A stretch of DNA of 64,000 nt, taken from Chloranthus sessilifolius (lineage: Eukaryota; Streptophyta; Magnoliopsida; Chloranthales; Chloranthaceae). This document shows positions 1-64,000 of this stretch, piece after piece. The notes beneath the pieces were generated by a model. That model was not told where the DNA came from, did not search any database, and worked only from the letters and a program-made list of their open reading frames with translations. Every line of letters begins with the position of its first letter. Position 1 is the stretch's first letter. The stretch is taken from contig CM037593.1 of the NCBI GenBank assembly GCA_021018995.1, forward strand, positions 32,811,810-32,875,809, written 5' to 3'. The position numbers and the translations under genes were made by a program.

Positions 1-114
1 GCGTCAGCTTTCCAACAGTTCAAGAATCGCCCCAATCGGAGTTGTACATCAAAAGATACGGCGGTCTAAACTCGAAGGACAAAAGAATAAAATCAGGTGG
101 GCCCCCTAAGGATT

Positions 115-320
115 TGGCGCAACTAATAGTTGTGCCAGGCTATTTCTCCCCAGAAATGGCCTGGTGTAACTAATAGTTATGCCACTTCTCCCAGGATTTA
201 AGCCTGGCACAACTAATAGTTGCACCAGTATTAATTGTAGACCCCACCTCATCAGATAGTCAACTTCCAGGCACTATTTTACTATACATTTGCCTGGCAC
301 AACTATTAATTTCACCAGGC
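115..320. repeat. Cluster of four degenerate GCGCAACTAATAGTTGCGC palindromes (LTR copy 1)
   Basis: Palindromes at about 115-139, 159-184, 202-227 and 292-320. The centre AACTAATAGTT (or AACTATTA) is kept, while the outer CpG positions are changed to TG or CA in most copies, as expected of methylated cytosine decay. The same cluster lies at the matching place in the other LTRs. Confidence 0.9.
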
Positions 321-600
321 ATATGAACAGTAACTATTAGTTTTTATCCTAAATTTCGTGATTGGAGTTTGACTTGTTGACCACCTCGACCTTTGGGGTG
401 TGCTTTACTAGTTCTGTTGCACCCATTTGTATCCTATTTGCAACCCTTTAAGTGGCTTAAAGCCTCACCCCATCATCCACCATTGGAGGACCTTCTCACA
501 CATCTTAAGGCTCCAAAAAACCCTAGGAATCCTTAGATGTGAGATTACCTAATTGCTAAACCCATTTAGCTCTTAAGTAGCCTCCTAACCCACCCTTTTC

Positions 601-610
601 CTATAAATAG
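601..610 (+). promoter_or_regulatory. LTR TATA box
   Basis: CTATAAATAG followed by a C-rich stretch; identical in all three LTR copies (also 17873-17882 and 39284-39293). It probably drives the genomic transcript, which places the palindrome cluster in U3 about 300 bp upstream. Confidence 0.75.
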
Positions 611-1345
611 AGCCCCCCACCCCTTGGTTTAGGGGTTGAGAATTTTGGCCTAAGAGAGAAAGAGTTAAAGTGAGAAGATCTTTCTCCCTTTTGTGCACAC
701 TTCCCATACAAATTTTAGATTTCAAAAAGCTCCCTTAGACCTTAGCATTTCACTAAAAGCCTTTAGGTTAGGTGTGTGTAATCCCTTAGCCTTCCCTCTC
801 TACCTCTTAGCTTCAAGCCTTAGGAGTTAGAACCCCTTTTTCCACCATACAAAGCCATCAAAAGCTCATCAAAGTAAGCCATGCAAGGCTCTCCTACGGT
901 GCTATAAGGGCCCGAGGGCTCCGGCTCTCCCCTTTCTTCTCCTATCTCTTTCTAGCTCCCTCCATCCTTCCATTTGTGCCGTTACACCGCCGACTTTTCG
1001 GTAGGAACGAAGGGGCACAAATAGGATTCTAAGCCCTTTTGGGCAAGAGGAAACTATTTTCCTTTCTTTTGCTTTATTTTATTTTTGGCCATAAGTAGAG
1101 ACCGCGTTAAGCGGGTTGATCGGGTGCTAACACCTTCCCGATCGATAACCAAAGCCCCTACCCAAGAGCCTTTGGTGTGGACCGGATTCAGAGTCATATT
1201 TGTGGCACTTCGATGCTTATAAAACTGATATAGGTATCCCGGGACACCAAAAGCTTCGGGTGGCGACTCTATATTTTTTGCAAGTGAGCGCATTGCCGCG
1301 ACGAGACCGTCATGAATCCCACGGTTGCACATTAAGTCGGCACTC

Positions 1346-1915
1346 TATATAAGTGAGGGAGCCTTCATTTGTTTCTCATTCTCGGATTTAGTCTTGAGTT
1401 TTATTTTTTCTGGATATTTTGTGTTCTAAAATTTGTGTTTTAGCGATATCAGATGATCTTATTGTCCGATTGGGATGTCGTTTCTTCCTATGTCCATGAT
1501 TTCGCGTGATCTTCGCCTTGAGGTGATGCTTGGGGATGACATTATTTTAGGAATGAGCGATATTAGGAATTAGGGCACTAGTCTTCACATCGATCCCTTT
1601 TAGGGAGAAGTGAAGGCAGCGTTGAGGAGGTGGCAGCGGAGGAGGTGAAGATGGCAGAGCAAGTGGGGGGATTTGTTCCCCAACCAATCCTCCACCTCTC
1701 CTTCTGAAGCCTCCGATTGGACGCTCCAAGTCTGGTGATAATCCTTCTGAGGCTTCCGATTGGTCATTCTGCTCCTCGCTTTGTGTCGATTTTGGGTCTC
1801 TAGTTTTCGTTTTGGGTTGTAAGTTAGGTTCTAAGTTTTCGTTTTGGATTGTAATTTTAGGAGGTATGCCTCCGGTGGTACTTGTAAAATTTTTAAGTTA
1901 TTAATAAAAGAGATT
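1346..1915 (+). pseudogene. Decayed accessory transcription unit 1 of element A
   Basis: A TATATAA at about 1346 is followed by a leader that resembles the leader of the PMD gene at 3903-4060 (both have TTTTCGTGTTTT-like and GTCGTTTCyTCC segments). After about 500 bp it ends in a hairpin/poly(A) motif at 1860-1888 that resembles the PMD gene 3' end at 7501-7530, with AATAAA at about 1903. I see no open frame that looks like a protein. It may be an internally deleted relative of the PMD unit or a different accessory gene. Function unknown. Confidence 0.45.
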
Positions 1916-2640
1916 TATTTTTATTTATTGTTCTAATTTATTTGGATGCATCTTTGGTTTGATTTAGTTTTAGGATATACTTTAGCTTAGGGTTTATCCT
2001 GAGATTAGTTTTGTTTTAAGGAATTTGTTCAGAGGGTTTACTTGGTTCTGATGGGTTTGACGGGGGCATTTTTTTTGTGGGGTTCCAACAAGTTAGGGTC
2101 TCATTTCGGAGAGTTCATTTTTTTGTTGCTTGTTAGGTTTAAGGTTTGATTTGAGTTTTTTTGTTTGATTCAATATGATACTTATTAAAAGTGTGCAAAT
2201 TTATGGTCTAATTTGAAGTTTCTAGATCGGTGTTAATTGTTTAGATCCTATTGGCTTATCTATTTTGCTTTGGGTTTGTGTTTCATTGAAGGGATAAGTG
2301 TTGCATGATTATTGGTTTATTAGGTTGGCCATAGATTGTGGTTTTCTAAAGGGAGTATGTGCTCGGTTTAGATTTAATTAAATTGGAAGGGTTTTCAAAA
2401 TGTGACACTTGCCACTTTGTAGTTTAAAGGGTATGGTTTATAAAAGTATGTTAAAGGCTTTGTTATTTTTGTTTTTTTTTTTTTTTTATTTTGTGGTTGG
2501 AGCTTAGGGTTAAAGTTTTGGGGAATATATTTTTTGTGTTGTTATTTAGGGTATTTTTGTTCATTAATGTCTTTTCTTCCTCTCTCTATTTTGTATCCCG
2601 AGTATTGAACCCGAAGAGTTGTGATTATTATATGGATTAT
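1916..2640. other. T/G-rich non-coding stretch
   Basis: I see only T- and G-rich low-complexity sequence with no credible reading frame, promoter or repeat unit. It lies between two decayed plus-strand units of element A. Confidence 0.5.
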
Positions 2641-3110
2641 TGAGAATGGACGGGATTGAGAATACAAGGTAGTGGTCGAATTGCTACCATGCTAAGGGAA
2701 GAGGTGGAGGAGAAAAAGGTGGTAGAAAGGAAACCCAAGGATAAGACATGGCCAGAGTTCTCGTGACCGATTCCTATGTTTCTTCGGTAAGCTTTGCGGA
2801 CTCAGCGTTAATTGCTCCTCTTTTTTAGGGTTTCCAAGGTGAGCTTCCAAAAGTGGATCCTGTAGGTCCTGGGTGGCTTTCTGTGAGCCACTCTTTCTTT
2901 CCTGCCGGCTCGAGGTGAGGGAAAGATGTTATAACGGTGAGAATTTGCTCAGGGTGCATCCCCCTCCTCCGGGTTTCTTCGAGATTTCTAATTTCCCGAA
3001 TAAATTCGAATTCAGGCATTGCCTGAACGTGCTGATTTTAAATTTCTTGCTTTAAGTTGTATATTCAAAGGATATGCCCTCGGTGTGCTTTGTAATCATT
3101 TTATTCATTT
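2641..3110 (+). pseudogene. 3' remnant of a second plus-strand unit
   Basis: The only recognisable part is the 3' end: at 3069-3096 a GGATATGCCCTCGGTG...TTTGTAA segment parallels the 3' ends at 1860, 7501 and 46373, with a TTGTATAT just before it as in the PMD gene. The upstream 400 bp have purine-rich sequence that could be old coding sequence, but no clear frame. Product unknown. Confidence 0.4.
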
Positions 3111-3554
3111 ATGAAGCAATTATATTTTTAATTCTATTTGTGGTTATTTATATTTAGTGAGTTTTGGCTTGGTTGACTTTGTAGTTTATTTGACTTGTTT
3201 TGAGTGGGAGGTTTTAAGTCTGGCTTGATTTAGTTTATTTATCTTGGATTGGGGTATGTTAGGAGCATTTTTTGGTTTAGTTTGGACTTAGTTGGAGTGT
3301 GTAAGTGATGGGGGCATTTTTTGTTTGTTTAGTTTGGTCTTAATTGAAATGTGTGAGTAATGTTGGGGGGCATTTTTTTTTTAGTTTTCGGGGAGTATAT
3401 TTCTTTAAGTTAAGAGTGTTTTTGGATTGGTCTTAACAAGGGTGTAATCTAGGCTGGTAATCAGTGTCGGAAGTCTCCTAATTCAGTCTTGTGAAAGTGC
3501 TGTTCTGGGCACACATTTTTTTATTTCTGGGGAATTGTTCACTTCACTCTAGGC
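3111..3554. other. Non-coding spacer upstream of PMD promoter
   Basis: T/G-rich sequence with a loosely repeated GGGGGCATTTTTT phrase (about 3247, 3310 and 3365). I see no gene here. Confidence 0.45.
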
Positions 3555-3900
3555 ACATAAACGAATTATGCGCTGGAATGGGAGCGCGCATTTCAGAGAG
3601 TCGAAAGGTTATTAAGCGTCAGCTTTCGGTCGTTTAACCGAGTTGAATGCTCGTCATGGGGAGCAGGATTAGGGCGATGACCTGTCACTGTCGAAGTGAC
3701 TATTGGCATTTGCGTGCGCCGGTTTGGGCGCTTGAGATGATTACGCGCCTGGTGGGCGATGCGCAATGAAATGGTCGGGTTAGTTTGAGCGGGCGACAAT
3801 CTATTTGCATGCTTGACAACGAGCATTTGATCTGAATTAAGCGCGGGAGTCGTGGTGCATGAATCGGTTGAGCGCGTGAGTTCACGCGCGTAATTTGGGT
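3555..3900. promoter_or_regulatory. GCGC/AATTA motif cluster upstream of the element-A PMD gene
   Basis: Copies of GAATTAnGCGC in both orientations: GAATTATGCGC (about 3563), GATTACGCGC (about 3739), GAATTAAGCGC (about 3834) and CACGCGCGTAATTT (about 3883). The same motif class fills 42790-43195 in the element's own 5' LTR, just upstream of its minus-strand TATA. Here it stops immediately before the TATA at 3905. Confidence 0.65.
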
Positions 3901-3902
3901 AT

Positions 3903-3916
3903 GTTCTATATATAAT
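3903..3916 (+). promoter_or_regulatory. TATA box of the PMD gene
   Basis: TTCTATATATAA directly downstream of the GCGC/AATTA cluster and about 180 bp before the first coding-like stretch. The position fits an independent plus-strand promoter antisense to element A gag-pol. Confidence 0.6.
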
Positions 3917-4084
3917 CCAAAAAGTCTCATTCTTCCCATGCTATCCGTTTTGGTCTTTGATTCTTGATTTCCTTGCTTCCTTGCGCTCTATTTTTCGTGT
4001 TTTCGTGATATCTTGTGATCCGATCGTTCGTTTCAGGTGTCGTTTCCTCCTTTTTTTCTAATTTTTTGAGTTCTTTATTATAGG

Positions 4085-7000
4085 ATAGAGGGTGAGAGTG
4101 GTGATAGGCACGATCTTACTATTTCTGAGTTGGAGAGGATTATGATGGGGGAGATAGGTGAGACCTCTAAGGCTTGCACTGATGTTGTCGGGGAGGTGGT
4201 TAGAGAGGAGGTACCGGAGGCTGACCAGGGGGTGGTCAGGGAGGAGGTACCAGAGGTTGACTAGGTGGAGGTCAGGGAGGAGGTGCTCGAGATTGAGCAG
4301 GGTGTAGTGGAGGATGAGGGTGAGAGGGTCAAGGGTGAGATACCAGAGGATGAGAGAGCTGAGGATGTGGCTGAGGAGCACTAGCGTGTGGAGCGTCTGG
4401 ATCGCAAACACTTCCCGCTAGAGGATTTCTTCGCTCGAGGTCGGTTAGGTACCCGTGAGCAAGAGTTCCCTCATTCTTTTCTAGGCATTTTAGGTTATGA
4501 TGTAGACTTATTAAGATCTGGAAACCCCTTTTCAATTTATGTCGAACCTGCATTGATTATTGGTTGTGTGCTCACTCATGCATCATAATGGCATCTAGAG
4601 ATAGGTCATGCTTCTATTAAGTTGTTCTTGTCATATTTTGTGTATTTGTTGTAAGTTGTTATTAGTATGTCTGGATATATTTTGTTTGCTTTTAGCTCTA
4701 GATCTATTTGTCATTCGTCATAGGTATGTGTTAGTCTTACTTTTTCTATTTGTGTTTCATTTGATAGGAGCCCTCGTAGCCGGCTATCGGCTTGACATGG
4801 ACTGAGTCTCATACTTGATACCATGCCTTGTCAGATTTTCAGCGGGCGCAGTTGGCATCTTTCAGCTTCGGGCCTATCCTAGAGCCGGAGCCCTTTCAGG
4901 TCGATTGTGGCCTAATTGCAGCAGTTTTAGAGAGGTGGAGGGAGGAGCTTCGGGCACTTCTCTTTCCAGTTGGCATGATGTTTTCGACTCCAGAGGACTG
5001 GGTCCGCATCAACAATCTTCATTTTGAGGGCGAGCCGATTACGAGGTGGATGGAAGGAGCATATTTGGAGGCGTGTGAGGAGATTTTGGGCATACCGTAT
5101 AGGTCAAGTGGCTCGGGGTCGGGTGTAGTTTGAGTCACTTGGTTTTTCGATACGTTTGCGAGTGGTTTTGTCCCTCCGAGGCATCATTTGGAGGCGAAGG
5201 TATCTTACGAGGTGCATTGTGTGGTGGTGGTGGGTCGAGCCCGTGGTTGAGCCTGGGTTGGCTGCAGATAGGGTGCTTCGAGCGTTCTTGATGCACTTCC
5301 TCGGTGCAGTACTCTTTTCTTCTTTTACTTGGAGATGCATCACCGAGTTGTTTTTTATGGTTCTTAGGGACTTGGATCTAGTCCCTACCTATGTGTGGGG
5401 TGCGATCACATTGGCGTATCTCTATGAGCAGCTTTATCTTCAGGGACGGGGAGTCGCGACGATCAGAGGTTTTCTTCCTTTCCTCTAGGTGAGTTTTAGT
5501 TAACTGTTGTCATGAGGTCTTTAGTTTTCTTAGTCTTTTAGTGGTAACACCTATTTAGCATTTCTCTTGTGTTTTTTTTAGTTCTGAGTGTATGACCATT
5601 TCGCTTTTCTTCGTCCGGGAGTTCCGTTGGAGGTGACGTTCACGTTCCCAATGATGTGCGTGTGGAGGGAGGCGTTGAGGGGTCGTCGCTGGTCTTCGGA
5701 TCTTCAGACTGCATGCGATCTTTTCGAGGACATGCATGCGGGGCAGCTATATATCATTGTGTGTATGTTTTTGTGTCATTTTATTTCGGTCTTGTAGGAT
5801 CTGAGGATTCATTGATGGGTTAGCTTGTTTATTTGATTAGGTAATTTGGAGGCCATACGCGACCGAGGAGGATGCGGGTGTACCAGTGATTCAGTCTAGC
5901 CAGCCCTTCTTCGACAGGACATATGGGTCCATTGTTTTAAGAAGGTGGAGAGGATCCACCTAACTCGGGTGGTGCGACAGCTGGGGCTCGCTCAGGGAGT
6001 CCCTCCAGAGATTCGCCATAGGATGGCGGAGAGGATAACTGGCCCTCCTTGTCGGAACTTTATAGATCGGATGGCGCTTTAGATGGCCGATTTCAAGACT
6101 AGGGGGACCAGGGTCACTGGGGCGCGTGATGAGATTGACGTCCAAGAGTATAGGAAATGGTTTATTGCATTGGGTGGCAGGCGCCTCTTCACACATCCCT
6201 TCCATGGGAGTGGCTCTTTCATGGTCGGCGGGCTAGAGTCGACATCGGCATTGAGAGAGAGGTTGGCTGCATTAGAGCAGAGCCATCTCACCACGAGTGT
6301 GTGGGGGGCATTAGACGCCCTCCATAGGGCAATGGAGCAGATGCGGTGTGCCCCTTGTCCGGATGAGGAGCTGCTTCCCTCCTTAGCTCTCTCAGTAACT
6401 CAGGCTATGGGAGCAGAGGATGAGTTGGGGGCTTGGCTAGCGGAGACTCGACAGCTCCTGGTGAGTTGATTTATTGGTTTTAATTGTTTGCGTATTATGT
6501 TGACTTGGCCTTTCAGTAGTTCTGACATGGTTGTGGTGTCTCATTTTTTTTTATTTTGGATAGTCTGAGAGGGAGGCCGAGGTTGCTAGTCATGTGGCGA
6601 TGATCGGTTTGTTATGTGGTCAGCAATTGGCCGGCTGAGAGGTGGAGGCCAATTTGTGATCCGAGACTGATCGATTGGTAAGTGTCTATATGAACTTGGT
6701 TTTGTTAATTATTAGCATTGTGGGTTTTCCGACTGATGTGTTTATTGTTGTTCATAGAGAGCCGAGCTTATTGCTGGAGGTCCCATTTCGACATTTGATC
6801 TATCCTCAGTTCCTTTTCAAAGTTTCCTTTTTTGTTCATATATATATTGGTTTCCTTTGACTTGGTGTGGTTATACAGGTTCGTCAGCTTTAGGAGGTAA
6901 GTCTAGAGGCGATGCGAGCATGCACCACTCCCGAGGCGAGACGGATCCTTGGGAAGATGTAGAGTCGCAATGACCTATTTGTTGAGATGATGGTTACATA

Positions 7001-7444
7001 GAAGACTCAGGCTGAGGCATTGGAGGCAGTGCGTCGGATGATGCGGGCAGAGATGTAGGTGTCTCTAAATCAGCTGCAGTATCGTCTAACGAGGAGTGAG
7101 TGGGGGATACGTGGGTTGGCTATTTAGCTTGGTGGATCGGATTCGAGAGCTATGGGTTCCTCGGTTGGGCAGTCTCGTCACACGTCTCTTGAACGTATGA
7201 GGGGTGATGCTCGTGAGGATTCTATTATTTGGGAGATTCTTACGGGGTATCCTCCTCATTCGCGATCGAGGTGATCTGTTAGCCAGACGAGTGAGGGGGT
7301 TATGTGGTAGGGCCTTGTCGTCTAGAGGTTTCGAGGACTCCGGGTGCCGAGATTGTGTTTTCAGAGGACCAGTCTATAGACCTTCGAGCTGATGATACTG
7401 GGGACAGCGGCGCTCGTCCATCTCAGCGACAGCGTAGGGAGTAG
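4085..7444 (+). pseudogene. Plant mobile domain (PMD / aminotransferase-like) gene, multi-exon, decayed
   Basis: Reading pieces in order: an acidic N-terminus with three VREEVPE-like repeats (4085-4588, two in-frame stops), then PMD core pieces at 4828-5133 (ALLFPVGMMFSTPEDW) and 5190-5487 (VLRAFLMHFLGAVLF, VLRDLDLVPTYVWGA), a probable GT-AG intron, then VYDHFAFLRPG at about 5588, then ERIHLTRVVRQLGLAQGVPP near 5950. A 6083-6469 helical segment follows, and coiled-coil-like exons end with RQRRE-stop at 7442-7444. PMD proteins form a plant family found both in host genes (MAIN/MAIL types, linked to silencing and genome maintenance) and in transposons. It lies antisense to gag-pol of element A. 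Stops and frameshifts make it a pseudogene. Compared with the element-B copy it lacks about 560 bp, including some exons, near 6810. Confidence 0.8.
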
Positions 7445-7500
7445 GGGTGTGTGTGTGTGTGTGTTTTTTTTTTTTCATTGTGTGTGTGCGTTGTATATAT

Positions 7501-7530
7501 AGGGGGGATGCCCCTGGTGACAAGTGTAAA
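7501..7530 (+). terminator. Conserved 3'-end hairpin plus TGTAA poly(A) signal region
   Basis: GGGGGGATGCCCCTGG can fold into a short hairpin and is followed by TGACAAGTGTAAA. Near-identical at 46373-46400, with weaker versions at 1860-1888 and 3069-3096. TGTAA/TTGTAA is a typical plant far-upstream polyadenylation element. Confidence 0.5.
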
Positions 7531-7542
7531 AAGAAAATTTTG

Positions 7543-7589
<47 letters not shown>
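7543..7589. repeat. (TA)n(GA)n microsatellite
   Basis: A run of TA dinucleotides followed by GA dinucleotides, just after the PMD 3' end. The element-B copy has (TA)n at 46417-46455. Confidence 0.95.
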
Positions 7590-9100
7590 ATTTTTTTTGG
7601 TTTAGATGTACCTGATTAGCTCATTTTCTCTTAGTTACCTCTTGCGTCTACTTTTGCTTTTTAGTTTCTTTAGCGCCGTCGACCATCATTGGGACTTGGA
7701 TGCTTCCTGAGTTGGCCCGGTGATAGTTGTAGGTTATTCTGTATCTGAACATGCAAAGGTAACGCTATCAGTAATTTTTGTTCTCTCCCTTGCTAGTCGT
7801 CAAGGGGGGTGAGTGTCTCAGACCGAGGTCTGGTAATAAAGGTGGATGTGTATTGTTTTTCTTTTTCTTTTTTCTTTCTTTTTTTTTCTCTATTTTTTTT
7901 TCTTTTTTTAAAAATGAAAATAATGCAATAGGAAAAGAAAATAACTGAAATAATAATAGAAATAGAAAAAAAATATAAAAAAATGCCCCAGTGTAGTAGG
8001 GTGGTAGTGTTGGCAGTATAGCCTCATTCTTTGAATGGTAACTTCGTCATTCCTCGTCTTCTTTGTGGACAAGTCGGCACTTCTAATGTGATTCTCCTTC
8101 TAATCCAAAAAAATGCCCCAGTGTGTAGATGCAACGGAGCTTTTCTGGGCTGTTGATGAGCACTTTGGGTCTATAAGCAGTCATGAGTACTTGGTGAGTT
8201 AGTTTTGAAAAAAAGTTCATCAGTACTGTCATCGAACTGAGGGGAGGTCGTTTTGATTAGGTCAGTTGTATACGGGGGTCTATCTTGGGGTGGTGGTCAT
8301 CCTATCCCTTGGTTATCAGGGAGGAGTATGGTAGGTATAGTGGGTGATTGCATCAGTCATCATTCATTAGTTTTCAGTTTCATTTCTAGGAGCATCTTGT
8401 AAGGCTTTTGATTTATCGTCCGGAATAAAAATAGAAGAGGGGGGTAAGGCTTAGTGATGTGGGGAATAGTTTGTATCTAACACTTTCCAAAAGGGATGAG
8501 TAACAATCTTTTTCTCAGAGGGATACGGGATGCCACGATCGAGCTTCTTTGTCATATTTCGGTACCATCAAAATCTCACATTCTATGGTTAGTAGGAGTT
8601 TGTCCTCCTCCTGCCACCTTACGACGACATCTAGTAGTATGGGGACATCAGGGATGCCCTCGCATCTTGCTTATACACTTCTATTAAAATTATTAGAGAT
8701 GCCCTCACGATTTGCCTATGCTTGCCTGAGCTCATTGACTTGTTCATTCATTGTAATGCTCTCACTCAAAATTTTTCGATGTATGTATTCTTTAAAAGCA
8801 TCCTGCTAGCGCAAGAATAATAAGTTTTGATTGAACGTAACATCTTCATTTTTTTTGCTCTAATATCTCCTCCAATAGCGGGAGAAGGGAAATGAGGATC
8901 AGATGTTACTCATGCTTTTGAAAGTGGTTAGGTAGGTCACTAGTCTTTTAATCAAATTGCCCGAGTGAGAAAAGGTGGGCGACAATCGAAGGTCTTAAGG
9001 ATATTCCGAGAATTGATGATGTACGACCAATGAATGGGACGTGACGACTACGGGAGTGATAGGTATAAGTATTTAACCACGGGATGTGATGATCACAGGG
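7590..9100. other. Inter-gene region between PMD 3' end and integrase of element A
   Basis: Clearly alignable with 46456-48150 in element B, so it is part of the element and not host DNA. It contains a T-rich then A-rich tract (7850-7985) and a repeated AAAAATGCCCCAGTGT phrase (about 7980 and 8108). Short frames on both strands are broken differently in the two copies, so I do not call a gene. Confidence 0.6.
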
Positions 9101-10230
9101 CTAAGGATAGTATTTTATAAGGTACATGGGGTTCCAAGGGCTAGGGAGTTCTTCCCTGTCTTGGTTCGCCAGTTTGTATGTATTTCCAGGGTATGCGGCT
9201 GTTATAACATAAGGGCCTTCCCAGTTCGGTTTTAGTTTTTCTTTCGGATGGGCATGCTTGGAAGGCATGATTTTCTTTAAGACTAATTCCCTAATATTAA
9301 AAGTTCGTTCGAGGACTTTCTTATCATAAGCTCTGACCACTCTCCTCTGATATACCTAAGCGTGATCAGCTGCCCTTAGATGTGTTTCATCAAGCTGCTT
9401 TAACTGCGTGAGTAGACCAATTCTCCTCTAGTCTAAGGATAGGTCATTATCGAGTTAAATCCGTAAGGAGGGTACTTATATCTCATATGGTAAGACTGCC
9501 TCCATCCCGAAGGTAAGGAGGTAGGGAGTTTGGCCAGTGGCCGTACGAATAGAGATCCTATAGGCCCAGAGTGCTTTCGATAGTCGTTCGGGCCAGCCGG
9601 CTCCATTGCTCATTTCTACTATGGGCTTCAGGATTCGAATCAGCATTTTATTCATAGCTTCTATTTTTCCATTACCTTGAGGGTAGAATGGTGATGAGTG
9701 GTATAGATTGATGCCATACTTCTTGTATAACTTCTTCGTCTTCTCTACGATGAACTGTGGTCCGTTGTCGGTGATAAACATCCTGGGTACTCCAAACCTG
9801 TTGATGATATTTCAAATGATAAACCTCACGAGTGTTGAAGCGGTGATTTTGAGGTAGGATTCAACTTCTGCCCATTTGGTGTAGTATTTGGTCGCTGTAA
9901 GTATAAACACATACTTGTGAGTGTTCCCAACTGTGTTTGTGAAAGGTCCGATGACATCAAAGGCCCATATCGAAAATGACCATGGCGAGGTCATAGTGTT
10001 CAATGCAATTGATGGAGCTTTGATGAGTGTGGCATGTTCTTGGCATTATTTGCAGGATTGGACATAGAGGTGGCAATCTATGATCATCATCAGCCAGAAG
10101 TAGCCTTGTCGTGTAACTTGATCAGCGACCCTCTGTCTATCGAAGTGGGCGCCACAGGCACTGGCGTGTGCTTCTTGAATGATGTATTATCCTTCAGCGG
10201 TCATGATGCATCATATTAGTACTCCTTTAT
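9101..10230 (-). pseudogene. Integrase region of element A (Tat pol)
   Basis: On the minus strand: a remnant HHCC zinc finger (C..CQEHA) near 10050-10200, then the catalytic core with AFDVIGP (first Asp), ITDNGPQF (second Asp) and GKIEAMNK (Glu), then WAYRISIRTATGQTPY. The C-terminal domain follows with KLKPNWEGPYVI and ends at YLIKYYP-stop. Stops interrupt it (for example near 9810 and 10050). Integrase inserts element cDNA into the chromosome. It follows RNase H directly, as in all Ty3/gypsy pol genes. Non-functional as it stands. Confidence 0.9.
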
Positions 10231-10338
10231 TGAAGGCTTCTTTGTATAATATTTCGTCGAGTATGTAGAATCGGGCGCATCGGTTCCTTATAGTCTTACG
10301 TTCAATTTTTATGGCATATGGAGGGACATGTTGATGCT

Positions 10339-11520
10339 TTAAGAAGTTCCAGATATTGAAATATCATGGCTGTCCATCGTCGATTGGTGATTTTTAAAAT
10401 CTGAACATAGCGACTTGGTTTCTGGTTTGATGTGCTTTTCCAGAGTGATTGCTTCTTTTGGTCTTGTATTAGTGGGGAGGATTGGTAATTCTCTCTTGAC
10501 GGTCCATGCTACTTCGTGGGCGAGTATTATTAACTTTTTTATGAAGAAGGTCTTGGTACTTTGGCCGATGGGTATTTGGATGACCGAGGCTAATGTGGCA
10601 AGGGAGTCAGCGAGCTCATTTTCTAATCTAGGGATGTGCATTAAAGAGATTCTTTCAAAATTTTTTACCAAATATTGAGCAATTTTTAGGTATGCAATTA
10701 GTCTCCTTTCCTTGGTTTTCCTTTCTCCTATAACTTGTGAGATTACGAGTTTGGAATCACTAATGGTTTTCAACTGCTTAACGCCTAATTATAATGCTGC
10801 TCATAGTTCAGCTATAAAAGTTGCCTATTTTGCAACATTATTAGTGATAGGAAAATCTAATTGAAAAGACTTAGGTATGACAACTCCTTTGGGGCTTAGG
10901 AGGACTATCTCGATGTCTTTTCCCTTGTGATTTAGAGCACCGTCAAAATAAAGGGTTCATGACATCTTATCGGGCTCTTAGTTATGGATCGTGAGTAGGT
11001 CTTCATCGGGAAAATTCGTGTGTATGGGTTTATCACTCGAGAGTGGGAGCTCTACGAGGTAATCGGAAATTGCTTGCCCTTTGATCAATTTTTACGTGAC
11101 ATAAGTGATGTCGAATTCTTGCAAGAGCATATGCTAGCGAGCGATCTTTCCTGATGTTGTGGGCATTTCGAATACGTACTTCAGAGGGTCCATTCGGGCT
11201 AGTGCTAGTATTTTATGTGCTTCGAAGTAGTGTCGTAATTTGGTTGAGGCCCACACCAGTGTGAGGCAGGTCTTCTCCATTGAAGTGCATTTTTGTTCGT
11301 ACTCGACCATCGTCCTACTAAGGTAGTAGATAGCCTTCTCTCTCTAGCTGACTTCTTTATATTGTCCCAGAAATACTCCCATGGCTTTGTCATTCGCTGA
11401 GAGGTATAGGATAAGAGGTCTTTTGAGAACTGGTGGTGATAGTATTGGCAGGTTAAGGAGGTATTTTTTGATATTGTCGAAGGCTTGCTGGCACTAGTCA
11501 TCCCATTTGTACTTAGTTCC
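10339..11520 (-). pseudogene. RNase H region of element A (dual RNase H)
   Basis: The first part, about 11500-11130, is the RT-linked RNase H/tether, with a decayed AIYYLSRTM...YSSMEK-type pattern and RMDPLKYVFE. The second, about 10980-10600, is the archaeal-type RNase H typical of Tat elements: YFDGALNHKG, TNN, SDSKLVISQV and ENELADSLATL, carrying the acidic residues of the active site except that the MAEYE-type Glu is lost. Several stops. RNase H degrades the RNA strand during reverse transcription. The order (RT, RNase H, second RNase H, integrase on minus) is standard for Tat. Confidence 0.85.
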
Positions 11521-11599
11521 TCCTTTCAGTAGTCTATAGAAAGGATCGTATCTGTCTGAATGCTGGGAGATAAATCTCCTGATGAATTGCAATCTTCCT

Positions 11600-12617
11600 A
11601 TCGGCCTCATAATTCTTTGATATTACTAGGAGGCGGCATCTCAAGGATGGCTTTGACTTTAGCAGGGTCGACATCGATTCCTCGCTTGCTGACTATGAAA
11701 CCATATAATTTTTCGGAGGTGACTCCGAAGACACATTTCTTTGGGTTCATTTTTAGCTGATGCTTCTTAGCTCCTTGTAGTACTAGTCGGAGTGCTTCAA
11801 CATGTCTTACTCGCATTTGGGACTTCACTAATATATCATCGATGTAGGCTTCTACACATTTATACATCATGTCATGAAAAATAGCCATCATGGCGCGTTG
11901 ATATGTGGCTCCTGCATTCTTGAGCCCAAAAGGCATGATGGCATAACAGTAAGTTTTCTATGGTGTGGTAAAAGAAATCTTCTCTTGGTCGGACTCTGCT
12001 AATTTGATCTGATTATATCGAGAGAAACCGTCCATAAAGGATACCATCTCATGTCCAACGGTGTTATCGACTAGAGTGTTAATGTGTGGAAGTGGGAAGT
12101 CATCTTTTGGGCATGCCTGATTGAGGTTTCGAAAGTCAATGCAAACCCGTACTCTGCCGTCTTTCTTGGTGACAAGTACTATGTTGGCGACCCACTTGGG
12201 GTAGAGGACGACTCAGATGAATTTGGCTTTGTGCAATTTGTCAACTTCCTCTTTAACTTGAAGGGCTATTTGTGAGAGTTTCTGCTTAACAGGATTTGCA
12301 TCGAGTTCTAAGATAAGGCGATGTTCTACTAAACTCGGGTCTAAACCAGGCATATCTTCATAGGACCATGCAAAGGAATCGAGGTGCTCTTGAAGGACTT
12401 GTGCAATCTGTTGATGTTCCTTGGAATTAAGCGTTACGCTATTTAGTAGCTTCTTGGGTTTCTCTTCAATGCCAAAGTTAAGTTCTTTTGTGGGTTTCGT
12501 GGTAGCTTGGGTTTGCTCATCGAAACGCTTGATAACCCGTTGGATGTCTGGCGCCTCTTCGGCGATTGGTGTTCCTTCTTCATCTTCGGTAAGCTCGTAT
12601 ACTACAAATTTCAACAT
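11600..12617 (-). pseudogene. Reverse transcriptase of element A
   Basis: Minus strand. A leading segment holds FAWSYEDMPGLDPSLVEHRL (12400-12290), then PKWVANIV, CIDFRNLNQACPKDDFPLPH, FMDGFSRYNQIKL, MPFGLKNAGATYQRAM and the active site YIDD at 11835-11846, followed by GFIVSKRGIDVDPAK. These are diagnostic of Ty3/gypsy RT. At least one stop lies just before MPFGLKN. The catalytic YIDD is intact here, unlike in element B. Confidence 0.92.
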
Positions 12618-12619
12618 TG

Positions 12620-14274
12620 GAGATTTGATTTTGCGAGAGGTAGCCTTTCATCGGCGCAATCTATGACTGAGAGGTCTTTGGTAAGGTGAAGGTCAAGACT
12701 ATTGATTCTTCTCTCAAAGTCACGAAGTATCTCGTTCGGTATGATCACTGGCTTGCTGTTTAGCCTGGATGCTTTGCGTCCTCGTGCAAGAGATGAGATA
12801 GTAGTCTTAGGAGAAAAATCTCCTTGTTGGCCACAAACTCGTTTCGGGACGAAGGGTTCCCCTTCTTTTCTGATTTTTTCGGATTTTATGTTTCTAAATT
12901 TTAAAGGTTTTCTGTTTCTTTTATTTTTTTGATTTTTGATAATAGATATGTTACAGGGTCAGTCGCCTCAAGAGGCATCGGGAGAGTTGCTTACTTTAAA
13001 TTGTGAAAGCGAGATGGCTGCTGGAGCCTTTCAAGCAATTCTTCGAGAAACATGGACTTGTTATGATTTTGGCATTTTCTTTGGAGTCCTCATCTGATGA
13101 GATCTTTTGAATAAGCGATGCTAGTGATAGTGGCACCAACGTTCGAATTTCCTCTATCACATTGATTGCCCCTTCTTCGAAAAAACTTTGGAGACCGTAG
13201 TCGATCGAACTATTCTCCTCTGAGTCATAATATAATTGTTCTTCCGGCCGAGGGTGATCCCCTAAGGGATCTTCGGGGGTAGTGAGTTCTTTCCCTTGAA
13301 CTTCATAATATGTTAGGATGAGCACGCATGTTCGGCAGCGAGGCTAATAATAGTGAGAAATGCAGGGAGATCCCCAAGGACATTCCCATTCTTCTAAGTT
13401 AGAGTCGAAGACAGTATCGAATTCATCTTCTTGATCTGATAGTACTTGAAGTCCTAGGTTAGCTTGCTCTATTAACTCGAGTACAGGGAGGTCTATCCAG
13501 TAGTCCTCGTTATCACTTGGGGGAGGTTGCCATTCTTCCTCTAGAGATTTCCATAATATTTAGAGTTGTGGCGTGTCTGGGTTGAAGAAGTGTCTAGTTC
13601 AAGTTCCTCTATGAGGGTTATGTGAGTGTTTTCCCTTGGGTCAACCAGATGACTATTGGGATTTTCTACTTCTTGTGTCCAAGCTGGTAGGTCATTACTT
13701 GCTTCCGTTGTCATGAGGTTGGGGAGATTCGATTCTTCTATTGTAGAATATCAGATCCAACTAGCAAAGCATTCTAATATGCTGGTGCATGCCCTACAGC
13801 GGGGTTGGTATGGGTGAGTGATATAAGGGGCGTCACAAGGGCATTCTCATCCCCCAAGGCCAAGGCCGAGGCGGATGCTATACGAGTTAAAACTGTCTTA
13901 TGGGGCATCATCTTCTTCCCTTGTTGAGTGTAGGTACTCTTCATCATCTTGCAAGGCGGCTATGTAAAAATCTTCGTCATTAGTGGATTCTCACTCTTCT
14001 ACTCGTGGCTTGAGTTCTAGAGGTTCTTTCGTCCTCTCTTTTATAAACTCCGTAGTGTCAAATAAGGGTTTGACTCCTTTGAGCGGTTTATCAATATCGT
14101 AGTTCAGATTTGTTGAATCATTGAATGCTTTAGCCATCCGCTCGATATTTATTTCCTGAGATTTAGTGAAGGATACTTCCTTTTGCCTTGATACATCTGC
14201 TTTCTCAGTGGTCCCATAGACGAAGTGGTCATATAGAGACCATTTGGGTGAGGTAGGAAACAAGTCGACTTGTG
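12620..14274 (-). pseudogene. Protease-RT linker of element A with a duplicated Cys/His motif
   Basis: An acidic, serine-rich region on the minus strand between the G-patch-like segment and RT. It holds two copies of a WECPWGSPxIxHxYxPRC-type motif: 13326-13388 (one stop inside) and 13787-13852 (Trp codon turned to stop). Each reads as Cys, then His, then RCRxC, which could bind zinc. The same two copies exist in element B. No known family recognised for the remainder. Confidence 0.6.
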
Positions 14275-14430
14275 GGTCATCTTATTGATAACCCAATCCT
14301 ATGTGTTTACATATTTTCGTTAGGACGACAGGTCCTACACGACCTTGCTTATTTTTACTGAGTCTAGTGTAGGGGACGTATCCTAGTTGGTACATAAGGT
14401 CTCACCCTTTTATCACAGTCGGGTTGATAT
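14275..14430 (-). other. G-patch-like segment after protease, element A (degenerate)
   Basis: The minus-strand frame gives LMYQLGYVPYTRLSKNKQGR followed by GPVV and HIGLGYQ. Spacing and glycine/aromatic positions resemble the G-patch that follows the protease in the Ogre-like element at about 24700-24830. It is weaker than that one. G-patches after protease are known in some retroviruses and plant gypsy elements and are thought to bind RNA. Confidence 0.45.
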
Positions 14431-14588
14431 CATAAAGTTTAGTGAGGTCTGAGCTGACCTCTCTCCTCATTAATTTTTGCTGACGCGTCGGGGGAGAACT
14501 AAGATGGGTAGGAGGACAGACTTTCACAATGATTGTCTCATCAGGGATTCGAGTCTTTTGAATGTGGCCCATGTTCAGTATCCATTTC

Positions 14589-15005
14589 TTACAGGGGTGA
14601 ATCAGCATATATACGGACGATGGAGTCCTCGCATGGGAATTTGACGCATTGATGGTATGTGAATGCGACAGCCCTTATTGACTTTAGCCATTTTCTTCCT
14701 AAGATAAGATTGTATGTACTAGCGGAGTCAGAAACATGGAAGGTAACGTCTTTCGTTACAGGTCCAAGACGAACATGAAGTTTAATAGTTCCTTTGGCAA
14801 AGCGACACGAGCCATCATAAGCTATGAGTGACAACATCGAGGGTCTGACATCCTGCTTTGTGTATTCGAGCATCTTTAACATTATGAGAGGGCAAATATT
14901 GAGTCCTGCTCCTGTATTGACCAACGCATGGGGTACAGAGAATCCTTTAATTACGACTGTAAGATATATGGGGGCCGCCCTTTCGCGGGGTGACTCTTTA
15001 GGCAT
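14589..15005 (-). pseudogene. Aspartic protease of element A
   Basis: 138 residues on minus. The catalytic loop reads LVNTGAGLNICPL where an Asp would be expected in the D-T-G position, so the active site is mutated. Later NLILGRKWL matches the ILGR(P)WL flap end of gypsy retropepsins. Released from Gag-Pol, the enzyme would cut the polyprotein. A G-patch-like segment follows. Confidence 0.85.
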
Positions 15006-15059
15006 ATCTGCATCTCTGAAAGTGAGCGCTGGAGGTTACACCATGACCGAGGTGATTTG

Positions 15060-16190
15060 GTGAAGCTCATCTAGCGTCATGTCCTCATCCACTTGTGTGT
15101 CTTCAAGTGTCCTTATCAACAACCGGTGATGGTCAGGCGATTTCTTGATGAGTTCTGGTATAAATATCTGGACTAGGATCTTTTGGAGATGCCGCAGAAG
15201 GTCATATTCTTGTCCTGGCTTGAGTATAATTTCTTTGCCTGGCTGATGAGCCTTGGGTGTAGGTGGTTGGAGTGGTTGAGGTGCAGGGATTGGTGGAGGA
15301 TAATGTGAGGCGGGGGAGGCAAGTTAACCTCTCTTTCTCTCATGTTCCCCTCTGGTGGTTGTATGTTCATGAAATCCTTATTTTGAGGGAAAGGTGGAGG
15401 TGGATAATTGGTTCCTAACTTAAGAATCAGATAAGTTGGTTGTTGATCGAACTCGGTGTTACTCGAAGCTGATGCATTTGTGAAGTGAGTGAAATTCGAG
15501 GTTGGAGTGCGTACATGCATGGTGCCGCTCCAAGGTGGGAGGTACTATGCATAATCCTCTTCTTCTAGGAAAGCAAAGTCCAGTGTCTCACATAGGTTAG
15601 GATGTTCTTCTCGCTCACTTTCTTCCAGTTTAACGAACACTTAGTCTTTATTTCATCCTCTCTACTTGAGTCTTTCAGGTGACACTTTCTACCCATGCAG
15701 CGATTTGGGCTGCAGTTTGAAGAATGTGATTTCTGTACTTCGGTTCAGAATCGGATGAAGGGAGTGGCAATGGCGTTGGTTCAGGATTGGGAGGGGTTGA
15801 AGGTTCTGGTGGGTGACTATGAAGGAATGGTCTCCTAGTTCTAAAGGAATGGACTCTTATCTGAGTGTATTTTGGATAGGGAGGTGGGCTCGGCAGGGCG
15901 ATGCGAGTGATCAAGGCCAAGGGATGCGGGGGTGAAGAAGACCCTCGTAATTGTGGTAGAGGTATTAGAGGGTTGAATGCGAGTGATTAAGGTGGAAGGC
16001 TGGAAGGAGGATCGACTAGAGAGATCTACAATGGTGACCTGAGCCGGTATTGCTTGGGTGTGGTTGGGCATGGGGTTATTAATGATTTCTAAATTTTATT
16101 GGGGTTGGTTATTATTAGGGTTAGGATTCTTAAGCGCTTCCCAATTGATTTGATTTTGGCCATTCATGTCATATATCACATCCCGGAGGA
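15060..16190 (-). pseudogene. Proline-rich Gag-protease linker, element A
   Basis: Minus frames rich in Pro, Ser and Thr (for example HSHPPEPSTPPNPEPTPLPL) between the zinc knuckle and the protease; collinear with 60137-60900 in element B, where the frame is still open for 216 residues. Here it is broken by shifts and stops. Probably a flexible linker; no enzyme motif. Confidence 0.7.
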
Positions 16191-16194
16191 CCCA

Positions 16195-16236
16195 ATAGTC
16201 TTCTAGGTTATGTCTCGCGTATCGTTGGAAGGCACA
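16195..16236 (-). other. Degenerate Gag zinc knuckle, element A
   Basis: YCAFQRYARHNLEDY on minus; the element-B copy reads YCAFHRYARHNLEDC, that is C-x2-H-x4-H-x4-C. Here one His and the last Cys are lost. The Ogre-like Gag has the same unusual spacing (22868-22909). Confidence 0.75.
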
Positions 16237-17033
16237 GTAATTGCTATAGTCTAGATTTGTCGGCCATGGGCGAGGTCTTTCTTGCGAAGGAGATTCTGAA
16301 TGTTAAGGAGATGAAAGATATTAGGGATCGTATCAAATAAAGGGGGATAGTATTCCCGCCTTGGCTGGTAGGGGCCTCTAGTTAGGTTAAAGTTTTGCGG
16401 TGGGGGTACAGTATTGTAGTTCGGCGCGTGGGTCGGTCAATTTTGCGTCATCTTTTTATTCTAGTAGGTGTTGGGATATTGGTTTCTATTCTGATACTGG
16501 CCCTGATTTTGGCTTAGCCTTGGTTTTGGTTCGCATATCTTTTTTGATTAGCGCTTTGGTTTTGGTTTGGGTACCGTTGCTGATTTTGATTTTGCCCGAA
16601 ATTTCATGGTTAAAAGTTTTTGTTCCCAGAATTCTGTCTTTGGTTGGAATGGTGTTGATTTGTTCGGTTCCTAAGGCTTTCTTATTATTTTTTTACTTTG
16701 ATTTGTTAGAAGAGCTTACTTTCGACGTAACTATGGATAGGGCTAGGTCTTCGCCTTTAATGTGTCACGCTAGTCGGGATGCCTGGGAGTAGAGGGCAGC
16801 GAAGTCAGGGCAATCACTTATGATGAGCGTGCTCCTTGATGATTCTTTAGTGTTATTGATGATAATGTCAACCGAGTCTTTCTCTTTCATTGAAGTGCCG
16901 GTCCGGGCGGGCAGTGAGTTTCCTCTATCTGGCGACAAAGTCGGCGAACCCCTCATTGGGTCTTTGCTTTGCTACCATTAGATCACTGAGACTGACTGTA
17001 TCTTGGATAAAATATTTGTATTAACTTAGAAAC
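16237..17033 (-). pseudogene. Gag of element A, C-terminal part (left of nested insertion)
   Basis: Minus frames collinear with element-B Gag 61630-61900: SLSDLM, a RKLTAR segment, TSMKEKDSVDIIINNTKES, DCPDFAALYSQASRLA. The frame runs up to 17033, where the 23-kb element has inserted; the missing upstream part is found at 40013 onward. Gag forms the virus-like particle. Stops and shifts are present. Confidence 0.88.
17029..17033. other. Left target-site duplication (GAAAC)
   Basis: GAAAC precedes the left LTR; GGAAC (40013-40017) follows the right LTR, one mismatch. In the uninterrupted element-B Gag the same site reads GGAAT once (about 61892). This fits a 5-bp duplication made on insertion. 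Confidence 0.85.
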
Positions 17034-18609
17034 TGTAGACACCCAAATTTGAGCCAAGGCCCGATCGAAATACATTTCGAGAGAGGCGCATTTCTGAGCT
17101 TTTGATGACATGTATGGAACCCTTAGGAATCACCCTAAACCCTTAGGAATCACCCTAGATCTCTTAGAAACCAACCCCGACCCTTAGAACCCTCTTCGAA
17201 CCTAACCTAACCTTCCTAGGCAATAAAGAGGAGGGGTACACCAGAACTGGCTACGACCCTCTACAGCAACCAACTCTTATACCATTGAAGAGCAGAGGTC
17301 GTCAGCTTTCCAACGGTCTAAGAATTACCCCAATCAGAGGTATATATCAGAAGATATGGCAGTCTGAACCCGGAGGGCATGAAGGTAAAACCATGTGGGC
17401 CCCCTAGGAATTTAGTTGCGCCAGGTATAAATTTTGCCTGGCGCAACTATTAGTTGTGCCAGACCAATCTTCCCAGGATTTTAGCCTGGCGTAACTAATA
17501 GTTGTGCCAGGTTTAACAGTGGGCCCCACCCCTCTGAGCTCACTTCCAGGCATTGCTCTTCACTGTTTTACTGTACATTTGCCTGGCGCAAGGCATATGA
17601 ACAGTAACTGTTGCATTTTGCCCCGAATTTCGTAATTAGGGTTTGACTTGTTGACCACCTCAACCTTTGGGGTGTGTTTTGATAGTTCTGTTGCATCCAT
17701 TCCTTACCTATTTGCAATCCTCCAAGTGGCCTAAAGCCTCACCCCATCATCCACCATTAGAACCACCTTCACACCTTTCCAAGCTTTCAAAATCCTAGGA
17801 AACCTTAGATTTAAACTTACCTGATTGCTAACCTCAATTAGTATCTAAGTGGCTTCCTAACCCACCCTTTTCCTATAAATAGAGCCCCCCACCCCTTTGC
17901 TTAAGGGTTGAGAATTTCTACCTAAGAGAGAAAGAGCTTAAAGTGAGAAGATCTTTCTCCCTTTGGTGAACACCCCCCATATAATTTCCAGAATTCACAA
18001 AACTCCTTTAGACCTTATCATTTCATAGAAAACCCTTAGGTTAGGTGTGTGTGATCCCCTAGCCTCCCTTCCCTACCTTTTAGCTTCAAGCCTTAAGAGT
18101 TAGAACCACACTTACCACCATACAAAGCCTTCAAGAACTCATCAAAGCAAGCCATGCAAGGCTCTCCTATGGTGCTATAAGGGCCCGAGGGCTCCGGCTC
18201 TCCCCTTTCTTCTCCTATCTCTTTTTAGCTCCCTCCATCCTCCCATTTGTGCCGTTATGCTACCGATTTTTCGGTAGGAACGGAGGGACACAAATAGGAT
18301 TCTAAGCCCTTTGGGCAAGAGGAAGCTATTTTCTTTGCTTCTACTTTATTTTATTGTTGGCCATTAGTGGAGACCGCATTAAGCGGGTTGATCGGGTGCC
18401 TAACACCTTCCCGATCGATAATCGAAGCCCGTACCCAAGAGCCTTTGGTGTGGACCGAATTCAGAGTCTTATTTTTAGCACTTCGGTGCTCATAAAAATG
18501 AACTAAATATCTCGGGACACTGAAAGCTCCAGGTGGCGACTCTATATTTTTTTATCGTTAGAGAGCGCATCATCGCGACGGGGATCATCCCGATTCCCAC
18601 GGTTGCACA
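17034..18609 (+). repeat. 5' LTR of the Ogre-like element
   Basis: Starts TGTAGACACCC and ends TTGCACA, followed after two bases by the primer site. Contains the palindrome cluster (17411-17512, with a half site at 17581), TATA (17873-17882), and a long R/U5. Nearly the same as 38416-40012. Confidence 0.95.
17411..17512. repeat. Palindrome cluster in 5' LTR
   Basis: A half site (17411-17425) and two fuller copies (17436-17462 and 17484-17512); a further half site GCCTGGCGCAAGGC lies at 17581-17594. Cores AACTATTAGTT or AACTAATAGTT. Confidence 0.9.
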
Positions 18610-18611
18610 GA

Positions 18612-18629
18612 TGGCGACTCTGCTGGGGA
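18612..18629 (+). other. Primer binding site (tRNA-Arg type)
   Basis: TGGCGACTCTGCTGGGGA is complementary to the 3' end of a plant tRNA-Arg acceptor and T arm; this is the primer type used by Ogre elements. It starts two bases after the LTR end. Confidence 0.85.
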
Positions 18630-18726
18630 GTAGCTAGTAGAGCTTCCCCTTGAACTAGGCCTTTTTTATTTTTTATTTTTCTAACATTTTATTGCTATTT
18701 TTTTTATTATTTTTGCTGTTTTTTTG

Positions 18727-19055
18727 TCACTCACCCCTCCGATTACATCATTTTACTCACCCCTTCGATTACGTCATTTTACTCACCCCTACGATTCCGC
18801 TTTAAATTTCAGCAATCTTTGCCTAGTCATTTGACTGACACCATTTTTACTCACCCCTACGATTTCGCTTTAAATTTCAACAATCTTTGCCTAGTCATTT
18901 GACTGACACCTTTTTTACTCACCCCTACGATTCCGTTTTAAATTTCAGCAATTTTTGCCTAGTCACTTGACTGACACCTTTCTTTTACTCACCCCTACGT
19001 TTTCGCTTTATATTTCAGCAACTTTTTTCCTAGTCACTTGACTGACACCTTTTAC
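18727..19055 (+). repeat. Tandem repeats of about 70 bp in the 5' leader
   Basis: Four to five units each beginning ACTCACCCCTACGATT and ending TAGTCAnTTGACTGACACC, with two short CACCCCTnCGATT units before them. Non-coding. Function unknown. Confidence 0.9.
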
Positions 19056-20233
19056 ATTTCAGCACTTTATATTTCCCTTCCGTCTTTATTATTCATATCC
19101 CTATGATGGGCCTTCCGGTCTTTGAACTAAAGAAAACTCCCAAAAAAAGAGAAAAGCTTTCAAAAAAATTAAAATTGAACCAAGTTAGGGAGCTTAATTA
19201 ATTTGTTTTGCGGGGTAGATTTTTCAAAAGGGTTGGTTTAGGCACACATACAAACACCCTGGTCTTAGTATGGTGGCAGCCCCTAGTGGTGATGATCCAG
19301 AAAAGTCCCAGCCCACCTAGTATCTGAGAAGGCGCTTGTGTCGGAGGTATATCGGGTGGGTTCCCATTCCGAAGCTTAAAACCCTTAGGGAGCGCGCTAG
19401 CGAGTTATACCGGACTCAATCCTTTAGGTGCGATAAGGAGAGAATCAATCATCATAAAACAACTCAGTTTCCGGAAGCCTAGCTTCCACAAAAAAACCAA
19501 AAAGAGACTCATTTCGGGCATCAGTGGCTGCTGATTTCTATTCTGGAGAGGCAGTTTTCGCCTGGCGCATGTATTAGTTGCGCCAGTGTAAAAACACTGG
19601 ATTTTATAACTGGCGCAACTAATAGTTGTGCTAGCTTTAAACTCCCAACTTTTACCTTAGCGCAACCAATAGTTGAGCTAGTGTAAAAGTCCTCCCCTGC
19701 AACCTGGGCGCAAGTATTAGTTGCGCCAGGTCTGTTTTGCAGCACCCAACCCGAATCCTAGGCCCTTTCCACCTCCCGAGTTGCCCGATCAGTGTGCATA
19801 GTGCTTTGTTTGGGCCCCACCATCTCCGACACCCAATACGCCCCCGCCGGTCCAGAGAAGGCAACTTCTTTTTAGCTCATTTCGGGGGATCGGGTCGTTT
19901 ACCTCAATTTTTGTGCCTTTAATAGATCGAAGGTTCTCCTTCGATTCTTCGAAAGTGCATCGCAACCATCACCGCGGGTCTTGAATTGAGGTACGAGAGC
20001 CACCCGAAAAGGGAATTCCAAGGCCTCGGACCTTTGTTTTTCAAAAAAAAAAGTTTTTATAAAATTAAAAAAAATATATATATATAATCAAAACACAAAA
20101 ATATTTAGTTTGTGGTGCTGGCACAACGACATCATCTTACCCTCCGTCGTCTAGTAGGAGAAGAAAGAGGAGGATTTTTGGGCCTTATTCAAGGCACCCT
20201 TACCCGACCCGCTCCCGTAGAATGTCGTGAGTA
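19056..20233 (+). other. Rest of the untranslated leader, Ogre-like element
   Basis: Apart from the palindromes at 19561-19730 and an A/T-rich stretch at 20041-20090, I see no credible reading frame. Such long leaders are usual in Ogre-type elements. Confidence 0.6.
19561..19730. promoter_or_regulatory. Palindrome cluster in the 5' leader
   Basis: Four copies: 19561-19586, 19610-19634, 19658-19680 and 19703-19730, core AACTAATAGTT or GTATTAGTT in GCGC arms. About 950 bp downstream of the primer site and 500 bp upstream of gag. Confidence 0.9.
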
Positions 20234-21736
20234 GTGGACCCAGTTTACGCCGATTTCGATTCATCCCCGCCACATTCTCCAGCCCACTCCCATTCGGGAG
20301 AAGTCTTTTCCACCATCCCCCTCACCCAACCCCCTTTTACCATTACCGGCCCATTCGGCGCCCCCATATTCCCAACCACTACCCCCCAAAATATCCAAAG
20401 TCTAACCCCCCATTCCCCATCTTTTGCCCAAACCATACCCATGTCAAACCCATTTTCCCAATCCACATCCATGCCCACAACTCCCATCATCCCCCTATAG
20501 ACCCAATCCACCCACATTCACATACACCACTTCCACCCTATCCAACCCCTCACAAGATCCTCCATCCATCCGGGTTATGCCCATTTTTATCGGGGCCATG
20601 CCTAATTTTCCTCATCATGCCCACCATCATCCCAAAACATACCCAATACATCCCCTCATCCACCCCATACACCCCCACCTACCGTGGCCATGCCTAATTA
20701 TACCGGGGTCATGCCAAATTTTTCCACCACCGCCATCCCATCTATACCCCATCACCCCTTAAATCCACCATCCACATTCCACCCCCTTCCATGGCCATGA
20801 TGGAGGAGATGTTCCAAGCATACTCCTCATGGAGGGCTTCCCAAAATATCTCTCTTCCACACCCCACATCCATGAATTCATCCCACACCTTAGCAAACCT
20901 CTGCTTCGCTCCCCCATGACCCCCATCAACCTCCCATAATCCACACCATCCAAACCCCCATCACCCACATACCCCAAGGCCCCATGGCCCAACCTCCCAT
21001 CATCCATACACCCCAAGGCCAAATGGCCCAACCTCCAAACTCCCACATACCCCAAGGCCCATTGGCCCAAACCCCCTTTTCCCACACATTTCAGGGCCCC
21101 ATGGCCCAATACCCCACCATCCATGATCTCCAGGGCCCCATGGCCCAATACCCCACTACCCATCATCCCCAAGGCCCATTGGCCCAAACTCCCATTACCC
21201 ATATCCCCCAGGGCCCATTGGGCCAGACCCATCAAATCCAAACCCATCAGGGGCCCATGACCCAGACCCATCAAGGGCCCATGGCCCAGACCCAATAAGG
21301 CCCATCGGGTCAGACCCACCAAGGGCCCATGGCCCCAACCCAACAAGGCCCATTGGGCCAGACTCACCAAGGGCCCATGGCCCAAACCTACCCAGGCCCC
21401 TTGGCCCAAGCCTACCAAGGGTCCATGGCTCAGATCTATCAGTGGCCCATGACCCAAAATAATCAAGGGTTCATGGCCCAAATCCATGCCCCACACTCAT
21501 ACCTTCCGCAACACCCCCAACACCTAACCCAACCTTCACAGCTGGGTCAAACCCATGTCATCCCCTAAACGTAATTCCCCCATGGCCCTACACCCCAAGT
21601 CCATCTCCAAACCTTTCCCCATACCCAATGGCCCTATCAGGCCCCACCTCAAAACCAAATTCTCATCACCCAACAAACCTTTCCTCACCCCTAATGGGCT
21701 CACCCAACCCCCACTCATGTCATTCCCATCCAACCC
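20234..21736 (+). pseudogene. Proline-rich N-terminal extension of Gag with QGPxAQT repeats
   Basis: Reading frames here are P/H/T-rich. From 20941 to about 21480 a 27- to 36-base unit repeats many times, coding for QGPMAQ- and QGPLGQTH-type peptides; CCCATGGCCC and CCCATTGGGCC recur. Shifts and stops split the frame, and no ATG begins it. It directly precedes the coiled-coil and Gag core. I recognise no domain; a flexible, possibly disordered segment is likely. The long minus-strand frame at 20759-21496 is a shadow of this repeat. Confidence 0.6.
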
Positions 21737-22935
21737 ATGCAGCAACAGGTTGAGAATCCTGTCTTCACTACACCCTACATAGATCAGCAGTATGAGGAGG
21801 ACGAGATCAGAAACAGTGGGGCCTATGCTGGGGCTTTGACCAGCCTCAACCCCCCTCCCATAATTGCCCATCCCCTGGTGGCCCAGAGTGAAGTCCAGCT
21901 GACGGCCGAGAAAGCGGCCCCTATATCGAAAGAGTCAGAACAGCTGAAAGAACAGTTAGACAAAATACAAAAACAACTAATGAAAATGGGTGGTGTTGAA
22001 ATCCACGCCATGGACTTCACAGATCTATGCCTGTTCGCTGAGGTCCCCTTGCCCCCTAAATTTAAAATGTCAGTATTCGACAAGTACAATGGCACAGGCA
22101 ATCCGATCACACACCTCAAGTCCTATTGTGGGGACATGTGCCAGTATGGGGGGGGGACGAAAGACTGCTAATAAAAGTCTTTTAGAAAAGTTTGACCGGA
22201 CCGGCCCTGAGGTGGTTCACATCTCTTGAACCATCCATGATGAAGACATGGAAAGATTTAGCGCATTTGTTCCAGGAACAGTATGTCTATAATACTGATA
22301 TTGAACTGCGCAAGTCTGATTTGGCCCGTTTAAAGCAGAATCCAAACGAGACCTTCAGTGACTACTTAGGGCGATGGAGAGCACTGGCAGCTCAAGTCAG
22401 AAATTGAATACCGAATGATGAGCAGATAGAGATGATTTCAAAGAATACTCTGCCAGTGATTTCTGATTTCCTTGTGTACCAACAACAGTTTAGTTTTACT
22501 GATTTGGTGAGGAATGCCAACCGCTGTGAGGATGCCATCAGGGAAGGGCGTTTGAGTAAGAATACTTCAGGGGGCCCTAGCGGGGTCAGAAGATTTTTTG
22601 AGCAGAAGAACGAGAAGAGAACAGAGGCTGTCCGAACATAGCCAACACACTAGGCCCAATAATAATATCCTGCTTCAATTTCAGAATGGGCAAGAAATGC
22701 AAATGACCCCGGAACAGAGGAGAGCCCGCTACGACCGAGTCTTTACACCTCTGGGGCAATCTTTGAGTGTACTTTTGCCCCTGTTAGTAGAAAAGGGATT
22801 AGTGGCTATCTGCCAATCGCAACCTCCTCCTCACCCAATCCTAAAGAACTATGACCCAAATACACACTGCAATTTTCATCAGGGTCCTGGTCACCCTACT
22901 GATCACTGCTTCCCATTGAAGCACGCTATCTAAGA
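21737..22935 (+). pseudogene. Gag of the Ogre-like element
   Basis: A coiled-coil-like stretch (EQLKEQLDKIQKQLMKM), then the Gag core: PPKFKMSVFDKYNGTGNP, then after a frameshift in a run of nine G (22148-22156) LTGPALRWFTSLEP, WKDLAHLFQEQY, and NETFSDYLGRWRALAAQV. It ends with the knuckle HCNFHQGPGHPTDHC (C-x2-H-x4-H-x4-C, 22868-22909). This is the retrotransposon Gag pattern, encoding the structural protein of the particle. A few further stops (for example after AAQVRN at about 22406). Confidence 0.92.
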
Positions 22936-23939
22936 TTGGATTGATGCCGGGAAAATCATTCCCCTTACACCTTCTCAACATGCTAACATCCATCAAGTAC
23001 CACTACCCCCACATCCTACCGGAGGAGTAGGTCCCAGACCCACCATCGGAATGATAGAAGATGAGGGGTTTAAATTTGACCCATCCGATTACATCAGTGA
23101 TCGGGAGAGTTATGTAGCACCGCTGTTAAGAAACATTGAAGAAAGGAATATAGGGATAGTTGAACCCCTAAATTTGTCAGATTATTTCCCCAACCCGACT
23201 CCATAAATTGAACCCTTGGATCTCAGGGTATACTTTCCATCACCCACACCCGTCAATTATGTGAATATCAATGCATACCAACCATACACCACAACCCCCA
23301 TCAATTACCCGATGAGCCAACAGGCCCCCAATCCTACACCGCTTTCCATGATCATCAATGGCATCGCACCCCATTCCAACTACCACCATACACCACAACC
23401 CCCATCAATTACCCAATAAGCCACCAAGCCCCCAATTCAATACCCGCACCCATCAATTATCAATGGCCTACACCCACTCCATCACCCCTAGCTCAACCAC
23501 CAGCAAGTTCCACCACCCCGGTCAATTACCTAACGGCCCATTAGACCCCCCATCTACCGCCAACACCCACTAGCTATCAATGGCCTACTTTCACCTCTTT
23601 CCCTCCAATGCCACCACCCTCAAGCTCCACCACCCCCATTTGGCCAATCTGTCCACCCAACCCTCCACCACCGAAATAAATCAGGTGTTGCCCACGCCCT
23701 CTGAGCCAGCCGTACAAATATCTCAAGCATCGGCTGCCACACCCTTCCAGCTCTCGGGACTCACATATGATCCTCATCAGGTCTCGCTAAGCTACGAACA
23801 AACATATATCAATGCTAGAAGTAGCAGTAGAGAATGGGCAGTAGATTTTGTTACCCGATCAGGGAGGATATCGAAGCAGCGAAGCAGCCGGACAGCCCAA
23901 CCGAAGGAAAGAAAGACAATGTTGTAAACCCTTTAGAAG
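22936..23939 (+). pseudogene. Gag-protease linker, Ogre-like element
   Basis: Continues the polyprotein: an acidic stretch (23040-23200), then Pro/Thr/Asn-rich sequence with repeated CCCATCAATTACCC phrases (23250-23560), then a Q-rich stretch leading to the protease. Shifts and stops. No catalytic motif. Confidence 0.65.
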
Positions 23940-24986
23940 ATGAGTAGAACATATCGGACACTCGGTGAGAAGAATGCCCCTTATATATGGGATCTGTTGA
24001 TGACGTCCCCCCTCCATTTCCAAGCATTAATGGGGGCATTAAAAAATGTGCATGTATCACTCCAAGTTAGCCCAGACGAAGTCGGGCAGATAATTGGTCA
24101 AGTGATGGCTCCAAATGCCATTTCATTTTCTAATGCCGATTTACCTGAGGAAGGAGGTAGCTACTCAAAATCTTTAAATATAACCGTTGAGTTTGGAAAT
24201 ATGATTATCCCCTTGGTACTAATCGATAATGGGTCTGTATTTAATATATTCCCGTTAAGAACCGCCACCAAGATCGAGGTTGATCCGTGCATGCTAAGGC
24301 CCACCAGAACCAGCGCTAGAGGGTTTGACAATACTAGGAGAGAAATAATGGGAGAAGTTGATCTTGAGCTATTGATAGGGCCAATGACCTCTTCCATCTT
24401 GTTTCAAGTCATGAATATCAAATCCTCATTTAACCTGTTATTGGGACGCCCGTGGCTACATGAAGTCGGAGCCATACCTTCCACATTGCACCAGAAACTC
24501 AAATTTGCATCTGGGCATAAGATTATCATGATCATTAGAGAGGGGCACAGTGAGAAAGAAAAGGCTGCCAATAGCATTGAAAAACCTAATATTTTGGATG
24601 TACCACACATCGCTGAGGACGTCGACCTCCACAATTTTGAGTACGAGGTGTCAGCAATACTCCTAGAACCCATTGAGGGCAGCATGTCTAAAACGGGAGG
24701 CGGTATGGTAGCGGCAGTGGCAATGCTCCAAAAGTGGGGCTATCATAAAGGAAGGGGTCTGGGATCCAAATTACAAGGCAGAAGAGAGCCAGTTGTGGCT
24801 AAGGGACAAAAAGTAAGATTCGGGCTAGGATATAAGCCCATAGAGCAAGAGGTCCGAGAGGCCAAAGAGAAAGCTAGGGTCGCCGCGGCTGCAAGAGCTC
24901 GAGGAATCGACATAGAGGAGAAACCTCACCCTAGGTCGCACATCAGGGATTCCTTTGTCAGCGCAGGGGTCGTGAAGATCGATTGA
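23940..24986 (+). CDS. Aspartic protease with C-terminal G-patch (Ogre-like element), open over 348 residues
   Basis: The longest intact frame in the window. Residues about 85-200 form the retropepsin: PLVLIDNGSVFNIFPL holds the catalytic Asp in the DNGS form common in Tat elements, and FNLLLGRPWLHEVGAIPS is the usual C-terminal strand and helix. Residues about 255-300 are a G-patch (MLQKWGYHKGRGLG), followed by basic sequence with FGLGYKP. It is a segment of the Gag-Pol polyprotein, not a separate gene; the start shown is just the first Met of the open frame. The G-patch may bind RNA, as in betaretroviral proteases. Confidence 0.85.
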   Translation: MSRTYRTLGEKNAPYIWDLLMTSPLHFQALMGALKNVHVSLQVSPDEVGQIIGQVMAPNAISFSNADLPEEGGSYSKSLNITVEFGNMIIPLVLIDNGSVFNIFPLRTATKIEVDPCMLRPTRTSARGFDNTRREIMGEVDLELLIGPMTSSILFQVMNIKSSFNLLLGRPWLHEVGAIPSTLHQKLKFASGHKIIMIIREGHSEKEKAANSIEKPNILDVPHIAEDVDLHNFEYEVSAILLEPIEGSMSKTGGGMVAAVAMLQKWGYHKGRGLGSKLQGRREPVVAKGQKVRFGLGYKPIEQEVREAKEKARVAAAARARGIDIEEKPHPRSHIRDSFVSAGVVKID

Positions 24987-25619
24987 AATGGGGCAACCCA
25001 TTTGACCCCACACAAACCCATAGCCCCAGTCCATCCCACCAATCCCTAGATCTCCCATCCCAGCTTGGAGATAGACTTGGTCGTGTTATCCCTTTTCGAG
25101 GAACGACGGTCGGTATCTGAACAAACCCCCCCTGTGGTGAATCACCACAAAATCTAGTTATCATTTGAGGACATGATCTCAGACGAAATGTGGATCAATA
25201 TGATGGAGGCTGACTCCAATGAGCCATATCAGTCAGCAGCCTCCATCCCAACAGGTAAAGAAGCGGCCCCTCAGGTACGCAATTGGGCATCTTTGCCCCA
25301 AACTCTGGAAGCAGGAAGTGGCCTAAAGTTTGGCGCCTGTTTTCAAAAAAAAAAAAACCTATAAAAAGTGAGATAAGCCTTTGGCAGGCAATACCTTGTA
25401 TATACACAAACCTGCCTGACCATGGGCCCATCTCCGAAGAAAATAAAAATCTAAAAAACATAGAAGAAAATAAAAATCTCAAAAATATAGAAGAAAACCA
25501 AAATCTCAAAAACATTGACAAAATCTAAAGTCCAAAAATAGTCATTTAAAATTCCAGAAAATGTCCCACAAAAGGATGCCTTAATCAAAATGCCCGTCCC
25601 ATGAGAAATCGATCCCTTC
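24987..25619 (+). other. Spacer between protease/G-patch and RT
   Basis: A frame at 25173-25364 (MISDEMWINMMEADSNEPYQ...) gives an acidic then Trp/Gly-containing peptide typical of the Tat protease-RT spacer. At 25437-25515 short A-rich units (GAAAATAAAAATCTMAAAAA) repeat. Stops separate it from RT. Confidence 0.5.
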
Positions 25620-26700
25620 CCTGTAGGAATACAAGAAGAGGTAGGGATCACGAGTCTGGACGAGGATGTCCCCTTCGAGGAGCTCCTTGACTGATTTGCC
25701 GACTTTGAGCACGGCCCTACCCCCATTGTCGAAGAGATCGAAGACGTCAATCTAGGAACTGAGGAAGTTCCCAGGATAACCAAAATCGGAACATCACTGT
25801 CTCTTGAGGAAAGAAAAAGCATGATTGACTTCCTTCGATCATACCAAGATGTTTTTGCCTAGTCGTATGAGGACATGCCTGGTCTGGAATCTGATTTGGT
25901 TGAGCATGAGTTGCCCCTCTACCCTGATATGAAGCCAGTCAAACAGAAGTTGAGACGTCTTTGACCTGAATGGATGCTGAAAGTCAAAGGCGAGGTCATC
26001 AAGTAGTATGACGCGGGGTTTCTCATGGCATCCAAATACCCGCAGTGGCTAGCCAATATCGTACCTGTGCCAAAGAAGGACAGAAAGGTCTGCATGTGCA
26101 TTGATTTCTGTAATTTGAACAGAGCGAGCCCAAAGGATGATTTCCCACTGCCACACATCGACATATTGGTTGATAATGCAGCTACGCATGAGATGCTTTT
26201 ATTTATGGATGGATTCTCAGGATACAATCAGATCAAAATGGCAGAGGTTGATCGCGAGAAGACAACGTTCATTACCCCCTGGGGAACCTTTTGCTATCGA
26301 GTCATGCCATTCAGGCTGAAGAATGCTGGCGCAACGTACCAGAGAGCTATGACTGCACTATTTCATGACATGATGCACCGAGAGATTGAAGTGTATGTCG
26401 ATGATATGATAGGCAAGTCACCGGAGTGAAGCAACCATCTGGTAAACCTTCAGAAGCTGTTTGAAAGGCTGAGGAAATATGGACTACGTCTGAATCCACA
26501 AAAGTGCGCATTTGATGCCATGTCAGGAAAATTGTTGGGATTCATCGTCAGCAGGAGGGGGATCGAAGTTGACCCAGTCAAAGTTAAAGCCATCACTGAA
26601 ATGCCACCGTCGTCTATCGAGAAAGAGGTTCATTGCACAGCTAACCCCAATCTGCACGCAGATTTTCAAGTTACTAAGGAAGAATTCGCCCATTGAATAG
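25620..26700 (+). pseudogene. Reverse transcriptase of the Ogre-like element
   Basis: The leading segment DVPFEELL and SYEDMPGLESDLVEHELPLY, then PQWLANIVPVPKKDRKVC, CIDFCNLNRASPKDDFPLPH, FMDGFSGYNQIKMAEVDREK, MPFRLKNAGATYQRAM and the active site YVDD (26394-26405), ending GFIVSRRGIEVDPVKVKA. These are classical gypsy RT blocks. Stops at about 25859, 25963, 26005 and 26428 inactivate it. Confidence 0.93.
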
Positions 26701-27110
26701 AACGATGATTGTTAGGCAGCATTCAAAAAAATTAAAAGCTACCTCCTTAATCCACCTGTTTTGGTATCACCTGAGCCACGAAGACCACTCTTGATGTATC
26801 TCTCCACGACGGAAGTTTCGATTGGATGTGTCCTTGGGCAGCACGAATAAATAGGAAGAAGAGAGCAGGTCATTTACTATCTGAGCAAGAAGTTTACTCA
26901 TTACGAGACACGCAACTCTCATATGGAGAAAGCATGCCTAGCTCTTATATGGGCTACTCAAAGGCTCCGCCACTACTTACTATCTCAGGCCGTTCTGCTC
27001 TTGGCCCGAATGGACCATTAAAATACCTATTTGAAAAGCCAGCTCTCACTGGATGAACCACACGATGCCAACTTTTATTATCTGAATTCGACATCACGTA
27101 CATCACTCAA
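26701..27110 (+). pseudogene. RT-linked RNase H, Ogre-like element
   Basis: Frames give PRRPLLMYLSTTEVSIGCVL, then YYLSKKFTHYETR-like sequence, ACLALIWATQRLRHY and GPLKYLFEKPALTG. This is the RNase H that follows RT in all gypsy elements; in Tat it is thought to serve mostly as a tether. Frameshifts near 26850 and 26990. Confidence 0.85.
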
Positions 27111-27745
27111 AAATTGATCAAGGGGCAGGCACTTGCTGATCATCTTGCTGATAATCCTTTACCTAACTATGAGCCGTTAAGAACCGAATTCCCAGATGAA
27201 GATATCTTGTTCATGACGCAAGACGATATAGAAGAAGCAAAAGAATCATGGATAATACACTTTGACGGGGCAGCAAATGTCGAGGGCCAAGGAGTCGGCG
27301 CCATCTTGATTTCACCAAAAGTATCCCATGTACCGATCTCTATCAAGCTCAAGTTCCCTTGCACTAATAATATGGCTGAGTATGAAGCTTGCGCCGCTGG
27401 TCTGCAGGCAGCTCTCGATCTGAATGTAACTCTCCTTGGAGTGTGGCGATTCACAGTTAATCATATGTCAGACGAATGGTGACTGAAAGATGAAAGATGA
27501 GAAACTGATCCCCTATCATGAACACCTCGAGGATCTGATAGCTTGCTTCCAAGATGTGACTTTCTCATACGTCCCCCGGATAAGGAATCACTTTGCCGAC
27601 GCATTAGCAACTTTGGTGTCAATGATGGAAATCCCCTATGGTGTTGAGATGAAGCCGATCAGGATCGAGCAAAGGAATGAGCCGGCCTTCTGCCTCCAGA
27701 TTGAGGAACCTACAAAGCCTGATGATGAGCCACCTTAGTTCTTAG
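27111..27745 (+). pseudogene. Second (archaeal-type) RNase H, Ogre-like element
   Basis: WIIHFDGAANVEGQGVGAIL carries the first Asp; NNMAEYEACAAGL the Glu; FADALATLVSMM the last Asp, and VPRIRNHFAD matches the usual spacing. Having a second RNase H downstream of the RT-linked one is a hallmark of the Tat lineage. A break at about 27470-27490 removes the DS...V segment that normally carries another acidic residue. Confidence 0.85.
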
Positions 27746-27779
27746 ATATAAAGAATTTCCTCGAGACCCTAACTTTCCC

Positions 27780-28971
27780 AGAGGGTACATCCAAGACAGA
27801 CCGACGAACCATTCAACGTTTAGCGACGGGTTACGTCATTTGCGGGGAATGCCTCTACAAGCGATCATACAATCACATCTTACTCAGGTGCCTGACTGAA
27901 AGTGAAGCGGTCAATATTATGAAAGAAATCCATGAGGGAGTATGCGGAGCCCACGGTAGCGGTCACATGCTCGCTAAGAAAATCCTACGACAGGGATACT
28001 TTGGGACCACCATGGAATCAGATTGTTGCAAACATGTTCAAAAATGCTACAAGTGTCAGGAACACTCCAGTCTGATACACACTCCTGCCATTGATCTTCA
28101 TTGCATGACCACTCCTTGGCCATTTGCTACCTGGGGCCTTGACGTTGTCAGAATGATTAATCCAAAAGCATCAAACGAACATCGGTTCATCCTTGTCGCC
28201 ATTGAGTACTTCACCAAGTGGGTAGAAGCGGTGTCAAATGCCAACATCACGGCCAGTCACGTCGAGAAGCTTTTCAAGAACAATATTGTGTGCCGATTTG
28301 GAGTACCCAAAGATATCATCACGGACAACGGCACAAACTTTGTGAATAAGCGCATTCGAGACTTCTGCGTGCAATACAAGATCAAGCACCATCGCTCATC
28401 CCCTTATCGGCCTCAAACCAATGGATTCGTGGAAGCCACGAACAAGACAGTCGTCCGCATCCTTGAGAAAATGGTCATCACTTATCGAGATTAGAGCGAA
28501 ATGCTGCCATTTGCTGTGTGGGCCTATCGAATGTCGATCCATACCGCTACAGGGGCAACACCATTCTCCCTTGTGTATGGAATCGAGGCCATCCTCCCAG
28601 TAGAGGCTGAAGTACCCTCGCTCTGAATCCTCATGGAATCAGGCTTACCCGAAGCAGAAAGAGAGAGATCATGCTTTGATCAGCTGAACTTACTGGACAA
28701 AAAGAGACTCCTAGCCTTATGCCATACCCAAGTATACCAGGGGCGAATCGCACGCGCTTACAATAAACGTGTCCGCGATCGAGATCTAAAGGTAGGAGAC
28801 ACTGTGTTGAAGAAGATCTTCCCATCCCTCCATGCTGATCCGAGAGGAATGTTTAAGCCAAACTGGGAAGGACCATACGTCATTCGAGAAGTGTTGCCGG
28901 GATACGCCATCCGCCTCGCCACCATAGAAGGAGATCATCTTCCTGAGCCCATCAATGCTAGATACGTCTGA
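27780..28971 (+). pseudogene. Integrase of the Ogre-like element
   Basis: Zinc finger: EIHEGVCGAHGSGHMLAKKI with a CYKCQEH Cys pair. Core: WGLDVVRMINP (Asp), IITDNGTNFVN (Asp), NGFVEATNK (Glu). Then MLPFAVWAYRMSIHTATGAT and a C-terminal domain with GRIARAYNKRV, LKVGDTVLKK and FKPNWEGPYVI. Only a few stops, at about 28492 and 28624. The frame ends at 28971 at the end of the Gag-Pol coding region. Confidence 0.93.
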
Positions 28972-29630
28972 CGGTTCTACTCTTAGTCAATTGCGATAAG
29001 GTAAGTATTGGTGAAATAGATACGTGACTGCTTAAGAACCACCCAAAAGAGGCCATCATTCCAAGCACAGTAGCCAAAAAGCATCCCTAAAAATGATGAT
29101 ATCCTTTGCTACCCCATTTGAGCTTGGGCCTTTCTTTCAATAAACCCATTCCCCTAATATATATATATATATACGTGTACATATATCAAAAAAGAGAGAA
29201 AAGATGAAGTAGAGTTACTATCAAAATCCAAAAAAATTAAAAAAGTAAAAACTCAAAAAGAGATTGCCTAAAATGAAGCAAAAAGAATAAACAAATGTAG
29301 AAGAATCACGGGGCATATACAGTAAAACCCCCAAGGAAGAAAGTATGTTGAGAAAATTGAAGCCGTATCAAGGAAATCCTTTTAACCCAGTATACCTTCA
29401 AATCTTAACCTAACCCATGGCCAAGCTACACCCTGAAAGAAGCCCTCTTTGTAGGTTTGCAAGCAGTCATAATATCTGTTAAGTCAATATGAGCCGAGCC
29501 GTGAGACGACACTAGAACCCCATCCAGTTGGCTATGATGGAATCGACGTCTATGTCGTGGCTCTTAAAAAAAAATATATAATAATAAATAATAATAATAT
29601 ATAAATAAAATAAAAATACAAGCTCAAAGA
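28972..29630 (+). other. Post-pol spacer, part 1
   Basis: A-rich non-coding sequence with a (TA)n at 29157-29174. No gene seen. It separates the end of pol from the hairpin repeats and from the convergent antisense genes. Confidence 0.55.
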
Positions 29631-29633
29631 AAG

Positions 29634-29773
29634 ATGGACGTGGTGAAAACCCGAAAGGGTGCTACGGGTAAAAACAGCGAGTTTGTGCGGACCAGGTGAA
29701 AACCCGAAAGGGCGCTTGGGGTAAGAGCTAAACCCATGGACGTGGTGAAAACCTGAAAGGGTGCCACGGGTAA
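29634..29773 (+). repeat. Three GNRA-type hairpin repeats after pol
   Basis: Units at 29634-29672, 29690-29724 and 29736-29773 share GGTGAAAACCCGAAAGGGYG followed by a short pairing segment and GGGTAAg. In units 1 and 2 ACCC/GGG(T) enclose a GAAA tetraloop, and in units 2 and 3 an outer arm pairs with a matching 3' arm (GTGG with CCAC in unit 3). Confidence 0.8.
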
Positions 29774-30309
29774 GAGAGAAGATAAATGAAAAAAAAGAGA
29801 GGAGAAAGAAAAGAAAAAGAAATTGAAAAAGAAAGGTTTGGACTGATTGAGAAGATTGATGTTTGAGGACCCCTTTCGTTACTCTTCTGGTACCCTCTTG
29901 TCCGATTAGGCCACTCATGCTAGTTCAAATAAGGTCCCAACCAGAATTGTCTTGGTGAAACCCGCATTGTCGAATGTATGACCCAAGGCAAGGAGAAAGG
30001 TTTAACTCAATCTAAAGGGATCAATATTCCGGCCTTGGCAAAATTTGGAAACCCATCCAGGTCCGACTCCAAAAGGGGGGGTCGCCCATGCTCAAAGGTG
30101 GACCCAAGGTTTCTCAAAATATCACCCAATGATTAAGGCAAAAAAAAAAAAAAAAGAAGAGAAAAAAAAGAGAAGAAAGAGGAGATAATACATAAACAAA
30201 AAAAAAAAGATCTGTATAGATGTATATAACTGCCTTTTGTATCACTTGCACCACATCTAAAAAAAAAGCCGGTGTGATGACTAGCATGTTTTCCTTTTTA
30301 TAAGTATAG

Positions 30310-30366
<57 letters not shown>

Positions 30367-30400
30367 GTATACCAAAAATGTGTGTGTATCTGTAAAGGGG
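29774..30400. other. Post-pol spacer, part 2, with poly(A) and (TA)n tracts
   Basis: Purine-rich sequence, then a stretch with GACCCAAGG phrases (29980-30115), then A-rich tracts and (TA)n at about 30328-30362. No gene. This is where plus-strand gag-pol transcripts and minus-strand DUF7745 transcripts would converge. Confidence 0.55.
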
Positions 30401-31970
30401 TTTTCTATGCCCCTTTTTATATATATGATGCAAAAGTTACGTATGCGGGGAAGGAGTCAACGGCCCAACTCGCGCTTCAAAGCGCTAATCTCAGCATAGA
30501 GATCATCCTCTCGAACATTCCTCTCAGTCAGCTAACGACCATGCAGGCTCTTGAACCTCTTCCGAGAAGAGTCGGCGGCTCCAAAAGTAACACTCAGTGA
30601 TTACTTCAAGCGGAGAACCTCGCTCTCCGCTGTGTCTGCTCTAACCCGCTCGCATGCCAAGAGTTCTTGCAGTACCCTCTTCTCATCCACCAATAGCTCA
30701 ATACGGGTTCGGAGCGCCGCCTCTTTCTTTGGCCAGGGGCCTCCAGTATCAATGATCTCTGACAAATTCGGGCCATCAACGACAGGCCGCTCGATCCAAT
30801 GACACCTCATACTCGGGAGAAGTTCTCTAACCAAGTCTCCTGCTCAAAATCACATCATCGTGGTCTCATCACGTCTCCCAAAGAGCAATAATCCGGTCTA
30901 TGTCTTCGAAGGATCCCCTAGACAAGATCAAATCACATAAAGGGAGTCTGGCCTCACAAGACACCTGCTGAGGGCAGCCAAACTGACGCAACAACCAGAA
31001 TGGGAAGTAGAAGGTACTGCCGGTCAATCTGAGGAGGGTGATATCTTCATGGTCTCTAGAACGAATCACTGGGAAGGTTCGATCCAACCAAGGAAGCCTC
31101 CATGTCAGCTCAGCATCGACCAACCAAAGTTTCAGAGCCGATGTATCACCCTGGGGGAGCAAGTGGCATCTACCTAAAAAACAGCGGGCCACTTCTCCTC
31201 GAGCAACATAGAAGCGAGGCATGGGCCCCAAAATGGCAAAATGCTCACCCAGCTAGACCTGGAGCAATAAGGGGCATCCCCGAAGACCCTCCACTTGCCC
31301 AAGGCAAAAGAATCAAGGCATCGGTACAGCTTGGCGAGCATCAAATGCATCATGGACTGGGCTGCCTCCAGCTCCATCAAAATATCGCAAACTGCCAATG
31401 GGAAGCTTTCTCCCCTGGTGTAGAAGAGGATTTCAGAGATGAGACCAAGTGCTAGAGCTTTCACGCTAAAGACATTCCTAACCGGCAATTTTCGGAGGCT
31501 TTCATCACCGAAAAGTTATTTGAGGAATTTTAGCGAACACCTGGTGGGCCCCTCAATGAGACTTTTCTCATACTCGGATTTCTTCAAACCAAGAGTAAGG
31601 TGAACGGATCTGGAATACCCTGGTTTAGGCATAACTCTTGCAAGGTCCCTATGAAGCTTCAGGCCAGATAGATTGGATAGCTCCTCAAGGGTTGGGGTCA
31701 ACTCCTGCTTCCCAAAACGGAATACATGAAGGTTCACATCCCAGCACGAAGCAGCGGCATGAAGGAGTTCACCGAGAGGAATCTCTAAAGGAAGAAAGGC
31801 ACTCCAAGTCGGCGAGCTCACTCTCGTTCAAACTCCCAAACCAAGCCGCCAGGAGTTTGGGCCCCAAGCCTGAGAAAGAGGATACATTGGCTCTAGACCC
31901 TCCACGTAAGGGAGGCTTAGGAGGCGGATCCATGAACGTACAAGGATCTTTTGGGAAGATAAGAATCAAT
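30400..31970 (-). pseudogene. Antisense gene 2: DUF7745-like plant transposon protein
   Basis: Minus strand, beginning MDPPPKPPLRGGS at about 31930. Order: LLAAWFGSLNESEL; HAAASCWDVNLHVFRFG with QELTPTLEELSNLSGL; ALALGLISEILFYTRGESF with LMELEAAQSMMHLMLAKLYR; FYFPFWLLRQFGCPQQV; then a charged coiled coil (KKEAALRTRIELLVDEKRVL). This order and spacing are those of DUF7745 proteins, found in many plant genomes mostly in transposon context; function unknown. At least three frameshifts split it (about 31790, 31500, 31200). It has its own TATA and palindrome cluster upstream and lies between integrase and the antisense PMD gene, convergent with gag-pol. Confidence 0.7.
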
Positions 31971-32067
31971 GTAGGAAGATGGGCCCGCCTTGGAGAAACA
32001 AGAGCTAAAAAATGCTGGTCAAAGGAGCCAAGTCAAACAAAAAAGAAACAATTTTTGGGTCAATTCG

Positions 32068-32077
32068 GGGATATAAG
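32068..32077 (-). promoter_or_regulatory. Probable TATA box of antisense gene 2
   Basis: CCTTATATCC on minus, about 140 bp upstream of the first Met and about 50 bp downstream of the palindrome cluster. Confidence 0.5.
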
Positions 32078-32123
32078 GCCCATCCCGAGCAAACTATCGA
32101 TTCTAACACATCTTATCTCTATT

Positions 32124-32270
32124 TGGCTGCGCAACTAATAGTTGCGCTAGTGCATTTGAACCCCCAATTTGGCCTGGCGTAGCTATTAGTTGCGTCAGTG
32201 AAATTTCCTTGGCACTTTAGCCAAGCGCAACTAATAGTTTCGCCAGACTAAAATATTAGTTGCGCCAGAC
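32124..32270. promoter_or_regulatory. Palindrome cluster upstream of antisense gene 2
   Basis: Copies at 32124-32150, 32173-32198 and 32221-32246, plus a half site 32252-32270. Same sequence as in the LTRs, which suggests the antisense promoter shares its regulator with the LTR. Confidence 0.9.
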
Positions 32271-32642
32271 TAAAACCCCCCCTTCAGCCATCTCAGGGCC
32301 GAACTGAAGAGGGGACTTCTGCCCTATTTGTTGGTTTTTATATGTCGGCACTTCCGACCATCAATGACTTATGGATTATTTTATTATGTGCAGGATTGAT
32401 CCTACATCGAGGCATGCAACCCCAAAAGGCCACTTTCTAAAAAGGGTATGAAGCAGGCACATCCTGCAGAGAAATAGATTTGATGCCAAGCAAGCAGAGC
32501 ATAAAAATCAAAGCAAGACCATTTCCCAAATAATTATAAAAATCATCAAATTTGTCTCCAAAAGTGCCACACCAACCATTCTCCAAATTGTTTAAAAACA
32601 GATCCCAAAATAAAATCCAAAATGCTGAAGGAAACTAATGGC

Positions 32643-35090
32643 CTATTCCTTGCTCGCTCCCTTAGACTTCTTGCGATGGCGAGAGGAGCTCTGATAGGTC
32701 CTCATGTTCCCCACTCTAGACCACGCCTGTAAAATCCTACTGAGCAGGGAAGGCGACTCCTTAGCCTGGGCACACTGTAAGGCACAATCAAGGACAAAAT
32801 CAGTCAAGGGGCCAATGATAATGAAAAAGGAGGAGTTGAGCAGCCACAAACTCACCGTCTCCACCTCCCGAAGCTCTGCCAGATGATGATGGTACTCTGC
32901 ATATTCCATTGCCGAGTTGAAGTCCTACGATACAGAATTCAATTTTTAGAACACCCCTAAAAGCATGTATCGAAGGAAACCAAAATAAAGGGGAAGCGAC
33001 TCATCTAAAAACTCACCCCGGGGACCACCTCAGGAGGAGGAATGCGGGCCACCTCGGCAGAGAGCCGTGCCTGTCGGTCCACGTCAACACAAAGATATGA
33101 GAGGAAGCCATCGTCCAGACGCCGAAAGGTCCCATAAGCCACAGATGGACCCCCACCAGGGACACCCGCCTGAGAGGTACCCGACGGACCTGCACTTGAT
33201 GAACCCTCGCCCAAGGGACCCGCACCAGAAGGACCAGCACCAGAGGGATCTACAGCACTCGGCCCACTTTCATCGTCTGAACCATCTCTCGGAGAAAATC
33301 GTAAACCAAACAAGAATCTATTCAGATAAGACTCAGGCCGAGTAAAGAAAAAGCAAAAGAGAAATTAATCCAAGCTGAGAAGAGGTTCCCTGACCAAGTG
33401 GGCCCCTGAACGCAAGGAAATTAGCGCTAGGAACAAAACGCGGCAGGATGAACCGGTAGGCGAGGCACTCGTACCAAGCATTATAATCCCCAGGCACATG
33501 GAGAGCTCGAATAGGGAACCCATTGTTGAAAAAGGCCGCTATCAATTCCGCAATACTGTCAGCAGGGCTCCAAACGTCAGCCGGTGGGTCCACGGGTATG
33601 GCATAGTAGCCCTGGAATTGATGCACTACCCTCTCCCCCAAATAGTAGCATTTGGCCCACTCTCCATAAAAGAAGACGACGCGGCGGTTGTTGAATAGGC
33701 GGGAGTCACCCACAACTGCTCGGTCCCAGAAGGGGGACATCAGGTACGGATCGGAGAGGATCTGCTCAAAATCAAAAAAGCAAGAGGGACCAAATAAGCA
33801 ACGCCTCAATCAAAAGAAATGCTCAAGCTGAAAGTAAACTAGGGTTGAAATTATCACCTGCTCAGGCACCATCAAATCAAGCTGGGACCTTAGGCCCATT
33901 TCCAGGTGCTTTAGGCCCACGTCGCGGCGTCGAGCCTGATGCCAGTTGCTGAGGAGGGGATAGGTGAGCACCTCTGTGAAAAGGAGCGGGCGCCCAGGGT
34001 GAAAGTGGTGGTATCCCCATACCTAAAAAAGGGCATGGCGCGAGAGTAGGTTAGTAATATAGATGGATCAGTCAGGAAAAAAAATGATGAGTAAATGATA
34101 GCGATGAACAAAAGCGAAGGGGTGAGGAATTACCTCCAGAATGGCCCAAAATCCCACGGCAGACTTCGAGTCCCCGGTAGTGACTCGGGATAAGTTGTGC
34201 ATCAGCCAGGCGTATCCCGCCCCTCCCCAGTCATGCCTGGGAACATTGCCCCAATTATCCATCACACTCAACAGGGACAGGCTGATCCATCCCCCACTGG
34301 CATTTGTAAAAATGGTCTTGCCTAGCAGGAGTAGGGGGGTGATGCGAGCTAGAACGATCGTCCGCTATGGCACGATGTAAAGCACCCGATCTGGCTGGCC
34401 CAGGTCCACCAGCTCATCAACAGAAAAGAGGGAGGTCAACCAAGACATCTTGACCTCTGTGCCATGGGTCTGCCCACGAGGAGGATAGGCCGCGATCAAC
34501 CGAATGATGTCCTCCCGGCTCGTTACCGCCAAGGTTGATATTGGGACTCCGCCGATCCTAATGCCAGTAATCATGGCCCAATCAATGGGCGTCAGCGTCA
34601 GCTCGGCATACGGCATGTGGAACGTCATGGTCTCAGGACGGAACCGCTCAATGAGGGCCTTCAAATAGGCGGCATCCGCCCTCATGGCGGGGCAGGACAA
34701 GAAGTCCCCAAAGCCCACCTGCTCCAACAGAACTTTCACCACAGGGGGGACATAAAGGTAGAACTAGTGAAAATCAAGCCACCCCCCATGGAACACAATG
34801 TTGGGCAGCTCCTGCATCCAGAGAAATACACATCAGGTAGCAGAGGTAAAGAAAAAATTGTGCAAAGGAAAGGAACTTAACCAATCTTTTACCTTGCCCG
34901 CTATTCCGAAATTGGAGATGTGAGTGTGCAGCTGATGGAGGAGGCCGACCCGGGCAACCTCACCCTGCGTCTCGAGCCATGGGCCCGCTCTCCGCTCCAG
35001 CCAAAGGAACTGCTCTCCTCGCGGACCGTACACTATCTCGGGCCCCTCCTCGTGGCCCTCCTCAGGAACGTGCTCATCACCGCCCGACAT
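32643..35090 (-). pseudogene. Antisense gene 1: PMD (plant mobile domain) gene with six exons
   Basis: Minus strand from MSGGDEHVPEEGHEEG. Probable coding exons: 35090-34893, 34811-34134, 34022-33858, 33761-about 33390, about 33316-33017, 32924-32643, joined by introns with GT...AG ends (34892-34812 is 81 bp, 34133-34023 is 111 bp, 33857-33762 is 96 bp). PMD blocks: LKALIERFRPETMTFHMPYA with LTLTPIDWAMITGIRIGGVP, then HDWGGAGYAWLMHNL and VGFWAILE, then VWGYHHFHPGRPLLF. The Pro/Gly/Ser-rich exon at 33313 is low complexity. The last exon ends RHRKKSKGASKE-stop, a basic tail. I see only about two in-frame stops (about 34760 and 34370), so it is much better kept than gag-pol. Host PMD proteins act in silencing and genome stability; the role of the element's copy is unknown. 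Confidence 0.82.
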
Positions 35091-35091
35091 G

Positions 35092-36390
35092 CTGGGGCAA
35101 CAAAGTAATCATGTCAGAACAGATCAATGATAAAGAGCCATGATATCCTATGCTACAAAAAGGGAAGTAAGTATGCTCACCTTTCCCCTTTCTTTTCACA
35201 TGTTAAAAAAAAAAATGAGAGATACACAAAAAAAAAAGAAAAAAAAGCAACAACAAAAAAATCCCTTTTTAGGCTGAAAATCTTTTCTTCAGAAAAGCAT
35301 AATAAATAAAAGTTTCCCTTCCTATCTTTAAAAATAAAGCAAGTTAGAAGCAAATAAAATCCTTTCTTTATGCCTCTAAAAACATAAAAGCAAAAAATCT
35401 CTTTCCTTCTGTTTAGGAAAACCAAAAAAAAGTCCTCCATTTTATGTTCCTAAAATCATAAAAACAAAAAATCCTTTCTTTATGCCTCTAAAAACATAAA
35501 AACAAAAAATCTCTTTCCTTCTGTTTAGAAAAACCAAAAAAAAGTCCTCCATTTTATGTTCCTAAAATCATAAAAACAAAAAATCCTTTCTTTATGCCTC
35601 TAAAAATAGGGAACAAAAAACATCTCTTTCTTTCATGGTAAAAAAAGAGGGGGATAAAAAATCCTTTTCTTCATGGACCATAAAATCAAGAAAAAAAAAG
35701 AGAGAATCCTTCTTGCATACTAAAAAAAAAAAAAAAAAAAAAACAAAAAAAACAAAAACAAACACCAAAAATCTTCCTTTTGTGCCCATAAAACCAAAAA
35801 AAAATCCCTCTTTTACAAAAAAAACAAAAACAAAAACATATATTACATAGATCAATACCTTAGTTAGTTTTTAAAAAAAAACAAACAAAAACAAAACAAA
35901 AAAGCAAAATCCTTTTTAATGTTAAGAAAAATAAAAATAAAATTCCGCTCCTTAATAGATCTTCAACAAAAAAAAACAACTGAACCATTTTGTTAGTTAG
36001 TTGAGATCCCCCCCAAAAAAAAGAAGAAGCCTCTTTCGTTAGTTTTCCAAAAAAAACAGGGAAGAAGAAGAAAAAAGACACAAAAAAAAAGAGAGTCCTT
36101 GCTTTATATTTAGGATTGAAAAAAAAGAGAAAAAAAACAACCTAAAAGAGAGTCCTTTCTATGCATAAAAAAAAAATAACAAAACAAAAAAAAAAACATA
36201 TATATTATGCATTAAATAAAAAACCATAAAACAACCAAAATAAGACACCATTCATGGAATATCATCACCGCATCATAAATAGATATGCTCACAAGAAAAA
36301 TAACCCATTTACCATCTAGAAATGAAAGATCATGATCATATTTGGATAAAAAAACAAGAAAAATCAAGAAAAAAGAGTTTAAAAGATTAC
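35092..36390 (-). other. T-rich leader intron of the antisense PMD gene (inferred)
   Basis: On minus, CATAAG/GTAATC (donor, GT at 36390-36389) and a TTGCCCCAG acceptor ending at 35092, just before the start codon. The 1.3 kb between is strongly pyrimidine-rich on minus (A-rich on plus), with a 112-bp unit repeated about twice at 35356-35610. Non-coding; the small frames on both strands are low complexity. Confidence 0.45.
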
Positions 36391-36580
36391 CTTATGAAGA
36401 AAACGGGGTCGTTGGTTTAGTGTAGGGCTGTGATCGATTCGCAAGCAAAACAACGGCAAAAGGCACGCTAGAGGGAATGTAAAGGAACCCTAAGGGGGAG
36501 GGGAAACAGTTATTCGATTTCAAAGTGGAAGAAGAGGGGGGGAGAATTCGAAATAAGGCCCCACTGCCCGAGTTCGGGCT

Positions 36581-36590
36581 GTTTTAAATA
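36581..36590 (-). promoter_or_regulatory. Probable TATA box of antisense PMD gene
   Basis: TATTTAAAAC on minus, 10 bp downstream of the perfect palindrome at 36601-36627. Confidence 0.6.
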
Positions 36591-36600
36591 CCCAGCCAAA

Positions 36601-36711
36601 CCTGGCGCAACTAATAGTTGCGCCAGGCAAATGTTTGCCTTCCTTTGGCTTGGCGCAACTATTAGTTGCGACTATTTCCCCATATGGCTCTTGCAACTAA
36701 TAGTTGCGCAG
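36601..36711. promoter_or_regulatory. Palindrome cluster upstream of antisense PMD gene, with the perfect 27-bp copy
   Basis: 36601-36627 is a perfect palindrome of 13+1+13 bases (arm CCTGGCGCAACTA, centre A). Two more at 36650-36671 and 36689-36711. Confidence 0.95.
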
Positions 36712-38370
36712 TACTCTCTAACCTAATCGGGTTAGATGGGAAGACCGGTCCCCCTACTTCCTTTTGCTTGATTGTTCGGTCACTGCCAACCATGCACGCG
36801 CTCCCAAGGCGGCTTTTCGGTCATCCTTCAATTTGCCAAGGAAGCCCTCCTAAAATAAGGACGGGTCGAGGACAACGAGCACCCCCGTCCTACACACAAG
36901 GAAAATCCAAAAAAAAAAATTTAATCCCCACAGAGAAGTCGGAGATATTCACCCAATAAATTCCAAAAAATAATAATAATAACTCCAAAATTCAAAAACA
37001 ATTTCAAATAATAACTCCAAAATTCAAAAAAATTTCAAATAATAACTCCAAAATTCTAAAAAATTCACATAAAATAATAACTCCAAAATTCTAAAAAAAT
37101 TCACATAAGATAATAGCTTCAAAATTCAAAAAATCTCATAAAATAACAGTTGAAAAATTCAAAATTGCAGAAAAATCAACCCGCACAACGCACAAGCATA
37201 AAGCGGTAAAACGTCAATATTTTATCAGCAATGCAGCAATGCCACATCAAAGTCCTGAGTTGGAGGTTCGCCTCGGATCTCTAGATCCTGCCTTAAGGCA
37301 GGGGCAACGGTGTCGGTCTCGGTCAAACAATCAATGTTTCGATTAGGTCAACTCCACTGCTAAATCTTTGCGACAAGCGCTTGGACTCATGTGGAGTTAA
37401 GTGCCTTAAGCTTCAGATTCTCCGTTAAAAAAGGTCAATCATTGGTCAAAACCAACCTATCAAGAATGAGATTATGTGTCAATCAAACTATGTACAACCA
37501 TGCATTCAGAAGGGTTCATTTCTCTTTTATTTTCCGCAGGCTTAAAACCTGTATGGGCAGCGGTATCCCTATAATGTGTATGCCAAGCATCTGGGTATCC
37601 GTATGATGGTCGTTTGTCCTTGTAAATTGTACTCGGGTGGGTCCGGGTCGGGGCTTCCATCGCCTTTGTTGTTGCTTATTGCCCCTAATGGGTGCATATT
37701 TATACATAGTTAATTGATGCTTATGATCATTGTTGGCAGAAACCAGGATTGGATGTCCCTTTTGGGTTAGCACTCGGTAACTGGTTGGATCTGTTTAGTG
37801 GTATTTGAAGCTGGACGCTTTGGGTCATGTGGATCTAAGGTGCATTTTGAACACACCTGAAAAGCATTGTGACATCTATTCACTTCGCTCAGGTGGTCAT
37901 GCTAAATAAACTTTGGGATCAATGGGTTCTCCCAAAGATCTTGAACCTTGCTTTCAACAGGGACACTCGCGAATAATCCAATAAGGTCGCCAAATGCCTT
38001 GTAGGATTGGACGCAAACTGTGGAGCCTTGAGTATGTTTTCTTCGCGCCTATCTTTGAATGTGGGTCGATCACCCTTCTTACTTACGAAGCTGTTGCATT
38101 CAGAATGAATCTCGAACATCAATCACCTTCAAAACATCTTGAGAGGCAAACGTTTTTCCCAGCTATTGGGTTTTCGCAACTCATTCTACCTCGGTTATGC
38201 CTAGTAATGTCGCTAAGCGCTTGGGAATCGATCACCTCGAGAAACGAATGATTAGCCTGACACTCCAGGGCTTTCATTTTCTCACCGTGTTACTCACCTG
38301 ATGTTTGAAGTTCGTTCTGAATGCAGCAGACTCGTCAGTAATGCCTTGGGCCTCTTCGAATGTCTCTTTT
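36712..38370. other. Region between antisense PMD promoter and 3' LTR
   Basis: Contains units of 35-40 bp reading AATAACTCCAAAATTCnAAAAA (36960-37140) and otherwise mixed sequence without a convincing frame or homologue in the window. Confidence 0.5.
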
Positions 38371-38406
38371 CTTTGGCATTCGATCATTAGTGATCGAATA
38401 CCAAAG
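38371..38406. repeat. Inverted repeat overlapping the polypurine tract
   Basis: Two 16-base arms (CTTTGGCATTCGATCA and TGATCGAATACCAAAG) pair with one mismatch around TTAG. The right arm runs into the purine tract. Confidence 0.85.
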
Positions 38407-38411
38407 AGGGG
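38403..38411 (+). other. Polypurine tract
   Basis: AAAGAGGGG, then CATC, then the LTR start TGTAGACACCC. Primer for plus-strand DNA synthesis. Confidence 0.75.
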
Positions 38412-38415
38412 CATC

Positions 38416-40012
38416 TGTAGACACCCAAATTTGGCCTAAGGCCCGATCAAAATACATTTCGAGATAGGCGCATTTTTGAGCTTCTGATGGCATGTATGGA
38501 ACCCTTAAGAATCACCCTAAACCCTTAGGAATCACCCTAGATCCCTTAGGAACCTACCCTGAACCTTTAGAAACCAACCCTGACCCTTAGAACCCTTTTC
38601 GAACCCTAACCTAACCTTCCGAGGCAATAAGGAGGAGGGGTGCACCAGAATTGCCTATGACCCTCTACAGCAACCAACTCTAATACCATTGAAGAGTAGA
38701 GGTTATCAGCTTTCCAACGGTCTAAGAATTACCCCAATTAGAGGTATATATCAGAAGATATGGCAGTCCGAACCCGGAGGGCAGGAAGGTAAAACCATGT
38801 GGGCCCCCTAGGAATTTGGCGCAACTAATAGTTGCGCCAGGTATAAATTTTCTCTGGCGCAACTATTAGTTGCGCCAGGCCAATCTTCTTAGGATTTTAG
38901 CCTGGCGCAACTATTAGTTGCGCCCAAAAGGCCCCATCCTCACAGCTCACTTCGAGCATTATTCTTCCTTATTTTCTTGTGCATTTACTGGAACTATTAG
39001 TTGCGTGCATATGAACAAAGAATCTGTTTTGCTCCAAATTTTGTGATTGGGGTTTGACTTGTTGATCACCTCAACCTTTGGGGTGTGTTTTGATAGTTCT
39101 GTTGCACCCATTCCTTACCTATTTGCAACCCTCCAAGTGGCCTAAAGCCTCACCCCATCATCCACCATTAGAACCACCTTCACACCTTTCCAAGCTCTTA
39201 AAATCTTAGGAAACCTTAGATTTAAGATTACCTAATTGCTAACCTCAATTAGTATTTAAGTGGCCTCCAAACCCACCCTTTTCCTATAAATAGAGCCCCC
39301 CACCCCTTGCTTAAGGGTTGAGAATTTCTATCTAAGAGAGAAAGAGCTTAAAGTAAGAAGATCTTTCTCCCTTTGGTGCACACCCCCCATACAATTTCCA
39401 GAATTCACAAAACTCCTTTAGACCTTAGCATTTCATAGAAAACCCTTAGGTTAGGTGTGTGTGATCCCCTAGCCTCCCTTCCCTACCTCTTAGCTTCAAG
39501 CCTTAAGAGTTAGAACCACACTTACCACCATACAAAGCCTTCAAGAGCTCATCAAAGCAAGCCACGCAAGGCTCTCCTACGGTGCTATAAGGGCCCGAGG
39601 GCTCCGGGTCTCCCCTTTCTTCTCCTATCTCTTTCTAGCTCCCTCCATCCTCCCATTTGTGTCGTTACGCTGCCGATTTTTCGATAAGAACAGAGGGGCA
39701 CAAATAGGATTCTAAGCCCTTTTAGGCAAGAGGAAGCTATTTTCTTTGCTTCTACTTTATTTTATTATTGGCCAGACCACGTTAAGCGGGTTGATCGGGT
39801 GCCTAACACCTTCCCGATCGATAACCGAAGCCCCTACCCAAGAGCCTTTAGTGTGGACCAGATTCAGAGTCTTATTTTTAGCACTTTGGTGCTCATAAAA
39901 ATGAACTAGGTATTCCGAAACATCGAAAGCTCCGGGTGGCGACCCTATATTTTTTTATCGTTAGAGAGCGCATCATCGCGACGGGGATCGTCCTGATTCC
40001 CACGATTGCACA
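38416..40012 (+). repeat. 3' LTR of the Ogre-like element
   Basis: Aligns throughout with 17034-18609, with TG...CA ends. Its palindromes (38817-38841, 38854-38878, 38901-38924, degenerate 38991-39009) are the best-preserved in any LTR here. TATA at 39284-39293. The target duplication GGAAC follows. Confidence 0.95.
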
Positions 40013-40837
40013 GGAACTGACCGACTAAGCCATCAAATGTATCTATCTTATAAAGCGGGAGTCCCGCGAACCAATCTAGAGCTTCTCCTTCTAATGAGCG
40101 TTGAAAATAATGGATGAGAAGTCCTTGATTATCACATATGGGTCGACAACCATTGCAAAAGAGGGCCAAGTGATGGTTTGGATTTCTTGTGCCGTTGTAT
40201 TTGGTAAATATTGGAGGTTTGAATCCTGTTGGTAAGTTAAATTCAGCGTCCCGACAAAATTTGTCGAATTCGAATGAGTGACCAGGGCATCTCTCTTGGC
40301 CATGTATTCATCGAGCATCTTCGGGAGATCTTCAATCTTGATGGTGCTATCTTTTGGAGCAATCCGTGAGCAAACCTTGTCTAGAGGATCCTCGTTAAAG
40401 AATGTGTGAGCAGGTTATCTCAATGGTGAGGCGTGGGCTGACCCCGTGCTCGGTGTAGGAGGCGGCCTCTCCTATCGTTCTTGTTCTTCTGAATATTTTC
40501 ATGACCTAATGGTCTCGTATGCAGCAGCCAATCCTCGAAGTAATTCCTCGACATCGTCATCTTTTCTTTGTATTCTTTGAATACTAAGTTCTATAATTTG
40601 TTTAGCAATGGGGTTCTATTCAGTGTTACTATCTCTCCCGTCATGATTATTACCAGAGTGCGGGGAAGAGAAGGGATTTTCTTGATCGCCAACCATGTTA
40701 ATCTCAGGTTATTGTCGACTGGAATCATAAGGTGATTCTTCTTCATAAACTGGGTTGTTGTGATAATCCCACAGTGGTGGGTCTCCTAAACTCACTCTTC
40801 GTATATCGGACATCTCGAGCCTTTGACGAAGACTCAT
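40013..40837 (-). pseudogene. Gag of element A, N-terminal part (right of nested insertion)
   Basis: Starts at 40837 on minus with MSLRQRLEMSDIRRVSLGDP. It includes IAKQIIELSIQRIQR, RGLAAAYETI, IEDLPKMLDEYMAKRD, then GNPNHHLALF-like sequence and IHYFQRSLEGEALDWFAGLP, breaking off at DTFDGLV at the insertion point. It continues at 17033. Stops present. Confidence 0.9.
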
Positions 40838-40933
40838 ATATTTAAAGGAATTTGAAATGGTGTGATGGAAATAAAAAAATAGGAAAATAAAATGAAAACT
40901 AACTATCTAAGAAAGAAAGAGTTCAACTAAAGT

Positions 40934-40951
40934 GTCCCATTGCGATCGCCA
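40934..40951 (-). other. Probable primer binding site of element A
   Basis: Minus strand reads TGGCGATCGCAATGGGAC just after the LTR end. Its position and TGGCGA start match the Ogre-like primer site, but the rest differs; I cannot assign the tRNA. The counterpart in B is 62792-62809. Confidence 0.6.
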
Positions 40952-41319
40952 GTCTGTTGGTGCGCGCTTTTTCTGGGTTCCTCTCGGTCCCCATTGAATC
41001 AGTGGCCCAATTCTGTCCAAGTGAACTCTAGCGATGTGGCATATGGAATGGTAGAGGTAAGAATAAAATAAGGGGGGTTTCTAAGAAGATTTTTAGTTTG
41101 CTGCGATCGCCAGCTGCAGATATTTAATGATGCTGCAACATGTCAATGATGATGCTTTGGAGCGTGTGTGGGTTACTTCTTTACTGAATCGTCTGCCTGC
41201 GAACGTCAGCAGCTATGACTCTTCTTATAATTTAGATAGTTTAATTTTCCTTTCCTTTCCCTGTTATTATTGTAGTTTTAATCAGTTTAGACTTCCCAAT
41301 TCTATTGTGAGTTTAGTTA

Positions 41320-41990
41320 TGTGGATTTGTTATGTTGATTTAATCCTGTACTCTAATTCTATCTGGAGCCTAACTAATCTTGGTTTCTTAATCTTATTAG
41401 AATTCCAATTAATTTAGTGTCCTAATACTACTAAAAATCCGATTAATATCAGTCTCCTAATTGTACTAGGAGTGCAAATATATTAATTTTAATGAAACTC
41501 TAATTAAATCAAGCATGCTAATTATACTAGGATTTTTAGGTAAAGCAAGTATACTAATTGTATTGAAATTCTAATTAAAACAAATATAATAATTTGATTG
41601 AAATTCTAATTAGAGCAATTATAATAGTCCTACTAGAATTCAAATTGGAATGGAGGGCTGATTTTACTAAAACTCTAATTTAAGCAATGAATTAACTTTA
41701 GTAAAATCCATTTAAAATAAAGGAACTGATTTTTCTAGAATTATGATCAAAGCAATGGATTAATTATGCTAAAATTCTAATTAAAAGAATTAAAAAATTA
41801 ACTATACTGAAATCTAATATAGCAAGGAATTAACTATGCTAGAATTATCTAGTTAAATAAAGGAACTAGTTTTATTAGAGTTCTATTCAAAGCAATCATT
41901 CTAAGGATCTAATAAAAATAAAGCATGTAAATTAATTATACTAAAATTCTAAGAAAGAGTCATGGAACTGATTTTCTAATCCTAATTAAA
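41320..41990. repeat. AT-rich degenerate tandem repeats in LTR (element A)
   Basis: Many units of about 35-40 bp of the form ACTAAAATTCTAATTAAAGCAA with variation; also present at 63150-63800 in B. Confidence 0.8.
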
Positions 41991-42319
41991 GCAACAAAAT
42001 AATTCTAAAACAGGGGTTTTGGGCCCGCCATTGTAAGGAGGATTGGCCTCGTTCCCGAGAATCATCCGTAAGCTCCCTCGGGCAAATCGGGTGGCTGAGA
42101 TTAAGGATAAATTAGGTTTCAGACATTAAAATGGTATTTTGGATTTTTAGAGTCGATTTCGAGATTATAATTATGGATTAAATTGTGAAACTAGAATTAT
42201 AGAAAACTGAATTAATATTTGGGATTTAAAAAATATTAAACTAAGAAATTAAAACTATAATTTAAAATTCTAGGACTGAATTCGGGTCCGAAATCAGAAA
42301 AATCAGATCATATGATTAA

Positions 42320-42465
42320 GGACTGGTTCTAGAACCTAAGAACTAGAACCAGAGATTAATGATAAGACTGGAAATTAAGATTTTGGAACATAATTAAAGC
42401 CTAGGGCTGGTAAATTAGATCGTCAGATAAAGGACTGGTTCTACAAGCGGAGAACTAGAACCAGA
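42320..42465. repeat. Two CTGGTTCTAG/CTAGAACCAG hairpins in LTR
   Basis: CTGGTTCTAG and CTAGAACCAG separated by about 8-10 bases at about 42324-42352, and a second, slightly decayed copy at about 42432-42462. Confidence 0.75.
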
Positions 42466-42756
42466 TATAAAAGATTACGGTCTAAAAAAAAAGGGTGCCA
42501 TAGTCTAAAACTAAATAATTAAGGCTAAAAAATCCTAAATCTAGAGACTAAGAACTACAGTTGGAATTTAAAATCAGATTTTTACCTAAGGTCGAGGCTG
42601 CGGAGAGAAATCTCGAAGATTCGAATCTTGAATCTTGGAATCATGACTAGGTTGCTCTATGTGTTCGTTCTTGGAGTTCTCTGGTTTTGAAATCCTCAAA
42701 AAATCCGTTCTCTCTTCAAATTGCCAGCCTCTCCTAGGCGAATTAGGAAAAGAAAT

Positions 42757-42766
42757 TTTTATAGGT
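42757..42766 (-). promoter_or_regulatory. TATA box of element A LTR
   Basis: CCTATAAAAATT on minus. The GCGC/AATTA cluster lies immediately upstream of it on minus. Confidence 0.6.
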
Positions 42767-42789
42767 TTTTATCTAATTAAACCCCTTGT

Positions 42790-43195
42790 TTTAGGCATTT
42801 AACTGGATTGAGCGTCGGTCTCCCGGTGCTTAATCGCTTTGAGTCGGTCACCGACTCAGTAGGCGATCGGCTGACTTGCTCATCGAGTTTCCTAGTTCTA
42901 ACAACGTTAGGACTAATTGCGTGGCCATTGTGGAGTGCTCAATCCAATTATACACTTCTTTCGAAGTGCTCAATCGAGGAAACTTGAGAGTCAAGGACTA
43001 TAAGACTAGGTCAGGTGTAAGCCAATTGCACGCTAGTGGTGAGGCGCTCAATCCGATCGCGCGTCTCGTGTGAGGCGCGTGATAGAGTCGCGAGGTGGTC
43101 TGGGAATGGAAGTGTGGTCTGAAAGGGGGACTGATTGCACGTGTGTGGTTTGGCGTGTGATTGAATTACGCGCTTGGTTTTAGGCACGTAATTCG
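42790..43195. promoter_or_regulatory. GCGC/AATTA motif cluster in element A LTR U3
   Basis: Includes GAATTACGCGC (about 43163), CACGTAATTC (about 43185), GATCGCGCGTC, GGCGCGTGATAG, and several CTCAATCnnATT variants. Shares the motif class with 3555-3900. Confidence 0.65.
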
Positions 43196-43224
43196 GGGTT
43201 GTCTGGGTCCGGGTCGGGTCTGAA

Positions 43225-43955
43225 ATGTCAGACTATTATTTCAGCTTGCATTTCGACTATATACTATTGTTTCAGTAAATAGTCTCCCTATATTGAGATC
43301 TGAGGCACAGAGCTATTATTTCAGCCTATGTTCAGTCATGTACTATTGTTTGAGTACATGGTTCCCATGTTAGGGTTATGGGGCCTAAGCCACAGAGCTA
43401 TTATTTCAGCCTGTGTCCAGCCATATACTATTGTTTCAATATATGGTCCCCATATTAGGGTTAAAGGGGTCTAAAATATCAGACTATTATTTCAGCCTGT
43501 ATTTCGACTATATACTATGGCTTCAGTATATAGTCTCCCTACGTTAGGACTTGAGCCATAGAGCTATTATTTTAGCTTGTGTTTAGCTATGTATTATTAT
43601 TTCAGTGCATGGTTCCCACATTAGGGTTATGCGGCCTGAGCCACAGAGCTATTATTTCAGCCTGTGTCTAGCCATATACTATTATTTCAGTATATGGTCC
43701 CCATATTAGGGTTAAAGGGGTCTGAAATGCCAGATTATTATTTCAACCTACATTTCGACTATATACTATTGTTTCAGTATATAGTCTCCCTACGTTGGGA
43801 CCTGAGCCACAGAGCTATTATTTCAGCCTGTGTTCGGCCATGTACTATTGTTTCAGTGCATGGTTCCAACATTGGGCTCATGGGACTTGAGCCACAGAGC
43901 TATTGTTTCAGCCTGTATCTAGCCATATACTATTGTTTCACATATGGTTCCAATT
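43225..43955. repeat. Tandem hairpin array with constant loop CTATTRTTTCAG
   Basis: About nine alternating subunits (80-85 bp each) hold some 17 copies of CTATTRTTTCAG. Flanking arms pair and vary in step: GACTATATA/TATATAGTC, CCATATA/TATATGG, CATGTA/TACATG. Located at the very start of the element A LTR (U3). Confidence 0.85.
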
Positions 43956-44028
43956 AGGATTATGAGGTCAAAGGTGGTTGACCGAACAAATTTGTATATT
44001 CCTAGAAAGAAAAATTAGGGTGTCTACA

Positions 44029-44440
44029 TGTCCGAGTGCCTTAGGCAGTAGTGTCGTGATGAAAAAGGTTTATCAAGCGATTGAGTTGTAGTGGCATCAC
44101 AATGGGACATGTCGTTGATGATGGTGTTTCTTTCTTTGGCAGTTCTTGGGTTATATGTAATGAGTGTTGTGGTTGTATTGCGATGGGACGTGTTTGTGCA
44201 ATGGGGAGTTGGTCTAGTGACTCCTTGACTGTCGCGATGGGACATTGATGAAGTCTTGAGATCGCGACGGGACTTGCCTTCGGTCTCGGTGATATGGTAG
44301 GATCCTTAGGAGGCTCACTTTGGATTTTGTGATAGGATGTGAGGGGATGGCTGAGTTGTCGGGACGACGTTTGTATATGTGTATCCTATCGCGATGGGAC
44401 ATGAGGGCTTAGGTGACAGGATTTTACCTCTCTAGTCAGG
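44029..44440 (+). repeat. Motif-rich remnant with repeated CGCGATGGGACATG
   Basis: Copies, some decayed, at about 44096, 44190, 44233, 44262, 44335 and 44390. It lies between the outer end of element A's LTR and the truncated PMD exons of element B. No frame of interest. Perhaps LTR or promoter sequence of a further element type. Confidence 0.6.
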
Positions 44441-46323
44441 CCATGTGATGAGGCGGATGTCCGAGAGTATAAGAGGTGGTTTAGGGCATTGGGTGGCGGG
44501 CACCTCTTCACACGTCCCTTCCATGGGAGTGGTTCTTTCGCGATCGGCAGGTCAAAATCAGAGTTGGCAATGAGGGAGAGACTGGCCGCATTGGAGCAGG
44601 GCAATCTCACCGCGAGTGTGCAGGGGGCATTAGACGCTCTCCATAGGGCGATGGAGTAGATGGGGTGTGCTCCTCATCTGGATGAGGAGATGCAGCACTC
44701 CTTAGCCCTCTTAGTTGCTCAGGCTAAGGAGGCGGAGGATGAGTTGGGGGCTCGACTAGAGGAGACTCGACAGCTCCTGGTGAGTTGATTTACTAGTTTA
44801 ATTGTTTATGTATTATGTTGACTTGGTCTTCTAATCATTCTGACATGGTTGTGGTGTCTCATTTTATTTTAGACAGTCTGAGAGGGAGGCCAAGGTCGCC
44901 AGTCACGTGGTGATGATCAAGCTATTACGCGATCAGTAGCAAGCTGACCGAGAGGTGGAGGCCAGTTTATGATCTGAGATTGATCGATTGGTAAGCATCT
45001 ATATGAACGTAGTTTTATTAATTATTAGCATTTTGAGCTTGTCAACTGATGTGTTTATTGTTATTCATAGAGAGCCGAGCTCACTGCCGGAGGTCCCGTT
45101 TCGACATTTGATCCATCTTCAGTTGCCTCCTCCAGCCGGGAGGATCCAGCGATGGCTCAGCTTCGGGCAGAGCTGGAGCACTGGGTAAGTGCCATTCAAT
45201 CTTTTGACTCCTTTGCATAATTGTATTACTTTGTAGGATGTTATTATTTTGTTTTTCTTCATAGTTTACTAACATCATGTTGGTATTTCTGCGTCAGGTT
45301 GTCAAGGCTCATCAGACAAGGGAGGCGACTGCTGCCTCAAACGTCCTGAGAGTCAGGTATAATTTTTGGTTTGGTGTAATTCAGTTTAGGTTATTTCATT
45401 TTGTTTACTTTATTCTGACATATCTTGTGTTGGCTTGTTTGGTTTTTGTGCAGGCTGTTCCAGACTTCGCTCCTGAGGTTCCCCCTCAGGGGTCTGCTCT
45501 TATCCCTACTCAGGTATATTTTAGTTATTGTGTTCATCGTTTATTTGTCATCATAGTATTTTCTGATGTATTTGTTTATTCTCGTTGCAGTCGTCTACGT
45601 TTGTTGTCCCTTTCATGCCTCCGGCTGATCTAGTGACTGCTAAGACAATTGAGCGACTTCTGGAGGAGAGGCTGGATCTGGTATGATCCTTCCTTTTGTA
45701 AGTTTCTTTTTTGTTCATATATATAATGGTTTTCTTTGACTTGGTGTGGTTATGCAGGTTCGTCAGCTTAAGGAGGCGCGTCTAGAGGCGATGCGAGCGC
45801 CTACCACTCCCGAGGCAAGATGGATCCTTAGGGAGATGCAGAGTCGTGATGACCTATTCATTGAGATGATGGTTGCACAGAAGACTCAGGCTGAGGCGTT
45901 GGAGGTGGCACATTGGACGATGCGGGAAGAGATGCAGGTGTCCCTAGATCAGCGCAATATCTTCTGACAAGGAGTGAGCGGGGGGTACGTAGGCTGGCTA
46001 GTCAGCTTGATGGATCAGAGTCGAGGGCCACGGGTTCCTCGGCTGGTCAGTCTCGTCACGCGTCACATGATCGTGTCAAGGGTGATGCTCATGAGGATTC
46101 TATCATTCGTGAGATTCTCACTGGGTATCTTCCTCATTAGCGATCGAGGCGATCTGTTAGCCAGATGAGTGAGGGGGGTTTTGTGGCAGAGCCTCGTCGT
46201 CTAGAAGTTTCAAGGACTCCGGGTGCCGGGATTGTATTTTCAGAGGACCAGTCTACAGACCTCCGAGCTGATGATATTGGGGACAACGGTGCTCGTCCAT
46301 CCCAACAACAACATAGGGAGTAG
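44440..46323 (+). pseudogene. 3' exons of the PMD gene, element B copy
   Basis: Collinear with 6115-7444 of element A but starting inside the post-PMD helical segment, so the PMD core is lost. Exon-like pieces: 44450-44790, about 45070-45185, 45299-45357, 45454-45514, 45590-45683, 45759-46323, ending QQQHRE-stop. It keeps exons (PDFAPEVPPQGSALIPTQ and TIERLLEERLDLV) that element A lacks. The intron borders are readable as GT...AG. Coiled-coil-like (EALEVAHWTMREEMQVSL). Confidence 0.75.
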
Positions 46324-46372
46324 GGGTGTGTGTGTGACTTTTTTATCCGTTGTGTGTGTGAGTTGTATATAT

Positions 46373-46400
46373 AGGGGGTGCCCCCGGTGACAAGTGTAAA
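46373..46400 (+). terminator. Conserved 3'-end hairpin and TGTAA region, element B
   Basis: GGGGGTGCCCCCGG followed by TGACAAGTGTAAA, then (TA)n at 46417-46455. Confidence 0.5.
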
Positions 46401-46403
46401 AAG

Positions 46404-46411
46404 AAAAGAAA

Positions 46412-46457
<46 letters not shown>

Positions 46458-48150
46458 AGATTTTTTTGGTTTAGATGTACCTGATTGGCTCCTTTTCTTT
46501 TAGTTACCTCTTGTGTCTACTTTTGATTTTAGTGGTGTCAGTTGTCATCGGGACTTGGATGCTTCCTGAGCTGGCCCAATGCTGGTTGAAGATTGCTCTG
46601 TATTTGCATATGTCAAGATAACACTATCAGTAATTATTGTTCTCCCCCTTGCTAGTTGTCATGGGGGGTAAGTATCTTAGACCAAGGTCTGGTAGAAAAG
46701 GGTGGATATGTGCTCTTTCTTCTCTTTTTTTTTTTCTCTTTTTTGAAATGAAAATAATGCAACAGGGAAAGTAAATAGCTGAAATAATAATAATAAAATA
46801 AAAAAAATAAAAAATTCCCTAGTGTAGGAGCATGGTAGTGTCAGTAGTATTGTATCTTTGGTAGCATTCTCTGGATAGTAACTTCGTCATTCCTCATCTT
46901 CTTTGTGAATGAGTCAGTGCTTCTAATGTAATTCTCCCTCTGATCCAAAAAAAAAATACCCCAGTGTGTAGATGCAATAGAGCTTTTCTGGGCTTTGGGA
47001 TGAGCACTTTGGGTCTATAAGAAATCATGGGTATTTGGTGAGTTAGTTTTGGAGAAAAGTTCATCAGTACTGTCATCGAACTGGCAGGGGGGGAGGTCGT
47101 TTTGATTAGGTTAGTTGTATACAGGGGTCTATCTTAGGGTGGTGGTCATCCTATTCCCGTGGTTATTAGGGAGGAGTATGGTAGATATAGTGGGTGATTG
47201 CATCAGTCATCATTCATCGATTTTCAATTTCATTCCTAGGAGCATCCTGTAAGGCTTCTGATTTATCGTCCGAAATAAAAATAGAAGAGGGAGGAGTAAG
47301 GCTCAATGAGGTGGGGAATAGTTTATATCTAACACTTTCCAAAATGGATGAATAATAATCTTTTTTCTCAGAGGGATATGGGATGCCATGATTGAGCTCT
47401 TTGTCATATTTCGGTACCATCAAAATCTCACATTTTATGGTTAGCAAGATTTTGTCCTCCTCCCGCCATCTTACGATGATATCTAGTATGGGGACATCAG
47501 GGATGCCCTTGCAGCTTGCTTATACACTTCTAGTGAAGTTACAAGAAATGTCCTCATGGCTTGCTTATGCTTCCCTAAGCGCAATGACTTGTTCATTCGT
47601 CGTAATGCTCTCCCTCATAAATTTTGATATGTGTATTCTTTGAAAGCATCCTGCTAGCGCAAGAATAGCAAGTTTTGATTGAACCTATCATCTTCATTTT
47701 TTGTTTGCTCTAACATCTCCTCCAATGGCGGGAGAAGGAAAATGAGGATCGGGTGTTACTTATGCTTTTGAAAGAAGTTTGGTAGGTCACTAGTCCTTCA
47801 ATCAGATTGCCCGAGTGAAAAAGTGAGCGATAAACTAGAGGTCTTAAGGATATTCTGAGAATTGATGATGTACGACCAATGAATGGGTTGTGACAACTAC
47901 AGGGGTGATAAGTATAAGTGTTTAACTACGGGATGTGATGATCACAAGGCTAAGGATAGTATTTTCTAAGGTACATGGCATTCCAAGGGCTAGGGAGTTC
48001 TTCCCCATCTTGGTTTGTCAGTTTGTATACATTTCTAGGGTATGCGGCTGTTATAACTTAAGGGCCTTCCTAGTTCGGCTTCAGTTTTCCTTTCAGATGG
48101 GCGTGCTTGGAAGGCATAATTTTCTTTAAGACTAATTCTCCAATATTAAA
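46404..48150. other. PMD-integrase spacer of element B
   Basis: Aligns with 7533-9100. No gene; open frames differ between the copies. Confidence 0.6.
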
Positions 48151-48153
48151 GGT

Positions 48154-49040
48154 TCATTTGAGGACTTTCTTATCGTAAGCCCTAACCACTCTCCTCTGAT
48201 ATACCTGAGCATGATCAGCTGCCCTTAGACGTATCTCATTGAGCTGCTCTAGCTGTGCTAGTAGGGCAATTTTCCTCTTGTATAAGGATAGCTCATCATC
48301 GAGTTGAATCCATAAGGATGATACTTGTATCTCATTTAGTAAGACAATCTCCATCCCGTAGGTAAGGAGGTAGGGATTTGGCTAGTGGCCATACAAATAG
48401 AGGTCCTATAAGCTCAGAGTGCTTTTGGTAGTCGTTTAGGCTAGTCGGCTTCATTGCTTATTTCTACTATGCATTTTAGAATTCGAATTAGTGTTTTATT
48501 CGTAGCTTCTGCTTGTCCATTTCCTTGAGGGTAGAACGGTGATGAGTGGCTTAGATCGATGCATAACTTCTTCATCTTTTCTATGATAAATTGTGGTCCG
48601 TTGTCGGTGACAAACATCTTGGGTACTCCAAACTTGGTGATGATATTCTGAATGATAAACCTTACAAGTGATGAAGCGATGATTCTGACGTAGGATTCAG
48701 CTTTTGCCCATTTGGCGTAGTATTTGGTTGCTGTAAGTATGAATGCATGGTTATGAGTGTTCCCGACTATGTCTGTGAAAGGTCCAATGACATCAAAGGC
48801 CCACATCAAAAATGGCCATGGCGAGGTCATAGTATTCAATGCAATTGATGGAGCTTTGATAAGTGCAACGTGTTGTTGGCATTGCTTGTAGGATTAGACG
48901 TAAGGTGGTAATCTCTGATCATTGTCGGCCATAAGTAGCCTTGTCGTGTTACTTGATCGGAGAGTTTTTATCTATCGGCATGGGCGCCGTAGGCACTGGT
49001 GTGTGTTTCTCGGATGATGTATTATCCTTCGACGGTCGTG
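48154..49040 (-). pseudogene. Integrase of element B
   Basis: Minus strand. AFDVIGPFTD (Asp), VTDNGPQF (Asp) and GQAEATNK (Glu) are all present; the intervening IDLSHSSPFYPQGNGQ is usual. The C-terminal domain is badly broken (48154-48354 holds part of it). Aligns with 9101-10230. Confidence 0.88.
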
Positions 49041-49199
49041 ACGCATCATAGCAGTACTCCTTTGGTGATGGCTTCTTTATATTGTATTTCACCGAGTATG
49101 TAGAATCGGGCGCATCAATTCCTTATAGTCTTCCGTTCGATCTTCGTGGCATATGGAAGGACGTGCTGATGCTTCAGGAAGTTTCAGATGTCAAAATAC

Positions 49200-50360
49200 C
49201 ATGGCTGTCCATCATCAGTTGGTGATTTTTCAAATCTGAATATAGCGACTCCGGTTTCTGGCTTGACCTGCTTTTTCGGATTAATTACTTCATTTAGTCC
49301 TGTGCTGGTGGCGTGGATTGGTAATTCTCTCTTGATGGTCCATGCTACCTCATGGGGGGGTGCTGTTAATTTTTTGATGAAGAAGGTCTTGGTACTTTGC
49401 CCGATGGGTATCTAGATGATCGAGGTTAATGTGGTTAAAGAATCTGCGATCTTGTTTTCTAATCTAGGGATGCGCGTGAAAGAGATTCTTTTAAATTTCT
49501 TTACCAAATATTGAGCGGTTTCTAGGTATGCCATTAGTCTTCTTTCCTTAGTTTTCCCTTCTCTTATAACTTGTGAGATTACGAGCTTGGAATCATCGAT
49601 GGTTTTATACTGTTTAATACCTAATTGTAATGTTGCTCGTAGTCCAACTATAAAAGCTTTGTATTCTACGACGTTATTAGTGCCGGGGAAATCTAGCTGA
49701 AAAACTTTAGGTATGACAACTCCTTCGGGGCTTAGGAGGACTATCTCGATGCCTTTTCCTTTATGATTTAGAGCACCGTTGAAATAAAGGGTCCATGAGG
49801 TCTTGTCGTGCTCTTCGTTATGAATTGTGAGTAGGTCTTCATCAGGAAAATCTGCGCATATGGGTTCGTTACTCGGGAGTGGGAGCTCTGTGAGGTAATC
49901 GGCGATCGCTTGCCCTTTGATTGACTCTTGCGTGATGTAAGGATATCGAATTCTTGCAATAGCATATGTCAGCAAGCAATCTTTCTTGACATTGTGGGCT
50001 TTTCGAATACATACTTTAGAGGATCCATTCAGGCTAGTACTAGTATTTATATGCTTCAAAGTAGTGCCGTAATTTGGTTGAGGCCCACACCAGTGTGAGG
50101 CAAGTCTTCTCCATCAAAGTGTATTTTCGTTCGTACTCAATCATCGTCCTACTAAGGTAATAGATAGCCTTCTCTTTGTTGTTGTCTTTTTCATATTATC
50201 CCATAATTACTCCCATTGCTTTGTCATTCGCTAAGAGGTATAGGATTAGAGGTCTTTTAGGTGTTGGTGGCGATAATATTAGTGGGTTAAGGAGGTACTT
50301 CTTGATGTTGTCAAAGGCTTAGTGGCACTGGTCATCCCATTTGTACACAGTTCCTCCTTT
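49200..50360 (-). pseudogene. RNase H pair of element B
   Basis: The 215-residue open frame 49412-50059 covers the second, archaeal-type RNase H: LYFNGALNHKG (Asp changed to Asn), NNVVEYKAFIVGL (Glu), DDSKLVISQV (Asp) and ENKIADSLTTL (Asp). Preceding minus sequence to 50360 is the decayed RT-linked RNase H. The first Asp change would inactivate the second RNase H. Confidence 0.85.
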
Positions 50361-50439
50361 AAGTAATCTGTAGAAAGGATCGCATCTATCTGAATGCTGG
50401 GAGATAAATCTTCGGATGAATTGCAATCTTTCTATCAGG

Positions 50440-51430
50440 CCTCGTAATTCTTTGATATTACTGGGAGGTGGCATCTCAAGGATGGCTCTAAATTTTGCAG
50501 GTTGACTTCAATCCCTCGCATGCTGACTATGAAACCGAGTAATTTTTCAGAGGTGACTCCGAAGATATATTTCTTTAGGATCATTTTTAACTAATATCTC
50601 TTACCTCTTTACAGCACCAGTCGGAGTACTTCAATATGTCCTACTCGCATTTGGGACTTCACTAATATATTATCGACGTTGACTTCTACACACTTATGCA
50701 TCATGTCATGAAAAATAGCCATCATGGCGCATTAATACGTGGCTCCTGCATTATTGAGCCCAAAAGGCATAACGACATAGCAGTAAGTTCCTCATGGTAT
50801 GGTGAAGGAAGTCTTCTTTTAGTCGAACTCTATTAATTTGATCTGATTATACCCAGAGAAACCATCCATAAAGGATAGCATCTCATGTCTAGCGGTATTG
50901 TCGACTAGAGTGTCAATGTGTGGAAGTTGGAAGTCGTCTTTTGGGCATGTCTGGTTGAGGTTTCGGAAGTCAATATAAACCCATACTCTGTCATTTTTCT
51001 TAGTAACAGGTACTATATTGGCGACCCATTTAGGGTAGAGGACGACCCGGATGAATTTGGCTTTGTGCAATTTATCAACTTCCTCTTTAACTTGAAGGGC
51101 TATTTGTGGGTGCATCCTATGGAGTTTCTGCTTAACAGGCTTGGCATTGGGTTCTAAGACGAGACGATGTTCTACTAAAGTTGGGTCTAAACCAGGCATA
51201 TCCCCATAGGACCATGCAAAGGAGTCGAGGTGCTCTTGTAAGACTTGTGCAATTTGTTGACGCTCCTTGGAATTCATCGTTGCGCTAATTAGTAGCTTCT
51301 TGGGTTTCTCTTTAGTGCCAAAGTTGATTTCTTTTAGAGGTTCCGCGGCAACTTGAGTTTGCTCATCGAAATGCTTGATAACCCGTTGGAAGTCCGGTGC
51401 TTCCTCGGTGGTTGGTGTTCCTTCTTCATC
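50440..51430 (-). pseudogene. Reverse transcriptase of element B
   Basis: 51277-50819 is open: FAWSYGDMPGLDPTLVEHRL, YPKWVANIVPVTKKNDRVWV, PKDDFQLPHIDTLVDN, FMDGFSGYNQIKL. The part with the active site (about 50670) is shifted and reads NVDN in place of YIDD, so catalysis is lost. Confidence 0.9.
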
Positions 51431-51469
51431 CTCGATAAGCTCATATACTACAAAATTACTACACTAAGG

Positions 51470-52854
51470 ATTCAATTTTGTGAAAGGTAATCCTTCATCG
51501 GCGCGATTTATGACTGAGAGACCTTTGGTAAGGTGAAGGTCAAGACTATTGATCCTTTTCTCCAAGTCACGAAGTATCTCATCTGGTATGATCATTGGGC
51601 CTATTGTTTAGCCTGGATGCTTTGCATCCTGATGCGGTAGATGGGATAGATGTCTAAAGAGAAAAGTCTCCTTGTTGGCCACAAATTTGATTCAGGACGA
51701 ACGGTTTCCTTTCTTTTATGAGATTTTTTTATTTTTTTAGATTTTTTATTACTAAATTTTTAGGATTTTCTGCCTTTTCTATTTTTTTAATTTTTAATCA
51801 TAAATATGGTACAGGGTTGGTCACCTCAAGAGGCACTAGGAGAGTTGCTTCCTCTAATTGAGGGAGCGAACGGCTGCTAGATCCATTCGAGCGAATCTTC
51901 AGGAAATGTGGAATTTTTTTAGAGTCCTCATCTGATGAGATCTTTTGAATAGGTGATGTTGGTGATAGTGGTATTGACGTTTGAATTTCCTCTTTCACAT
52001 TGATTGCGTCTTCTTCGAAGAAGCTCTGGAGCTTGCAATCGATCAAACTATCCTCCTCTGGGTTGTAATGTAATTGTTCTTTCGACCGAGAGTGACCTCC
52101 TAAGGGATCCTCGGGGGTAGGGAGTTCTTTCCCTTGAACTTCATAATATGTTAGGATGATCATGCATGCTCGGCAGCGATGTTGGTAATGGTGAGAAATG
52201 CGGGGAGATCCCCAAGGGCATTCCCATCCTTCTGAGTTAGAGTCGAAGTCAGTATCAAACTCATCCTCTTGATCTGACAGTGCTTGAAGTCCTAGGTAAG
52301 CCTGCTCTGCTAACTCGAGTGCAGGGAGGTCTATCCAGTAGTCTTCGTCATCACTTAGGGGAGGTTGCCACACTTCCTCGAGAGATTTCTAGAATATTTA
52401 GAGTTGTAGCGTGTTTGGGGATGGAGGAGTATCTAGTTCAAGTTCCTCTTCAAACTCTATGAGGGCGATGTGGGTGTTTCCCCCTGGGTCAACTAAGTGA
52501 CTGTTGGGATTTTTTGCTTCTTGTATCGGTGGCCGAGTTGGTAGGTCATTACTTGCTTTTATTGTCATGAGGTTGGAGTGATTCGATTCTTCTAATGCAG
52601 AATGTCAGATCCAACTGGCAAAGCGTTCTATACTGGTGCATGCCCTACAGCGGGGTTGGTATGGGTGAGCAATACAAGGGGAGTCCCAGGGGCATTCCCA
52701 TCCCCCAAGGCCAAGGCCAAGGCGGATGCTATGCGAGTTAAAATCCTCTTGTGGTGTATCATCTTCTTCCCATGTTGAGTGCAAGTACTCTTCATTATCT
52801 TGCAAGGTATCTATATAAAAATTCTCGCTGTCAGTGGATTTCCAATCTTCTACT
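51470..52854 (-). pseudogene. Protease-RT linker of element B with duplicated Cys/His motif
   Basis: The 191-residue frame 52373-51798 is acidic (DDEDYWIDLPALELAEQAYL) and contains WECPWGSPRISHHYQHRCRA at 52226-52164. A second copy, WECPWDSPCIAHPYQPRCRA, lies at 52700-52638. The protease and G-patch that should follow are missing, replaced by the Athila-like insert. Confidence 0.65.
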
Positions 52855-53180
52855 TGTTATTCACTGAAAAGCATCACTTTTCACCTCTTAACCTAGCCCT
52901 TGCTAGACCTTAAAGCTAACTAATAACTATTGTTTAAGTGTGTTTTATAGTTAGTAATAAATTGTGCAACTTAACACAAAGTCGATGTCTTTGGTACCAA
53001 GAAGAGAGAATTCAAGCAAAAGATAACAGTTGAGCCAGAGATTGATGGAACACCATGGTGGTACACACCATGGGGACTATTTTTCATGTCATGATGGATC
53101 AAGAAAGTCCAACAGATGAACCAAGCATAGATGAGAGTGGAGAAAGTTGTAATAGAAGCATGTTCATAGTAGCAGAGGAA

Positions 53181-53830
53181 CAAATGATCTATCTCGCATA
53201 GTTGAGGTGCTAGCTCGCGCAGCTAAGACATGCAGCACACTAGAGCTCACGAACTAGTCGCACAGCTCAGTGAGGGTATTATCAAAAAATAGCCTCTTAC
53301 GCAGTAGTCACGCACTTTAGCTGTAATCAACACATAAAAGAGCTCGCGAAGTAGTCACGCACTAAGCCTCCAGGAATATAGCTCGTGAAGCTCTCCCCAT
53401 GATCAAACTTCAAAGCAGCCGCGCGCATTACCTCGCGAGACCAAATTACTTGAACAGCAGCCACAACCTCACAAAGTTCTCGCATGGCTTTGGAAGAGAG
53501 AGACGCCCAGAAGTTCTCTCGCGCAGCTCTCGCGCGATTGGAAGCTTAACCTTGTACCGATCGAGATGTGAAAGCATCTGTGTGAGTACCTCGCGATAGA
53601 AGATTCTGAAGCCCTACTATGCGAGCAAGCTAAGCACTGCAAGTCCTTCTACGCGAGTGCATTCAAAGCCACATCAGCTGCGTAATCATCCAAAGTCCTT
53701 TTGCGCGAGACAGCAGCATTCAAAGCCAAATTCTACCTCGCGAGGACTCTGTAAGCTGCCTGAAGGAACTAAAAAGCATAAAACAACTATGCGACAGAAG
53801 TGATATGTAGAAAGCAGCCTCGTGAAACTC
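53181..53830. promoter_or_regulatory. CTCGCGAG motif cluster in Athila-like LTR U3
   Basis: More than a dozen CTCGCG/CGCGAG sites, including the 10-bp palindrome CCTCGCGAGG at 53736-53745. Ends about 180 bp upstream of TATATAAG. Confidence 0.8.
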
Positions 53831-54011
53831 GGGCTCTCCACTTCTCAATCTTAACTCAAGGACCTTTTGGGGATTTCTCCAGGTCTAGGGCATGCATCCC
53901 GAGGCATTGATCTTGAGGCACACATCCCAAGAAATCCAAGGGTTGTAACAGTGCAACACCTGCTAGGAAAATTAGAGTTTATTCTTCTCTTAGCCAAGGT
54001 AGTAGGACTGA

Positions 54012-54019
54012 GTATATAA
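54012..54019 (+). promoter_or_regulatory. TATA box of Athila-like LTR
   Basis: GAGTATATAAGTTG followed by CT-rich sequence. Confidence 0.65.
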
Positions 54020-55605
54020 GTTGTGCTTGTAACTTATTTATTAATCACTCTCTCCTTCAACCTCTGTCGGCTAAGAGCTCAAGCAGATTAGGATTAGGGT
54101 TAGGGTTTGATCACCTTTTGTTTTAGTTTTCTTCTCTCTTAGTCTAGCACTTGCTGGCTAAATCTTTGGTAAGCAATTAGGTGTAGTTTCATTTAGATTT
54201 GTAATAGGTCATTTAAACATTGAGATTTTTTTAAGAGTTGTTATGCACAAGGCTGCTGTCTTGAGAAATTTCATTATTGGTAATTTAGATCAATGAAATT
54301 TGTGCTTTAAATGTTCATTTAATCTATTATTTTCCTATTTGCCCGTAATTTTGTTCAGGCTATAGCATGCATTTAGGATTTGAGCTTATTGAAAGGCCCA
54401 TGGAAGATTGAGCTTGTAGCCTTGGGACCATGGTGGCAGCAGTAGTTTACATATTCTGTCTCATCATCTGTGGGTAAGGCAACCTTTGTAGATAGCTTGT
54501 GATCATTTGAGTGGACAGACTATATCCCTAGGGTAGGTCTTGGTCTCAGATCTAAGAAGGATTCTTCTCCTCTGCACTTGAGCTTATAGCCTAGTGAGAG
54601 GTTGTGTAGGAACAGGATCCCCTATGTTCTACTTGATCACTATCAAATGTTAGATTGGCTTCTCTATAGTGATTGCAAACTTATGGGCTGGGTCATTGTA
54701 GCCCTTTTATAGTAATGACCAGCTGTATTTAAGTCCCTATTCAACTTGTTGCTTTTCCTATGTGTCAAAGCATTATGTTGATGGCCTTTGCCACACACAT
54801 AGGATTTTATGGGTTGGAACTCCTATGAATGTCTGTTAGATCTGGGTGCTTGTAGCCTAGCAAACATTGTGTCTGTAATGGAATTCATGGCCTGATTTAG
54901 TTCATTAGTTGGAGGAAATCTATTAGATAGTCTGTGACCATTTAAGTGGACAGATTATAGCCTTAAGATCAGTCCACTCCTTTGGATTAGGTCAGCTTTT
55001 CTGATTTAATCAATGGGATTTGACAAACTCTATTGGATAGTCTGTGACCATTTAAGTGGATAGATTATAACCTTAAGGGCAGCCTAAATGACATGGGTTA
55101 AGTTGGATTCTTCTACCTTGCTAGGGTTTTTTATAGCACTTCACTAAGGATTTGCTGTAGAGACAACCCTAAATCTTAGTTACATAACTGAATTAACCTT
55201 AGCCTAAACTGCTTTCTTCCCATCCTTTTATCTTTATTTTAACATACGATCACCACCTTCTTCATAACCCTTTCTTTGGATAGGACTGCACTTTATTTCT
55301 TTTCTTTTTAGTAGATAATTTAGTGTAGTTGTGACACCCAACTCCCTTTCTTTAAGATTGTCAGATTTGTAGCCAGATCTAGAGGCCTACTATTATAGCC
55401 CATTTTGGGTTCTAGATTAATTTTTCTGTGAGACAAACTCTTACTTATCAAAACTTGCTACAATAGCCCTGTATCTTGCAGGCTGTGTGTACTTTAGGTT
55501 GCTGATTTCATAGCCATGTTACTCCACCTTTGTTTTCTGATTTTTCCATCTCATCACTTAAATAAACATCAACATTTAGACACCTGGAGTAGTCCAACAA
55601 GTTTT

Positions 55606-55623
55606 TGGCACCGCTGCTGGGGA
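55606..55623 (+). other. Primer binding site (tRNA-Asp type)
   Basis: TGGCACCGCTGCTGGGGA differs in a few bases from the complement of plant tRNA-Asp (TGGCGCCGTTGCCGGGGA), the usual Athila primer. It follows the LTR end after AGTTTT. Confidence 0.75.
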
Positions 55624-55944
55624 TATTGATCTTTTTAGTAGACCTGAGTTGTATTATATTATAGTTTAGAAAATTCTTCGTAGCTGTGCCATATATAGAA
55701 TAAAAGTAGTACTGATTTTCTTTTAGATTTTTGCAGAATTGGACAACACCAGAAGGGAAAAGCTAGAGCTGCAGCTGGAGTTTAGCTAGCTCTGTTTGCA
55801 CTTCTTTTACCTTAAAACTTAGACCCTTGATGTTGAATTCCCTATAATTAGTTTAGTGTAAATCTTGTTTAATTGTTAATTTAGTTTGAAATTATATTTT
55901 TTTTTGTTGCAAGCATTTTACTTACTTGCTGAGTTTGTGTGTGT

Positions 55945-57430
55945 ATGCTTGGAAGAAGGTCCCTTAACCCTGAGTTGGAACCTCCAAATCCTGAGGTTGA
56001 AAGGGTCCTTAGACCAAGAAACACCACATAAGGCCCTACTGTTGAAACTGAACCAGCTGTCATGGCTGAGAGGAAAAGGACCATGAAGGAGTACAATGCA
56101 TCTAGGGATTACACATCTCCCTTTTGCATACAATTTTATTCAGTGGAAGGAAACTATGAAATCAAGTCCTCTACCATCAACATGCTGCCATCCTTCCATG
56201 GGCTCAGTAAGGAAGATCCTTACAATCACATCGACTAATTTTTGGCACTTTACACCACTTTCAATATTGCTGGCTTGGGATCTGAAGCCACCAAACTAAG
56301 GCTTTTTCCTTTTTCCCTAAAGGATAAAGCCAGCACCTGGCTCTCTAAGCTCCCAAGCAATAATATTCAAACATGGAGTGACCTCTAAAGCCAATTTCTG
56401 ACTAAATTCTTTCCCATGAATAAGACTAGCCAGATGAGGACTAGCATTTTGTCATTTACTCAGTCCTCAACTGAGAATTTTTATGAAGCATGGGAAAGAT
56501 TTTAGGAGATATTAGAATAATGCCCCCACTACCAAATTCTATAGTGACAACTAGTGCAAGTATTCTACCAAGAAATTAATCCTAAGAGTAGGGATATGGT
56601 GGATGCCTCATGTGGTGGTAGTTACCTCCACAAGATAGCTGATGAGGCTTGGGAGCTGTTTGACATCACAGGGGAAAATTTCTTATAGCAGGAGTCACTG
56701 TCTCGCAATGACAACCAGACCCCAACTAAGATGGTGAAAGAGTCCACCCCTAGAGGTGGAATGTATGAAGTTAAGGTGCAGAGTGAGTTGGAGAGGAAGG
56801 TAGACAATTTGAGCTTAAAGTTTGATAAATTGATGAATGTGATGCAGCCTAGGATGGTTGCAAAAGTGGAGGAGGCATGTTTGATATACCAATCTCCCAC
56901 ACATTCACTTCAAGATTGTCCATCAGCCAACCAATTGTTTGATTTTGTTATGGAGCAAGCCAATGCTGCCCAAGCATTTGGGCAACAGCTTGCTGGGTAC
57001 TCATGGAGAAACCACCCAAATTGAGGTGGAGACAAGATACATACCCTCAACCCCTGCAGCAGCAGTTGGCAGCTCTATACAGGCTCCAACACCAGTTTAA
57101 CCAAGGATACCCACCTAGATAAAATTTTTAGTTGCCTGCCCCATAGTCCAACAAGTTGGCCTTGCCCCCACAATAGCATAGATCCTCTTCCTTTGAAGAG
57201 CAAATGCTAGCATCTATGCAGAATTTGGAGAGTTTGGTCCAAACTGTGCACCCTCATGGGCAAAGCATTAAGAAAATAGAGGACTAGCTGGGTTAAATCT
57301 GTAATGCTTTGAACAAAAGAGAGGAGGGTAGACTGCCTAGTCAACCCTTAGCTAACCCTAAGGGGCAGTACATGATTAGAGAAGCATCCTCTACCCATAT
57401 GGATGATAATTTGGTAGGACAAGTCAACTA
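55945..57430 (+). pseudogene. Gag of the Athila-like element
   Basis: From MLGRRSLNPELEPPNPEVE, through TINMLPSFHGLSKEDPYNHI, TKLRLFPFSLKDKASTWLS, FLTKFFPMNKTSQMRTSI and FYEAWERF. Then a dimer-like helical part and ACLIYQSPTHSLQDC, a zinc knuckle with one Cys changed to Tyr. The FPFSLKDKA.TWL and FYEAWERFK patterns are diagnostic of Athila Gag. About seven stops; ends near DNLVGQVN-stop. Confidence 0.88.
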
Positions 57431-57869
57431 AAGAGGTCATAGAGACTGAACAGGAAATGAAGGTGAGTGGAGAAGAACTATAGAATGTATGTACCATATG
57501 AGTTGTGTGCTTTGTTTTGTTTTGTTGCTTAGAAAATTTTCATTTACTGCTTTTGTGATAATGCTTTGCTTGTGTGTTTGATTTCCTTTTGTCCTATTAT
57601 GTTTTGAGTATATGTGCATACCTGTCATCTGAATTTAATGTTTAAGTCTGTTGGTGATGGTTGAGATGCTCTCACAATACATGTTATGAATTTGATCTGA
57701 AAGATTATCTTTAGAATACTAAATTTGTGATGTTTTAATGTTGAAAAAGGGTAACTTAATTGTCATGATGAAATAGAGTCCACGTCAAGGAGTTGGTGTT
57801 GAAGCACACTAAGTTGGTGCATGATATTGTACATGCACAGGCCAGGGCACAACCTGAGAGAAAAGGTTA
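57431..57869 (+). other. Spacer where Athila pol should be
   Basis: T-rich sequence with no RT, RNase H or integrase motif. Pol was probably lost by internal deletion, its end lying somewhere in this spacer. Confidence 0.5.
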
Positions 57870-58340
57870 AGTGTTGCCTTCTCACGAGGCTAAATGGCCT
57901 AAATTTCAAGCTTGCAAGGCACCTGAAGCTTTCTTGTAGAGTTCTAATGAATATTTTGTACAACATGAGAGCTTTGCGAGAAAAAGGCACCTGCTGAAGC
58001 CAGACCTTGAGCCTCGCGAGGGTCTATCTTGTCAGCAACATGGAAGTGCGCGAAAAATAGAATTCACATTTTTGTACTACGCGAGAGCCTCGCGAGCTAA
58101 CATTCTGAAGGCCACACCATTAAATTGCCTTGTGAAGTCCCTGATACTCCAAATGGATGTTCCTCGCTTCGATCACAAGCTAAGCTGCGCGAAGTACCTC
58201 GCAAGGCACATAAATCTTCTAAATCTGTTCTCGCGAGGCTCTTTTCTGGTCCGCGATAGCACCTCTTGCGAAGTTAGCTATGAACTACGCGAGAATTGTA
58301 CCTCACGAGAACCTAGCGACAGCTGCACGAACCACGGATT
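57870..58340. promoter_or_regulatory. CTCGCGAG motif cluster upstream of the env-position ORF
   Basis: At least eight sites, including CCTCGCGAGG at 58012-58021, identical to the LTR palindrome. A TATA-like CTATACAA follows at about 58439. Confidence 0.75.
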
Positions 58341-58724
58341 GAGCCCTATAGACCCAACAATTTTCACCATTTCATCCATTCTACTTTTTTGCCCTAGCTT
58401 TCACTGTGCACTTTCGAGATCCCTCTTTTTCCCCTTCTTCTATACAACCCATTCCACTCCACTTTAGCTAGTTTCCTCATACCATTTTACTCCTCATCCC
58501 CTCTTGGTCACTTTGAGCTAGGTTTGGGGGGATTTGAACATCTGTGCAACGTGTGAGGTGAAACCCTAGCCGTCATTTGGTAAGATTTCTCACTCTCTCT
58601 CGGTTGGTTTAATTGGACATTAATTTAGAGTTAGTAGAGAGCAATTTGGGTTCTGTTTTATTTCCAAAGTGTGCATTATATCTGTTGGGAGTCTCAAGTC
58701 CTAATTTGAAGAAATTGAATAGCT

Positions 58725-59795
58725 ATGGCCACGGGTTCAAAATTCACAGATACCTTGTTTGCTTTGGTAACTCCACCTGCTCGGAGCTCTGTGCCCGCTA
58801 GAAAATCTACAAGAATTATAGAGGCCTCCAATGTGGAGACCCCCATGATTACTGCACCCATTGAGGAGCCCCAAATTGAGCTACTTGGGAAGAAAGGAAA
58901 GGGTGTACCCTCTAATGCCCAAGGTCCCAAAAAGAAATTTGCTCCTAAGAAGAGGGTTAGAGGGCACCTACATGCCTAAAGCCCTGAGAAATCATAGAAG
59001 AAACAGAAAAAGGGTAAGGAAGTTGCCCCTGAGGTCGCTGAGGATGAAGAGTAAGAAGATAATAAATACCTCAGGGTCCCCTCTAAATTTGTTATAGCAA
59101 TTAAGTTGGAGGCAGAGACAATTTTTTATAAAGCCTCCTTTGAGGAGCTACTTGAGATAGCTGCCTCCATGGAGTACTTGACCAATGCCAATCTACTTCC
59201 CCTATTAAGGCCCCTAATACAACTAGTCTTCCCTATACTAGTGCAATTATTCTACCAGAATATCATAGTCAAGACTGGGGATGATGGGAACCCAGCATTG
59301 CTGGTGCTAATAGACAAATTTGAAATGTTGTTCAATCAGGCAGCCATTGCTAGAATACTTGGAATACCTGCCCAGTATAGCCCTGTGTGTGGTTTGGGTC
59401 CTCCATTGACAGCCACCATCCCAGATATTGCTAAGGAGTTGACTGGAGGGGTCACTGAATCAGGGGCATCAATCAGGAAGAGAGATATGCACCCCCACCT
59501 CAGATTTATAGATGGGGTGTTGAGAAAAAATGTGTATTGCCCTAGACATGAGCAGGAGAGGAGGTCTCGTATTGCTGATACACTCTTCTCATTCCACAAG
59601 AACCACTACTTGGATGTTGCCAAGTTGATTTTTGAAGGGATGACAGACATTGTTGAGAAGGTGAGGATCAAGAAGAAACCCCATTCCCTTCCATACTATA
59701 GGCTCATTACAGCCTTGCTGAAGCTGGGTAGATATCCATTTCAAATGAATGAAGAAATCATTGCCCTGAATCCCAGAAATTGTGGGAAGAAATAA
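58725..59795 (+). pseudogene. Env-position ORF of the Athila-like element (plant transposon protein domain)
   Basis: Begins MATGSKFTDTLFALVTPP with Ser/Thr/Lys-rich sequence (58725-58979), then, after a shift, an open frame 59106-59795: LVQLFYQNIIVKTGD...LVLIDKFEMLFNQAAIARIL, then ILGIPAQYSP. The pattern of [LV]xxFYxN and a later xxIAxILGIP resembles the 'putative plant transposon protein' domain found in the env position of Athila-type elements. No signal peptide or transmembrane segment is evident in what remains. Its function is unknown. Confidence 0.6.
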
Positions 59796-60066
59796 TGGGA
59801 GATTAGTGGCACTCTCATTGAGTAGAAGAAGGCAGATGCACTAGCAACCTCTAATGTTGCTGCTGTTGCTGCCTCTGTGGCTCCACCCTCTGTTGCCCTA
59901 TCTCAGGCAGCCCATTCAAGTGTGCCAGCCAGCACCACCTCCACGCCATTATCTGATCAGCCACCCCTTTACCTCACATGTCAGCCATTACCCCCTCAAC
60001 CCAAACCTCACAACCTTCATTAGCCCCCATACCCACTGCTACCATACCTGTACCCTTGCCAACCTC
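59796..60066 (+). other. Truncated Pro/Ala/Thr-rich tail of the env-position ORF
   Basis: Continues as Ala/Val/Pro-rich sequence (SNVAAVAASVAPPS-like), ending abruptly where element B similarity starts (GAAGGTCATATTCTTGTCC). Confidence 0.55.
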
Positions 60067-60900
60067 GAAGGTCATATTCTTGTCCTGGCTCGAGTGCGAT
60101 TTCTTTACTTGGCCGATGAGCCTTGGGTGCAGGTGGCTATAGTGGTTGAGGTGCAGGGATTGGGAGAGGAATGATGTGAGGTGGGGGCGACAGGTTAACC
60201 TCTCTTTCTCTCACGCTCCCCTCTGATGGTTGTACATTCGTGAAATCCTTATTTCGAGGGAAAGGCAGGGGTGGGTAATTGGTTCCTGATTTAAGAATGA
60301 GGCAAGTTGGTTGTTGACTAAACCTGGTGTGACCCGACCTTGAGGTACCTGTGAAGTGAGTGAAATTCGAGGTCGAGGCGCGTGCTTGCGCTGGGCCGCT
60401 CCAAGGCGGGAGGTATTGTGTGTAATCCTCCTCTTCTAGGAAAGTAGAGACCAGTGTCAGGCACGGGTCGGGGCATTCTTCTCGCTCACTTTCTTTTATG
60501 TTTAGTGAACACTTAGTCTTTGTTTCATTCTTTCGGCTTGGAGTCTTTCTTGTGACACTTTCTACCCATGCGACAATTTGGGCTGCAGTTTGAAGAATGT
60601 GATTTCTGTACTCGAGTTTAAAATTGGATGAAGGGAGTGGCAATGGCGTTGGTTCAGGATTTGGAGGGGTCGAAGGTTCTGGTGGGTGACTATGGAGGAA
60701 TGGTCTCCGGGCCCTAAAGGAGTGGACTTGTATCTGAGTAAATTTTGGATAAGGAGGTGGGCTCGGCGGGGCGATGCGAGTGATCAAGGCCGAGGGGTGC
60801 GGGGGTGAAGGAACTCTCGCAAGTGTGGCGGAGGTATTATATGGTTGGATGTGAGTGATTAAGGTGGAGGGCTTAAGGAGGATCGACCGAAGAGATCTAC
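60067..60900 (-). pseudogene. Proline-rich Gag-protease linker of element B
   Basis: Open on minus from 60787 to 60137 (216 residues): HSFRARRPFLHSHPPEPS, then TAAQIVAWVESV, then EDYTQYLPPWSGP. The frame is cut at the Athila junction. Better preserved than 15060-16190 in element A. Confidence 0.75.
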
Positions 60901-60958
60901 GGCGGTGACCTGAGCCGGTGTTGTTTGGTTGTATTAGGCATGTGGTTATTAATGATCC

Positions 60959-62694
60959 CTAAATTTTATTGGGGTTGGTTATTATTAGGGTTAGCACCTC
61001 CCAGTCAATTTGGTTTTGATCATTCATATCATAGATTACATCTTGGAGGACCTTGCAGTCTTCTAGGTTGTGTCTCGCGTATCGATGGAACGCACAGTAT
61101 TTTCTGTAGTCTAGATTTGTCGGCCATGGGTGAGGTATTTCTTGCAAGAATCGAAGTTAATTCTGAGTGTTAAGGAGACGAAATATGTTAGGGATCGTAT
61201 CAGGTAGAAGGGGATAGTTTTCCCGCCTCGGCTGGTAGGGGCCTCTAGCTGGGTTGAAGTTTTGCGGTGGGGGTACGTTATTGTAGTTCGGTGCATGGGC
61301 CGGTCGATTCTGCGTCATATTTTAGTTATGGTAGGTGTTGGGATATTGGTTTATATTCTGATACTAGCCCTGATTCAGGTTCTGGCCATAGTTTTGGTTT
61401 GCATATCTTTGTTGATTAGCGCCTTGGCTTTGGTTCGTGTACCGTTGTTGATTTTGATTTTGCTCGAAGTTTTGCATTTAGAAATTTTCGTTCTCAAAGT
61501 TCTATCCTTGGTTGATAACGGTGTTGACCTGTTCGATTCTTGAGACTTTCTTATTATTTTTTTATTTTGATTCACTAAAAGAGCCTACTTTCGACGTAAC
61601 TAAAGATAGGGCGGGGTCTCCACCTTTAATGTATCATACTAGTCGGGATGCCTGGGAGTGGAGTGCAATGAAGTCGGGGTAATCACTTCTGACAAGTGCA
61701 CTTTTTAATAGTTCTCTAGTATTGTCGATGATAATATCCAGTGAGTTTTTCTCTTTCATTGAAGTGTCAGTCCTGGCAGTGAGTTTCCTCCATCTGGGGA
61801 CAAAGTTGGTGAATTCTTCATCGGGTCCTTGCTTTGCCTCCATCAGATCGCTGAGACTGATTGTCTCTTGAATCAAGTGCTTGTATTGGTCTAGGAATTG
61901 ATCGACTAAATCATTGAATGTTTCTATCTTATAGAGCGGGAGTCCCACAAAACAATCTAGAGCTTCTCCTTCTAATGAGCGTTGAAAATAGTGAATGAGA
62001 AATCCTTGATTGTCACGTATGGGTCGACAATCATTACAAAAGAGAGCCAAGTGATGGTTCGGATTTCCCATGCCATTATATTTAGTAAATTTTGATAGTT
62101 TAAATCCTATTGGTAAGTTAAATTCGACCTCCTGGCAAAATTTGTCGAATCCGAATGATGACCGGGGCGCTCTCTCTTGGTCATATACTCATCAAGCATT
62201 TTAGGGAGATCTTCAATTTTGATGGTGCTATCTTTTGAAGGGGCCCGTGAGCAAACCTTGTTTAGAGAGTCATCGTTGAAGAATGTGTAAGCAGGTTGTC
62301 TCAATGGTGTGATGTGGGCTGACACCGTGCTCGAGGTATAAGGTGAACTTTCCTGTCATTCTTGGTCTTCTAAAAATTATCGTGACGTAATGGTCTCATA
62401 TGCGGCAGCTAATCCTCGAAGCAATTTCTCGGAGTCATCATCTCCTCTTTATATTCTCTAAATACTAAGCTCTACGATTTGCTGAGCAGTAAGGTTTTGT
62501 CTAGTGTTACCATCTCTCCCATTATGATTATTACCGGCGTGTGAGGTAGAAAAGAGATTTTCTTGTTCTCCAGCCATGTTAATTTCAGGTTATCGTAGGC
62601 TGGAATTGTAAAATGGTTGATATCCCCATAATGGGGGGTCTCCTAAACTCACTCTTCGTATACCAGACAACTCGAGTCTTTGACGAAGACTCAT
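60959..62694 (-). pseudogene. Gag of element B
   Basis: Starts MSLRQRLELSGIRRVSLGDP at 62694, then IVELSIQRIQRGDD, LPKMLDEYMTKRE, and an open frame 62071-61634 with GNPNHHLALFCNDCRP, IHYFQRSLEGEALDCFVGLP, FNDLVDQFLDQYKHLIQ, FTNFVPRWRKLTART. It ends with the knuckle YCAFHRYARHNLEDC (61096-61055). This uninterrupted copy shows what the Ogre-like insertion broke in element A. Confidence 0.9.
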
Positions 62695-62791
62695 ATATTT
62701 AAAATGGTTCAAAATAATGTGAGGGAAATAGAATAAAATGGGAAAATAAAATGAAAACTAATTATCTAAGAAAGAAAGAGTTAGCAAACTT

Positions 62792-62809
62792 GTCCCATCG
62801 TGATTGCCA
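62792..62809 (-). other. Primer binding site of element B
   Basis: Minus TGGCAATCACGATGGGAC, the counterpart of 40934-40951 with three changes. Confidence 0.55.
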
Positions 62810-62812
62810 GTT

Positions 62813-64000
62813 TGTTGGTGTGTACTTTGTCTGGGTTCCTCTCGGTCCCCATTGAATCAGTGGCCCAATTCTTTCCATGTGGACTCTAGCGATGCGGCAT
62901 TTGGAATGTTGGAGGTAAAATAAAAAGAGGGGTGGGTTTCTAGGAAGGTTCCTAGTTTGTTGCGATCACCAGCTACATATATTTAACGATGCTGCAACAC
63001 GTCAATGATCAAGCTTTAGAGCGGGTGTGAGTTACTTCTTTATTGAATCGTCCGCCTGCGAACGTCAGTAGCTATGGCTCTTCTTATAATTTAGATAGTT
63101 TAGTTTTCCTTTTCTTTCCCCGTTATTGTTGTAATTCTAATTGGTTTAGACTTCCTAATCCTATTGTGAGTCTAACTGTGAGTTTATTAGAGTCTGATTA
63201 GTTTAGTTTCTGATCCTATTAGGAGTCTGATTAGTTTAGTTTCCTAGTCATATTAGAATTCTGATTAATTTAGTGTCCTAATACTACTAGAAGTCCAATT
63301 AATATCAGTCTCCTAATTGTACTAGGAATGCAAATATATTAATCTTAATGAAACTCTAATTAAACCAAGCATGCTAATTATACTGAAATTTTAATTAAGG
63401 CAAGTATACTAATTGTATTGAAATTCTAATCAGAGCAATTACAATAGTCCTACTAGAATTCTAATTGGAATGGAGAACTGATGTGACTAAAACTCTAATT
63501 AAAGCAATGAATTAACTATGCTAAAATCCAATTAAAATAAAGGAACTAATATTTTCTAGAATTATAATCAAAGCAATGAATTAATTATACTAAAACTCTA
63601 ATTAAAATAAAATAAAAAAGGATTAACTATGCTGAAATCTAATAAAGCAACGAATTAACTATGCTAGAATTATCTAATTAAAATAAAGGAACTAATTTTA
63701 TTAGAATCCTAATCAAAGCAATTATTCTAAGGATCTAATTAAACTAAAGCATGTAAATTAATTATACTAAAAATCTAAGAAGAAATTATGGAATTGATTT
63801 TCTAATCCTAATTGAAGCAACAAAATAAGTCTAAAAAAAAGGGTTTTGGGCCCGCTATGCTAAGGAAGATTGACCTCGTTCCCGAGTACTCTCCGTAAGC
63901 TCCCTTGGGCAAATCGGGTGGCTGAGGTTAAAGTAAATTAAATTTTAGATTATAAAATAGTATTTTGTTAGATTTTTAGAGTCATTTTCAGGATTATAAT
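62813..64000 (-). repeat. 5' LTR of element B, cut by window edge
   Basis: Aligns with 40955-42150. Contains the AT-rich repeats (63150-63800) and the GGGTTTTGGGCCCGC segment (63841). Its U3, where a hairpin array is expected, lies beyond the window. Confidence 0.85.

Follow-up and report, generated by a model that had tools for sequence, protein, structure and literature searches.

What is a single palindrome doing in the LTRs, the leader and the 5' sides of two antisense genes of one plant retrotransposon? The question arises from a window of 64,000 nucleotides of Chloranthus sessilifolius (contig CM037593.1), in which an Ogre/Tat-like element of 22,979 bp sits inside another gypsy-type element. 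Its limits are given by the LTR pair, by TGTAGACACCC starting both LTRs and by the flanks GAAAC and GGAAC, and the empty site is present in a second copy of the gypsy-type host element. The window holds the following parts:

17034..40012, plus strand: Ogre/Tat-like Ty3/gypsy retrotransposon
17034..18609, plus strand: LTR2, its 5' LTR, with a PBS-like sequence at 18612
20222..28971, plus strand: broken gag-pol region (G-patch, reverse transcriptase, RNase H-like, integrase), limits approximate
30601..31933, minus strand: broken antisense gene 2, limits approximate
33005..35090, minus strand: antisense plant mobile domain (PMD) gene, broken by stops, limits approximate
38416..40012, plus strand: LTR3, its 3' LTR
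1..1331, plus strand: LTR1, a partial LTR of a separate copy, truncated by the window edge and without a PBS after it

LTR1 is 81% identical to LTR2 and LTR3. Two Ogre traits are present, a very large internal region (given the total length) and an extra open reading frame with a plant mobile domain, which here is antisense (PF10536, E 1.9e-12 at 34368-34763, above the cut-off, with two more pieces below it). The PBS-like TGGCGACTCTGCTGGGGA begins 3 bp past LTR2; the Ogre PBS is described as complementary to tRNA-Arg in the part of PMC9289625 on which we draw. Integrase stands after the reverse transcriptase and RNase H-like domains, which is the Ty3/gypsy order, with RVT_3 above cut-off at 27487-27735 immediately ahead of it; in Ogre elements a second RNase H stands between the usual one and integrase, and here a first RNase H gave no Pfam match at 26775-27053, while no gag match was found in the gag-pol region, gag being assigned by position alone. 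Antisense gene 2 matches DUF7745 (E 0.0023 and 0.063) and PMD (E 1.5e-4), in each case under the Pfam cut-offs, and a literature search on DUF7745 found no paper. The PMD frame had no relative at E 0.001 among the best 8000 word matches scored in a protein database, the PMD piece none in the PDB up to E 1, and in viral contigs neither the PMD piece nor the integrase had a relative.

The palindrome is a 27-bp dyad in which two inverted AACTA half-sites flank one A/T (core AACTAWTAGTT) between GCGCC arms, and its 21 copies lie in six clusters, to which we assign no strand:

113..319: U3 of LTR1, four copies (113, 160, 203, 293)
17411..17511: U3 of LTR2, two whole copies (17437, 17485) and a half copy (17413)
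19561..19730: leader, four copies at steps of 48, 47 and 48 bp
32125..32269: 5' of antisense gene 2, three copies at 48-bp steps and an overlapping fourth
36601..36713: 5' of the antisense PMD gene, three copies, the first a perfect 27-bp palindrome
38815..39010: U3 of LTR3, three good copies and a weak one (38984)

At up to 3 mismatches the 27-mer occurs 10 times in the 64-kb window and never in 100 dinucleotide shuffles, and the 15-mer core 23 times against a shuffle mean of 1.4 and a maximum of 6; the copy number thus confirms the palindromes reported by the first-pass annotation, and all six clusters lie where it had put them. Its description of three or four copies in each U3 needs correction for LTR2, which retains the two whole copies, the half copy and a left-arm remnant at 17582, and for LTR3, where the fourth copy matches at only 16 of 27 positions. 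We used 21 of the 23 core matches, leaving out 63542, which has 3 mismatches and lies beyond the element, and 330, where 12 of 27 positions match. When each group in turn was withheld from the training of a symmetrised profile, the three LTRs being omitted together, the left-out sites, except 38984 in the LTR group and 36687 in the PMD group, outscored the best of 20 Markov-resampled 64-kb sequences; the weakest copy that we accepted scores 13.4, and nothing outside the clusters exceeds 7.8. The pattern is not an artefact of picking sites by their core, because a scan with the arms alone, allowing up to 3 mismatches in 16 positions, found 12 places, every one of them inside the clusters and with 0-2 mismatches in 10 core positions.

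The dyads are restricted to non-coding parts of this element. The interval 19731-32124, which contains the gag-pol region, has no match in either the 27-mer or the 15-mer core scan, as had been noted for gag-pol, and the cluster coordinates bear out a position in U3 and upstream of gag-pol and of both antisense genes. That all four independent sites are non-coding has a P of 0.034, and that all are 5' of a gene a P of 0.016, both with approximate coding limits; each independent cluster lies in U3 or 5' of a gene. This is suggestive of non-random placement, although the evidence is weak because there are only four independent places. Two minus-strand TATA patterns bear on how the dyads stand to promoters:

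36584..36590, minus strand: TATTTAA, 10 bp from the perfect palindrome
32336..32342, minus strand: TATAAAA, beyond the far side of the gene 2 cluster

The first, read from 36590, upholds the reported distance between a TATA and the perfect copy (36601-36627). The claim that every promoter-like site carries the palindrome was overstated, as among the patterns scanned a TATA lies downstream of a cluster in the direction of transcription only at U3 and at the PMD gene. The sole minus-strand match in the interval 5' of gene 2 is the one at 32342, so that the cluster would fall within the 5' part of the transcript, and after the leader cluster comes just an AT-rich tract from 20058. Lying near gene starts on both strands, the dyads look like a common control site.

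Conservation was compared within one element and one further LTR, LTR1, and indicates that the dyad is under constraint. Between independent groups, identity is 92.7% in the core, 68.1% in the inner arms and 50.9% in the outer arms, and the 15-nt flanks have 31.2% and 28.5% against 26.4% and 26.8% when shuffled. LTR1 carries the dyads at matching U3 positions: over the three sites compared with LTR3, 31 of 33 core positions are equal, both differences being the central A/T, against 66 of 116 in the remainder of the palindrome zone. The spacing of dyads is 47-48 bp in 9 of 15 cases, and residual similarity between spacers (9 of 14 used, 20-21 nt) scores 8.52 against 6.89 (sd 0.33), with none of 2000 shuffles as high. 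From this spacing and faint similarity, the clusters probably all descend from a single 48-bp unit.

Such an origin by duplication could be the whole story, the dyads being neutral remains of an old tandem repeat duplicated within the element, and their core slow to mutate since it is free of CpG. The 48-bp steps and the spacer similarity do point to duplication, and LTR2 has lost dyad copies by deletion; against this, the core stands at 93% whereas equally old spacers are close to chance level, and the A/T positions taken alone show no change in 24 (P 0.019). CpG content does not explain the stability of the core either, because CpG-type changes make up 12 of 79 arm changes where 4 of 16 arm positions lie in CpG, which is no excess and also leads us to reject the idea that the arms vary through CpG decay. 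We consider neutrality quite unlikely.

An equally improbable account is that the palindromes act as RNA hairpins or DNA cruciforms, in the leader, in the antisense 5' UTRs or in dimerisation of genomic RNA. Predicted folds are strong for the perfect 27-mer (z -8.0), for 19561-19700 (z -10.0) and, on the minus strand, for the gene 2 (z -5.6) and PMD (z -7.4) clusters, and the clusters of the element, except that of the 5' LTR, would fall inside the genomic transcript that we expect. Pairing of the flanks with their own partners comes to 80 against 62.7 for permuted partners (p 0.005; 0.005 to 0.014 across four test variants, with 19 of 21 sites used), and because of this excess the hairpin keeps some credit. 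As a first choice it is weakened by the pattern of conservation, which is maximal at the dyad centre, so that the highest conservation would fall on a 3-base loop, and by the scarcity of compensation: 48 of 273 mirror pairs are broken, against 5 that changed on both sides with pairing kept. Several copies also fold poorly as RNA on the plus strand, for example 32243 (-2.5 kcal/mol) and 38984 (-2.7 kcal/mol). Mirror symmetry inside the spacers exceeded that of shuffled bases (34 against 16.6), but set against permuted partners it was 40 to 32.1 (p 0.06), and we do not claim it.

Given the central peak of conservation and the few compensatory changes, we favour a double-stranded DNA recognition site over an RNA hairpin. 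On this reading, which we hold with moderate confidence, a unit of about 48 bp, made of site and spacer, would have multiplied and come to occupy four places of the element, the sites being retained while the spacers decayed; the dyads in their arrays would most likely be read by a dimeric DNA-binding protein, and the arrays would regulate the sense LTR promoter and the antisense PMD-like genes in cis, irrespective of strand. Protein binding, action on transcription, a single factor for all sites and the source of that factor are what we infer. Two observations sit uneasily with this reading: the order of cluster and TATA varies between sites, and a pure DNA site predicts neither the self-pairing of the flanks nor the good RNA folds of the clusters. 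The CpG in each arm could render binding methylation-sensitive, which is a guess because the CpG observed/expected ratio is inconsistent and CpG-type changes are not in excess. That ratio is 0.11 in the LTR1 cluster and 0.57-0.90 in the others against 0.60 in the window, and for the same inconsistency a CpG island is rejected.

As to who might read the dyads, plant LTRs commonly rely on host factors, and a host transcription factor exploited for expression of the element would be a special case of the cis-regulatory account. The arm TTTGGCGC of two copies (113 and 38815) resembles an E2F site, and TAGTTG resembles MYB sites. The E2F-like arm is, however, the variable part of the dyad, on which ground we set the E2F site aside, and we know of no plant factor for AACTAWTAGTT. 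A host reader is rather unlikely.

The reader could instead be encoded by the element, an anti-silencing protein such as the antisense PMD-like product that would bind the dyads as VANC binds VANDAL repeats; this, too, we regard as unlikely. In its favour, dyads are found in U3 and also upstream of each antisense gene, VANC targets are likewise tandem repeats in non-coding DNA (in the passages cited from PMC5735166), and PMD proteins act in Arabidopsis silencing (in those cited from PMC5418596 and PMC7156037). The host PMD proteins promote silencing, however, which is the opposite sign, and DUF1985, a VANC domain according to the cited part of PMC5735166, was matched by none of the 14 minus-strand pieces of the element that were scanned. 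The VANC21 and VANC6 motifs (YAGTATTAY; AGTTGTCC and AGTTGTAC) are not reported as palindromic in that part of the source, and AGTTG is all that the dyad and the VANC6 motifs have in common, five bases that we judge to be chance-level. In its specific form, a PMD-family protein from the antisense gene would bind the dyads at its own gene, at gene 2 and in the LTR as a methylation-dependent joint switch of sense and antisense expression, a VANC counterpart of independent origin, and we advance this as a long shot.

The closest precedent is the palindromic motifs of Sireviruses. As described in the passages cited from PMC2829016, the Sirevirus RM is a many-copy dyad in U3 upstream of the TATA box, recurs upstream of the additional gene ENV (77 of 79 linker copies) and is absent from the rest of the element; here, too, dyads cluster in U3 upstream of a TATA, recur 5' of additional genes (32125-32269 and 36601-36713) and were not found in gag-pol. 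The cores differ, CGG-CCG in 12 of 13 Sirevirus RMs of 10-20 bp (PMC2829016) against AACTAWTAGTT in 27 bp here, the hosts are Ty1/copia there and Ty3/gypsy here, and, unlike in Sireviruses, the additional genes are antisense and there is no consistent CpG island pattern. VANC target repeats share with the dyads a short, element-specific tandem-repeat motif in non-coding rather than coding DNA, but VANDAL elements are DNA transposons (MULE), with 8-9 bp motifs for which no palindromic form is described and VANC proteins that carry DUF1985 and DUF287, and binding is proven experimentally for VANC whereas our dyad is known from sequence (cited parts of PMC5735166 and PMC10398659). Retand, with antisense TRP28 (PMC11963269), and Ogre, with PMD genes in 57% of surveyed elements (PMC6317226), likewise carry additional antisense genes, placed between pol and the 3' LTR and suspected of regulating, but the cited parts of these sources mention no cis motif common to LTR and antisense genes. 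The MAIN/MAIL1 'DOWN' motif is a promoter motif tied to PMD proteins, but in the MORC1 instance it reads CATGCAGTTT, which is unlike the dyad (cited parts of PMC7156037 and PMC9899485). A plant transcription-factor review has GGCGCAACTA in a promoter fragment that AtNAP binds and that lacks the dyad (PMC4844398), the cited part of PMC3212565 has palindromes in satellites only, and among the matches listed for palindromes in Sirevirus, Ogre or Gypsy LTRs no title dealt with this motif. A 15-mer scan of genome contigs gave at least 116 stretches, and the 80 among the matches listed were all bacterial or archaeal, which we reject as relatives, such matches being due to chance for a short palindrome; viral contigs held no exact 21-mer.

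The function of the PMD gene in Ogre is called unknown in the cited part of PMC9289625. A dyad that recurs in the LTR, in the leader and upstream of the antisense genes provides a concrete DNA target for asking whether PMD genes regulate their own element, and it would extend to Ty3/gypsy elements a palindromic-array design so far described in Sireviruses (Copia). If a PMD protein did read the dyad, this would give a role to the PMD gene of over half of Ogre elements.

The 27-bp palindrome considered here (the dyad, with a central A/T) is known from one Ogre-like Ty3/gypsy element and one further LTR, and these, with the two antisense genes of the element, are arranged as follows.

The Ogre-like element with its LTRs and antisense genes, and the separate LTR1
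1-1331: LTR1, a partial third LTR truncated by the window edge
17034-40012: LTR retrotransposon, 22,979 bp
17034-18609: LTR2
38416-40012: LTR3
about 30601-31933, minus strand: gene 2, a second broken gene
34368-34763, minus strand: plant mobile domain (PMD) gene, Pfam E 1.9e-12

LTR2 and LTR3 both start with TGTAGACACCC, and the element is flanked by the 5-bp sequences GAAAC and GGAAC. It sits within a minus-oriented gypsy-type element of which the window contains a second copy; once joined, the flanks of the insertion align to that second copy near 61.84-61.96 kb. The two host copies (6126-17022 and 44445-61887) share 82-84% identity in three BLAST blocks, and the left one, interrupted by the insertion, resumes at 40012-42171. 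LTR1 is 81% identical to LTR2 and LTR3 in alignment, and since no PBS follows it, it is part of a different insertion. The plus strand carries Pfam G-patch, reverse transcriptase, RNase H-like and integrase domains, and none of the Pfam gag models matched the element. The G-patch domain (23937-24983, plus strand, E 4.2e-10) lies inside the gag-pol region, and the available text of PMC9289625 lists this domain among the frequent non-canonical ones of plant Gypsy elements. The matches of gene 2 are weak and all below cut-off (DUF7745, E 0.0023 and 0.063; PMD, E 1.5e-4); PMD genes are contained in 57% of Ogre elements, according to the portion of PMC6317226 available. An inverted repeat at 38371-38406 (16-bp arms, one mismatch, 4-base loop) directly precedes a polypurine-like stretch and then LTR3. 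A Transposase_32-like frame (59055-59792, plus strand, E 2.7e-9, below cut-off) opposes the strand of gag and pol in the minus-oriented element.

With up to three mismatches, CCTGGCGCAACTAWTAGTTGCGCCAGG matched ten times in the window versus none in 100 shuffles, and its 15-mer core 23 times versus a shuffle mean of 1.4. We analyzed 21 copies in six clusters, leaving out 63542 and 330 as too weak, and profiles trained without the tested group recovered the copies, except for the weak ones at 36687 and 38984. The central base was split evenly (A 11, T 11 in the 22 copies first listed), as expected for a site readable on either strand. No plant relatives appeared among the matches listed in the sequence collections searched.

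The first-pass annotation had the palindrome at every promoter-like site and absent from gag-pol. No copy was detected in the gag-pol region, and a cluster does lie 5' of each gene, but "every promoter-like site" is too strong. In the tested span, 43% non-coding by approximate coding limits, all four clusters fall in non-coding DNA (P 0.034), and all four also in the 5' interval of a gene (P 0.016), both values subject to the same approximation. In U3, a conserved CCTATAAATAGAG follows the cluster ends by about 0.27-0.36 kb, and the PMD gene has a TATTTAA 10 bp past the perfect dyad copy. The sole scanned TATA pattern in the gene 2 interval, at 32342 (minus), is on the opposite side of the cluster. 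The leader has a minus-strand TATAAAA at 19608, within its cluster, and an AT-rich tract that begins at 20058. Another PMD-like gene (4819-5485, plus strand; PF10536, one piece above cut-off and one below) runs counter to the minus-oriented gypsy-type element that surrounds it, and the core scan of the window found no dyad near it.

Comparing four independent groups (LTR, leader, gene 2 and PMD), we found between-group identities of 92.7% at the ten non-central core positions, 68.1% in the inner arms and 50.9% in the outer arms; the 15-nt flanks reached 31.2% and 28.5% versus 26.4% and 26.8% when shuffled. Because the copies had been picked by core, we rescanned with the arms only: at up to 3/16 mismatches, all 12 places found were cluster members, with 0-2/10 core mismatches, and past this limit chance hits with unrelated cores predominate, at 36-57 per resampled window for up to six mismatches. 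Between LTR1 and LTR3, three comparable cores (the fourth LTR1 site, lacking a good counterpart, was left out) agree at 31/33 positions, both mismatches being the central A/T, versus 36/45 in the arms and 66/116 in the remaining zone. At A/T positions only, 0/24 had changed (P 0.019 given the LTR's own A/T rate of 15.2%). CpG-type transitions account for 12/79 arm changes, no excess since CpG occupies 4/16 arm positions, and both CpGs are intact in 10/21 copies.

The dyads might instead work as RNA structure or as a cruciform, and predicted RNA folds are indeed strong (z -8.0 for the perfect 27-mer; -10.0, -5.6 and -7.4 for three cluster pieces, the leader being folded over 19561-19700 only). 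The flanks of 19 sites also pair with their own partners more than with permuted ones (80 versus 62.7, p 0.005; p 0.007-0.014 in other variants of the test). A hairpin, however, predicts an unconstrained 3-base loop, yet the bases beside the central A/T are invariant in 21/21 copies. The 273 mirror pairs include 48 that are broken, against only five with both sides changed and pairing kept; a further 21 kept pairing with one side changed, and 199 show no change. The invariant centre and these counts favor a DNA dyad, with an RNA or cruciform role as a less probable reading.

Dyad spacing is 47-48 bp in nine of 15 cases and 38 in two, the others being 22, 43, 83 and 90. In the nine of 14 spacers that are 20-21 nt long, likeness between groups was 8.52 versus 6.89 when shuffled (sd 0.33), a value reached by 0/2000 shuffles. 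The sequences thus suggest descent from one ancestral unit, about 48 bp long, which would have multiplied in tandem and spread within the element, so that functional evidence lies in dyad retention, not in array origin. LTR2 and LTR3, although they belong to one insertion, are 80% identical inside the palindrome zone (17411-17620 and 38815-39010) and 92-95% outside, possibly through local conversion or rapid array change.

A second dyad array, unlike the 27-bp dyad in sequence, occupies 43216-43964, which holds 16 of the window's 19 matches to its motif CTATTRTTTCAG (up to one mismatch; expected 1.15). The motif is flanked by inverted arms whose sequence changes between units with complementarity kept (by eye). 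The array is built of tandem units (85/251 bp) and lies immediately inward of a minus-strand sequence at 44011-44028 that resembles an LTR start; it may represent a U3 dyad array, specific to its family, in a further Tat-like element.

The closest known design is that of the Sirevirus repeated motifs, which, in the available text of PMC2829016, are palindromic and lie in U3 ahead of the TATA and 5' of ENV, but belong to Copia elements and have a CGG-CCG core in 12/13. The closest function with an experimental test is that of VANC targets, whose logic the first-pass annotation had invoked; per the accessible part of PMC5735166, however, these involve 8-9-bp motifs and DUF1985 proteins, and DUF1985 had no match among 14 scanned minus-strand pieces of the element. 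The DOWN motif instance CATGCAGTTT, from the accessible part of PMC9899485, does not resemble the dyad, and no description of this dyad was found among the matches listed in the partly available literature on palindromic LTR motifs.

Most likely, a dimeric DNA-binding protein would occupy the dyad arrays and, so bound, could set both sense and antisense transcription, a palindrome without orientation being suited to promoters on either strand. The dyads at both antisense genes are compatible with self-regulation by an element-encoded protein, and a host factor as their reader would fit the data equally well.
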